Shown in pieces: positions 1 through 64,000 of a stretch of 64,000 nt of DNA. Under the pieces are notes generated by a model that was not told the DNA's origin, did no database searches, and was given only the letters and a program-made list of their open reading frames with translations. Positions within the stretch are counted from its first letter, which is position 1; each line of letters begins with the position of its first letter. This DNA comes from Trichuris trichiura. Taxonomy: Eukaryota > Nematoda > Enoplea > Trichinellida > Trichuridae. The stretch is from positions 1,922,001 through 1,986,000 of the forward strand of contig JBAJFE010000038.1 in NCBI GenBank assembly GCA_037903355.1. Direction: 5' to 3'. The translations under genes were made by a program, and so were the position numbers.

Positions 1-445
1 TGAACTTGTTCTGTTAATGTACGTCAAGTAAGTTCTTACAAACGAATCACTCCTCGGATGGGCACTAAAAGCTTAGCTACTAAGTAAACATTACAGCATT
101 GAAAAGCCTTTCTATGAAATCATGTAAGCAATAAGATACTGCAGAATTTGTAGAAGCAACTCCACAGCTTGGTGCATTTTTGTAAATAGGCAGCTAATGA
201 GATCACATTTGATGTTTATTTACGACTTACAGCATCAAACGTACGCATCATTCAGTTACTGTAAATGAATTCTCTTAATTGTGTTCAGTTTGATTTCTGT
301 GCCAACTTCGACGGTCAATTGGTTATGGGCTCTTTTCCGTTGCTGGCAAGTTAGAAGAAGGTAGTGTTTTGCCTTTTGTCATCCTAAGATTTAAACAGCG
401 AAAATAATTCTACGTAAATACAATTCGGCAGTAATTGTGTTTCAG
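1..445. other. Upstream flank of the SET-domain gene
   Basis: I see no supported coding region here. The stretch ends in a pyrimidine-rich tract with an acceptor-like TTTCAG at about 440-445, so an unseen 5' non-coding exon, or a trans-splice site, could lie upstream of the first coding exon. No promoter motif is recognisable. Confidence 0.4.
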
Positions 446-492
446 CATTGTTTGCGCGCCTTTCGAAGCTGTTTCTTTTAGGTGTAACTGCC

Positions 493-3400
493 ATGCTCCG
501 TGTTGGCGAGCTGAATGGCAGGCTTGAAAGTTCTTCAATTATTCCAGCGTTTTTGGATGGCCAACGGGTTGTAGATAGCAGAAAGTTGGTCGCCAGCAAT
601 TTTTGCTGCGGCTCCAATGCATCCACGGAGGATGCATGTGCGAGTGATGGCACCAGTGAATCGCGAGTGGCAGATTATTCCGCACTGGAAACGCCAGATT
701 CCGATGGATCCGACGACAAGGGTTATTGTTCATCGCCTATCTTGGATCCGGTGTCGTTCGATCACTGCTACGTTTCGTGCCAGGTATGTTAATGTTTTGC
801 AGTTGATCCTTTATGTTTCTGCCCAATGATTTGCCCATCATTTCGCCGTTAATATTCAGATTCATCTCTACTCATGTTGTTACATCGCTTATATGCATAG
901 AGCGCCGACAGTAGTCCCTTCGTAGTGCCCAAACGACTTGCTGTTTTTTAGTGGATGTTTCCGGCTGGCTTGCACCCTTTTTAATGGAAACTAGTTCTTG
1001 AGCTTTAATGCCCATTCTTAGTTTGCGACATTAACACATTTGGGTAATCTCTTCCACTTGCAGCTTGTTTGGTCCGGAAAATTCCGCGTTCCCTAAATTT
1101 TAATGTCCCTCACCGAAAGAAGTCTTACCGACAGCAATTGGCAAATGAATAGGTTGCTAACATGACGCGGTATAGTTTAGCGTTTATGATCCCTGCAGAA
1201 TTCCTTATCTGTGCAGAAGTTCCCGTCGTTTCAACGCTAGGGCGTACAGGTGGCGAACTAAGTATTATATGACTTCACTCCACTTTTCCTTTCTAAGCGC
1301 CTTGCGGTCGCATTTCAACGTCTTGTCTGAAATTCTGCCGTTCCGATAACTGTTACCGTATACGTGATTTCCAAGGACTCATTAGCCGACGGTGAACAGT
1401 AATGCCAGTAAACAAAATGTTTTCTGCAAAACGGTAGTGGAATGCAGGTGTTATCGCAATTGTTTTTTTAAAGTCGTTGCAACTTTTCGTCTACCAGTTT
1501 GACCTGAAGTGTAGTTCTAGTTTTTGTAAATTGCGTATTCTATATTGCTTAGATAACCGGCATTTCTTTGAAATTGCCAGAATCTAGCTCGTAACAAAAC
1601 AAGAAGGTAAACACTTTGATATTCAACTGTTGCCTCGTTGCCCAAAGTGAGTCTAAGCTATTTAGCGCATGCGTAGTTTTTCTTTCGGCGAGATGTTTGC
1701 TTCTTTCGTTAAGTAAATTCGCTGTTTTCCAATTCGAAATTCAAGAACATGATGTGTATTTTTCTCATTATTGCGATTTTGTTCTGTTAGCAAGGAAAAG
1801 ATTTTTCGGGACTTTTGCTGATTTAATTAAAAAAAACAATGAATTTACAGAATAATGCTTTCCTCCCGCTTCATTAGATACGGTTACTATCATTCGTTGT
1901 TGATGCGCAGGCAACATAGCCAATCGGTTAACTTATTTTGCTTTGTAGCGTATGCCTTGGACCAGCGATAAGGGAAAAGGGCATGTTGCTCCAAGGATAA
2001 AAACTTTAGGCTCCTTTGAGCAAGCTGCGGAAGTAGCGACAAAACTGAAACAGAAAAACGGTGACGATCGCTCTGCTGTCGGCAGCGATAACTTGTCGCC
2101 ATCTTGCGAAAATGAAGGTGAGATCTCAGAGAGCGTTCAGCCAGGTGAAACCCAAAATCCTGCGGTTGACGACAAATCTGCTAGCGAACTGCATCTAAAC
2201 GATGGCGATGGCCACGACTATTTCACTTCTTCAGTATACAGCCAAGAGGATAGCCTAGCGAAGGGCGTCATACCTACCAATTTCGAATACGTTAAACCAA
2301 TTGGTTCTGGCTCAACGATAAATTTAAGCGGCGGTTTTCAGCAGTTGAGAGAAGCTCAAGCAAGTAATTCATTAACGTCTGGCTCAGGTCCTCTCGACAA
2401 AAAGGGATCGTTCGTTTATTCATCCGCCTTAGCCTACGGCTGTCCAAAGCTTCAAGGCGCTGTTTCACCTGTCAGAGAAAACGAGAAGACTATTTCCAAC
2501 GGTTTTACCAAGGGCTCAGCTTATCTGCAGGCCAGCAGTGCATTAAGTCGAACGCCATCTGTAGTCAGTCCTCCATCGACGGCTCCAGTTTTGGAGCAAG
2601 CTCGCGTCGTTCCAAGGCATGGGCGTTCCAACTTCGACGTTGACGATTCGAACCAGTCGGTATACGAAAGAATACGAATTGCTTTGGAGAAGGCCGAAGC
2701 GCAGAAACAATTAATGGCGGCGAAAACGAACGTTCCTTCTCCGTCGTTTGATAAAGCTGCTGACGAAGAGAAAAGTGCGTCTGACAAGCCAGTATCCGCT
2801 GATAAAAAGCAAAGAAAAGATAAGGGACCCGGAAAGGAGAAGGCTCCTCGGAAATTTAAGAAAAAAGATTCCTTAAGATCGGCGGAAGAAGATTACGTTA
2901 CAAGGTGCTTGTGTGGTTTCGGTCACAATGATGATTTCATGATTCAGTGTGACCGCTGCGAGTAAGTTGCTTGCCCTTTTTTTATGAATTACTTATTATT
3001 TCTTTTTCCTACCGCAGAGTGTGGCAGCACTGCGAATGCTTAGCCATTAAGCCAACAAATGTTCCCGAGAAATATTTGTGCGAAATTTGTGAGCCGCGCT
3101 GCTTGCCTTTTACTTCGGAAGAGGCCAGCCACCTGCAGTCTGTCAAGTTGAACGCCTCCAAACATGGTGTAAAGACATTGCAAGAAAAAAAGAAGCGTTG
3201 CCAGTCAAGCCAAGTTTCACTGCCCGACAAAGAAGGGCATAAGAGGCGAGTACGAACCGAGGGAAACGACGAATCGCATCAGCAGTGTTCAGCCGAACTT
3301 TGGAAACTGGTTAAAGAACTGTACGATTCGGTTAGTCGAACGATATTTGTAATTTACTTCTTATTATTCATGAATGATCTCTGGTTCACGGATTTGGCCT

Positions 3401-6400
3401 GTTTGACCTGTCTGTAAGTAAATTTCAAAATGCCCTACCAGAGAACGGATGAACAAATTGTTAGAGAATAAGTACGGAACAATCGATACCGTACGTTTCG
3501 GAACTGCTCTTGTTCCGTCGTCAGCAGTGTAAGGGAGCTCTCTTGACGGAACAAAAACAGTCCAGAAACGTACGGTGTGCAACTGTTCTGTATTTTCTCT
3601 AACAACTTGCTCATCCATTCGCTGGTAGGGCACAGTTTGATCAAACAGGTGAAACCCGTGAATCAAAAAACCAACCATGAAACAGCCTAAGTCTGTTAAA
3701 AGAGACCCTGTTTTTTCTTATTATTCTAATGAAATATATTTTTTGTAAACAGGATGAGCTGGACAGCATGACGCAAAAGTTGCGACCGTCACCGCCGTGC
3801 AAAGTTCTGTACGTGGCGCCTAATATAACCGGTCTTGTGGTTGCATGCACGCTAGCACCCGATGTACCGATATTGGAATGCTTTGGGCACGCAGCATTGG
3901 CTAAAGAATGTAGAACCAGGGTTAAAGGTGGTATACCGCGACCCCATGTTTTCTTGGTTAATAATTTCAAAGTCGGTGACACATCAAGCGTTAAACTCTG
4001 TTTGCGATTCATGGGCGAGGACGACCAATGGATGCAGCACGTTCGCAGATCATGTCATCCAAACTCAAAGGTATGACGTCGCTCCTTTGCGCCCTTTTTC
4101 ACAGCTACTATTTTTGAATAGTTTCTTCGTACAGTATTTGTCCTGTTAAAAATGGAAGTCCGTAGCTTTTGGGCCGCGCGTGACCTATCTTCAGCGGTAC
4201 TAAAATTAATGCCATTAATTTACATTAATTCTAGTAGCGCCGAGGACGGATCACGCGCGGGCCGAAAGCGGACTTCAAAATTTTTTTGTATTTTCAACTG
4301 GATTAACTCTGTACGAAAAAACAATTCGAACATGAAAATATATGGCCCCGTACCAAAAAGTTATATTTTCAAACCTACTATTCTTTTCTTTTTAAAAACA
4401 GATCTCCGTTATTGTTGGCAAGAAAGGGCTTCGTTTCTTTCTTGTTTCCACCACTAAAATTGAGAAAGGTGAAGAAGTGTGCGTACCTTTCGACTACGAC
4501 TTCCGCAAAAGGTGAAGGTTTATTTTGTCGAATGTTTACTACGCCTTTTTGTGCCGATTTAGTTCTGTGCAAATCACATGCGCTTGCACTTCGATCCACG
4601 AGACTGCTCGCGATCACGATTGCCCAGTCGAGTTGTTCAACAAAGAGCTGATGGCAAGTAAAGCTCGCAAGAAGCAGTCCTCAAAAATATTAGACAAACA
4701 CAGACCGGGCAAAAGAAAAAAGAATCGTGCAATGCCGGCAATTGACTGGAATTCGAGGTTCATCGACCAACATAACTCTATCACTTAGAGGCTGTCTTAG
4801 AAATTACGCTTTTTTACAGACGAACCGCGTCGGCAAAAGTGGATTCTGGCGACAGTAGTCGTTCCGACAATGAGCCAAAGCCAAGAAGAGTGCGAAAGAA
4901 ACATTTCGAGTTGATTCAATTGCAACAGAGTAGCTATTTCGAAAAGTCGGGAGAAGCTAGCGAAGGTTCAGTCGGTCATCCATCTTCGGCTGATTATTCG
5001 AAAAGCAGTTCAAGAGAGGAACGAAAAATGCAGTTCATAATAGAACGCATACAGCGCATGGAAGACACAGTACAGAAAACTAGGAGGAAACGCTCAAAAA
5101 AAGTTTCACTGGACAAAGATTCAACCGATCAAAGTCTCATGCCGACGGATAGTTCAGATAGGGAAGGTGGAAAGTCGTCTGCTTATGTTGATGGCGGACG
5201 TTTCGTCAAGGCAGAAGCGCCGCCCGAAAGTGCACTTCTAATGGATGTATGCAGTGAAGGTAGAGTTCGACGCAAGGTTAGCTCACACATGAGTAGCGTA
5301 GAGGTTGCTGAGTTCTCCGACTGTATTCAGAGACAATCCGGCGAATCGATTGAAAGTGACTCTAAGGAGCAGTCATGTCAAGAACAGACGACGATTGTAC
5401 CGAATGAAGGAGAGGAAGATGATCGAAACGAAAAAGTCACTTCCGCTTCACCTGCAATTTTTTCGACCGACAAGGACTCGCAAGATTCCTCATCAAATGT
5501 GGTTTGTTTTTGCATCCTTTGTTAGTACGCTGTTATTAAGAATACTTATTTTTTTCTCAGGCTAGTTCGCGAAACGCAATTGGCGTTATTTCTTTATTGG
5601 CATCGGCGGCCTACTTGAACAACTGTGACAGGGAAGCAGCAGCGGCGCTGAATGCGCCATCCGATAATGTTGTTGCTGAGAAAAGCAAAAAGGTGAGGAA
5701 GATGTCAATTGAAGAGTACAAAAGACTGAAGCGGTGCACCTTTGAACCTGGAAAAAGCGAACAACTGGCTGACTCCGCTGCAGGCGATTGCAGACTTGAC
5801 AGATCAGAACTTCCTACGCTCCAAGTGAGGCCATCCTTTTTCCCGTCTTGCACAGGTAGACCGCCTCGCTTATTTTTGTTTTTGATAACTGTGCACGCAA
5901 AATGTTTTCCTTTTGTTAGATGAATCGCTGAAATCTGTTGGTAGCATTCCCTCTCTTAAGCTATTTTCATTAGAAGAACACGCCGCCAACGGAAACGAAG
6001 ATACTCCTTTGTTTAGCAAAGAGAAAGGGGTAAGCAATCTAAAGAATTTTTATTAGCGTAAGCATTATTTTGTTCTTTGGGTAGCCATTACTCTTCGTTC
6101 TCTTTAAAATAATAATCGCCTGCAGGCCACAAGTAAAACGTTAAACATCTGCTGCTTAAGCGCGTGTGTAATGTTTTCTTTTCAATTAAAGATAATTTTT
6201 GAGTCTTACTTGATCTCACTTATACCTTTTCCATTTTTCTTTTGCCGGTTTAGTGTGGTCCCGGTTCGGTTATGTTAATGCTAGTCAACGTTTTTAAAGA
6301 ATAATTTTACATGGTACCGACGGAACGAAGCTTTTGCACTAGGTGGATTCAATCCTCTGCGCAAAATAGTGGTGGTGCATGGATGGCGATACCGCTCTCA

Positions 6401-9400
6401 AATTTCGATTGATTCGCTAGACATTTCGTCAGCTTTTTCGGTTTTTTGCAAAAACTTTTGAGGTTTGCAACCTGTTCTTTGAAATAACGTTTATTGCATA
6501 AACGTTAGGTTTCGGAGCTTTCGGGTCACTCCGGAACCCGTCATCGGCGAAACGTGTGCCGCCTGTAGGGTCGGTCTTCACGTTAGCAAGCCACTCCATC
6601 TGACCAACTTTGGCGGAGACGTCAGCTGTCAGCTCTGTCTTGAGCCATCGGCCCTTGGTCCCACCTAGTCAGTCAGACTTTGCAGCGAGCACCCAACCGA
6701 CCTTCCACGACGGCAACCAGCATTTTCGGTTTGCCATTCTTTAAGACTATCTGCAGGATATCTTGCAGTTTAAAGTTTTAGCTGTGCTGTGTAATCTTCC
6801 ACTCTTCTGTAGCATTGTAGTACGGTAGAACTTGTGTGCGGACAGGAGGTTGCTAGTTTTATACCTGTTCGGTAACCTCTCCGGTAGCCTTAGTCCGTCT
6901 TTCTTCCGTATAAACGGAATGAACAAGGTGTTATTTAAAACGCTCTTTACGTGTCTTATCTCATTTTCAGGATATTCTTAAGCTTTCAAACCCAGCGCAA
7001 TGCTATTGCTCTATATGGATGAATTTTGGACGACGAAACCTGCAATGCAGGTGTTCTCGCATTTTCACTGTTGAAACGTGTTTGTAGACAGTTTTCTCGT
7101 ATAAGTCCCCACGGTGATCAATCTGTACCGAAAAGGTATTCTATTCTGGTGGAACAGGTTATATGTATGAAGAATATTCAAACGATCTGGGAGAGTTCTT
7201 TCTTCTACTATTTTTGTTAACGCAAGTACGTCTCTCCATTGAGGTGTCCTTCTGTAAGCAAACCAATTTTTCTAGTCATCCAAAAAATATTTTTGCTAAG
7301 TCTGGGCGTAAACAAAACGTAATGACATCCTGTGGCGTAATTGATGTAACTGTGCATTCATAGGTTTTCCAAGCGAACAGTGGGAGAAGTCTAACGACGC
7401 ATCCTCATGCATTTCGCATTCAAGCATGACGAAGCAGAGTAGCTTCTACGGCTCTCATTTCGATTTTAGAGTATGAATGACCGATCGGGTTTGCAACGTG
7501 AAGGGAACGGTTGCGGTGGACGTAAGGAGGGTCTTGGAACGGCTTGTAAACCGTTTTGCGTGGTCCAGTTGATTTCTTCATTATTTTTTTCATTTATTTT
7601 TGCAGAACCTTACAAACTTACTAAAAATTAGCGCATTACGTATCCTTAATGATTCTGCGTTTTTGTTTCCACGTAACAATGTTTACATTTATAGCTTTCC
7701 TTTCCGACACTGCCCAAACTTTGCTTTATCATTCATTAGTATATTAATACATTTTAGCAGGTCAATTCGGACGCATGAATTGCTTTGAATGCTTGATGTT
7801 TGTTTTTTTCTGTTTTGTTCCGATTTCCTATCAATCTATAATTTTACCAAATAGGTTCGTTGACAAGTTTGAACATTAAGCACATTTCTTTTAGTAACTA
7901 TCTGTTTGCATCATTCCATCTATTGCTCAGCTGCTGTGCATTTTAAGTAGCAGATAGGAAACATTTTATTTCGTCGACTCATTGTCTGTTCAAATATGTT
8001 AGGCAGCCAATTTTTCGTGTACTTCCTTGAAGCAGATTTCTCACGTTTTTTTTCTTTGTCACTGCAATTGTTTTAAATAGTCTATAGGTGTAATGCATTT
8101 TCGTAGCCAAGTTTTATTTGATCCGACAAAAAGTTAAAGCCCATTTTCATTTTCCTCTCCTTTAGCCAATAGTCATTCGCTCAAATTGTTGTTATTTCAT
8201 TGCAACCAGATGCTAAGCTGCTTGATGTACAACACATTGTTGGTGTCATAAGTAGAATTTAGCCGACGGATGCATTTTCCTGCTTTTTCCATATTCTTGT
8301 AGATTGCCTCTGTTAAACTTTCCCAAGTAATTAATGTGTCGTTTGCTGTCAAGTTTATTTCAATGTTGTCATTGCATTGCCTATTCGGATCGGCAGCTTT
8401 GAGGCATAACTTGCGCGTGCGTCCACAGGTGGAGTGGAGAGTGACGTTGACGATATGTTCGTTGTCCCTTAAAACCAGTTACGGCAGTGACTTTGTTTTC
8501 GGTAAACTTTCTCCTAATCACTGTTCAAATTTTGTTGTTCTAACCAGTTTTTTTTCACGACAGTTATTTGCCAGTTTTTCTTTTATATCTCAACTAGTCT
8601 AACGCAGTGTATGTTTTCAGATTTATCATGTCACGTGCGTATAAACTTACACGTTGCTTACCTCTTAAATAATACACGAGATTTCGTAACGGATGTGTAA
8701 ATTTTCATTTTATCAATTACTTACATAAGCGATGTGATTATTACGCATTTTTTGCTGTACCACACGCACTAACACTGTCATATTGTTTGTTTTATGTAAT
8801 AATGTGTCCAAGTATTGTATCGTTTGTTTATCAAAAAGTTTTGTTTAAGCCAAACGCAGAACCCGAACCTGGTGACGAACTGAACATACACGTCAATAGA
8901 GGTGCGCTAGCAGACAGACTGGACGTGATGCGGCCATTGTTCGGTGTCCAGTGTAAGGAAGAAGAGGCACAGAATCCTCCGCACGAGGCTCAGCGTGCAC
9001 CTCAACAAAATAACTTTACTGCATATGGGCCTGGATCGTATTATCCAACGCCGTTTGGGAATGGCATTGGTGGTCAGTTTGGCTGCTTCCCTGCGTATAA
9101 TCCATCTTACGCCGCTGCCACTCCTTGTATGCTTCCGTTCGGTTTCTATTCTCGGGTACCTCCGCCCCCACCACCACCACCACCACCGGCGACACTACCG
9201 CCAGCGTCAATTGTTGGGACAACTGTTCCACCAGTGCAACATATGCACCCAGCGGTGGTACCGGCGGTTGTGCCGCCAGGCTACATTGGCAATCTTGACT
9301 ATTTGGTCATGTTTTCCGGCACGGCTGCCGCGGCTACAACAGCTGTTGCGCTAGCCGCAGCCGACCAAGCGGCTGGACAAAAGCAGGCACCCACAATTGG

Positions 9401-9470
9401 ATCCGTGCACCGTCCCCCTCGGCGTTTCGGGTCTGAAAATGACGAAGGTGCGTCAACATCATCACTTTGA
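493..9470 (+). CDS. PHD finger and SET domain chromatin protein, KMT2E/SETD5/UpSET-like
   Basis: This is a chromatin reader or scaffold of the KMT2E (MLL5)/SETD5 group (fly UpSET, worm set-9/set-26). My exons are 493-783, 1949-2961, 3018-3330, 3753-4070, 4402-4511, 4563-4757, 4820-5501, 5561-5855, 5920-6029, 6971-7052, 7364-7470 and 8850-9470; the phases close to about 1378 aa. The PHD finger (about residues 414-463) starts TRCLCGFGH, has CDRCE, and is split by the 56-bp intron at 2962-3017. The SET domain starts at about residue 540 and ends in GEEVCVPFDYDF, followed by a CAC...CPV post-SET-like segment. The catalytic NHSC motif is replaced by RRSCHPN, as in KMT2E, so methyltransferase activity is doubtful. 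Then come basic/serine-rich regions and a C-terminal tail with about ten prolines in a row (near 9167-9188). The last three exon boundaries and the start at the 493 ATG are least certain. Introns carry the repeats at 3431 and 6519. Confidence 0.85.
3431..3632. repeat. Foldback (long inverted repeat) element in SET-gene intron 3
   Basis: The two halves are imperfect reverse complements over about 95 bp per arm. The outer end reads TGCCCTACCAG at 3431 and its complement at 3622-3632, followed inward by GGATGA, TTGTTAGAGAA, CGTACG and GTTCCGTC in both arms. It lies wholly within the intron 3331-3752. The left arm carries an intact hammerhead-like core on the minus strand; the right arm carries a damaged one on the plus strand (about 3541-3568). 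The outer arm motif recurs in the tandem copies at 18.5 and 18.7 kb. I could not find a clear target-site duplication. Confidence 0.8.
3496..3524 (-). ncRNA. Hammerhead-ribozyme-like core (copy A)
   Basis: On the minus strand the order is CTGACGA, one C, stem GGAAC/GTTCC around a 7-nt loop, then GAAA. That is the conserved hammerhead core around stem II. Downstream a 6-bp hairpin GTACGG/CCGTAC could act as stem III, followed by TTA, a possible NUH cleavage triplet. A matching stem I is not obvious. It is antisense to the host SET gene. Confidence 0.55.
6519..6547 (-). ncRNA. Hammerhead-ribozyme-like core (copy D, one core change)
   Basis: On the minus strand: CCGATGA (one difference from CTGATGA), one C, stem GGGT/ACCC with a 9-nt loop, then GAAAGCTCC. 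The stem differs from copies A and C but stays paired. Next to it is a separate inverted repeat AACGTTTA/TAAACGTT (6486-6506). It lies in the long intron after 6029 of the SET gene, antisense to it. Confidence 0.45.
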
Positions 9471-10067
9471 CCTGGTGGCCTATCCAACGTGTTTCATCTG
9501 TTATTGCACCGCTTCTCCATTGCACGTTCATTGTACATCTTTTCTCCTTTGCACCTCGTGTTGTCCCTTTTTCTCCCACTTGTTTCTTTTCTTATGGCCA
9601 AACTGTCAGCCCAAATCTAAGTCAACCATTGTTGGGCGGTTCCATTTTTCTTAGAGAACTTCAGCTAGTATTGTACCGTGGCCGTTTACCCCCCCCCCCC
9701 CACTCTCAATTTACGTTTTCTACTGTCGTTTCTATTATGGCATATTTATTATACGTTTCACCGCGCAGGGATGCCCTCTTAAAGCATCTGGTTAGTTTAT
9801 ACCGCAACTTCGTACTCTTTTTTGAGCAGATTCGATCATTATTATTATTCATATTGCAACTAATGATAATAATAATTATCGGCTGGAAGAAAGTGTTCAT
9901 AAAAATGTCTTACGGGCTTGCGAGTTTGATCATAATCGAGCGGTCGCCTGCTTGCCTGAGTTCGTCCTTGAAGGCACACGCGGCTGCTGCTGTTGCTTTT
10001 CGTTTTCAGCGTACCAGCCATCCTTATCATTTGAATTTCCGGGTACTACCCTCCTGCGTATTGTAAA

Positions 10068-10073
10068 AATAAA
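10068..10073 (+). terminator. Candidate poly(A) signal of the SET gene
   Basis: AATAAA lies about 600 nt after the stop at 9470 and just before the convergent transporter gene. It is the only clear canonical signal in the 3' region, so the 3'UTR would be about 600 nt and include a C-tract near 9690. Confidence 0.5.
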
Positions 10074-10137
10074 TATGATCGGAACGATGGCCTGAAATTG
10101 AAAGGAAAAATTGTTTGCCGCTGTTTACCCACCAGCA

Positions 10138-12160
10138 TCATGCCAGTAACACGTTGAAGAAAGCAAGTACGGTTGTTGTCAATGGAAAGCCAAAATGATC
10201 AACTACGATGCCGCCCACAGTGGGTCCCACGAACGCTCTGCAATCGCAGAATATTACCTTGACGCGCTTGCGCGGCAAGCCTACCCAAGCGATATTCCCG
10301 ACGTGTAGAATCCAGACGCTAACGAGTATGTGTGAAATGAATCCGCGTAGCCGCATCGTCTAAATATAGCATTGCAATTATTTGGCGTCCACTGTCTAGT
10401 CGTTTGGGAAATGCTTACAGCATGGAATTGAGGCAAAAATGGAAGCTGGTGACAACTATCATGCCAAGGCCAAGCCCGTATATGGCATTTCCGATGCATA
10501 TTAAAAGGTAGCTCCTAAATAAACGTTTGCACGGTGAAAGCGTTGAAAGTTTAATTTGCTCACTTTTTAAGCGGTATGAATGGACTTGGACCCATAAGTA
10601 GGATAGGCAAACCAGAGATTACGTAACCGACGCTCATAATGTGTAATGTTATTGGCTAAACGAAAGGATATAGCCAACGCAACGCTGAAGCATTGGGTGC
10701 TCGCCTACTTGTCGATCTATTATTGCACCGACGGTTGGACAGGTGAGTGCATAGCTGAGCGCGCTTATAGTGAATATGAGTCCTATCGCTTCCGGGGCGA
10801 GGTCCAGCTAAAAGGACGAAAAGACAAAGATGTAGCTTCCATGAATTAGCAAATAGTTTACATCTTCAACATGAGACGCCATTGTTGGCTCGAAAAACGT
10901 TACGGTTGTCAGGCCCATGAAGACGGAGAATAGGGCAAAAAAAACATCCAACTTAAGTAGCACCTTCCAAGCGCTCTCTGTTGCCGTATGCACAACATCT
11001 TCGCATGGCTAGGATGGTGAATGCAAAGAAGCTATAGGCTAATGTACTCACTGGTGCTCAGCGCTTTCAAAAACGACGATACGAAGCAAAATATAATCAG
11101 AATTGTTCCGAACAACGCAAATGGCGTAATGTAGCCTCCATACTAAACCAAATGGCTGTTTGGCTTCTTGACTCAGAACTCCATTTAGGTTGCAAACCTT
11201 GTATAGAATACCTCCAAGCGGTGGGCCAATTGTGTAACCCATACCGTTGAACACTTCCAGTACGCCCTGTTGGAATAGAAATTTGAACATTTTTTGGAAA
11301 AAAAGTTCAAAGCGCAATGAATTACAATAACGGTGGCAGCCTTTTGCGGAAACTGAAAAGCCACAATGGAAACGGCTGCTGTCATGTAGGCCGCCGCGCC
11401 AATACCTTTGAATATTCTTGTCAAATAGCTGAGCGTAATGAAGGGAATGTTTGAGGGACACATGTACAACAATCTGAAAACTCCAAGCTACACCAGACTA
11501 TAGTGGAAAATAGCTTGCTTATTTAAATGTTTAAATAACCGTACAGTATGGTCAGCCGCCTGAAGATGGTAAATGTTAGTATTACTGAGCAGTGGCAGGC
11601 GGATGGAGTATTTCTTAAAGTGCTGAATAGCCTTTCGACCTACCCAAACAGGATGGACGTATAACCTGTGACGAAGAGACCGGTGCAGAAAAGAAACTTG
11701 CTGCCCAAGATGCTCATCTGCAAAGCATACATTCGTATCTATGTGATTAAGTTTAAATTCAACTTACATAGCGCCCGTACAACGGGGATAGAATAAATAT
11801 CACGAATTGCATTATACCAAAAATGATGCCTATTTGTGATTCAGAAGTGCCTCGACTTTTTGCCTGAAAATCAAACGTCCGTCCGTTTGCAATGTGCGTC
11901 AGATTAGAGAGAATTGTCAGCCGTAAATAAACATAAGACGATTATGCCGGGCTATGACTTACCACAGCTGGGAAAAAGGGTGCGATACATGAGAACAGTG
12001 TTGCTCCAAGAAAGTAGCTGAGGCACATTATAAAAAGAATGAGAATTTTCGTCTTTACTCCCAGCTGTTCAACATTGTCACGCGGTTGCGCTGTTTTTTG
12101 GTCTTCGAATTTTGCAGGAGAAGCCGTCGTAACAGTTGACGCAGGGTCATTCGGTTGCAT
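10138..12160 (-). CDS. Major facilitator transporter, SLC18B1-like
   Basis: This is a 12-TM MFS carrier most like vertebrate SLC18B1, a vesicular polyamine transporter relative; the substrate here is inferred only. Twelve exons, in transcript order, are 12160-11963, 11863-11768, 11717-11644, 11473-11332, 11266-11198, 11142-11052, 10977-10862, 10807-10709, 10655-10564, 10514-10419, 10359-10285 and 10237-10138. All phases close to 415 aa (human about 456). Recognisable segments in order are the first TM with FSCIAPFFP, GIIFGIMQF, the intracellular PLYGRY loop, YLTRIFKGIGAAAYMTA, the signature GMGYTIGPPLGGILY, and near the C-terminus GAFVGPTVGGIVVDHFGF. I chose the ATG at 12160 because TM1 follows a 35-residue hydrophilic N-terminus; an in-frame ATG 87 nt upstream would add 29 residues. 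The stop is 668 bp from the stop of the convergent SET gene. Confidence 0.85.
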
Positions 12161-13142
12161 GGTTGTTGCGGATGGCAAAGAGTAGAAGAAAAGCTGAACA
12201 CTCCGCGAACAACGACGACCAGCTTCACTGACACAACAATGCAGCAATAACCGTTTTTACAACTTAATACTTGTCAACATCATAAACTTCATCCGTCAAC
12301 ATATGATAAATGAAATTGTCAAACAAACTGGACGTTTTAATAACATGGAACAGGTAAAACGCCGCTCGTGATTTTAACAGATGCAGGAATCGACTGCTTC
12401 AGGTTGCAGAGCAACATTAATTTTCAGAAATTAAAAGTTATGATGGAACAGGACCCACAAACAGGTTTTCCCCGAAAGAAGGTTGCTAGAAACGATTGAA
12501 GAAATTAATTGCACCTGTGCTGGTAATTTAACCCTGGCGCAATTCATTAATGGTAGTAGTGATTTAGGTCTTTTAGTTAGGCTCGAATAAATTTCGCTGA
12601 CAGCTTACACAAGAACCACCAATCCATTTGTTTACAAAAGCCATTCTAAGTCAATAGTAAACAGGGAGTGAACAAATCGAAGGAGCTTTTCGGCGAATGT
12701 AGAATGTTCTTTTCAATGCCTGTTTTCTACATCGAAATAGTTACCAAAAATGATAACTGTCGCATGGTGAAGCGATCTTAGTAGTCGTAAAAGGTAGGAA
12801 AACCCTTTTCAGGTTCGATAATTCGAATTGACCCCGCGAACATCGTAACCCTATTACTCATATTATTTTTGCATCGAAGCAATTGGCGTAAAGACTAAAG
12901 CATGTTCACTGACTGCCAATATTTGCTGACTAAGCCCCTAAGATGATCAGTTTGGAGGAGAAATGGAAAAAAGATAATCAAGTAGTACACTTTGAAAAGA
13001 TATTGAAATTTGAAAAGGCGTCAGGTTTTGTTAGCTGTAATTGTCAGAATTTATGCTGCAGTCCGAGTTCATTGCGAGTTCTAAGCTTTTGACACAAACG
13101 TGCAACCGGGAAAATTAATCTCCAAGAGAATATGCAAAAATA
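12161..13142. other. Intergenic: promoter side of the transporter gene, 3' side of NEDD8
   Basis: AT-rich sequence without a supported gene, repeat or RNA. It must hold the upstream region of the SLC18B1-like gene and the downstream region of NEDD8, both on the minus strand. I recognise no individual control element. Confidence 0.4.
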
Positions 13143-13148
13143 TTTATT
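13143..13148 (-). terminator. Candidate poly(A) signal of NEDD8
   Basis: TTTATT on the plus strand is AATAAA on the minus strand, 190 nt downstream of the NEDD8 stop codon. Confidence 0.5.
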
Positions 13149-13337
13149 GGCATCACATCACGAATGGACATATAACAATTAGTGGAGATAGAAGCCTAAG
13201 AAATTTTAGTCAATAACGAGAAGCTTGTACGAATTCAATTTTGCAGACTTGAAACGTTTACTCACGCGAAAGCTTGCTGTACGTCAAAGAAAAGCGCTAA
13301 ACAGAGAAGTACAAACCGGCGTGTACGGTAGAAACTA

Positions 13338-13577
13338 TCAGACTACCAAGCCTCCTCTTAGAGCCAACACCAAATGAAGTACAGCACCGCCGGTTATTTT
13401 ATAGTCTGCCGCAGTTTTCTCGTCGCTCATTTGCTTGCCTGCGTAGATCAATCTTTGCTGGGGCGGTGGTATGCCTTCCTTAGCTTCCACCTTTTCTTTT
13501 ATTCGTTCAACCTTGTCGCTCGCATCAATGTCCAACTCCACCTCTTTACCCGTTAGGGTTTTTACCTTTATCAGCAT
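13338..13577 (-). CDS. NEDD8: NEDD8 ubiquitin-like modifier
   Basis: This is an intact single-exon 79-aa ubiquitin fold that is NEDD8 rather than ubiquitin. It starts [12 protein letters not shown], keeps [18 protein letters not shown] and [11 protein letters not shown], and ends its mature part at ALRGG. The alanine before LRGG (A72) is the residue that separates NEDD8 from ubiquitin (R72) for E1 choice. The pro-tail after the di-glycine is only LVV, so C-terminal hydrolase processing is still needed. NEDD8 is conjugated to cullins to activate cullin-RING E3 ligases. It lies head-to-head with PICK1, 677 bp away, and upstream of the transporter on the same strand. Confidence 0.95.
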
Positions 13578-14254
13578 TTCTAGCCAGCTGAAGCAACTTG
13601 AAAAGCGCTGAATGCGATCGGATGACTACCTAAACTGAAGAATTCAATAAGCTTTTTACCGCTCAACTTCGCTGACACGTTTACTAAACAAGACCAGCTC
13701 GAAAGAGAACTTAAGGCACAGTGCCTACAGCTGCATTTGCAGGTACGACCTTTATTTGCACTTGGTTTTACTTTTTGCTAGACAAATTGATTCTTGATAA
13801 AACATTTTAAATTCCTTAAATTACTTCTTATTTTGAGCAATAGTATTTATTTGGGCTGAATTGGCAGTTTTAGTTACGAAGGAAGCATTGCAACAGAATG
13901 CACAGACTAATCATATTAGATTAACGATGAGCTGGAAATTCGGACATTGAGATTTAATGAATTTACATCGCTTAAGTACAGTTGCTCATGCAATATTAAG
14001 TTGGTCCTACTATGCAATACTTGATTCTCTCGTTACTGTAGTCAGTATTGTTTCGACTAAAATTGTAAGATGCTTCTGCTTCGCTTTAGCCGGTAATTTT
14101 TTCAAACCTTAAGGTGAACTTTGTTTGCTGTTGGTCTTGGGCAAGTAGTAGAACGCGTCGCGGACTTTTTTGGTCTTTCACATCTTAACTGACCTGTTGA
14201 TTTGCGCTGTCTAACCACGGTTGCAACTTCACTTCGCTTTATCACAGCTTATCG
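13578..14254. promoter_or_regulatory. Shared upstream region between NEDD8 (-) and PICK1 (+)
   Basis: The two start codons point away from each other across this 677-bp stretch, so it must supply both promoters. There is an acceptor-like TTTATCACAG at about 14239-14248 just before the PICK1 ATG. It could be a trans-splice site or the end of a 5' intron. No TATA box or other element stands out. Confidence 0.4.
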
Positions 14255-16100
14255 ATGACGTGCGCTCGCGAATTGGAGACGGACTTTTTTTACGAAGAGG
14301 ACAAATGGTACGCTTCGTTGTTGCCTTTTATAGAATGGCTTTCATTGCCCTCCTACGGTTTCAGCGGCATGACCACGTCGTCTGCATCGGTGACGCTTCA
14401 AAAAGACGACGGCAACTTGATTGGCATCAGCATAGGCGGTGGTGCTCCTTCTTGTCCGTGTGTGTATCTTGTACAGATATTTGAAAACGGATCTGCTGCC
14501 GACGATGGTTCTCTTGAGGCGGGAGATGAAATTGTCCGGGTCAACCGTGTCAACGTAAAGGGCCGCACACGAAGTGAAGTTGCTCGTATGATACAAGCAT
14601 CCAAGGGTAGCGTGACTATTGATTATAATAAGCTTCACGCGGATCCAAAACAAGGAAAAACGTTGGATATTGGTATTTGGTGACAAAGTTTCTCCATCCT
14701 CCGACTAACTAATTGCATTTAGTGCTTAAGAAGCTTAAGCATAAAATTGTGGAAAACATCAGCTCTGATACGGCCGATGCTCTGGGAATGAGCCGTGCTA
14801 TTCTATGTCACGGTGCGTGCTGCTTTAATTCTGAACTTTGTCGTTTAACTATTGGTTTCCCGGTGGCAGTTTGTATGTATAGTGTACAGTCAAAGTTCCC
14901 CGTAAATTGTAAACTGCTTATTCAATGGATGCGACGGTAGTACTGATTCCTCTTATTTACGTGCAGATTACAATTCTTTAGAATTAAGTGTTTGCCGCTT
15001 TCTCTGTGGTACTTTTGCTGACGATTCACGAACTAAGTTCTTGCGATATTATCTGCCTTGCGATGTTTCATTCAAACGGTTGTTCGCTTTATTAGATGGT
15101 CTAGTCAAGCGACTTGAAGATTTGGAAAAGAATACGGGAGTCTACAAGGGCCTTATGGACCACATTGGCCGACTTTTAAAGTCTCATGTGAAATTAGCTG
15201 AAGTGTACAAAGGTAATCCGTTTCCATTTCGCCGTATGCTTTTCAATGTATCGTTCGTTTTAGACTTTGGAGATATATTTTTTGAGATTGGAAGCCACGA
15301 GCCACAGGTCAATTCAGCCGAAGCGTTCATGACTTTCGGAGAAGTGCACAGAAATATGGAAAAGCGTGCTCGCAAACTGCTGGAAAATCTGAGACCAATG
15401 ATCAGCGATTTAAATACGTATTTAAATAAGGCCGTGCCGGACACACGGGCAACGTTGAAGAAGTATTTGGATGCTAAATTTGAGTATTTGTCCTACTGTC
15501 TAAAGATAAAAGAGATGGACGACGAAGAAGCTGCCGTTGCCGCTATGCAAGAAATCCTTTATCGCGTTGAGACAGGCAACTATGAATACAGGTTTGCCAG
15601 GTTGATTTGCGTCAACGCGTAGTAATGTAGAATATCTTTCCCCGCAGACTTCTGTTGCGGTGCCGTCAGGAGGCCAAGAAAAAATTTGCCAAGCTTCGTT
15701 CGGACGTTTTGGTGAAATTGGAACTTTTAGATCAAAAGAGAGGTCGCTAATTCCAACGTAGTATATTTTCCTTGATTAGCCAGTGTCCGTGCTACTTTTA
15801 GTGCAAGATTTGGCATATCAATTGCATCGATTCGTCACCGCTATTGAAAAGTACCATTCCGGATGCAAGGAGGACATGGAGCCCACGCGGAACCTATTTC
15901 CAATCGACGTTGACCTGTCTTTAATAGCCTTCGACTACAATCCTTCCGGTCAACTACCAGCGGATGGCGAAGACGAAGACGAAGAAAAGGAATTGGAAGA
16001 ACAACAGCGAAGAGTCGTAGACGAAATTGCTTGCATAGACTTGGGCCCATCGGATGGGGAAAAACAAGAAACTGTTGTGTCAAATTTAGTAACTTTCTGA
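14255..16100 (+). CDS. PICK1: PICK1, PDZ and BAR (AH) domain adaptor
   Basis: PICK1 binds membrane-protein C-termini and protein kinase C through its PDZ domain and curves membranes through its BAR domain during receptor trafficking. Exons are 14255-14307, 14365-14672, 14723-14812, 15096-15212, 15264-15591, 15648-15742 and 15802-16100, giving 429 aa (human 415). The N-terminus has the family's acidic YEEDK motif. The PDZ domain begins VTLQKDDGNLIGISIGGG and includes GDEIVRVN and VTIDYNKL. The BAR part includes DGLVKRLE, EAFMTFGEVHR, DLNTYLNKAVPDTR, LDAKFEYLSYCLKIKEMDDEE and YRVETGNYEYR. The tail is strongly acidic (EDEDEEKELEE), as in vertebrate PICK1. The start at 14255 is the first ATG after an acceptor-like site; the first 7 residues are uncertain. 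Confidence 0.95.
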
Positions 16101-16407
16101 CTCCTAGTCATTCCAGTCCTGCTCAATTCTTTGTTTTTGCACATTGGTAAAAAGCTGTGGGGGCACCTGTTCACTTTTCCTCTACTTTGCATCACGTTTA
16201 AACGTGAAAGCGATTCGCCACCAGTTGAAGTTTGAGCGCTTGTTTTCTTTTCTAGTCACTGAAATCGATTAAGACGTAAATAGATTCGATGGCTCGTTGC
16301 CCAGCAAATTTTCTCAGTCCAGAGTAAAATGTTTGCTTTGCGAACCTGTTCAGTTCGTTACTGCTTAGTCATCGACACTTTTCTCATTCGTTTTCAGCGT
16401 TAGTTAT

Positions 16408-16749
16408 ATGGCTATTTTTGTACTTTCAGCGCTGGCCGTTGAATGCCAAAACGTAATCAACTTTACCGACTTGTTGTCGCCCTGTAAGTTGTTCGTCTTG
16501 TTTGCGTTGTTGAATGTCCCTTTCAGCGAAGTTCCCCGTTGGCCGAGTCAGTTTTCGGACGAAGACTTTCGAACGTTAGTGCACACAGCAATAAAGTCCG
16601 TCTTAGGTTTGGTGAGTTTTCGTCTGTTACCGTTTTGGAATTTAACCTGTGCGAGCAATTGCCTTTTGTATAGAACGTTTTGGTTTCTCCCGTATGATTT
16701 GCAGGTACTTTTACTTCGCATATCAACATGCATAACGTCTATCCTCTAA
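16408..16749 (+). CDS. Possible exon(s) of an unidentified gene
   Basis: A 113-codon open frame contains a protein-like segment around EVPRWPSQFSDEDFRTLVHTAIKSVL, just after a good acceptor (CCCTTTCAG) and before a donor-like GTTTGG. A further GTAAGT donor lies at about 16482. I do not recognise the family. The intron phases I tried do not join cleanly, so the real exon structure is unclear, or the whole could be PICK1 3' sequence. AATAAA inside it (about 16590) could instead be a PICK1 poly(A) signal. Confidence 0.2.
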   Translation: MAIFVLSALAVECQNVINFTDLLSPCKLFVLFALLNVPFSEVPRWPSQFSDEDFRTLVHTAIKSVLGLVSFRLLPFWNLTCASNCLLYRTFWFLPYDLQVLLLRISTCITSIL

Positions 16750-18510
16750 TATCGTTCCTCCGCGTTAATAACTATATTTCCTTTCCACATAGTCAGAGAT
16801 TCCATTCTAACCAGATCTATTGGCTTTCAATTTGAACGAGAAACCTTAACAAATTTAAGCATTACAGAAGAGGGACTAACGCGTTGACAAATACGTATCC
16901 AGTAGGAACTGCATTTTTCGGATAGGCTTCTGTGAGTGCTAGTCCGGATAAACGAAAATATAAATTTCAGGTTAAATTGTTTTCGAAATGGTTATTTCCT
17001 TTTCACGTGAGAGCTTACCAAGCAAAATAGGTTTCACTTATCTTGCTTTCCAAGCCACTGTGTGGCAACCCCAAGAAACTGAAAATCCTTATCGTCCGCG
17101 GAGTGTGTAGCTGCTGCTAAGTATTGGTACATCTCTTTCTCGTTTAAGCGTTCTTATTTGTTCTCCCTTATGCCGCTGTTAAGCTTTCAGCAGTTTCATC
17201 GTCGCTCATTATTGCAAGAGCTTCGTTTTCGCGAGCTTAACTGATTTCGGTACTATACTTGTCATATTGGTTTGATACGTAATGAGTTGTCATGGCGTCA
17301 AATGTTTCTAATGCTTCTTCATATGTGTCAATACCGCTGGGCATATCAGACTGCTTTAGATCAAGAAAGTTTTCATATGACACTGCATTATCGCTTTCAA
17401 TATCGTTTTCTGCATATGCTTATAACCGTGTTGGTAATGAGAGATTATTTTCTGCGCAAAAGTTGCAACATTAGCTAGAAAGAATAAGGCAGTTACAAGT
17501 TGATTAGTTCTCCCCGTGTAAGGATCAGATATTGGAGACGAAATGTCCTTGTCATCGATTATCAGCCCCACTTATCCTTTTCTGCTAACTGTATTTTGAT
17601 GTTCTTGGTAACATCTGAAGTATAAATGTTTCTTTTGAGAAAGTTGGTTTCAAGTAGAAAGAAACTAAGGGACATATTCTAAATTTGAAGCGAAGAGTAT
17701 ACTGTTTGTGATTTGCTGTTTCAGTGGTACTAAGAACTGTGAATAGTTTTGAATCTGCCATTTATTATTTTTAACTGTTCGCATGTTTCTACGTAAAAGT
17801 ACTATGGACTAGGCAAAGTAGCAGATCATCAGTAACTGCTAATAATTATGAAAACAGAGCAATTATGAAAACGCAGTTATGAAAAGTTTTCAAACAAATA
17901 TGTCTGACAATTGTGCTCTTTTTGCTGATAAACTTTACCTATGTTTTTTTATCAACTTCAAGGAAAGTTACGTATTAACGAGTAGAGTAGTTCCTTCTGA
18001 AATTTTTAAATTGTCATCACTATTAGGCTTTCTCCGTGAGCACACGCTATTGTGCAAAAATAAGGACCCCTTGAGACGACTAGTAAGTGACTGACGGTCT
18101 GGTAGCGCATACACCATGGATAAACTAGGCGAAAATTAAATTCAGGTCTCTGGCCGAGCGAAGGCAGGTGATGGAATGTTTAACCAGGCTATTCAAAACA
18201 GTTCGTAATTCAAGGCACACACTTCTTTTGCTTATCCGGTTATTTCGGCAGCGCTCGTAATTGCGGTCAAGTGTAGGCGCGAAAGGTCGCTTGTATTATT
18301 GCTTTTCGAAGTTTTGAAAAAACGCAGACCTGCCGAATCAGTTGTAATTGTAAGATGCTAACTGTCAGTGACCGTTAGTAACAAATTTAGACTTCATTAA
18401 GAATAACTCAAACGAGAGACTGAATTTTTAGCAGCGAGTAAAGAGTCTTCATATCTTCAATACGGTTAGTTGTATAGCCCGTTGATGGAGTCTGAAATCA
18501 AACCGAAGCA
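16750..18510. other. Intergenic, nothing identified
   Basis: About 1.8 kb of AT-rich sequence with only short open frames (the longest about 70 codons, no homology recognised) and no clear repeat structure. Confidence 0.4.
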
Positions 18511-18511
18511 A

Positions 18512-18683
18512 ATGCTCTACCGAAGGATGGATGAACAATTATTAAGGAAAATTCAGAACAAGAACACTTATCGTTCGTAGCTTTCGGGACTAATCTTATC
18601 CCGTCCGTCGTCAGCGATGATGGTAATGGTAATGACATTACCTCGGTTAGCACTGGTTGTAAGGTCTTCTACGGCTTTTCCCG
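18512..18683 (-). repeat. Repeat element copy B (same family as the 3431 foldback arm)
   Basis: It begins with GCTCTACCGAAGGATGGATGA, contains TTATTAAGGAAAATTCAGAA, and then the hammerhead-like core. The same order of motifs is found in the left arm at 3431 and in the next copy at 18722. It is not a foldback here but a single arm. The outer limit on the right is approximate. Confidence 0.65.
18582..18614 (-). ncRNA. Hammerhead-ribozyme-like core (copy B)
   Basis: On the minus strand: CTGACGA, a 5-nt extra segment, stem GGGA/TCCC around a 9-nt loop, GAAAGC. The stem bases differ from copy C 220 bp away yet still pair. It lies in the same orientation as copy C. Confidence 0.5.
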
Positions 18684-18721
18684 TTTTTTCGTTGTGCTGT
18701 TATCTGTAATTAAACTAAACA

Positions 18722-18890
18722 ACTGCTCTACCAACGGATGGATGAGCCGTTATTAAGAAAAGTACAGATATCAACGCACTCAACTTTTTTATTGTTCAAA
18801 GCTTTCGGAACGCTCTAGTTCCGTCGTCAGTGAGGTGGTGGTTAGCACTGTCATTACCATTCCTTATAAGACCGTTTGCGGGCCGTATAG
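18722..18890 (-). repeat. Repeat element copy C, tandem with copy B
   Basis: Starts CTGCTCTACCAACGGATGGATGA, continues GTTATTAAGAAAAGTACAGA, then the hammerhead-like core and GGTTAGCACTGTCATTACC. Copy B has the matching order in the same orientation about 210 bp upstream, so B and C form a diverged tandem pair. Confidence 0.65.
18803..18830 (-). ncRNA. Hammerhead-ribozyme-like core (copy C)
   Basis: On the minus strand: CTGACGA, one C, a perfect stem GGAAC/GTTCC around the 6-nt loop TAGAGC, then GAAAGC. With copy A this is the cleanest core in the window. Stem III and stem I pairing in a single unit are weak, as in minimal hammerheads that work as dimers. Confidence 0.55.
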
Positions 18891-19439
18891 CACATTTAAA
18901 CGAAAAACAGCCTGTTTTATTTGCACGTATGTTTATTAAGTCACCCTAATGGGATGCTAGGAACTGCTTTTACCTGGTGAGGCAACTCTGAGATAAAAGG
19001 CAGAATTTTGAGAAATTCTGCAACCCAGTTGTCAAGAACATAATCGCAAATACAGAGAACGAAATAACTTTTTTGTGTTTCGAAGACGTAAAGGACAAGC
19101 GGCCGGCGCATACCGACGAGAACGATAACAAGAGAAGGCGAGAACGATGCCAGTGACTACTGAGAGCAAAAAAAGCAGAAGTGCTCTAGCAAGCTGGACA
19201 GTCGTTATCTCGAACAAAGCAATGGTCCACGCTACTTATGCGCGCACACACACTATAGTGGCGCCTAGTGCTTGTCACTGAGGACTAACAGTGTCGGTTT
19301 GTGGACAGAGAGCTGTCTGCAACGCAGTCTTCCGAACCAGCCTGACGCTCCCTGCTTGTTACGCAAGATTCACCTTCTTACTAGGATTCACATACAATGT
19401 GTCTGTCGCATTATGAAAAATAATCGCCCACAATCACAT

Positions 19440-19522
19440 TTCACTGAATCTCGCAGCCATGTGCGGTTGCCCCAGCGCGTGGGCGGAAAATGCCCTCGCG
19501 GGCCGGACGTTCCCCACCCCTG
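19440..19522 (-). mobile_element. hAT-type element end (fragment)
   Basis: Read on the minus strand it starts CAGGGGTGGGGAACGTCCGG and continues into GGCCCGCGAGGGC, a typical hAT terminal sequence with CpG-rich interior. I could not find the other terminus or an 8-bp duplication, so it is probably truncated. GC content is far above its surroundings. Confidence 0.4.
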
Positions 19523-19599
19523 CCTTAACTTGAACGCGAAAACTGATCAGCTGCCAATTAGCGCGTGTTGTACAGCACTGCGTAGGCTATGAGAAGTGA

Positions 19600-21042
19600 A
19601 TCGTATTGAAAAGGTTTATTGGACGTCTATTACAACTGTTGCACTTAAAACACAGATGAATAGATTGTAGAAGCGGACAAACATGATGCATGACGCGGAG
19701 AACATTAATTGAAGGGGACAAAACGGTTATGCAAAGTATAGTCTTGGTCACTGTCCAGCAGTTCATCGTCTTCTGTGTCGTCCAACAGGGGGAGATTGAG
19801 CACTTTCGAAAAGACTTCATAATGGTTTCCGTTTTTACTTTGCTCCACGCCTTTATAACGAACTGGCACAGCAAACTGAGCGATAGTGCTCGCATTCGTC
19901 CGCCGGCTGTGTACGTCTTCTGCCCGTTCGCCATCCATTCTTTCCACTTTTATCGCATGTAGTCTTTAAAGGGCCTACTAATGCAAACGTCCAGCGGTTG
20001 CAGAATTGGTGTAAGCCCACCAGGAATTACGACTGTTTCTATTTTACATTTTTTTAATTGTGATCTTATTGTTTCTGCTACATGACCTCGGAATGTGTCT
20101 CACACCAGTAAACTTCTGTTGTTATCATGCCCTGGCCTCTTTCTGCAGACGTTGTCAATCCACAATCTCACACTTCGTTCATCCATCCTGCCGTTCTCAT
20201 GAAAGAAGACAAAGGCACCTGAAGGAAAATTTTCTTTTGGCCTCATTTTCCTCTTAAATATGACCATGGGCTTCAGCCTCATTTCATTAGCTAGGTAAGA
20301 CAGTAGCACCGTGAACTGAGTTCATTCATATCCAGTGCTTTTCACTACAATAGACTTTGTGCCTTTACTGTCCACGGTTCTATAGCCAATCATATCGAAA
20401 ATATTGGCGTCTCATCTATACTACCGATGTTGCCCAATGGAAACTCATTTCCTCTTGTCAGATTACTGACATACTTGGAAATACAATTTTGTGAGATAGA
20501 GTGCAGTTTCATTTTTTCTGTGAAACACTGCTTCGAGTTTTGCTTATTTAAAGATCGCACGCCACGCTTCTTCAAAAAAGATACGTGTAAACTTATCGCC
20601 GGAAGTCACGCAGCTTATCCTCCAAATCTACAGGCATTTTCTGCGCAATTTTTGTCTTCTGTCTCAGGACGAGGTCCTTCCTTTTCATGAAACGGCTGCA
20701 CCATCCCTGTGTTGCGGTGAAGCCGTAGGATAAATATGGGTTTCAGTGGGCCCAGTTCGTTGCTTGATCTCTCTTGTCTGTCCTTGTGATAATACGGCTG
20801 CTCTGTCACTGTTCTAGTACCTATTCTGCAAAACTGTTCTCCAGTTCCGGCCAGGAGGCAATGCCTGAGCGAGTTACGTGTTTTTTCTTCAGCATCTTCT
20901 TTAGGGCCTCTTCCTGTTTCCTCCAATCTATCGCCATCTCCCGGGCAACGCCATACTTCCTGGCCGCCTGTGAATTGTTGCTTTCTTTTGCCATCTTGAC
21001 GACTTCCAGCTTTAATTCAGCGTTGTAGCTTCTCCTCGTCAT
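19600..21042 (-). pseudogene. Decayed pogo/Tigger-like transposase (copy 1)
   Basis: The minus strand reads, across several frameshifts, as one transposase. A Brinker/CENP-B type helix-turn-helix opens it (21042-20821: YNAELKLEVVKMAKESNN, ARKYGVARE, WRKQEEALKKM). Next come SWPELENSFAE, then GWCSRF-like and KRKDLVLRQKTKIAQKMP. GNIGSIDETP (about 20400) is the first catalytic-aspartate block. MVIFKRKMRPKENFPSG and NGRMDERSVRLWIDNV (20309-20100) follow, and then the tail NGQKTYTAGGRMRA. The order matches pogo-superfamily DDE transposases of the POGK/Tigger type. Stops and frameshifts throughout show it is dead. A second copy lies at 31.8 kb in opposite orientation. Confidence 0.8.
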
Positions 21043-22352
21043 AGATTGCTTGCAGAATGCACTAAGTAAAGCTGAAAAATTCCTTCATTAAGGAAACTTA
21101 TTCTTCGTTGGTCACATGAGTTTTTCAGTTGCTACGGAGAGTGCGATACAGAGCGATACGCGGGGACAAATTTAGACGAAACTGATGAAAACAAGTGTGT
21201 TCAAACTGTCCCAGTTCGTCACTGTTACATACGCACCAACGAAGCACAGTGGTGCAAAGGAACAACTTCATACCATTTCAAGTGCCAGAGCCTAAGTAGC
21301 GCCGCTTTCTATTTTTCACAAACATGAAGCGAATGGAGACGCAAACTGTTCAAAATTTCGGCAAAAGGACGACACACTTCATCCTCGTTGGTTATTATCA
21401 GCTAACATGCCGCGTTACGCTTGTTTATCCGATGCAGTAAAGGATGGGAAATCACAGCTCTTGAAGTTTGATGATAACGGTGCGTGAAATCCATCGACGA
21501 CAACTGTAAGCTCAATCGATGACAGTCGCATGGTCAATTGCTGGATGCTCCTGCAGCTGTGAGGACGCGGAATGGCTCATGAAATTCAATGATAAAGTTG
21601 CGTGACCTTTATCAAGGATGACTAAAAGCTTAGTTCTGAGCAGGCGCGCAGTTATCATCGATTCGGCTAACGGTTATCATCGATAGAAATTACGCAGAGT
21701 TGTGATCAAACTTCAATAGCCATTAAGGCAAGACAGCATCAATATAATGGACGATTAGCATTCACAGGAAACTGACTAATCAGAATTGACCTAGAATTGA
21801 GCAGTCAGCATCGCCGTATTTGGCCTAATCATTAGCACCCTTTACTTACATAGGGGGACTTCTTATAAACTGTGATAACAGTAAGTGAAATGTTCCATTT
21901 TTGCCAGGTAGTCATACACCCTCGGTTAGCACTGTCTTTGGTCTGAGAGTCATTTGCTCCCGCATTAATTGACTTTCTACATCGGTACGTATTGAATGGA
22001 TATTGAATGTGAATTTCCTTGAGTTTCAAATAGTTAATAATACCTTCGCTGTTTGTTAATGAATATTCTTTTAAGGTAGGCAGCTTGAAAGAGGTGCAAG
22101 TTGGCGATTTCGATCTGAACAAGCAAGAAGGTTCAGTGTTTGTATACGAAAGGTTAGGCGATCCTTACATGATCTCTTCGCATGTTTGGCAAGCGTTTTC
22201 AGAGATCTAAACTCCATTTGGGCCGCACTCTGCATATACGGCAACCACTTTGGTTTTGAATTAGCTATTCGAGTTCGCGAGGTAGGTTTTGCTTATTCTT
22301 GTTGGCTTGTACTTTTTCTTTGCCTTCAATTGAAGATTTTTGCAATAGAGCC
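21043..22352. other. Intergenic before KDSR
   Basis: No supported gene. A 96-codon minus-strand open frame (22122-21832) has no family I recognise. The stretch from about 21430 to 21720 has several near-repeats of TTATCATCGAT/ATCGATGA-like sequence. The KDSR promoter must lie toward 22352. Confidence 0.35.
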
Positions 22353-23388
22353 ATGTCAATCTACGGTTTCATTGCGACAGTAGCGTTACCGTGCATTCTG
22401 CTAGCCATTGTTGCTTACATACTCGCCGACCGCAAAAGATGTCAACCGATAAAAAACTTCTCCGGCTATCATGTGCTTATAACAGGAGGATCAAAGGGGA
22501 TTGGCAAAGCGATCGCACTGGAAGCTGTGCGGCGAGGTGCTGATGTCAGCATTATAGCCAGAAATGCTGACGCTTTGGAACATACAGCGGAAGAGTTGCG
22601 TCTCGCCTCTGGAGAAGGGCAGAAAATTTTTTGGTATACTGCTGACTTGTCTGAAAATTGGCAACGAATGTCCGAGTTGATGAGAAAAATAGAACTTGAA
22701 GGAGGTCCGGTTGACATACTAATTAACAACGTTGGAAGGTCGGTACAAGCTCCGCTGGAGGACCTGAAAGAAGAAGACTTTTTTGACCAAATAAAACTGA
22801 ACTACTTGACCGCTGCTTGCATCACCAAACACGTTTTAACCAGTAAGTGCTCTCCTCTGTTTCTTGATGCATTGCTTACCATTCATTGCAGGTATGAAAC
22901 GCCGTGCATCCGACCAACTTAAAAATCGACGCGTGTGTTTTGTCTCTTCGCAGGCCGGTCAGATAGGATTGTACGGCTATACGGCCTATTCAGCGTCAAA
23001 GTTTGCCTTGCGAGGCTTTGCCGAAGCATTGCAAATGGAATGTAGGCCCTATAACGTGTGGATTACTATTGCCTACCCGCCGCATACGGACACGGAAGGC
23101 TTTGCCGAAGAGTGGAACTTGACTCCTGAACTGACCAAAGCAATAACCGCTGGTGACACGGTTCCTATGAAGCCAGCGGATGTTGGTCGTCACATATTGG
23201 ATAGCGTAGCGAAAGGCGAATTCAGCTGTCATATGGGACTGGAAGGATGGATGCTGAGCACCGTCTGCGCGGGTATGTCGCCAGCGAACAGTTGGCGAGA
23301 TACCATTACCCAGGCGTTGGCTATGGGACCGCTGCGTTTGGTTGGTCTATTCTACTTGTTGAAGTTTAACTTTACTGTGAGCAAGTGA
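22353..23388 (+). CDS. KDSR: 3-ketodihydrosphingosine reductase (KDSR/FVT1), SDR family
   Basis: This enzyme reduces 3-ketosphinganine to sphinganine with NADPH, the second step of sphingolipid synthesis, on the cytosolic face of the ER. Two exons (22353-22842, 22892-23388) join in phase to 328 aa (human 332). An N-terminal membrane anchor of about 25 residues precedes the Rossmann motif TGGSKGIG, with NNVG where many SDRs have NNAG. The catalytic triad region is SSQAGQIGLYGYTAYSASK (Ser, Tyr-x3-Lys). Beyond it is AYPPHTDTEGF, typical of KDSR for the P-P-x-T-x-T loop, and a hydrophobic C-terminal segment. The start at 22353 gives the expected anchor directly. Its stop is 99 bp from the stop of the flippase gene on the other strand. 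Confidence 0.93.
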
Positions 23389-23487
23389 ACGTTCTTGCAC
23401 GCGTATACCGCGAGAAACTCAAACAATTGCACTCTAGTAAAAAAAGAATAACGAATGCAATGAAGGCCGAGCTCGTTTTCCACTTCT

Positions 23488-26400
23488 TCATGTTGGATTG
23501 TTGTTTGGCGAGCTGGCGCGTGATTCCTTATTAATGCTTGACGTACTCAGGCGCAACGACTCTAACACTGTTGCCAACCTAAGTTCGTTCTTCAACTGAC
23601 GCATATTTATACCTTTGGTAATAAGCTCTCCAAAACCGGGATGATGCGAAAAAGCGTAGCTAGAACGAGTGGACGGGCGTCGACTTCGTGTCGAGGCGCC
23701 CACTTGTCGGGGTCCAAGCGGCAGTTCAGAAATGCGCGTTTGTAAACGCTTCAAATTCTGCTTTACCCGTATGCGATCCGCAAGCGATGGATTCAGATCA
23801 GTGCATAGGAATCGAAGCGATACCTGAAATGAATAAACCTTAATTACGGATGCGCACGACTCTCGGTGACGACTTACGGGCGGAATCATTAACAGCACCG
23901 TAATCAACACTATGGACAACCAAAAATTCGGATAGGACATCATCTGCCATGCTGTGCCATAACCGTTCTGGTGAGCTATCTCGTACGGCAACAGTTCGTA
24001 ATAGAGAATAGCCACTAGAAAGTATAAGGCCAATGAGCCCCAAGTGAATATATGATTGATAACTGTCCAATAGGCGGTGTCTATGGCAATCTGCGCTGTC
24101 ACCGTAACTATAAGTGCGGAAAAGATGGTGAACGACACAGGCGCTAAAGCCTGTGGTGTACTAAAGCCTTCACTATCAATATTTTCTCCCATCGCCGCAA
24201 AAGGAATGAAAAAGAGAACGCCGGAGGTGAAGAATCCGCACAAAACCGAGTGCGTAAATACGCGCATGTTGAAGTGGAGGTTATGTTGACCTGGAATGTA
24301 CAACTGTGGATACAGAAGGCTGTTCCTGTCGTTGACGTCCTGATCGAAAATGCCCATGCCGATCACTGGCAAAGCGGTAAAAATAAGATTATAACAAGTT
24401 ATGAATAACGGATCGTAGATTGTCTGGGCTGAATATCCACAAAAAAAGGAGAACCAGAAATGCGCCAGAGTGAAGGCAAAGTTCTTGTAGAAAAAGTACT
24501 GTAAAAATTTACACATTCTATAATAGGACCATCGACCGTGAACAAGCAGCAGTCGCTCAAGAAAGCGAAATTGACCAATGCAAAAGTCGGACGCTAATAC
24601 AGCTTGCATGCCCTCCTGACCGGAGACACCTACACCTATATGAGCTGTCTTGATCATTGACACGTCATTTGCACCGTCGCCTATGGCTAGAGTCACCGCT
24701 TTTTGATTGTGCTTCACCAGAGCAACAACAAGAGCCTTTTGAAGGGGCGTCACCCGGCAGCAAATGACCGCCTTGCACGCGGTTGCTACTTCCAAAAATA
24801 GCAATTCCAAAGGTGGCTGCAAAGCATGAATTAAGCTTTGACCGCTGATCACCAGGGCGTAACCCTCAAGACGCTCCGACGAGCTGCGCTGACTAGCGTC
24901 GCTTCCAAGTCTTTCCGAGCTAACTGGCATATGATTTGAAACAATATTGACGGAAGGTCGATCATCGGGCGTCGCTGCTTCTGAATAGTTGCCCAATTTT
25001 ATTTGTTGGTCGCAAGATTCCAATTGTATTTTAACATCTTCGCACGTACTACCATCAACAATCAGTATATCCCTAAGCGAAGGCGTCAGCAACCGACAGG
25101 AGTATCCAATATTGATTGCCGTCTCTACAAACGCGTATGGACGTTTAGCAACGAAGTTTCTTGTTACGAAAGTTAATGAAGCTTTTATATAATTTTTTTA
25201 GATCAACTCAGCCAGGACATAAGAATGAAGAAGTACAGCTACACTATGCAAGTTTATCTACTTTGTACCCTACTAAGAGTTTGATATGTCTTAAATTGAA
25301 GTCAAAATATAAATTTCTAAAAGCTTTTTGAATTCAAAGAGAACATTCTAGTTTTAGCTTTTCTCTGCAATTTCAGCTTGAGTGGTAAAAGTAATTTACT
25401 CGCCTTGCTTGTCCCCAGTAAGAACCCAAATTTTGACTTCTGCTGCCATCAAGTTGGCTATAGTCTCAGGAACACCTTCTTGTAACTTGTCTTCGATTGC
25501 AGTGGCACCTATTAGGGACATTCCGGTTTCGATCTCTTCGCAAACGGCGTCCATTCTTTCCTGACGATTTTCTAGAGCTACGCTGGCTTCATCGTAACGC
25601 TTGTTCCATTCGGTGAAATAGTCTTTGTCAACGATCTTATAGGCCAGACACAGCGTTCTCAAGCCGTCTGAAGCGAACCTGTCCAAATGGGCCTGAAATG
25701 ACTGAGAATCAATTTAAAGTACACAAGGTAAAGGAATAAACCTGAGTGTGGGTGTACATCGGATCCGCGGACGTCTCATTGATTCTCTGCATGATGACTG
25801 TATCGGCGCCTTTGCAGTACAACTCAGTTTTGCCGTTTCGCCTGACGATTACAGACATGCGTTTGCGAAAATTGTTGAAGTCCAATATGCAGAGTAGCTC
25901 GTACACTTCCTCAGCTCCCATAACTTCGATGGTAATCGACTTTGGTGTGCGCGAAAGGAAAACGTAGCCGAAACACCTCGCCGCACAAGTGAGCGCCGCC
26001 TCGTCAGGACTTTGCGCTTGGTATTCAAGCTTGTTATTCTTCATTTCGGACATGACCGTGTGGCAGAGCGCCAAGCAACGCCAGAATAGCTCAACTTCGG
26101 TCTTACGCATCTTCGTATCCACCAACAACCGGCGATCGTAGAACACGAACTTGGGAATAGCCCAACGGTTGTCAGAAAATTTTATCGGTTTTGACGCCTA
26201 CAATTTTACAGCAATAATCGGCAGGAAACACACTCAAAGACTACAGAAAGCATAATAAACAATCGACTAATACAAAAGCATACGTCCTGAGTTCTGTTTG
26301 AACCAACTTCCGCCTTGTCTGCTACGTCACCATACATGATACCATTAATGGAGCACTTGTTAAAGGTCATGATGTTCTGCGTCAATGTACCCGTCTTGTC

Positions 26401-29374
26401 GCTGAACACGTACTGAATTTGTCCAAGTTCTTCGTTCAGCGTAGTTGTTCGAGCCCGTGCCGAAGTATCGGTATTTGCATGGTACATAAACTTATCCCAA
26501 TTGATCCACCATGAATGGCATACTCGAATTATCTCAACGCTACAAAACGCAGTTGCAAACAGCTGTACAACGTTAGGAATAGCCAACCTGACATATAATG
26601 AAATGGGAACTACTGTGTTCAAAAGAATAACGTAGGAAAAGAACATCAGGAAGGCTATGAATACCACTGTGCCCGTGGTTGCGCGGTTATGGTCAACGTA
26701 GGATGCCCACGGGAGAAAGGCTTGAAAATTTTTGCCCGTCGTCCACTCCCAAGTACCGCACAACAGTGCGCATATGGTACACATGGACAAGAGAAAAAGT
26801 ACAATCTATAATTGCTCCCGATTAGTCGCTTTTTTAAGATGATCACTTTGTCAGCTTACACCTATAATGAGCACGTTCAGGAAGCGGTCCAAGCTTGTAC
26901 GCTTGAAGAAAGTCTTGCCGCTGTTCATCATCAGCTTTGTATCGCGCCCAGCAAATATTACAACCCCGAAACACCATTTCGTGTTACGCAGAACGCAGCC
27001 GCGTAGCAATACTTTGTGATTGTCCAACGGATATGTTTTGCCTTTCCAATTTAATCGTCCTTGAAACGAGCTAAGGTTGTTGTTCGGCGGTTCGCATACA
27101 ATCTCTCCGTCAAAGAATCCAATACGCGATAGGTCATCTTTCATAGCAGCAGTATCAGGAAGAGCCTGCCTTGCTTTCAGATTCGTTTCTCCGTCAAGTT
27201 CCGCTGTCTCAATATAGCAAAGACCGTGAGGTTCACTGCTCGACAACAACAACAGATCGGCCTATAGGAAACAACACGCTTAGGCAGCTGCCTCAAGTGT
27301 AAACATAAGCACAAGTAGATTTATCGAAGTTGATAAAATCAGCGCGAAAACAATGCACCGAATTTAGCATTGAACGAGTCGTACGCACATGTGAGGACTT
27401 AAAAAACTCCGAAGTCTACAAAAAACGTAGACATGTTATAAATGGTCGCGGTTGAATAAAATGTTTCTACACGAACAAATCTACCGACATTTCCCGCCTG
27501 AAGGAAGAAAAATTTTCAAAGACAAGATTATTAATGAGAATCTTTTTACACATTGGAAGCTCGACCGAATTTTTTGACAAGCAAAGTAAATGAATGTTTA
27601 GTTAGTCATATGGTGCGTCTAATTTGCTTGCTCATCTGAAGAACGTTCGAATCGCGTACGATTTTGTCTGCAATTTTGAAGCATTGATGCGCACACGTCA
27701 TCGGCGGAATGTTTTAGTAAAATAAGCAAAGAAAATTTTGTTGGTATAAGCAAAACTGCTTCAAGCTAATCTCAGTGAGATAGTGAACATTTCGCATACA
27801 ATTTGTCATCTGAATATTCAGCTTTCAAGGATTATGCAATGGAATGTGCTTCCGTTCAGTCTGCTTAGCATGTGAAAAAAGCAACGATTGCATAGCGCTT
27901 AAATAGAGGATAGTGAAGAAAGCCAAGTGACCTACAAGGGACACTGAACGGTCAAACAAGCTCGGATACAAGCTTTCAAAGAAATAGTCGAAAATCACGT
28001 TTACAAAATCTGTGGCGAATAGAATATTGAAAGAAACTTACCGCCACGAAGTTGTCGTTCTCCATTCGTATGACATCGCCAACTTGAACGTTCTGCCATT
28101 TCTCTTCTGCCAGCTTGCCGTTGCGAATTACGTAAGACTTACGGTTATTTACTTGATTGTCGCTTCGATGTCGCTGCTGAGAAAAGACGTCTTTTATTTC
28201 GCTGCCGAGAAAAGACGTCACAAGTTTTATTTTTCCTTACTGAACTACAGGTCCCAGTTAAAGTTGCCTACTTTTAAGGTTCATACACTGTCTACTATGT
28301 AATGTATCCGACGTTTATATAATGTAAACGCAAAACTTTTCAAATACTGCGTTCAAAAAAAGCATTAACTATTCAACAAAGTTTTAAAGTTCTGCATAGC
28401 ACAGTTTGGCAATGTGAAAAGGTTCGCTTAAAGCCGACTTACAAACGGCTATTTAGTTTTTCACAACGTCGCAAAAGATAATCATGTTTTTAAAAACTCT
28501 GCTACACGTTTGTCGTTTCAATTGAAAAGCAAATAGGCAGCCTTCAATGTGCTAACACAATGAAGATCCACGCCTACGTCCATCAGGAAACGATCGTTAA
28601 AGAATAAACTACTTAACAAAGCAAGGCGGGAATTCCGATTCTGCCACTCATGAATCACTGCCACCTGACTCCTCTTTCTCTTTTTTTCAGGCAGTTCAAT
28701 TCAAATGAGCTTCCTTTCAACCGATGGATGCTTACTGAAGATGAGAAGGAAAAAACCAAAATTATTATTGCTCTTTCGGTGAAGAACTTAAGCAGCTTGC
28801 CAGAAGTATTAATAGAACATTCTGAACAACATGCTAAACTCTTCATTACTGCATCTTCAGTGGAAGCTTGATAGGAAATTTCTCTTTAGAATAAAAATAG
28901 ACTGAACTGGGAAATAAGCTACAACAGTATACACAGTTAAGAAATATCGGTATAAAACAAAGCTTGAGTGGACAGCGTAAGTCATACCAAATCATCGAAT
29001 GCATCCTTGGCAGCCGTAAGCAACAGTACAGCAACAAGAGGTAAAATTGTGGTTAACGATGTTAGTGACGAAATTTCCGGTATCAACTGAAAGTAGGTCG
29101 TCTAGACGGCAGGATGAATAATTCTGTGCCTACCTGAAGAACCATCAGAATGAGAAAGTAAAAGTTTGCTAACCTCTGGAATTGCTCGAACAGATTTTTA
29201 GGTAAAAAGGTGAACAAATTGTATTTTGAGGTGCGAATGAAGTTGCGCTAATGGACGACGTAAGTAGGATGAGAGCGAATAAGAAGTTATACACCTACTT
29301 ACCGCATAGTCGTATTGTTCATTGAAAAATTTGTTGTTAGCTCTAAGACGCCGCTCCTTTTCTGCAGTAAACAT
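23488..29374 (-). CDS. Phospholipid-transporting P4-ATPase (flippase), ATP8B class
   Basis: This flippase moves phospholipids from the outer to the cytosolic leaflet and would normally need a CDC50-type partner. Eleven exons, in transcript order, are 29374-29303, 29247-29134, 29086-28988, 28176-28042, 27261-26860, 26805-26588, 26539-26284, 26197-25742, 25692-25404, 25124-23878 and 23823-23488; phases close to 1207 aa. Motifs in order: [19 protein letters not shown] in the actuator (about residue 165), VPISLYV (the P4 PISL in TM4), [10 protein letters not shown] (phosphorylated Asp, about residue 396), [26 protein letters not shown], and the C-terminal [16 protein letters not shown] that marks the ATP8B subclass. 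Nematode relatives are tat-2/3/4. The intron 25403-25125 starts GC rather than GT and splits TGDK-ETA. The ATG at 29374 gives a 24-residue first exon; a further upstream exon cannot be excluded. Confidence 0.93.
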
Positions 29375-31838
29375 CTGCCGAAAGCAAAAAGCAACCGAAA
29401 AAGCTTACCTTTCGGAGCCTTTTTGTTTCTCCCGTACCTCTTGATGATTCCCATTAATGAGATCACTCTGCCAAAAGTAACTATTTCAATCACCCATGCC
29501 TAAATGGCGAAAACGATTAAGTCGTTTTGTTAAAGATGGCGCCTTTCGACTTGGCCAGGTCTTGGAATACATCAGTTAAAAACGTTGTACACAAGCATAT
29601 CATCCGACTAAACGGAAGTTAACGGCAGTCGCGATTCCAAGTGGACAGCGACAAACCGGTTTCGCACACAGGATACATATTTTCTGATCAAAATCGCGCA
29701 AGGGAAATACACGTAGATGAAAATAACCTTTTACGAAGGAAACAAGAGGCAGAACAACAAAAGCAATGCTAATTAAACAGATCAAACTGCCGAAAGATAG
29801 GATAGCAGCAACAGCTCAATAGATATGTGAAGATTACTTATGACTAACGTCCGTGTCCTACTGCAGGCGGAATACGCAAGCAACGGAACAATGCGTTGAG
29901 CAGGACCATTCACTGCCAGTGAACATGTACAAACAACTCAAAGGACAGCCAATGCAAATGTATGGGCAGGTAGCGAAGAAGAACTGTTGAATTGTGTAAA
30001 CTTGAAAGTCCGTCAAACAGACAAGAGGGTGGGCGAGCATGGCTCACGGGCACGCTAACTATTCTTGCCGTTTAAAGAGAAGTGCAAAATGTGCCAGCAG
30101 GCATGCCCGCAAAATTGTTGATGAATAAAGAAACAAAAGCCTAACGACTATGCATTTACACTCCTGTTAGAAGTACTTACAGTCTGAAAGTGTCATTGCA
30201 GTTTTACTACGTGGCGTGATAAAAACAGCTGTTAACGAAATGGAAGACTGGAAAAGCATGATAACGGAATTCCATATAAAATTTCTTACCTCTGTGGTTC
30301 GCTCTGCTCGAGCATCCCATTGAATCAAGTAACAGAGCCGAGCATAAACGTCTCTGCAGCATTTTTTATCGCAACGCCAACTAGAAATACGGCAGCGAAT
30401 TTTCCACAACCAGAGGCAGCGAAGTTCAACGCTAGCTACAGTAGGTGCGCAGTTTGCAGGTAGAAGTCACATTTAAATGATTATACCGTTAAAATAAGTG
30501 ATAACGCTTGCGACGGGGTGTAAATAAACTTTTATCCCTTATTTTTTTGACGACTGTCATTTTTGAAGTCGATGAACTTGAGCGTTATGACTATTGGGAA
30601 AATACTGAGTAGTTTCCCCACTTCATCGAACTGTTTTAGCGTTATACTAACATGCGCAAAATGCCAAACCATTTGGAAAAAGCCTTACCAGTTCTGTTCT
30701 ATCACTGGCAACGAAAATAGTTGCTTCCTTAAAAGTCCTATATTTTTGGCATATTCCCAGCTAACGGGACACAACCGCTTTTATTTTAGTGATATTTTAA
30801 GAACCTAGCGACTTTTCTAATTTTGTCATACGTTATGACCTCCATAAAAAGGTATCCATAGCTATGGTACGCGAAAGTGAGGTTGCTCGCTTTCGAACTT
30901 GAGCTTCGTGAGGATATTTCCTGCCATTGCTCTTGGAAGCTACTTTTGACGTTGGAAGTCTGTACGAGTTACTTAAAGAATAAAAAGCTAACGCGCCTGA
31001 ACGAATCAATCATTGTTGCAGAAAAGAGGAAGCATTGCTTTTTATAATTCAATAAGCACCTCTGAAGCTTTCGGATTGACCTTGACCAACAGTTGCCCCA
31101 GTAGACATTTTAAATAAAGAGAATAACTATATTTTTAATCATATGGCCTGCTGCTGATAATTTTATTTTTGCTCATTCGACTTTACGTAATGGATTCCTG
31201 TTCCACTTTCTTCGCCAAAATGAAACTGCTAGTTTCCACCGAAAATGGAACAAGCTACGTCCCCAAGGGCATGGAAAAGCTTTGAATAAACTTTTTTAAG
31301 TAACAAAACAGGAATAACCATCATTCCTTTGACATGAAACATGTACACCTGCTAAGAAGCGTTACGCGTTGAAAGTACTGCTAATTTAGTATACGTCCTG
31401 ACGGGCTCCCGTGTGCACCCTATGGTCGACCATGTAACCTATCTCAGTTTTCTGACCTGCGGAAAATGAAGCAATGCCAGATCTCAACCTCCTGATCTTG
31501 ATTTTTCGGAATGAAGGAATTATCGTACCTGCCGGTGTAAAACCTGACGCTAACTAGACGACATGAAGCCTCCTGTCCAGTGCTCATTGGTTCACGTTAC
31601 GTCGATATGGATAAGTCCATCTTCTTCCAAAGCTGGTTGGAGATACAAGAGCAGCTATGATTAGTCCGCTTTAGGCCGGTGGTGATTGGTCAATTCAGCA
31701 TGCAGAGGCCTCTGCTTTACTCCGAATTGAGGAAAAACTTTATCCGGCGTTGGATTTGATCTGTACCGGTGAAGCCGTTTAAGTTGCTCCTCACTCGTAA
31801 ATGCAAATGCCAGCATTGTGTATATACTTGTGTGCCTT
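29375..31838. other. Intergenic, nothing identified
   Basis: About 2.5 kb upstream of the flippase start. Only short open frames without recognisable family content (longest about 81 codons). It probably includes the flippase promoter near 29.4 kb and the 5' part of the pogo-like copy near 31.7 kb. Confidence 0.35.
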
Positions 31839-33011
31839 TCCTTGATTGTACGATGTCGTCAATACAAATACTGAAGTATGAAACGGAGTTCCAGCTTCGG
31901 GTGGTTGACGTGGCCGAAGAAAAGGGAAGTTGTTATGCGGCAAGACGGCGTGACGTAGATGAGAAGTCAGCGCGGGAATGGCCAGAGAACAAAGGCGTAC
32001 TGAAAAAGATGCTGACAAGAAAATGTATGCTACGCGGTAGAGCCCCTTCCTGGCCAGAGCTGAAAAACTATTTGGCTGAATGGTTGAAGGAACCACGGCA
32101 AATTGGCCGCATCTTTACGAGGATTGCTCTACCAGGTAAAGCAATAGAATGGGCCAACAGAAATGTTCATTTATCTTTTGGTTTTAACGCAACTGTGAGC
32201 TGGTGCTCTTGCTTTACGAAGACCCGCTTCACAGTCGTGCTGTCATGTTTGGCAGATGGCATCAAGTTGGTCATATTTAAACGGAAGAACAAGCCCAACA
32301 TTGCGTTTCCTCCTGGTATATCTGTTCACTTCTGTTATCGTTTAACACGTGCGAATACAGCAAGGTTAGCATGTCTGGGCTGAAGAGAGAGAGAAAAGAG
32401 AAAGCATACCTACAAGAGCCCGTGCACAACACTAACTAGGCGCTGATGGAGAGTCGCTTAATAGGAATAAACAGGTCATCATTCTGTATCAAGAGCTTAT
32501 GCAAAACTTGCCTTAACAACTTCCACAAAAGCAGGTGGATGGACGAAGATGGCATGAGGTTACGGATTGATAACGTTTGAAAAAACAGATAAGACGTGCT
32601 AATAATATAAGCCTGTTAGTATGGAATCCTTTTCGCAGCCACGTGACAGATAGGATAAAATCATACTTAAACTAATGCAAAATCAAAACAGCTGTAATAC
32701 CTGAAGGGGTTATGTCAATCTTGCAGCCGCTGCATGTCTGCCTAAACAAACCTTTAAACAGTCATATGCATGAAGAATGGATGCAGTGGATAACAAGTGG
32801 ACAGAAGACCTACGCAGCCGGTGGGTGCATTGCGAGCACTAACGTTTGATGTGCTTTGTGATTTCATGATTAAGGCATGAAAAAAAAATAAAACCAGAAA
32901 TGGTTATAAAGTGGTTTATGAAATGTTACATCTGTAACGGTGCTGAAGGCATGAAAGACGTCGTCCGATCAGACAGTGAAGTCAGCGAAGATGATCGAAC
33001 AGTTTAGTACA
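31839..33011 (+). pseudogene. Decayed pogo/Tigger-like transposase (copy 2)
   Basis: Plus-strand relic of the same family as the 19.6-21.0 kb copy. The first 200 codons stay open: KYETEFQLRVVDVAEEKG (helix-turn-helix), VLKKMLTRK, SWPELKNYLAEWL, then a jump to RFTVVLSCLADGIKLVIFKRK, so the middle including the first catalytic block is deleted. Further on, in changing frames, are WMDEDGMRL (about 32536), SILQPLHVCLNKPFK (about 32717), WTEDLRSRWVH/AGGCI near 32810, and a tail DVVRSDSEVSEDDRTV ending at about 33005. The SILQPLD/V block is the C-terminal part of the DDE domain in this family. It is inactive. Confidence 0.8.
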
Positions 33012-36000
33012 GAGCAGGAAACAGCCACTCATGCCTGCTCATACATGTGATCTTCAAATGACTTATGCAGTGAACTTTTAGCGGCCGCAACTCCGCCGTA
33101 AATTCTGTAGATACCACTGGTATTCGTATCCTGCTTTCGCTTAATTATGTTTTTATCCTGTCGCGCAAGGGAATGTGCAAGGCATTCTGGTGAAGTGCTT
33201 TGGTCATTAGCAAACGCCTGCCATTTTTTCTGACGTTATCAGTTCATGAGTCCATGTCAATTTTATCTACCTAAACGCTTTTGTAGAAGTGAGAAAATGT
33301 ACCAGAAAGGTTCTCATGCTCCCCTGTTTTGGGTTCCATGTATGTACACGATTATTAAAGTATTATGTTGTACTCAAGTAAATATAAAGGAATATTCTCT
33401 GTTCAGCAATACTATGTACAGCAACATACTGAAAGACTGGTCTGAAGCAAATCTTAACACAGAAGCAGCAAAAGCAGGATTACACTAAAACAAAGCAAAT
33501 TAGCGTGTAGCGCAACACGTTCGGTGGAAGGGAGTGCTCAGCAGTCAGAGTATTATGCACCAAATAAACGCATGAAATTCACTGCAGTTCACTCCTGATG
33601 AAAAATGTGCTAGCACTTATTGCACCATAAGGACTGACAGTCCCAGAAAGTTATGAGCTGAACAGCCTTTATAAGACTGAGTTGAGCAGCATTACCCTAC
33701 TTCAGCTTAGGCACTCATTAAACGTGGAAAGAATCCCTTGTCTTTCTAAGCTTTCATGCTCTACTGATGTAACATGGTTGGTTACAAGAGACATGTGACC
33801 CTTTTTGCTATGAAACGCTTTTTATTCCCGTTCTGCGCCTCACGTTATGGGAAACGCCACAAAAGTGGAGAGCGTGTAATCGTACTTAAAGCAAAGTTCC
33901 CACTTGAATGGACCAGTCTGTAATGGTACAAATAGACTAATCAGCGTTGCCTAACGTCAGCAATCAACCTCGATTGCAAGTGGACAAATCATCATTCGTC
34001 TAAGAGTGACCATTCACCCTTGCAATTGTATGAACCAATCGGAGCTTGTGTCACATGGCCAATCATCACAGGTCATGAAGCATTTTTGTCATTACGCTAG
34101 CCTCGGAGTATACATCGGCATAAACCGTATACCAAATTGACCTCGGTTGCCCAACAGTACAATCATGTTATATAGAAGATCGAGACGGATGCTGCAATAT
34201 TTGATTGAATAGTGCATGCATTGATCCCAATGGGAGCATTATTGTTTGCGCGGATGGATAACAAAAACTGGAGCACTATTAACACAATAAAATATGACAA
34301 TGAACAACCAAAATTTCTGCAAAGCTGATAGACTGACGTTCCGAATATAATTACCGCGGTATTGCTAATTTTCCAAAAATTTACACTGACCATTTTGGGG
34401 GGCCAATGCCACTCTGGACAAACGAACTTATGCTGTCCAATAAAGCGCGTTAAATCTTGAAATACGTTTCCCCATTAATCACTAGTGCAATTAGACGACT
34501 CGCCACATTTTGTGAACGCTTATGTCGCTGATAATTTCGACATTCTATGTAGAAGAGTATGCAGAATACTTCTCATAGAAGAAAGCAGTGACGTACTAGT
34601 TTTACGGCGTTATCTACCCAAAGTGCTTTACACTTTTTAGCCGTTTTACGCGTTCCAAGGTATTTCCTTCACATTGAACTGAAGCTTCTACAGAAGCGTT
34701 GCACATTCTTGGATCATTTTTTGCCATTGAATTATTAATCATCATTTGACATTTTCGAGATAGGCAACTTTTGCTGCACAATAAATCGTTCGTAGAGTAA
34801 ACATTCGCAGTTTCATTCGTCCTCAATGTTAGACAGTAATTCGTTGCGTTATAATTTATTTCAATCTCTCAATTTGCCGATTACACGTTGAAATTCATAT
34901 TGAACCTGCATTTCAGTCAAGCTGGAACGTCTTACTTTAGATTGCGGCAGCTAACTACAGGTGGAACACTGATAGCTCGCTAACATTCCATTCGCAATTT
35001 TTTCATTTTTTTTCTTGCTGTCAGACGCGAAATTTTTCAGCCTTTCATCACGTTCAAATTATTTGGTTAGGGAAAACTTTTGAGGTGCATCTCTATTGCG
35101 CAATAAGAAAACAAACCGCACAACCACGAGAGACAATTGCTTCGCTTTGAATAAGACACTTCTACCCTAATTATTGGGCAGTGACGAATTTCCCGAGACA
35201 ATACAACTCTGCGCGCACAAGAAAATTTTTTTGGGTTTCTTTTAACCGAACGGTCAGTGTAAAACTGCTGCTACACATCGCTTAAAGGATCGATGTTGAC
35301 TCGTGTGTCTTAGCAACAAAGGTGTCATTAAAGACGGAGTTACTGTGAACAGGTCCATAGAGCTTCATGTATATGCGCAGTTTTATCCGTTTATCGTTTA
35401 AAATTGTAATTTTCCCGGCAAAAATCAATAAAGAGATCAATATGCATGCGTTCTTCGTAGAATTAGTGCTGATGCACACTTAGATTATTATACCATGCAA
35501 GCATGAATAACTGCCACATGCACTGGACAATAAAAAAGTTCAGGTAACATTTTTTATTAGAGTTTTCGCTTAACTGCATTGATCTGCAGCCGAAGTCTGC
35601 CTAAATAAATGAAAAGGAAAAAGGACAGGTAGCTATTGGTTGACCACATCGCAAATGGCCATCGCCAACACGGCAACTGACTTTACAATGAACGTGTGCA
35701 GATGATGATGGTCATGCAGTGCCACATCCTCGCAGTAAACCGGCGGCTGTGAAACGTCTGCGGCTAGTTTATCGTCTAGCCATAGCTTAGTAACCCAGCC
35801 ATGCCCTTTATTCATCACATGCAAAAGCTGCATTTTCTTAACGTAGCAAACTGGGCATAACTGCAGAGCTTTCTTGCCTGTCAAAATACTTTATGCTATA
35901 AGTGAATGAGGAGGAAATTGAAAGCTTCTGTCATATAAAGGCTCACCCAGGATGGCAACTACGCTGGAATTGTGGCGTAAACAGCATACGACGACGTCTC

Positions 36001-36529
36001 CTGTGCCACTTGAGACAGGCTACTATCAGAAACAGGTCCAGTGAACCAGTGGTTGCGCAGCATGGTCTGATCCTGGCGACAGGACTGTATAAGGGTGAGG
36101 ATAGACTAGGAAGTGAGTAAGCGTGGAACGTAAATCAGCTGGCTTCGACAGTCATTTTGACACTTCGCATTTTTGTTTTCCTTATTAAAGACTTAGAGCA
36201 TGCCTTTTGAGAATTACGCGTCGGACATATTCAAATACATGCTCTACATTCGTTGTAGCTATGAAGGCGAGGCCTACAGGTACGACAACGACCGGCAGAA
36301 AGTTAGTATTACGGGATTTACATCACAGATTCAAATTTTAACTTATTGTACGAGTGAGTGGGTGGCTAGCAAGAATGCTTCGTATGAACTGATTAGCAAG
36401 TGGAACTTATTTGGTGCTTGCGGAAATCGTTCCGCATTTTTTGAAAATTTAAAATTCCTGCCATGGAAAGTGAAAGCAAACCCGCATTTTCAATAAAATT
36501 TCCGCTGCTTTTATCAATCCTCTGCCAAT
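33012..36529. other. Intergenic, unidentified open frames only
   Basis: No supported gene. The minus-strand frame 35884-35633 (83 codons, with CPVCYVKK and DHHHLHTF) and the plus-strand frames 35902-36120 and 36200-36496 (98 codons) are open but match no family I know. Given the transposon relics on both sides they may be fragments of other mobile elements. Confidence 0.3.
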
Positions 36530-36990
36530 GTTTTCAGAGAATATGAATACTGCAAATGGTAAGGACTCGCGTGCTATGATCCAGAGATGTAAGCCACCCA
36601 TTTTTTGACCTCAGAGAATTCTTTGAAGCGTTCCCCGGACAAGTCTTACTTCAACGGTCAGAATAAATGATAATCAGAAGGCGCAATGTCTTATGCGATC
36701 CATTTTTCGTTCCCAGTAACAGTACTCCACACGCTATTTTTCCTCGTTTCCTAGCCGACGGTGAAGAGCAAATGCTAACTCTGTTCTTCATGTCAGAGTT
36801 GGACAACTTATGTAGCACTACACTTTTCCGTCTCACCCATGGCATTCGGTTAATAGTTGAATAACGTCCTTCAAGCGCTTTTCTGATTTCCATTGTAGTC
36901 GTTGCAGAGTCTTGGTCAAACAAAGCGTCCAGTTATTCATCTTTATATACCTTGAGCAATCATAAACATCAAGTTTTTCACTTCGAAAAT
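36530..36990 (-). pseudogene. Mariner-family transposase relic
   Basis: Read on the minus strand: LDALFDQDSATTTMEIRKAL, STINRMPWVRRKS, then HKLSNSDMKNRVSICSS, the mariner block normally written VPHELTxxxxxRRxxICxSL. After a frameshift comes TGNEKWI (canonical TGDEKWI, first or second catalytic Asp region). DIAPSDYHLF follows almost at once (canonical DLAPSDYHLF, the last catalytic Asp), so the DDE core between them is deleted. EVKKWVAY follows near 36590. It is a dead, internally deleted copy; terminal repeats were not identified. Confidence 0.75.
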
Positions 36991-40350
<3,360 letters not shown>

Positions 40351-40696
40351 TGGCTAAAAGCTTCAACAGCGATACATATTTACAAGAAAACGATGGGAAA
40401 TCTGAGCGTAAACAATCTGGCCTGGCCAATAGCCCATGGTTAACTGTTCTCAATAGCACAATTAGAGGGAAGTAAAACAAGTTTCTGTGTAAACGCATTC
40501 CCTTTTTGTACTTATTCAAAGAAGCCGGTTATGAGTAAATTTTAGTTAATGAGAGAATGAATAACGTATTGAACTCAAAATTGTCCTCACCTCAGCTCCA
40601 ACAGTTGCTGTGCTCTCCTTTGGAAGGCAATTATTGGATACTTCTCTCCACGGCACAATTTGCTTGACCTTTGCTTCCTTTCCTTAGCCCTCAGGT

Positions 40697-43600
40697 ATGA
40701 AGAATCAACCAGCAGATGATGATATTGACGAAATACTGGACGAGCTACCAAAGGACACTATAATGTTCAATGAAGATTCAGACCTGCCAGAAAGTCCAGT
40801 AGCAAGTCCTTCAGTATTGGTGACTCGCACCAAGTCTATGGATATGGAAATGCAAGTGCCTAATATCAAACTGTACCAAACAGAGCTGCTCAAAACGTGT
40901 TCATCGCGCCCCAGTTTGACGGATCTACACGAAAATGTTGAATATGTAGATATTGAAGAGCCGCCAGAACCTGGAGATGGCAACATTTTTGAAGAACCGG
41001 TAGGGTATGGCCTCTTTAAAAATTTCTGACACACTGTTGATTAGGTAGGGTCAGATGCTAATCATCCGGTAAACGCAGTGGGTGCGTTCAAGCCGCCAGA
41101 TGCAAAAGTGAAATTTGGCTGGATTCGCGGTGTTTTGGTTCGCCCCAACGTTTATCAATAATGTTATTCGGTAGTTATGTTTGCATGCTTTGCAGATACG
41201 ATGCATTTTAAATATTCTCGGCGCAACTCTGTACCTCCGTCTAGGATGGGTGGCTGGCCACGCCGGCATTGCTCTGGGCACTGTCATCGTGTTATTCAGT
41301 ACACTTATCACGACACTTACGGCCTTGTCCATGTGTGCACTATGTACAAACGGTGAAATAAAAGGAGGTGAGTAAGCTATTTTGCGTTTTTATTGTTTTG
41401 ATGATTTCGCGTTGTATCGATGCCTATGTCTTGTTGCATACGCAATACCGGGTAACTGGTATCCATTGGCTTAACATCTGCTTTTCATGCACGCAGTCGA
41501 TTGGCGCAGTACTTTTGCTTCGTCCCAGAAATAATTTAGCATGTAATATTTTAAAGGGTCAAATTTTTTGATAAGTGTCGTCTATTGGCGTTGAAAAAAA
41601 TTTGAACGGAAGAATCACTTGTGTTGAGAAAGCGATTAACTTTAGTAACAACGAAGGACAATCATTAATTAGATCAGTGTTTCTCAAGGTCAGGGTTGCT
41701 AGGCTCCTCCTGCGAAAGTTTCCGAGTGTTTGGGCCCCTAACTCTGATTAGTCTATTTCGAGCGCGCTGATTGGCCGGAAGAGAGGATGGAGGGTAACCG
41801 GGACGTTATAATGTAGGTGATGCACAAAGTTCTGTGGGGAAAGCGTTTCCCGGATAGTGTGCCGAACACTTACTTTCTCACCTCCGAGTCGGCTGCCCCC
41901 ACCCCCAGGTCCTCCCTTCCAGCCAATCAAAATTGCGGGGCGCAACAACTCGCAGTTTTCTCTTAGGCAGGAGGCACAATACCTAATCCGCAGGCTGTAC
42001 CTTCCTGTGCACTCCAACACGATCGCCCAGATGTGGCATATGCCCCCCCCCCACAGCTCAAAAGCGTCCCTAAGGGCCTCCTTGACGATTTGGGCCTCCG
42101 GTGGAGCACGTGCTCCACCGTGAGAATCGCTGAATTAGATTCTTCATTCCCTGATAACAGAAAACAACAGTTTCTACTTTGAAAATGAAAAGTAAATATC
42201 TCTAGCTTTCTCCTGATCACTTGCGAAATTCAGACGGTCGCTTAAATAGTATTTTAGTTGGTTCTGACACTTTGCTGTAGGTTGCTCTATTGTTCAAAAG
42301 CTTTCATGCTTTCAGCCAGAGGGTTTACGAGCAGTTCCTCTGGCTGAGTTGTATTCTATGTCATAAAACTGTTTTGGTCTCACTTAGCAGATGTTCACGA
42401 ACTATCTAGCAAAGTAGACATTATTTTGGTTCTCATTTTTAAGGTTGACTACCCACAAAGTGTATGTCGTGACTACGTATGTAAAATTCTTCTTCAAATA
42501 CCATAAACTAAAATATAGACATATGAAAGCTTCGCGAACCGTTGGTTTTCGGGCAATCTTATTTTTGCACAGTTAGTGTTTCAGCCAAAAAAAAAGAATT
42601 TTTTTTTCAGGCGGAGCGTACTTTATGCTGTCCAGGTCACTGGGACCTGAATTTGGCGGAAGCATGGGCATGATTTTTGGCCTAGCAGATGCAACCTATG
42701 CTGCCATGAACGTAATCGGTTTCGCTGAAACAATCAGCTCCTTTCTAACAGTGAGTGTAAAATTGCGGAAAGTATGAAATTAAGTCTTCTCCAAAATTGA
42801 CGTGGACAAACATGCAATGGTCTCCAAGAGAAAACTACCGTTTTTCTTTATTAACAAGAATTTTATTTCTTGCCATAATTCTTTTTAATTGGTTTCCACT
42901 TGTTCTTTAACGGGATTAGAATTCATATAAAGTTTCTACCTTTTATTACAGATTTCCCGTTTTTCATCAGAAATTTTTTCCACGGAGCTTTCAGCCCTAA
43001 CCTTGAGCCGTCTTCAGCGCAAGCAACCAAACAAACAAAACTATCACAAAACCTCTCGTTGCCTTCGCCAAGGTGATTTTGATGTCACATTGGGCACGCG
43101 GAGTCAACCTCAGTGAGTCAAGGGTCGACTCGACAGGAAACCACGTCGGCTGACAATACGGAAGAGCTCTTCAACAGCCACTCCTGGCGAACACAACGAA
43201 AAGTTATGTGATAGTTTTGTTTGTTTGATTGTTTACGCTGAAGATGGCCCAAGCTTGGGGCCGAAAGCTCCGCAGAAAAAAATTCATATGAAAAAAGGAG
43301 AAATACTGCAATAATTATGACAATTCACCGCTCAGGAATCGTAATGCATCCTTCTTGATTCTTAGTTTTCAAATCTTTTGCGTATATTACATAAGATGCT
43401 CTTATATTGTCACCATTCGATGGATAAGTTCTAGACAAAAAAGTATACTGTTTTTGCTTAAAGAAGCATTTGTAAATGGGAAAGCGATATCAAAGCTCTT
43501 GAAGCCTTCATTTCAAATACGCTGTATAAGCGACGTCGTCGTTTGATCCCTGCTATGACTACCCTGCTTTCTTCCTTACGTCGTTCTTCTAGCTATAAGT

Positions 43601-46600
43601 AATAGTTGCGGTTGAACGCTGGTGACTGGAAAGCGAACTAAAAGCTTGAGTTCATTTAAAGTTTGGTGCTCAGCTCCTTACGTATAACTATGGTTTAAGG
43701 AGGTGGGCATTAAACTTTAAACTTTCAGAAAACTTAAACTGGTCGTTCAGTCGCCAACGTCACTAATTGTGACAAATCCCTACTTTGACTCTTGAGGAGC
43801 CTGAAACAACATCTCATTAAAGCTTTGGTGCCGCATTTTAAAACTTATAGAACAGCGTGATATCCAGCGCGACCGCACTCGAAGCTTGTGAGAGGGAAAG
43901 AGAAATGATAAGATATGCCTGAGTTATAGATAACAACAACAAGCAACGGATTGAAAACGTTTACTTTCGAACGCACGCTACACTGTGATGGTGGCAGTCG
44001 AAACAGAATGAAGCAAAATTAAAAGCGTTTTCTCGTTATCGAGTTTGGAAAAGGGTAAGGCAAGGGTAGACGCCAATTAAAAAGTCATTCACCACTTGTA
44101 TGTATCATAAGTTCCCGTGAATTTACATTAACATGTAAAGATAAGTTTTAGAAAACCATTTGTAAACTTAAGGGAGAAGCATCGAAAGTGTAGTAGTTTG
44201 AACCTTTAACATTTCCTAATTGAAAGTCAGCATTTCTTTTTGCAGTTTTATTTGACTTTTGCAAATATTCTGCCATTTTTAAATTGATAAACCTGCAAGG
44301 TTGCTTCTCTTATGTAGGCATTAATAAATTTTCCGATTGAGTACTGAAATCCCTTTGTTCTGAAAGTGTTTGACTTGGAAAACCGAAGTAGCCATTCGAA
44401 TCTTATCCATAAAAGCAAAGCAATTAATTACCTAATTATTAGTTACTATTTCCATCATAACGCCTTCGTATTAACATATTTACTCATTCAGTAAGCGTAT
44501 TAATTTTCCAAAACGCGTAATTAATGGAACTTGTACTGGTTGACCACCGACGAATTAATACAAAACTAAAGCGAAATATGATCAACGGGTAGCTATCCTG
44601 ATGTAATCCAGGAAAAGAACACAGTTCACAACAAGTGTTATGATGGATGAACATTTTTAACGTTTCTTGTCCTCACTCAATTCTGTTAATAAGACGAAGC
44701 TGCTGAGAACTCGCGAATAATATTAACAGTTATTCTCAATTCAAGCAGGTTTACTTTGAATTTAAATTCTGGTGAAATTTAATTCCTGGGCAAATTACAC
44801 ATCCTTCGCGACAAGCGTTATTCGTTAACGTGTAATTCTTCAGAACGCACCTTGTTTAGTTATGAAAAAGTTTTTTAATTACCAGAGTTTGAGCGGCTCA
44901 TTTCGCTTTGTCGTCAGTGCGGCGAGAAGGATGGATGACGACGCAAGATGAGCCTCGCCAACAAAACGGATCTTTATAACAAGTGAATGAAGTGCATTCG
45001 GAAAACTTTTATGCTTGCAAAAGAGAGTAACGAATTAAGAAATCAAATGAACAGAAAGAAAACTTGAATTTTTCACTACAACTGAACGGTGCTTCACGGC
45101 AAAATAAACTAGCGTTTCTTTAACGTGGTAGTATTCACAAGTAGATTTTACAGGCGATCATGTTTTATCCACCCTTCAGATAAAGCAACAGTAGTAACTC
45201 CTGTTTTAGCAAGCTGACCTGAGCATTGTTGATGGAGGAGTTAACGATATACGCATAATTGGTGCTTGCACTCAACTGTGTCTTTTCGTGCTGGTGATGA
45301 TCAGCGTCGCTTGGGAATCAAAAACTGAGCTGGCACTTTTTTTCATCATCACCATCTCTTACATAACTTTTTTGGTGGGCACTTTTCTTCCTCCCTCAAA
45401 GGAGCAAATGGCTCAAGGAATCACAGGTTATCGCTGGACCACATTCAGTGAAAATATGCTACCATTATGGTCTGGAGAAACTATTTTTTCCGTCTTTGGA
45501 ATTTATCTTCCTTCAGTAACCGGCATCATGGCCGGTGCTGGCATATCAGGAGATCTGGCAGAACCAAACAAATCAATTCCCAAAGGTACTTTACTTGGAA
45601 TCGCTGTAACTACTGTTCTCTACTTATCTGGCATATGGTTGACCGGTGCAACGTGCATCAGGTGAGCAGTGATGTATATCTGAGGCTGGCTAATTAAGCT
45701 TATTTTGTTCAGAAATGCTTCAGGAAGTTTAGATGACTTATATAATGGGACAATCGCAGCATGCGCTGAAAATTCAACTTGCCATCATGGACTGCTCAAC
45801 AGCAACGATGTGATGCAGCTAGAAGGTGCCTTTTCCCCTCTCGTGACAGCCGGTATTTTTGCCACCTGTCTCAGTTCCTCACTCACCTGCCTGGTCTCAG
45901 CGCCAAGGACGTTTCAGGTACTATTCTTATTAATACATGGTGTGCCGCTTTCTTTTTCTTTAAAAACATCTACTAGGCCATATGTAGAGATAGACTGTAT
46001 CCCTACATTAGCTTTCTTGGAAAAGGCTCTGGAGCGCAAGACGAACCCAGACGTGCAACTGTTCTTGTTACCTTAGTTGGACTGATGGTTATCTCCATAG
46101 GTAGTAAGGTAGGAAAGCAATAGAAAATATTGTATGGCGTCACATGCAGGAGAGCTGAACTCTGTTGCACCATTGATTTCCAATCTTTATTTGGCCTCAT
46201 TTGCTTTGATCAATTATGCCTGCTTTGACGGGTCGTTGGCGCAGTCTCCTGGATGGCGACCAGCTTTCAAGTACTACAACATGTGGCTTTCTTTGCTTGG
46301 CGCTCTTTTATGCATAGCTGCCATGTTCATTCTCAGTTGGGGCATGGCGTTGGTCACAGCTGCTGTTATTAGCACCCTCTATGTCTACTTGTTACACCGA
46401 AAACCAAGTAAATTCTACATTTTATGCGTTGATATGCTCTAATGTTCGACAGTATTACTTCTAGACGTCAACTGGGGATCCAGTGGGCAAGCATACACCT
46501 ACACAAGAGCTCTCAGAGATATGGTCACTTTGCTGACCACAGAAGAACATGTGAAGAACTACCGTCCGCAGGTTTTGGTCTTCACTGGCAATCCTGTGAG

Positions 46601-48142
46601 CCGACCATGCTTAATCGATTTTGTTAGAAGTATTACAAAGGACGTTAGTCTGATGGTATGTGGGCATGTGATAACTGTAAGTATTTTTTTCAAGACTGAA
46701 AACAACTTACTATTGTATACTCTCTTCCTAAGTTGAGTAACCCTTCTGACCTATGCGGTGGAATGGCTAGCTGGACCAACAGAATCCACGGATGGCTACA
46801 CAGGCGGAAAGTGAAGGCATTCTATGCACCTGTAGTGGTTGAAAATTATTTCAGTGGTATTGAAATGCTTCTCCAACTGAGCGGGTTTGGTAAACTTACC
46901 CCAAACATAGCGTTTATGGGCTACAAATCTGACTGGCGAACTTGCGCTGTTGAGGACTTGAAAAACTACATGAATACCATACAGTAAGAAGAATTTCAGG
47001 TTGGATTGTTTACAAACTTCTGCTTCGCAGTGAGTGCTTCAGTCACGATATGGCGGTTTGCATACTGCGCCTCAGTTCTGGCTGCGATTTTTCTGACCTC
47101 CTCAAGAAGTATCCTTTCTTTGATGGCTGCGATTTGCTAGATCCCGTAGCATTTAAAGCAGCTGAAAGAGCTCGCCGCCTCGAGCAGGCTAAAATCACCT
47201 TGGGCAAACATTTGGCCACCGTGAATGAACTTGCAATGGAAGTAAAAGAGGAAGCACGCGATGGCGAATTCCAGAAAGAGGCAAAAGCAGCAATCAAACG
47301 AATAATGAACAGTGTGGCCCTTTTCACCAAAGAAAAAACTCCCAAAAGACCTGTAACGTCGAAGAGATCTATTGCCGCTAAAGGTCTATCAATTGCAGTC
47401 AATCAGTTTCGCCGCAAAAGGAAACATGCAGTCATTGACGTCTGGTGGTTTTCTGATGACGGAGGTAAGATGCCTTCAGGGAAATAAAAACGTGTGAGTT
47501 ACTTCTTAGGTCTGACTCTGTTGGTATCTCATTTGTTAAGTCAAAGCAAGTCATACCTTGAGGGAGCTCAACTGCGTGTATTCACGAAAGCTCAAGACGT
47601 TAACAACTTAATGGAAGAAGAGGAAAGGTAGTGTTACTCTTACCATGGCAGTGTTATTCTCGTTGTATTTAGCCTGAAGGCTCTATTGGCCAAATTCAGA
47701 ATTTCCTACACCGACGTTATCGTTCTGCCTGATATGCTGTCATTGCCAAACGATGTTACCGTTAGGCGCTTCGATCAGCTCACTGCACCATTTTTACGAA
47801 CCGAATCAGAGCTGAAACTGGAAAATGAAAAAGATGACGTATTCATAACGCCAAGTCAAAAGGAGAATTTGAAGAGGCGGGTAATAAATTCAAACAGAAT
47901 CTTTATAATGTCAATCTGGTAGACGTTTTCTTCAATAGATCAATCGCCACTTGCTCACTCATGAACTGTTACAAAGGTACTCTAAAGAAACGACCCTGAT
48001 TGTCATCTCATTGCCGGTGCCTCGCAAAGGACGAGAGTCTGCCTATTTGTTCTTAAGTTTCCTGGAGATCATCACTCGAGATTTGCCACCAGTCTTGCTT
48101 GTTCGGGGTAACCAGAAGAATGTACTGACGTTCTATTCCTGA
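40697..48142 (+). CDS. Na-K-2Cl cotransporter (SLC12 family, NKCC type)
   Basis: Electroneutral cation-chloride uptake carrier, 12 TM, amino acid permease fold. Fourteen exons: 40697-40999, 41045-41137, 41196-41367, 42611-42750, 45210-45661, 45713-45917, 45977-46100, 46150-46407, 46465-46676, 46733-46983, 47031-47464, 47510-47627, 47673-47880 and 47939-48142. Phases close to 1057 aa. Key segments: [26 protein letters not shown] (TM1), [43 protein letters not shown], an extracellular loop with NAS, NGT and NST sites, [17 protein letters not shown], then the cytosolic tail [24 protein letters not shown] and the ending [19 protein letters not shown], nearly identical to NKCC ends. TM1-TM3 text fits NKCC, not KCC. 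The N-terminus (about 100 aa) is acidic and shorter than vertebrate NKCC1. Acceptor-like TTCCTTAG before 40687 suggests a 5' exon. Introns 3 and 4 hold repeats. Confidence 0.93.
41685..42132. mobile_element. Non-autonomous hAT element (MITE) in NKCC intron 3
   Basis: 448 bp bounded by a perfect 8-bp target duplication, AATTAGAT at 41677-41684 and again at 42133-42140. The terminal inverted repeats are CAGTGTTTCTCAAGGT at the left and, complemented, CAGCGATTCTCACGGT at the right (12 of 16 match). The 8-bp duplication and CAG-type ends identify hAT. The GC-rich interior has no transposase; the open frame there (41857-42123) is not protein-like. A perfect 20-bp palindrome, GGTGGAGCACGTGCTCCACC, lies at 42100-42119. 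Confidence 0.9.
42989..43017 (-). ncRNA. Hammerhead-ribozyme-like core (copy E, left arm)
   Basis: On the minus strand: CTGAAGA, one C, stem GGCTC/GGGCT (two wobble pairs), GAAAGCTCCG. It is antisense to NKCC. Confidence 0.45.
43239..43267 (+). ncRNA. Hammerhead-ribozyme-like core (copy E', right arm)
   Basis: On the plus strand: CTGAAGA, one T, a GGCCC/GGGCC stem around AAGCTTG, then GAAAGCTCCGC. Core nucleotides are intact and the stem is fully Watson-Crick. It is sense relative to NKCC, so it would be present in the NKCC pre-mRNA intron. Confidence 0.55.
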
Positions 48143-48198
48143 GACTGAAGTGGTATCCCTTGAAACGGTTATTTTATCATGTACTTTCTGTACCAAAA

Positions 48199-48204
48199 AA
48201 TAAA
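48199..48204 (+). terminator. Poly(A) signal of NKCC
   Basis: AATAAA 57 nt after the NKCC stop codon, a normal distance for a short 3'UTR. Confidence 0.65.
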
Positions 48205-48894
48205 CCTGCGGCCGTCCTATCAGTGCTTTCTGCTCGGAGGAAACTCATTTAGCTTTTAAAGTGATGAACGCTCTTTTGGAAATAACTTTTGATTTAACAA
48301 GCACTGTAACGCAGCAGTCGTTCCTGTGGTGATGATTTTGCATACATAATTGCTTGAGGAGGCTAAGCGCTTGTGCTTCAATGTCGTTGATAAATTGGCC
48401 TTACTTTCACTCGAATTCTATGAATGACCACAAGCTCGATACGTGCTTTTGAATTTCCACTGAATAAATGCATACCCTCTACTCTTCAGTTCATCAGCAA
48501 AAGTATAGTAATGACTAAACTCGGCTAGTTACGAAAATAACCTCTTCTCTCACCGGTGCGTTCAGAATGGTTGTTTCTGAGAATAACTAATATTTTCGTT
48601 TTCCAACACTATATCTTGGCTTAGCGCACTAATTACTGATAATTCCAAACTGCCTGCTTAAGTCCTAGTCATATACTTCAGTTGCTCTGCTTTAATTCAG
48701 CACAGAATACTGAAAGAGTTATCCCTCAGCAAGCTGGTTAAACGTGGTTACAGGGTTTGTTCGTCTAACGTGTCTCACAGATTGGCCACCGGTTCGGTAA
48801 TTACAATGCTTTTCAAGAAAGGTATCTCGGCTGTAGTACATAAGAGCTCATGAAAAGCCCATAAAGAAATGAGCGATACTTAATGCCAACATGG
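48205..48894. other. Intergenic downstream of NKCC
   Basis: No gene, RNA or repeat recognised in these 690 bp. Confidence 0.4.
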
Positions 48895-49721
48895 TTCAGT
48901 GTATTATTCGTTTCAGCCTCATGAAACCTTCACTTGGTGCTTCAATTCTCAATCAAATTTGCATGGATCAGTTAGCATTTAATAATTTCTTTGACAAAAT
49001 TTATCGAAATAAGAACTTGCCAGTGCCATGGAAATTGTTTCCACAGAGGCTCTACACGGAGGCTAATATCATACAGCAGTGCTGCGTCATCGGTTACTTC
49101 CGTTATGCGAGATGCGCAAGTAGTTTTTTTGAGTTAAATGAGTTAAACACTTGCTTCTCTGTTGATTATTTTTTCATGCTAAAAACATATTAGAATAACG
49201 CAGCTTACGTGCATCTGCAGTTTGCCATCCCCTCCTATGCTTCAAACGGTAGTTCGGTTGATTACATTTATGGAAATTCCTGCTCGTTTTGCTAAGCAGA
49301 TGCATTCCTTCGTTCTTTCTGATGCACGGTTTATAGATGTCAACCTGAAAACTGGCTGCAAGAATATCCTAACAGCGAAATTCTTTCAGAATTTAGAGGG
49401 ATACTGTAGCAAGACAGCTGAAAAAGCTCACTTTATGTTCCCATTAACCAATCAGTAAGACTGTAGCTCATATAAAATTCAGCAAAAGGTTTCCAGTTTT
49501 AAAACTTCCGATTGACATTTTTCACACTTTGCGAATTCAGAGGCGGTCATCGGTTTTATCTGCGCTCGTTTCTCCGGCCTGTCAGACGCTGCCTTTGTGT
49601 AAGTAAGTTAGTTTTTGTGGCCCCTCTGCAAGGCAATTCCATTTCACGCATGAATCCCACAGGAATCGTACCAAAGAAAGACATTCTTAAAAAAGTGCTA
49701 ATTGTCAGAGGCCTTTCTTAA
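48895..49721 (+). other. Possible exons of an unidentified gene
   Basis: Three successive plus-strand open blocks, each near splice-like signals. Block 1 follows a TTTCAG acceptor at about 48915 (LMKPSLGASILNQICMDQLA, ending by 49192). Block 2 follows CTGCAG at about 49222 (TFMEIPARFAKQMHSF, VLSDARFIDVNLKTGC, to 49458). Block 3 follows TTCAG at about 49540 with a strong GTAAGTAAG donor at about 49600. The peptides look protein-like, but I recognise no family and could not prove joined phases. Confidence 0.22.
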
Positions 49722-50681
49722 CATGGTAAGCAGTTCTATTTGCTCCTGTGCATTGTCTCGTCGTAAGCGGTTGTGGACGTGAATTGGATAGACATATATT
49801 TATGTCGCTGCTTTCCCAGCTGCTAACCCAATGCCGTACATGTTTCATATCATATCAATGAACCCTGTCAATCACGTCATATTCACGCATGTTTGATTTT
49901 AGCATAATGACAACTTTGTTAAGCCGGGTATATTCTGCTCAACGTAAACCTTTGACCTCAGCAGGCATGCAACTTCAGCAAAGCTTGCTCTGCGGCATTT
50001 GGAAAGCACTTTGAATGCCGCGGGCGCTTACATAAATGGACATATGGCTGTTAGACATGACGATGAACGCGTTGCTTTTTCAAACTGCACTGACGCGATA
50101 ATCTAAAAAATTCTTTGAATTAGAGTAAGAATGCAAGTGGCATTGAACGCTGGGATCATGGTAAGACATACGTGAATATTCGGTTAAACAAAAGCATGCA
50201 TTTATTTGAAAGTACTTTGCTTCCATACAGATGTTTTTTGAAGGTTGTCACTCTCTGTGCTCTTAACTAATTACTAGAAAATTTACTGGTGATTGCATAA
50301 CCAACCAGCATAAAAGCAATATTATTGGGAAATTGAACTTGTCATAATGCATCCATAAAGGACATAAAATATAAGAAATAATGTAAAACACAGCGCAGAA
50401 CGTTAGACTGATGAAAGTGGAAACCTACCTTTAAATAATTTTAAACGTACCGACAGTGGCTCTGTTTTCGTTTACCTCTACCTGTTTACTTAACTGCAGA
50501 ATGGCTCTGAACACGTTCAGACAATTTCACTGCAAGATTAAAGAAACTTCTGCAATTACAGAAAATGCTTATTTACTAACGTGCAAAGTATCCGATGCCT
50601 TCTAATCAGAGGTGACTTGGCTTGAACGCCATGGTTCATATATCTGGAATAGTTGCTTTAGTTATATGATGACGTCTGATT
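49722..50681. other. Intergenic, nothing identified
   Basis: No supported feature in about 960 bp. Confidence 0.35.
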
Positions 50682-50757
50682 ATAATGCAAAAGTTTTATT
50701 ACGGAGTTATTTAACACATTAAACGGGAATAATTCCGTAATAAAACTTTTGCATTAT
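50682..50757. repeat. Perfect 24-bp inverted repeat (hairpin)
   Basis: Arm 50682-50705 (starts ATAATGCAAAAG, ends ATTACGGA) is the exact complement of 50734-50757, with a 28-nt spacer. It could be the ends of a tiny transposon or a recent inverted duplication. Directly after it, 50755-50797 resembles a 42-bp block at 4331-4372. Confidence 0.9.
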
Positions 50758-51611
50758 GAAAACATACGCTCCCGTACCAAGGAACCACATTTTCAAGACG
50801 TCTGATTAGGTATTTTTACCCTGTTAAGATTTTACTGATGATCAATAACATTAGTTTATGTCATATAGATTTTAATATTAATATTATACTGACCTGCTGC
50901 AAAGAAATAGCTGAACATACATTCTGAGAGTCCCTGACAGCAGAAATATGAAACAGAATAATTCAGAAAATTATAATAAGACAGGTGTCCAGCTTACTTC
51001 TAGCCGCATTTATCGATGACTGTTTGCGGTCTGAACATAATAAGATGGCAAATCCAGAAATAAATAAACGTCTGACTTGCAAGAAGTTCACAATAGCACA
51101 ATAAAATCTTGCGCTCTCCTGTCATATCTCTGTGCACATGTGAATCATTTCTTCATCCAGATAATTTGTCCATCAGCTTAAGATCAGATCTCATGGTATT
51201 ATAGATTTTATGATCAAATAACCATTACTTTAGCTAATAATAAGCTGAGACGAAAAACTGACGGTACTGGCACTTCAGATATGCCAAAAGCATCAGTTCG
51301 ATGTATTAATACTTGATGATTGCTATTTTAGCATTTTCATTGCCATTTTAGCATTTGTAATTAATGAGTGAATGCTCAGATAACAAGCTGCCACTTAAAA
51401 TGAAAACATAGTTCATATACGTTTGACATCCAAAATTTTTGGCGCATTATAATGGTTTATTTGTTTTATTTTATTATATGTTACTTCTGCTAATCTCTTT
51501 AAGCATATTTTACGAACTGGATTTTTTTATACTCTTATATGGACTACTAAAATTTTTTTAGTTCAATACTAATCTCAGAGCCTTGGAACGTAACACTTGG
51601 AGCGTGAGAGG

Positions 51612-51671
51612 GTATTCATATATGTCATTATTTTTATATCTGTATTCATATATGTTATTATTTTTATATCT
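51612..51671. repeat. Tandem duplication, two 30-bp units
   Basis: Unit 1 (51612-51641) and unit 2 (51642-51671) differ at one base. A second small tandem duplication of 16 bp, AAAGTGGGGCCAGTTG, lies at 51754-51785. Confidence 0.9.
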
Positions 51672-51961
51672 ACGGACGAACAGCTGGCCGATTTAGACGA
51701 ATGATTTCTCTGGTAAAATAGCAGGGATATAAAGCAGCTCATTTACTTCTGAAAAAGTGGGGCCAGTTGAAAGTGGGGCCAGTTGACCTTAGCATTTTCA
51801 CCTACCTCAGCTGGAGTACCACAAACGGCACCATGGCCTAGGAAATATGCAACAGAGTTCCTAATTCTGTCACGAAAACGTCCCAATTTAGTTAACTTAT
51901 TAGTTAACTTATAAAGTATACTTCTTGAATTGTATTTAGACTTCTTAATTCAGGCTTCAGC

Positions 51962-52031
51962 TTTTCGTCTCGTTTACGCCTTTCTTGCACCTTCTTAATC
52001 AGGTGCAAGAAAAACGTAAACAAGACGAAAA
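51962..52031. repeat. Imperfect inverted repeat, about 31-bp arms
   Basis: The left arm runs TTTTCGTCTCGTTTACG to TTGCACCTT, and the right arm AGGTGCAAG to CGTAAACAAGACGAAAA, with a short spacer. It ends about 60 bp before the candidate gene at 52093. Confidence 0.8.
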
Positions 52032-52092
52032 TGTTTAATTCCAACTGATACCTAGCATGCTCCAGACGCTTCAGCGATCAGTGTACACTTAA

Positions 52093-52878
52093 CAGCAGTA
52101 CCCTATTGGCTTGAAAACGTTGCTCACTGACGGCGCATTCCAGGATTCCCATATTGAGTATTGTATCAAAGAAAATTACGTTCCGCGTCATTTACCCAAG
52201 GTAAGGGTCAATCGCGTCATGGTTACTTTGTCTAATAGTATTAGTTATCGCGCTGTAAACCAGTTAAAGGTGGATCGCCAGTTCGCACCGAGCGTGTCTT
52301 ACATTGCATTTACTGTTTCACAATTGCCGTATTCGGCAAAGCGTGAAAAGGAACCGCCTATAAAGCAACGATATGGTCAACCACCTTCCCTGACAACGAC
52401 ACTAGTGCAAAAACAGTTAAATCGTCAAGAAATGTCAAAGCGAACAAATTTCCCTGGGCTGCTCTCATTGATAGTATGCGAAGAGACAGGAAGACTAAGC
52501 GCAATGGCAGTGAGAGAAACTTTTGCTGAACATGACAAGTTTTACAAAAAAGGGGAAAATGATGATTTGGTCGATTGTTTCTTCCCTTTAAGTCGACTTC
52601 AATTTGGGTACTCTGTCTTGAATTTAATGGTAATTGCTGAGTAGTTGCGTCACACATTTCAGTTTTAAATTCTATAAACTTCAGTTTAGCATAAGCGGAT
52701 CAAGGCTTCCTGAAGTGCTGCGCAGTTCATGCTGCTCACGGCTGTATCATATGATTCGGATGACTTATTTCATCGCTTCAGAAATCTGTAACTCAATTAA
52801 ATGGCATTTTCCTACTGGCAACTCACGTATTAGCATGCTGGAAAGGTGTGCAAGGGTGCTTGCATTTAAATTTAATTA
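52093..52878 (+). CDS. Candidate two-exon gene of unknown family (3' part)
   Basis: A long open block (52093 to about 52629, some 180 codons) begins right after an acceptor-like AACAG and can be spliced, phase 0, from a donor GTAATT at 52630 to an acceptor CTTCAG at 52684. That adds about 65 codons ending at 52878. Segments include EYCIKENYVPRHLPKVRVNRV, KRTNFPGLLSLIVCEETGRLSA, DLVDCFFPLSRLQFGYSVLNLM and, in exon 2, CNSIKWHFPTGNSRISMLERC. No family is recognised and no upstream exons were assigned. Protein-like composition and a clean phase join support a real gene. Confidence 0.35.
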
Positions 52879-55800
52879 ATGTGAGCATCCATTAGCAGAG
52901 AGAAGCGAAGCGGTGGGTGCAAATGTTGCAAACAGACTGCGAGGTCGCATGGAAGTTCATTTGTCCCGCAGGAGAGATGCCGAAATGATCAAATTTCTTT
53001 CTGGAATTCACTGAATTCAGCAAAGGAATAATTTCAGTACCAAAAATTGTATGCATTGCCTATGACCATCTGCGGGTCCCCAACGCCTGCTGACGATAAT
53101 TAGACAAACCAGGATGCCATACTACGGATAAGTAGATGCCAAAGGTCTGGAAAGTCAGCATACGGAAACCGACTGATCATCCTAGCTTAAAGTCCCCAAG
53201 GGAGCTTCTGTCTTGTTGACGAGTTGAAAGAAGCAGGCCAACAACACTAAACCCTTCGGTAGATTACCGTTGGGAGGACAAAGGTGACCGCTGAACGATG
53301 GGCACGCGATTGTTTAAGCTATCATTTAGTGAGTTATAGTTCTCCACTTCCGGTGGTCACTCAGATTGTGGATTAGGGCCAAACTGAGTAGTGCATTGTC
53401 AGAAACAAATGGAAATGAGGACAACTCAGTCACTGGTCGGGCGTGACTCCTTTAAACTACTCATCTATGGCTTAACGCTTGGCAGCATCTCTTCCAAGCG
53501 AATAGAACCGCGGAAGGCCGAATCCGGTCAAAAGGACAGAACTATAGACGCAATCATATTAATGATGGCGCAATCTAATGAGCCTAAGCCACTTCAATGT
53601 CCGTTAAGTTAGCTTGAGGGAGCGAAAATCACGGGCTAGGTTATATACAGCAGTGTTATGAAAATTATTTTGCATCGCTTCTCGGATGAATAGTTGTCCA
53701 TAATTACTGCCATTGTAATGAAGGACAGTTGTCAACCTGCTGTTCGTCATTGAGGCAGAGCAGGTAAAACAAACCAGCTTGCAATTATCCAGCTACGACC
53801 GGTCTTGGGTTAATGCACATTGGTCATCATAAGCCTATGATCATCTGAAGATGAGACGTTACACCGATACTGGTTGTTAGCTGGGCTTTGTACCCTAATT
53901 GTAGTCGATAACTTCTGCATGGAACATTCAATGCGCCTACCTCACGGCGTCGGTGAGCTAACTTCTTCTTTACTTTCAACGCGAACAAGTTTTTCGCAGA
54001 AAGGTAAAGGTAAAGGCGCGTATGCCGATGACATTCCGCCGCAGTGGTTTGAACGGTCAGTGAAAAAGGCGTTTTCCCATTGTCACTGCGAGCAAGCATA
54101 TTTGTCGAAGGAGCAAAACGAGGGACTTTATTGTAGGTCGGCGGGCGCGTTTCTCACCACCGGCCAAAATGGAAGCGACAGTTTTCTGTCCGGCTCGGGT
54201 GCTGCCGCCTGTTGCGTAAGCTCGGCGTGAGCGACAAGTCCGGTTGAGCGAAACGGGGTAACCAGAGCTGTCATACCGCCTTGGGCGACAGTGTCATTGC
54301 TTTCGCTTGACCATGTTGCACATTGGACGACTGATGCGATTGTCAAATTTGCACCAAATAATTTTGAATTTGCGAGTCGTGAAAAAACGTTCCTTTCTAA
54401 ATGTTAGCCGCCGGTGAAGCCGGTATGGGTCAAAGGAACTGGCGCTTCCCCTGTTCCCGCCTCTAAAAGGCAGCCAACACATGGTGGTCAACTGAACATT
54501 TGCGTCCAATCGAGACCTCATCAGTAGGGATCATCCGTTTGGTGAGCTGGCACAAAGTCGCAACACTTTGGTATCCGTGGGACTTTCTGGAAGGGGTATA
54601 AGCTCATCTACTCACTACCAAAATTATCGCCTTTCTGATATCCTGTCCAACCTTGTCATCATGCTGAGCGTAGCTGAGGAAGATGACCAAACAGGTTCAA
54701 GCAGCCCTTCTCCTTCTGATACGCAGGTAGGCCTATTGATTTCGTTCTACTATGTTCATCCGATGCCACACTTTGCTACCTCCCACGTTTGCTAGACCAT
54801 AAAATAGATATTCAGTTGTGTAATTTATCTAATTTTTTGAAATTCAATCATGCTTCCAGGATTTTGTCCATTCTGCAGCGGCGCTTTATCATCGGGTGGG
54901 TAAAAGTTGAAAGCACCTACAGCAGATGCAAAACCGGTCTTATTGGTCATCAGTACGTAAATTCTTGGCTGACGCAATTCTTGTTTACTGACCATGTTGG
55001 TGGTCCACTTGCCAGTCCAGAATTGGACACTGAAGAGAGGGAAAGAGAGTGGAGCAGTAGGGTGAAAACGTTTACGGTTGATGCAGCATGGCATTTACGA
55101 TCAAGCTAGAGCACCCCACCCAACATGCTCAGAGCTCATTGATAGGTGGCTGCCCTCATTCGGCTCCTAGCCAGAGTCATATAGGTCAATTGTACAGTTT
55201 CAAGGAGCACCGTGGTTTCCTTTGGAAAAAGTGGATTGGCGTAACGCGCTACAACAAAGCTTTGTTGCTTCAGAGCCAACCCACAAAAATGATAGCTGTA
55301 TAGTTGATTTTGACATCAACTTTTGACCCTTTTTGCGAGCGAACTTTTGAGAACTGAAAAAGTCTTAGTTGACAAATACGCCGTGGATCAAGTTTCACCT
55401 ACTGCGACTAATTGATCATACAAGCAGTTTAGTCGCATGTTCACATGGCAGACAAAGGAAATGGGTTGCTGCAAATGCTGCAGGTGCTCGCTTGGAGGTG
55501 AGAGACCTGCTACCCTGGACCTTTGATCCATTAAACTGAGACCAGGCGGAGCTGTTTGGCAGCGCCCATTTTTCCTTGAGACGGCAGTCCTTAAAGAGAA
55601 GTAATTCCATTGATTTAGCCTGAACAGAAAGACGGGTCATTTGAGAGAGAGGTGGTAAAAAACAAGGTCGACAAAACGGGAACATGACCACACTTTGCTT
55701 TGAGCAGGCGTCGTTGCAAGTGGCTAGTCTGCGTTCTCAATGAAACAAACAGGAAACATTAGAATCTAGTTTTTGCGTTAGGTGGGCCATTCTGAAGAAG

Positions 55801-57577
55801 AATTCTCAAGGTTGCCGCTCGAAAGCAATGGGTCAGCATAAGGTACGGTCTCAGCTGCTCGACTGAGCGACCGATCTTCTCGCTGGATCACTTCCTTACT
55901 GGTGCATGCCATGCTGATAGCGGCAATTCTCATAGCCAATGATTTGCTACCGCTGACTGGCCCCATGTCGGCATTGTTGAACGGGAAAAGGATTGAAAAG
56001 ATTTCTATGAACGCGCTACAATGGGACACCTCCGGTAACATGCGTGCTGCGATGGCGATTGGCTATAATTGCATTCTGGCAGAGGAGAAAAGCTGACCCG
56101 ACCCGACAAGACAAAGACCTGTTTTGTGGCCAAAATCAGGGCGGAAGCGGTGAACGTTAGAGGGACAAAGCGCTGCGACTTTGCTAGCAATGGTGTGCAA
56201 TTGGCACACCGTCGCGTCCTGACCACACCCATTGCGGCTCCGTGCGCGCCTGCCGTCTGGGTAACGACAGTTTCCGGTGTCATCTCGGGTCGCGGGAAAG
56301 CTATCTGAGAGTTTAGCTGAGTATTTCAAAGTGACCAAGCGTGAGTCAGGTGATGCTTCCTTTCTAACCATTGGGTGCTAGAAGAGCTGATGGCAGCGGC
56401 GAGGCGGAAATCAGAAGTTCAAAATTCGCTGAACCCGCTGGTCACGGGGCAGCAGCTTTTCACTGAACAAAGAGCGCTTTCATCAACCGAATAATTGGCT
56501 CACTGCTTGACGCTTAGTGAAAAAAAGTTGCTGCTTCATTCCGGTCACTATTCATCGCTATGAACAATTCAAACCAGCTGAACGCTCATTTTACCCAAAA
56601 AGGCCTTTTCAGAGGGTCAGTGCCTAACCATGGACCACCCTCTTCCAATTATTAGAAGTAGCGGTAGCCATTGTTTACACTTTCATGAACAGTAGCTTCT
56701 TTTAAAATACGCAGCATGGATAGTCTGCATGGTCTTGCACATATGACCTACCTGACGTTATGAAAAATCTCTCTGCCTTGAAGATCGGTCTACGTTATGT
56801 GTGAGCGATACTTCCGCGCTCAGGGGTTACCTTTTCAGTAACAAAAAAGGAGAGTTTTATTTTCCTGTTGATGATAAGCGAACTGTTAATAGAGAACTGA
56901 GTCGTAACTGAGGCTGATGAAAGGGGCGCACATGGCAGCCTTGAGATGAGACAGCCACTGCCCATGAAAACAGAATGCATTATTCCTACCAGCTGATTTG
57001 CATAAGGAGATTGTTAATTGCCTAAGCCTGAAAGCTACCAAAAAATGTCCTTTTCTCTGCTTTCATCTATGCGCTGCGAGCGTTAATTATGACGAACAAG
57101 ATTATCTGACATGGGGAATTTTGATATTATGGGATTATTATTGGTCACACCCTTAGTTGTTACCTAATGTCGATGTTGCACCATTCTTGTTAATTATAGC
57201 TCCTGGCAGCTTAGGAGGGTTCACCTTGACCTCAACTGCCTTATACGCGCGGTTGAGACTTCAGTGAGTCATCTATATGTCGTTGCTGACAGTGAAATGA
57301 GAAAAAAGATCATTCGAAAATAACAGTGCTGTTTGGCTTGAAAAAATATTATATGCAGTACGAAGTAGATAATATGCTGTCAAGCTGTCCTCTAGGACGT
57401 AGCTTTGCGTTTTGCTCAAGTGTCCAAATGACTAATAAAACTATCCATGCAAGTTGAAATGAGATGGATAGACACCATCACACAATCACTGTGCGCAGGA
57501 ATGAAGCGGGGCGGTTTTACTACTACACAATTAGTGCCATGGAAATTTTTTCACGTTGAGTGACTTAACAGTTTTAG
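52879..57577. other. Unassigned region with scattered candidate exons
   Basis: This is more GC-rich than its surroundings between about 53.8 and 56.5 kb. Open blocks include 53874-54230 (+, about 118 codons, with ADDIPPQWFERSVKKAF), 54568-54727 (+, ends TQ at a GTAGGC donor) joined in phase to 54861-54902 (DFVHSAAALYHRV), and 55000-55110 (+, ELDTEEREREWSSRVKTF). None matches a family I know. They could be 5' exons of the downstream Pax gene, a separate gene, or chance open frames. Confidence 0.2.
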
Positions 57578-57662
57578 GGTCAACATCCCAGCTATCACAA
57601 GACAGACTGAGGCGTGGTGGCTGTGTGAACTGACCAAAGAGCGTGTATCTTTGTTGAATAAG
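57578..57662 (+). other. Possible upstream exon of the Pax gene
   Basis: 85 nt between an acceptor (GTTTTAG) and a donor (GTAGGC), open in one frame (TRQTEAWWLCELTKERVSLL), ending in phase 0. The next exon at 58008 begins in phase 0 with ATG, so the join is possible. I see no homology. Confidence 0.2.
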
Positions 57663-57785
57663 GTAGGCTTGCTTCTTCTGCTAGCTTGCTGAATCAGATT
57701 ACATCTAATACTAAAATTAGAGTTAATTTCATCATATTACTAAAATTTTCATATTTAGGACGAATATGAGGAAAGGTTCTGGAGC

Positions 57786-57818
57786 TTTCAGGACTCCTCT
57801 GGTCCCGTAAACTCCAGA
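57786..57818 (-). repeat. Degenerate hammerhead-like trace (copy F) with a flanking 9-bp inverted repeat
   Basis: The GAAAGC side and a GGAC/GTCC stem are kept, but the CTGANGA side is disrupted by inserted sequence. GTTCTGGAG and CTCCAGAAC frame it as a perfect inverted repeat. It is a decayed relative, not a candidate ribozyme. Confidence 0.4.
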
Positions 57819-58007
57819 ACATCTTCGCTTACTAAGCAGGTGCATTGTAACAAATGCCTTGAATATGAAGACGCGCATATCTGCTGAGAAACATTCTGTT
57901 TCAGCATATTACAGTATTCAACATTTATGCGTTAGAAAGCACTATGAAAGTTACAATGAATAAGCACTTAGATTCATGCTCATTATTAAGTATCTGTATC
58001 TCTTCAG

Positions 58008-61000
58008 ATGGTCGATTGTCATGACCTGTTCAGCTTAAAGCAGACGATGGCATCTTGCGCAGACCCAGTTGATGCTCCATTGTTGAGGCAAAAAAGTGTT
58101 AACTTGTCACCTTTTGCTGAGACGGCTGAAGAAGCATCCACGGCGGACAAAAAGCGTAAGTCGTAAAAGCGTTAATAGAAAGCAGCCTCCTGACCCCGGG
58201 AGGTGTCTCTTCATTCATGTCACAAATAATTATTGTAATAAAGCGTTTCCGGTAGCCACGGCGATGGAACTCATGGTAAGAGTAATTTTGTGAATGCAAC
58301 ACTGCTCTTCCGTCCACCCTCCTTTGCTTTTTTCTTTTAAAATGGGTAGCCCTGTGGGACGATCGGCTGGGGTCTCCTTTCCCGGAAGCTCTCAGGACGT
58401 TGCTCTGTTTTGGCTGACTGAGTCAGCATTGGTTGTCAGTTGTTATGTTGAAAAACTTCCATAAATGATTCAACGCCCACTGTCCACCAAAACAGCCTTG
58501 GAAGGGCTGGAAGGTTTCCATTGATTTCCACGGTCGTCAATGGAAAGTTCTAGTCGTCTTCCTGCTCACAATGCGTGCAACTGGATGAATTAACTCTAAA
58601 AAGTGAAACACTTTTTACCAGAATCTCAGAATAAGGAATAAGAACGAGCTAACGCACGCTCTGTGATGTACATCTGACCCAAAGGACATCTGAGGACCGA
58701 AAACAGAACAGATAGCTCGCTGTAGAATACGACAAGCCAGTGGTGAACATAAGTTACATTTCAACTTATCATTGGCTTGTCCAGGAAGGTACCTAACTGT
58801 GGAACGCACATTCCAGCTTCCTCAGAAGCATTAGTGAACGCAAAAGAAGAATGTCCAACCAGTTAGCTTTCGTAAGGCTAAATTGGCAAAAAAGCCATTA
58901 AAACAGCAATCATAACAGTTAGTTATACAAGAGATTTTCACCGCTCTGACTATACTATGCAGCATGACGTCATTTATACGTGACGGGCACCTTAGCGTAC
59001 GGTAGATGAACAAGTTGCCGAATAGGAAATTCCTCTGCGAACAACCAATGAAGATCGCTGAGGGGAGGGAAACAGGAAAGAGCCAAGACGAGTCATTGGT
59101 CAACAGCAAGAGTTTGCCACCGATGCACGGCGGAAAGTATCAATCATGTTAAAGCGTTGAGCTTTCCTGATGCGCAACATTGACATCCCATTGTCACTGT
59201 TCGGTTGACTTGGCCCTCATTGTTCCTGCGGTGTCCTGATCATCAGTGCAAAGCAAGTCAGCGCCCATCCTCAGGTCTCCTCCTACTCTCCCGCCTTCAC
59301 CGGCGCGGGGTCCCTTCACCTTGCGTTCTTGACCGTCCATGAACACCCTCCTGCTGAGCGCCAACCCAATGAAAGCCTGTTCGATCATTATGGACTATGA
59401 TCAGTGTCGCAGTGAGTATACAGTTGGTCAAATAGCGGGTTGCGGGATGCGCACGAGTTAAGCGACTTCATTATTATTTTTCGCCCATCTCAGTCTGTCA
59501 CGCAGTAGCGCAGCCCAAGCGAATCAGCGTTCCGTTGAGCGTTTAAAGTGAATAAGCTAATCAGATTTTCGCGTTCGTCATTCTCCGTCGCTTGTCAATT
59601 GTCTCACCAATCGTCACTGCTCAGCATCTTGCGGTCAGCGCGCATATTCGTTGCTGCCATTAATGGTGATTGCTGGTCTCTCCTTTCATCTAATTGTCAT
59701 CATCATCACCAGTTAGATTCCCTGTTGTGTGGCTACCGCCTTTTTCCATGGTCGTTTGCATTTGCTGATCCTTGTTTCTATTCATCCCAAAGAAAAACGA
59801 GCTTGCATGAATGCTTCGCCTACCCTCATCATACGAACTCAGATGTGGCTGGATGACGTTTGGTAAAATGCGTCTATTTCTATGCACTCACTTTACTCCA
59901 TCAGCCAAACGAAAATCCGTTTATGTTCATTTCAGGTCATACTGGGGTCAACCAGCTTGGCGGTGTATTCGTCAACGGACGTCCGCTTCCTGACCATGTT
60001 CGACACCGTATCGTTGAGTTGGCAAAATCTGGTGTACGACCATGTGACATATCCCGGCAGCTACGTGTTTCTCATGGATGCGTCTCAAAAATCCTTGGAA
60101 GGTATTACTCTGCTTTATAACTTTACTTGCTAATTGCCGCAACCCAATCTATTCACCACGTAGTGTAAGGTCGCTTTAATTTGCCCTTCCGTTCAGTATC
60201 AGTGGAGAACAGAGAGGGTCAGTTTTAATGCCGCCCCTGTGCGGCCTCTGAGAGCACATTGTTGCTGCCCAGCTGGCGAGCTTGCTCGAACGAGCGCTAG
60301 AACAACTTGAGCAGACACAATGACCGTCAGTCATTTGCCAGCTTTGATGATTGTTTCTATGACCAATGATGGGCACCGTTTAGCACAGTAATCAGTTTAA
60401 TGGAAATGTCGTGATGTATCGCCGCTAATCATCACCTACAGTAGAGAAGCAGGCGAAATCTTCGATTTTGCTCAGCCTGAGACTTCCATCCTTAGCGCCT
60501 CAGAGTGGCATATATTTAACATCTGGAAAAGGCAACAGGAAGGGAGTCTGTTCGTTTGATTTGCCTCATGGAACTTTCTTTCTTTTTTAGGTATTATGAA
60601 ACCGGGTCAATCAAGCCTGGTGTTATTGGTGGTTCCAAACCAAAAGTAGCTACCAACAAGGTGGTTAGCGCCATTGCTGGTTATAAGAAGCAAAATCCCA
60701 CAATGTTCGCTTGGGAGATAAGGGATCGTTTACTAGCTGATGGTATATGCGACCATGATAATGTGCCCAGCGTTAGCAGCATTAATCGTATCGTGCGAAA
60801 CAAAACAGCGGACAAGGTGTCCACTTCCCGTGGAGCAGATATTCAGCATCAGCAGCAACAACCGCAAGCAAGAGAATCTGCACAGCCTACAGCTCAGACA
60901 GAAAATGGACACTCCTCAGGGGGAGGATTGCATTCACCCAGTCAGCACCCATTGTTACGCTCAGGCGGAAATTCTACAGTGCCAGCCAGCTTGGCATCAG

Positions 61001-61637
61001 CGTATGTAATAAGTCACACGCCTCAGTCAACTCAGGAGATGATCCAGTCAAGAGTTGGGCCCTACTCTATCAATGGGCTACTTGGCATCGAGTCACAAGT
61101 GATTACAGCCAAACCAAATGCCGGTAAGTTAAAATTGGCTAGGAGAAGTGTTAGACAGGTACGATTCAGATTTCAAAGCGCAATCATCCGTCTTTCGCTG
61201 CCCAACAATGGCTGATTCGAATGCGGTTAGTTTCCTGTTGTACGCGTAAATTTTTCTTAAATTAAATGCAGTCTTTTATGCTAACGCAGGGATGGGTGAA
61301 TCGCGTTAAGTTGGAGAACCCCTATGCGACAGTGGCTGCTGATATTGGGGCTCTACTTTCGGCCGGTGGAAGTTCTGCCCTCTTTCCACCCGCCTGCATG
61401 ACGGCGGCTACTTATGGAGATCACTTCAATTTAATGGCCAATGCTAGTAGTAGTGAAGCAAAGGTGTTAAGCAGCAACGGCAATATGGGCACAGCCTGCA
61501 GAACGTCGAGTAAGCGACAAGTTTTACAGTATGTTTATTTGCCGTCAGACGCAGGAACGCGTCACGGTCCAACGGTCTCTACAACCTCCTTTAATGCACA
61601 AACAAGCGGGCGAAGGTTCTTCATGACCATACTGTAG
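58008..61637 (+). CDS. Pax2/5/8-class paired-domain transcription factor
   Basis: Sequence-specific DNA-binding developmental regulator of the Pax2/5/8 group (nematode egl-38/pax-2). Exons 58008-58155, 59936-60101, 60591-61158 and 61290-61637 join in phase to 409 aa; an alternative acceptor at 61272 adds six in-frame codons. Exon 1 codes an acidic N-terminal 49 residues, joined through KKR to [19 protein letters not shown]. The PAI half has [16 protein letters not shown], where Q, R and H at recognition-helix positions mark Pax2/5/8 rather than Pax6. The RED half runs [18 protein letters not shown] to [14 protein letters not shown]. An octapeptide YSINGLLGI follows 77 codons later and recruits Groucho-type repressors in relatives. 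I find no homeodomain, even partial. The C-terminus is uncertain: a GTAAGC donor at about 61510 could lead to further exons. First-exon assignment rests on phase, not homology. Confidence 0.85.
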
Positions 61638-61896
61638 GAGACGCGTGCTAAAAGTCGATTACCGCTTTTTACGCCCTGCTCCCGTGGCGAACAGGTTGCA
61701 TCCGGTGCCCAATACCGCCGTCAGGCGCAGCACTCTTCTCTCCTTTCTTAGCTCGCAAGAGTTGGCCTGCTTTCGGCCGGCTAATGTGTGACATCCGAAT
61801 AGGGTGACATTGAACAAGGGCGCTGAGTGGCTACGGGACCGGTTGTGGCGCGCCGGCGGCTCGATTTCAAAACTGCGGCCTCTCAATGACGATCAC

Positions 61897-61902
61897 AATA
61901 AA
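61897..61902 (+). terminator. Candidate poly(A) signal of the Pax gene
   Basis: AATAAA 260 nt after the stop at 61637; a second, less canonical AATAAA-containing AT tract lies near 62130. Confidence 0.45.
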
Positions 61903-64000
61903 CAGGAAACATTCGACCTGGTCGATCGCTCGTTTCCTCACTAAAGGCGGCTGTCAGTCAGCCATTGTCTGCATGACTGGCCGTGAAACATCGACAAGGG
62001 CATCGAGATACTTTACGCAAATTTTTCCTAACGCCTTTTGACCGTCTAACTGTGCTTGCTTATAGGAAGTTGGAAGAAGTTAAGGGAGTTAAAGATTGTG
62101 TAAATAATAGTATACATCAGCAATAAGTATAATAAATTCAAAGCAACTCTGTCTCATTCCAACGCTGTACACTAGTGCAGCCAGGTTTCATGAATTAGGG
62201 GATTCTTTGTTTAGCAACCACTTTTCGTGCGTTCAACTTTTAACGTAAACTTACTTTGATAATCAACTTTGGCACGGCAAAACAGCTGTACGCTACGGCC
62301 TCAGTCAATTTTTTAAGAACATTTCTGTCATCATGTTAAGAAGCATTATTTTCTTCCAGCTGCGGAACATTGACCTTCAATTTATTGCCAAAGACATGGT
62401 CTTTTGTAATGGCACAATATTGTTCATCCTGTTTAGATACGGTTTTGTCCGTTTGTTAGTTGACAATGCCAGTAATGAAGGCGAAACGTTCAGCAAAAAA
62501 GACTGCCAGCCAATTCGTTGCCTGAGCATTTCCCTTTGGCTGCTTGCAGCGGCAACTCTTGAAAAGGCAAAGCAGTGCCTGAGTGGAATAATAATTGTTC
62601 AAATTATTCTCTTCACGTTGTCAAGTTGCTTAGAAACACGGAATACAAAAAACTGATCTTTTCTCGAAACCTAACGAGACTGCTTGTGTAATGTAACTTG
62701 TGAAATTCTCTTGATCAGGTAGGCTAAAAATTGGAGGGAAGGCAGTCAGAGCTTTCAAGCTGCTTACAGGCTCCCTCCTCAGCTTTTGGAAAGTCACTCG
62801 TTGCTACTTGGTCACTTCTCTTTGTGCCATTGAGGTTTTTCCATGTTTTGTGAACTAAATCAAATTAAGTTTCGTTTTCGTCATTAAGAATGAACAGAGC
62901 GAAACTTAAATTGCACTGTGTTGTTGTGATCAATTATGCTCTTCTTCGTAATATCAGAAGAACTCCCTTGCATCGTTTCATAGGCATACACATTCAGAAA
63001 AAATGTCTGCAAGGATTAAACCCTAGCGACTCAACGATTCTGAGCATTAAGGCTGCTGCACGGAATGGTCTCGAAAGCATTTTTTCCCCATTTTCTAAGC
63101 TGAACTGTTTATGTTCTGAGCGAACTTAAAAGATTGAAAAGACTATTTTGCTAAAGATATTACTACGAAACGCTTACAAGCAGTTTTCCTCCATATGTTG
63201 AGTAAGATGGTCAGGTTTCCTTTCTTTAGCCATTCACGTGAATGGTTTTCGCGAATGGTGAATCAATGAATTAGATGTTTGCAAAATATTGTTAGAAACA
63301 AGTTCATCTGGAAACATGAAACTCCTCCGCATCATGAGAGACTTCAGAAAAATAGCATGCTGAGCAAAAGTATTTCCTTTAGAATCCTTGCCTCATAAGG
63401 GCAAGTGAGTGTGCACATCAGTAGCGCACCAATATACTTCTCTATAGAAACTTTCTATGAAAGCAACGTCAGCTCATTAATTGGCAACATTCAGGCAGAG
63501 CTGAATGGAACAAAAGGGCTTTGCTGAAATCGCAAAGATCCAAAATTAATATTTCAAAGCCTTCTATGATTTGCTACTTCTACAGATGATTAATGCCATT
63601 TTAAATGTTGTGCCACTGGCAGCGTCATCATAGTCCAGTAACAAACAACTATTCTCTCAAGCCTAAAGTTTAATCTCAAAAAATGTTCCCACAAGTCTTT
63701 CGTTCACGCAAAGAGACGACCAGTTTCTTAGAAAAGCATTTTGCCGACTCGTTAGCATAAGGAACAAATGTGGCGCGCTTTTTTGCAGCTCCAGTGATCG
63801 AACAGGTTGACTATTCAACATGTTCAGCGAACCGAGTCTGCATGCTCAAACTCTTGAACGTTGAAACAGGCTTACGAGCGACTTGAAAAGCACTAGTTTC
63901 TGCTTGTGACGACTCTGACGTATCAATAGAATTTTTGATTAATCTTGGTAAATAATTCACATTGTCTTGATTGTGTACCGCTTGAGCGGTAGAAATGAAA
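61903..64000. other. Right flank, no gene identified
   Basis: Plus-strand open frames at 62333-62656 (107 codons) and 62890-63129 are unrecognised. The only structured item is the ribozyme-like core at 62753-62782. Further Pax 3' exons here cannot be excluded. Confidence 0.3.
62753..62782 (-). ncRNA. Hammerhead-ribozyme-like core (copy G, diverged stem)
   Basis: On the minus strand: CTGAGGA, GG, a short stem GAGC/GCTT, then GAAAGC. Core bases are intact but stem II is weak. Confidence 0.35.

Follow-up and report, generated by a model that had tools for sequence, protein, structure and literature searches.

The 64,000-nucleotide stretch of Trichuris trichiura DNA analysed here (the window) contains a short recurring motif, and the question it raises is whether this motif is a ribozyme and what carries it. 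The earlier note had listed seven places sharing CUGANGA, usually a pyrimidine, a short stem and GAAA, and had interpreted them as hammerhead-like. From sequence comparison across the source genome, we consider it very probable that the Penelope-like elements (PLEs) of that genome carry this motif as a type I hammerhead ribozyme lacking stem III.

Architecture of the motif and its copies in the window

The motif runs in the order stem I - CUGANGA - Y - stem II - GAAA - GC - U - H - stem I', with a stem II of about 5 bp and one constant pyrimidine separating the CUGANGA core (A9) from stem II. GAAA is followed by GCU and one base H, and the predicted cut falls after H17, before the 3' strand of stem I. 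Stem I, exactly 3 bp long in 63 of 90 copies, and the cleavage base belong to the motif and were absent from the earlier description; together with GCU they make the hammerhead interpretation, which our results support, exact. Because U16.1 and H17 abut the 3' strand of stem I, stem III is missing and has not simply been overlooked. Its place is taken, as in minimal PLE hammerheads, by a self-complementary tetramer, which is AGCU or, in another family, ACGU. The hammerhead core, CUGANGA with GAAA, is present in five window copies and in thousands of genome copies. A stem III in cis, sought by eye 3' of GAAA in the first loci, did not prove general, and a kink-turn or SECIS identity was considered and dropped after U16.1-H17 and stem I had been recognised.

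The earlier proposal of a search with Rfam hammerhead models was followed, and no family was reported, at gathering score or at E 10. RF00008 gave no match in the whole genome, and control genomes were equally silent. This is expected if stem III is absent; Rfam hammerhead models miss the copies described here.

Copies in the window were scored with a covariance model (R2) of 48 rows, all taken from outside the window. Six of the seven listed places match it, at 38.7-47.5 bits (E 5.8e-9 to 1.5e-11), and the letters lie where they had been placed, save at 43239-43267, which was one base late, the core starting at 43238. The copy at 3486..3530 (-; 46.5 bits, E 3.1e-11) combines stem I ACUG/CGGU and stem II GGAAC/GUUCC with GAAA, CGU and A17, and thus has the ACGU tetramer. 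At 6509..6553 (-; 45.0 bits, E 8.7e-11) we also see the CCGAUGA core variant reported before, flanked by a 6-bp stem I, GUUUCG/CGAAAC. The copy at 18572..18620 (-; 38.7 bits, E 5.8e-9), as aligned with a second model, R1, has 4 bases inserted between its core and its stem II, and that at 18793..18836 (-; 46.2 bits, E 3.7e-11) has stem I UCA/UGA and U at H17. The remaining two, at 42979..43023 (-; 46.6 bits, E 2.9e-11) and 43232..43276 (+; 47.5 bits, E 1.5e-11), occupy the left and right arms of a divergent inverted element at 42957..43298. A repeat search resolves this element into a pair of 114-nt arms with 83% complementarity, and one hammerhead in each arm faces outward; a query of 371 bases spanning the element finds 88 matches in the genome, its own place included.

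The seventh place, 62753..62782 (-), was rejected. Neither R1 (up to E 10) nor R2 (up to E 1) matches it, and the surrounding 46-nt stretch is no better folded than its shuffles, 172 of 200 being at least as good. R2 adds one clear decayed copy, at 4157..4200 (-; 35.8 bits, E 4.3e-8), in which G12 of GAAA is A and one stem II pair is broken (alignment with R1), and two weaker ones. These are a partial copy at 57782..57808 (-; 23.5 bits, E 1.7e-4, model positions 13-39), consisting of stem II and GAAAGCUC, and a marginal match at 4234..4281 (+; 15.6 bits, E 0.034), a decayed divergent partner of 4157-4200. A fragment at 50702..50796, palindromic and without a ribozyme core, is a piece of Penelope-type tail; two segments of L051, a PLE locus, match it at 94% and 92% identity.

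In the window, 5 places obey a strict rule of core, stem and GAAA, where 60 dinucleotide shuffles average 0.23 and never exceed 2; under a looser rule there are 8 places, with a shuffle average of 2.05 and a maximum of 5. When window copies are folded alone, at least 64 of 200 shuffles fold at least as well for five of the seven tested.

Association with Penelope-like elements

The relation to PLEs that the earlier note had inferred holds. There are at least 71 GIY-YIG matches in the genome, and at L051, a locus selected by its GIY-YIG match, independently of the motif, an 865-aa stop-to-stop frame joins RVT_1 (E 3.4e-10) and GIY-YIG (E 5e-5), so that reverse transcriptase and endonuclease share a single ORF. 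The motif core lies on the same strand about 140 nt past the ORF stop (4234 vs 4092). The motif thus lies in non-coding end sequence of a PLE that has both domains, as do minimal PLE hammerheads. The nearest named relatives of the PLE protein in one protein search are in Trichuris muris and T. suis; a search with a piece of P4-ATPase returned assorted animals. The earlier note had seen no reverse transcriptase in the window, and a tblastn search with the L051 protein (one query) likewise found no homologue there; among the 71 matches listed, the nearest GIY-YIG place lies about 3.7 kb left of the window.

Across loci, 93 copies were scanned, and removal of two chance matches (L025:1396 and window 37152) left 91 for later counts; nine overlapping loci were skipped in locus-based counts, scans and alignments. 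A Penelope-like RT/GIY-YIG ORF match lies within 800 nt of 13 of the 91 copies, and none was found within that distance of the other 78. Seen from the ORFs, 10 of 15 C-terminal ends are followed by a same-strand motif in the next 800 nt, 2 have a copy on the opposite strand, and 3 have none. The motif itself guided the choice of loci L001-L030, and L031-L050 surround motif matches or related ones, which biases its presence in these counts and leaves its orientation unbiased. At L041, the only locus where it could be placed, ORF homology starts some 100 nt past the ribozyme; beyond the motif, this locus has stops and a frame change that obscure the ORF start codon. Between ribozyme and ORF, an exact ACGG/CCGU marks a candidate second hairpin in 34 of 91 copies.

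The 72.7-Mb source genome holds 3,105 instances of the strict motif and 0 of the reversed pattern. We suggest that this high copy number arises because PLE insertion probably keeps the ribozyme and tail end even where most of the body is lost.

Predicted cleavage, pairing and structure

Two features of the genome-wide copies bear on function. At site 17, directly after U16.1, G occurs in 25 of the 3,105 strict copies, in keeping with the hammerhead rule that H17 is not G. Among 3,733 copies with A-N-N-U, 3,105 carry AGCU and 373 ACGU, together 3,478. With A15.1 and U16.1 only two bases apart, no stem III within one molecule is found, and a single copy cannot form one; two copies could do so by AGCU-AGCU or ACGU-ACGU pairing, in the manner of known double hammerheads. 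As stem III would arise only across two copies, cleavage should need two, for example as tandem units in one transcript, and would generate a 5'-OH immediately upstream of the PLE leader and ORF.

A footprint of such cleavage was sought at genomic ends with three nested patterns, which showed a gradual loss and no step at the predicted cut. The tail pattern occurs 167 times, preceded by GCUC in 148 cases and by GAAAGCUC in 132. Local alignments of genomic 5' ends had scattered starts, several at the GCU after GAAA and one at the cut. One window fragment has its first base, 50702, precisely at the predicted position, but it was discarded as a footprint, being palindromic and single. The missing step in genomic copies speaks against a role of cleavage in setting insertion ends. 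It would also suit a motif that serves the PLE RNA as a signal for protein binding or reverse transcription, conserved through recognition by the PLE protein and like a hammerhead core in appearance only. Such a signal would accommodate the extra pyrimidine's capacity to pair with G12, and the finding that ribozyme mutants of an Anolis PLE left in vitro insertion unaffected (PMC11167929). We nevertheless think it improbable, since it is not evident why a binding site should exclude G alone at site 17, and since the H17 rule and the occurrence of ACGU beside AGCU are what catalysis and dimer pairing need.

Covariation was assessed on copies picked by their sequence ends only, with inner pairing not required, which gave 46 distinct stem-loops. 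Stem II pairs 3, 4 and 5 form in 43, 41 and 38 of these, against means of 31.3, 28.8 and 32.1 and maxima of 39, 37 and 37 in 1,000 shuffles; the compensatory change in stem II described earlier is borne out without selection for it. In stem I, 23 of 27 copies form pair 3 (shuffle mean 10.5, maximum 18). Pairs 1, 2 and 4 are not above shuffles, as they hardly vary or seldom pair; the first two, each present in 24 of 27 copies, are too invariant for the test. A covarying stem II thus lies between A9 and G12, and stem I flanks C3 and H17, as in a hammerhead. RNAalifold, given no structure, recovers stem I (3 bp) and stem II, and adds a pair 14-34 in which the constant extra pyrimidine can pair with G12; this pair would compete with the active core.

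A second alignment, A1, retains 53 of 70 distinct motif strings. The 17 dropped were one false (L025:1390), one decayed (L029:1279), whose removal favours structure, and 15 resembling kept rows. Only copies with the core, GAAA and 4 or more pairs in stem II passed its source scan, and A1 further required U16.1, so that A1 and its pair counts lean towards structure: core and GAAA are invariant by construction and are not independent evidence, and the stem II pairing of 98.5% is inflated. Pairs changed on both sides (any change) number 6 in A1, matched by 140 of 500 shuffles. The shuffles of A1 and of the end-selected copies alike leave relatedness among copies in place. That relatedness, with the copies forming families and some in the window decayed (4157-4200, 18572-18620), would be expected if the motifs were relics of an ancestral PLE ribozyme, passively copied, with covariation only apparent and stemming from a few old families. 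This seems highly improbable to us, given that families with differing stems and flanks have H17 and a self-complementary tetramer in common, and that A1 shows six standard pair types at columns 18-30 and six at 4-44.

Least credible of all are non-autonomous retrozymes, short tandem hammerhead elements spreading as circular RNA: some copies are tandem (at L022, 218 bp apart), but the tandem repeats of about 150-400 bp and canonical hammerhead of animal retrozymes were not found, neighbours being mostly divergent (of 19 pairs within 400 bp, 13 divergent, 3 convergent and 3 tandem; within 4 kb in one family, 26 of 27 divergent among the first 100 of 167 places) and stem III absent, whereas animal retrozyme hammerheads, in the relevant parts of PMC7761336 and PMC7229834, are canonical type I with loop contacts and, in invertebrates, a stable helix III.

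Known relatives and biological significance

Minimal type I PLE hammerheads, to which we assign the motif, were reportedly treated by Cervera and de la Pena in 2014 and by Lunse, Weinberg and Breaker in 2017. Among published matches listed for Trichuris with Penelope, titles are nearly all infection surveys, diagnosis or treatment, and Penelope is probably a personal name; 'hammerhead ribozyme' and 'Trichuris' each appear once in a paper titled on a redox enzyme. Passages of PMC6155905 and PMC7761336 describe PLE hammerheads without helix III, and a passage of PMC6466107 states that double hammerheads need a palindrome in the stem III loop. As far as these passages go, the motif has in common with minimal PLE hammerheads the core, the lack of stem III, the position in non-coding PLE ends, a palindrome for pairing two copies, and dispersal in thousands of copies in animal genomes. 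The host lineage differs, the PLE protein here being nearest to Trichuris, and the constant pyrimidine between A9 and stem II is a candidate difference that may prove general.

The Anolis PLE Poseidon (PAc; PMC11167929) likewise has RT and GIY-YIG, repeated units, and a ribozyme whose stems I and II lie close to where the coding unit begins. That ribozyme required protein; its ORF starts at stem II and the cut falls 26 bp inside the ORF, in contrast to the roughly 100 nt at L041. Satellite hammerheads of newt and axolotl, in the part of PMC7229834 that describes them, also combine a weak stem III with a palindromic loop, and are efficient as dimers. They differ from the present motif in having a stem III pair with a tetraloop, loop contacts and 330-350 bp tandem repeats.

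This kind of ribozyme is already known from other animals; here it is abundant and uniform. The H17 rule and the two self-complementary tetramers show constraint at the positions needed for cleavage and dimer pairing, and a genome this small, with its many families and thousands of copies, offers a good test bed. One further idea, which we regard as unlikely, is that the constant pyrimidine after A9 acts as a lock, pairing with G12, extending stem II and keeping a single copy inactive until the pairing of two AGCU (or ACGU) tetramers, or the PLE protein by binding, frees G12 for catalysis. If so, the RNA would be cut only where PLE transcripts are tandem or multiple, and the ribozyme would serve the element as a sensor of its own copy state.

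Motif copies in the window and across the genome

All seven hammerhead-like strings reported by an earlier note on this DNA are present in the window, with the start of one corrected by a single base to 43238, and a strict core/stem/GAAA rule recovers five places there, where 60 shuffles of the sequence give 0.23 on average. Their treatment as one family holds only in part: a motif model trained on 48 copies, all from outside the window, matches six of the seven, and 62753-62782, which it does not match, is rejected as a member. The same model adds a decayed copy at 4157-4200 that the earlier note had missed, a partial copy at 57782-57808 and a marginal one at 4234-4281.

The decisive test of the motif's reality is a genome-wide scan with a backwards control. 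The genome that the window comes from (72.7 Mb in 62 contigs) has 1,556 copies of the pattern CTGANGAYGG, 8-26 bases, CCGAAAGCT on one strand and 1,549 copies on the other; the same pattern written backwards has 0 on either strand. If the window is typical, its ~7 copies per 64 kb extrapolate to several thousand genome-wide. Genome-wide, A9 is followed by a pyrimidine in 3,105 copies and by a purine in 49, and the pattern without this extra base is found at 31 places, some of them also in the purine list. Twelve of these 31 places are on two contigs, C60 and C61 (minus strand), mostly 7.4-8.2 kb apart; this series looks like an unrelated tandem repeat, perhaps rDNA.

Elsewhere in the window, a 70-nt near-perfect palindrome at 51962-52031 scores 45.5 and 38.4 bits for mir-3910 on its two strands, under the curated cut-off of 95, and is probably a foldback element rather than a microRNA. 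Animal-like open frames are visible by eye at 1949-5525, 14201-15622, 22260-26805, 45210-45665 and 60520-61215, with a PHD-type protein, a PDZ-BAR protein, a short-chain dehydrogenase, a P4-ATPase, a cation-chloride cotransporter and Pax as candidate identities; the P4-ATPase piece is backed by a homology search.

Pairing and covariation of the two stems

In an alignment of 53 of 70 distinct copies, 89.5% of cells in both helices pair, compared with 55.1% at the best slide of partners, and changes on both sides are seen in 63 cells, where shuffles give 16.2. Six pairs show any such two-sided change, an unremarkable number that 140 of 500 shuffles reach. Because the scan behind these rows accepted only copies with the core, GAAA and four or more stem II pairs, their stem II counts are inflated, and the test was therefore repeated on 63 distinct copies picked by CTGANGAYGG...CCGAAAGCT alone, which gave 46 distinct stem-loops and 27 distinct flank pairs.

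Stem II pair 3 forms in 43 of these 46 stem-loops (shuffle mean 31.3, maximum 39), pair 4 in 41 (28.8, 37) and pair 5 in 38 (32.1, 37), over 1,000 shuffles. The compensatory change in stem II claimed previously is borne out at the inner pairs, all three above their shuffle maxima in copies chosen with no requirement that these inner pairs form. In stem I, 23 of 27 flank pairs form pair 3 (mean 10.5, maximum 18); pairs 1 and 2, at 24 of 27 each, are too invariant to rise above the shuffles, and pair 4 does no better than chance. Without a structure as input, RNAalifold predicts stem I with 3 bp, stem II and a pairing of the extra pyrimidine with G12. Relatedness among the copies is not taken out by any of these controls. 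Stem I is exactly 3 bp long in 63 of the 90 copies measured and 4-6 bp long in another 12.

Hammerhead register and predicted cleavage

Past GAAA the copies have two bases, a U, one further base (C in 57, U in 17, A in 15 and G in 1 of the 90 copies with this U) and the 3' strand of stem I, an order that places U16.1 and H17, the predicted cleavage base, in the standard hammerhead register. Genome-wide, G stands at H17 in 25 of 3,105 strict copies. The tetramer A15.1-N-N-U16.1, found in place of stem III, is AGCU in 3,105 and ACGU in 373 of 3,733 copies; these two self-complementary forms make up 93.2%, the other 14 dinucleotides accounting for 255. A change from GC to CG leaves the tetramer self-complementary and so meets the need of a stem III made by two copies, with the limit that few events may be involved, since the ACGU copies listed have few stem II types.

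Judged by its sequence, the motif is a hammerhead without stem III and a predicted cleaver. Most likely, two copies would join through their tetramers into a double hammerhead and would cleave each other 3' of H17. Hammerheads of Penelope-like retroelements (PLEs) without helix III have been described (PMC6155905; PMC7761336), and double hammerheads are reported to depend on a palindrome and, in eukaryotes, also on tandem arrangement (PMC6466107). The Anolis PLE ribozyme requires protein for cutting and is dispensable for insertion in vitro (PMC11167929). Genomic counts of a tail pattern fall from 167 to 148 and 132 when it is extended upstream by 4 and then 8 bases; they show no step at the cut site, which argues against cleavage defining insertion ends.

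Association with Penelope-like elements

GIY-YIG matches number at least 71 in the genome, and 13 of these fall in open frames longer than 500 aa. At one fetched locus (L051), an 865-aa stop-to-stop frame carries RVT_1 and GIY-YIG, and the motif core begins ~140 nt past its stop; named Trichuris relatives (T. muris, T. suis) are 12 among the 120 proteins listed, at 38-57% identity over 45-86% of the frame. A 59-nt perfect inverted repeat puts a copy of the piece directly after GAAA at the frame's 5' end, so its first residues derive from the repeat. Across the fetched loci, a same-strand motif lies within 800 nt (to motif middle) of 10 of 15 ORF C-terminal ends and an opposite-strand motif at two; the three ends with no motif within 800 nt have 3, 280 and 452 nt of available room. 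At another locus (L041) the motif stands ~100 nt ahead of the first homologous ORF residue. For 78 of 91 copies there is no PLE ORF match within 800 nt.

Among the first 100 of 167 places listed for one family, 27 pairs of neighbours are no more than 4 kb apart. All but one (26) are divergent, with start-to-start spacings of 59-132 bp in 19 and 2.1-2.8 kb in four. We infer that close divergent pairs are insertions without their body and distant pairs longer copies. Some 3.7 kb left of the window in the same genome (G000), a GIY-YIG match at C11:1918190 sits between divergent tails at 1917678 and 1920503, 2.8 kb apart, and C11:1917678-1920529 fits the distant-pair picture as a longer Penelope-like copy.

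Within the window, 50623-50796 is palindromic, with two inverted Penelope-tail pieces (50702-50796) and several sub-threshold Rfam matches. A second small hairpin, ACGG/CCGU, lies 3' of the motif in many copies (for example window 43017(-) and loci L003, L006 and L017), often preceding AAUAAA, and one copy at L017 has ACAG/CUGU instead, a compensatory change; the hairpin is a possible leader or protein-binding element.

The kind of ribozyme found here is already known: minimal type I hammerheads, dispersed or within PLEs, are reported in their thousands from many animal genomes (PMC7761336). A literature search at title level (Trichuris with hammerhead or Penelope; hammerhead, Penelope and nematodes) returned no whipworm hammerhead report. 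An extra base after A9 is known from a chrysanthemum viroid, and the extra pyrimidine may be a general feature of PLE hammerheads.
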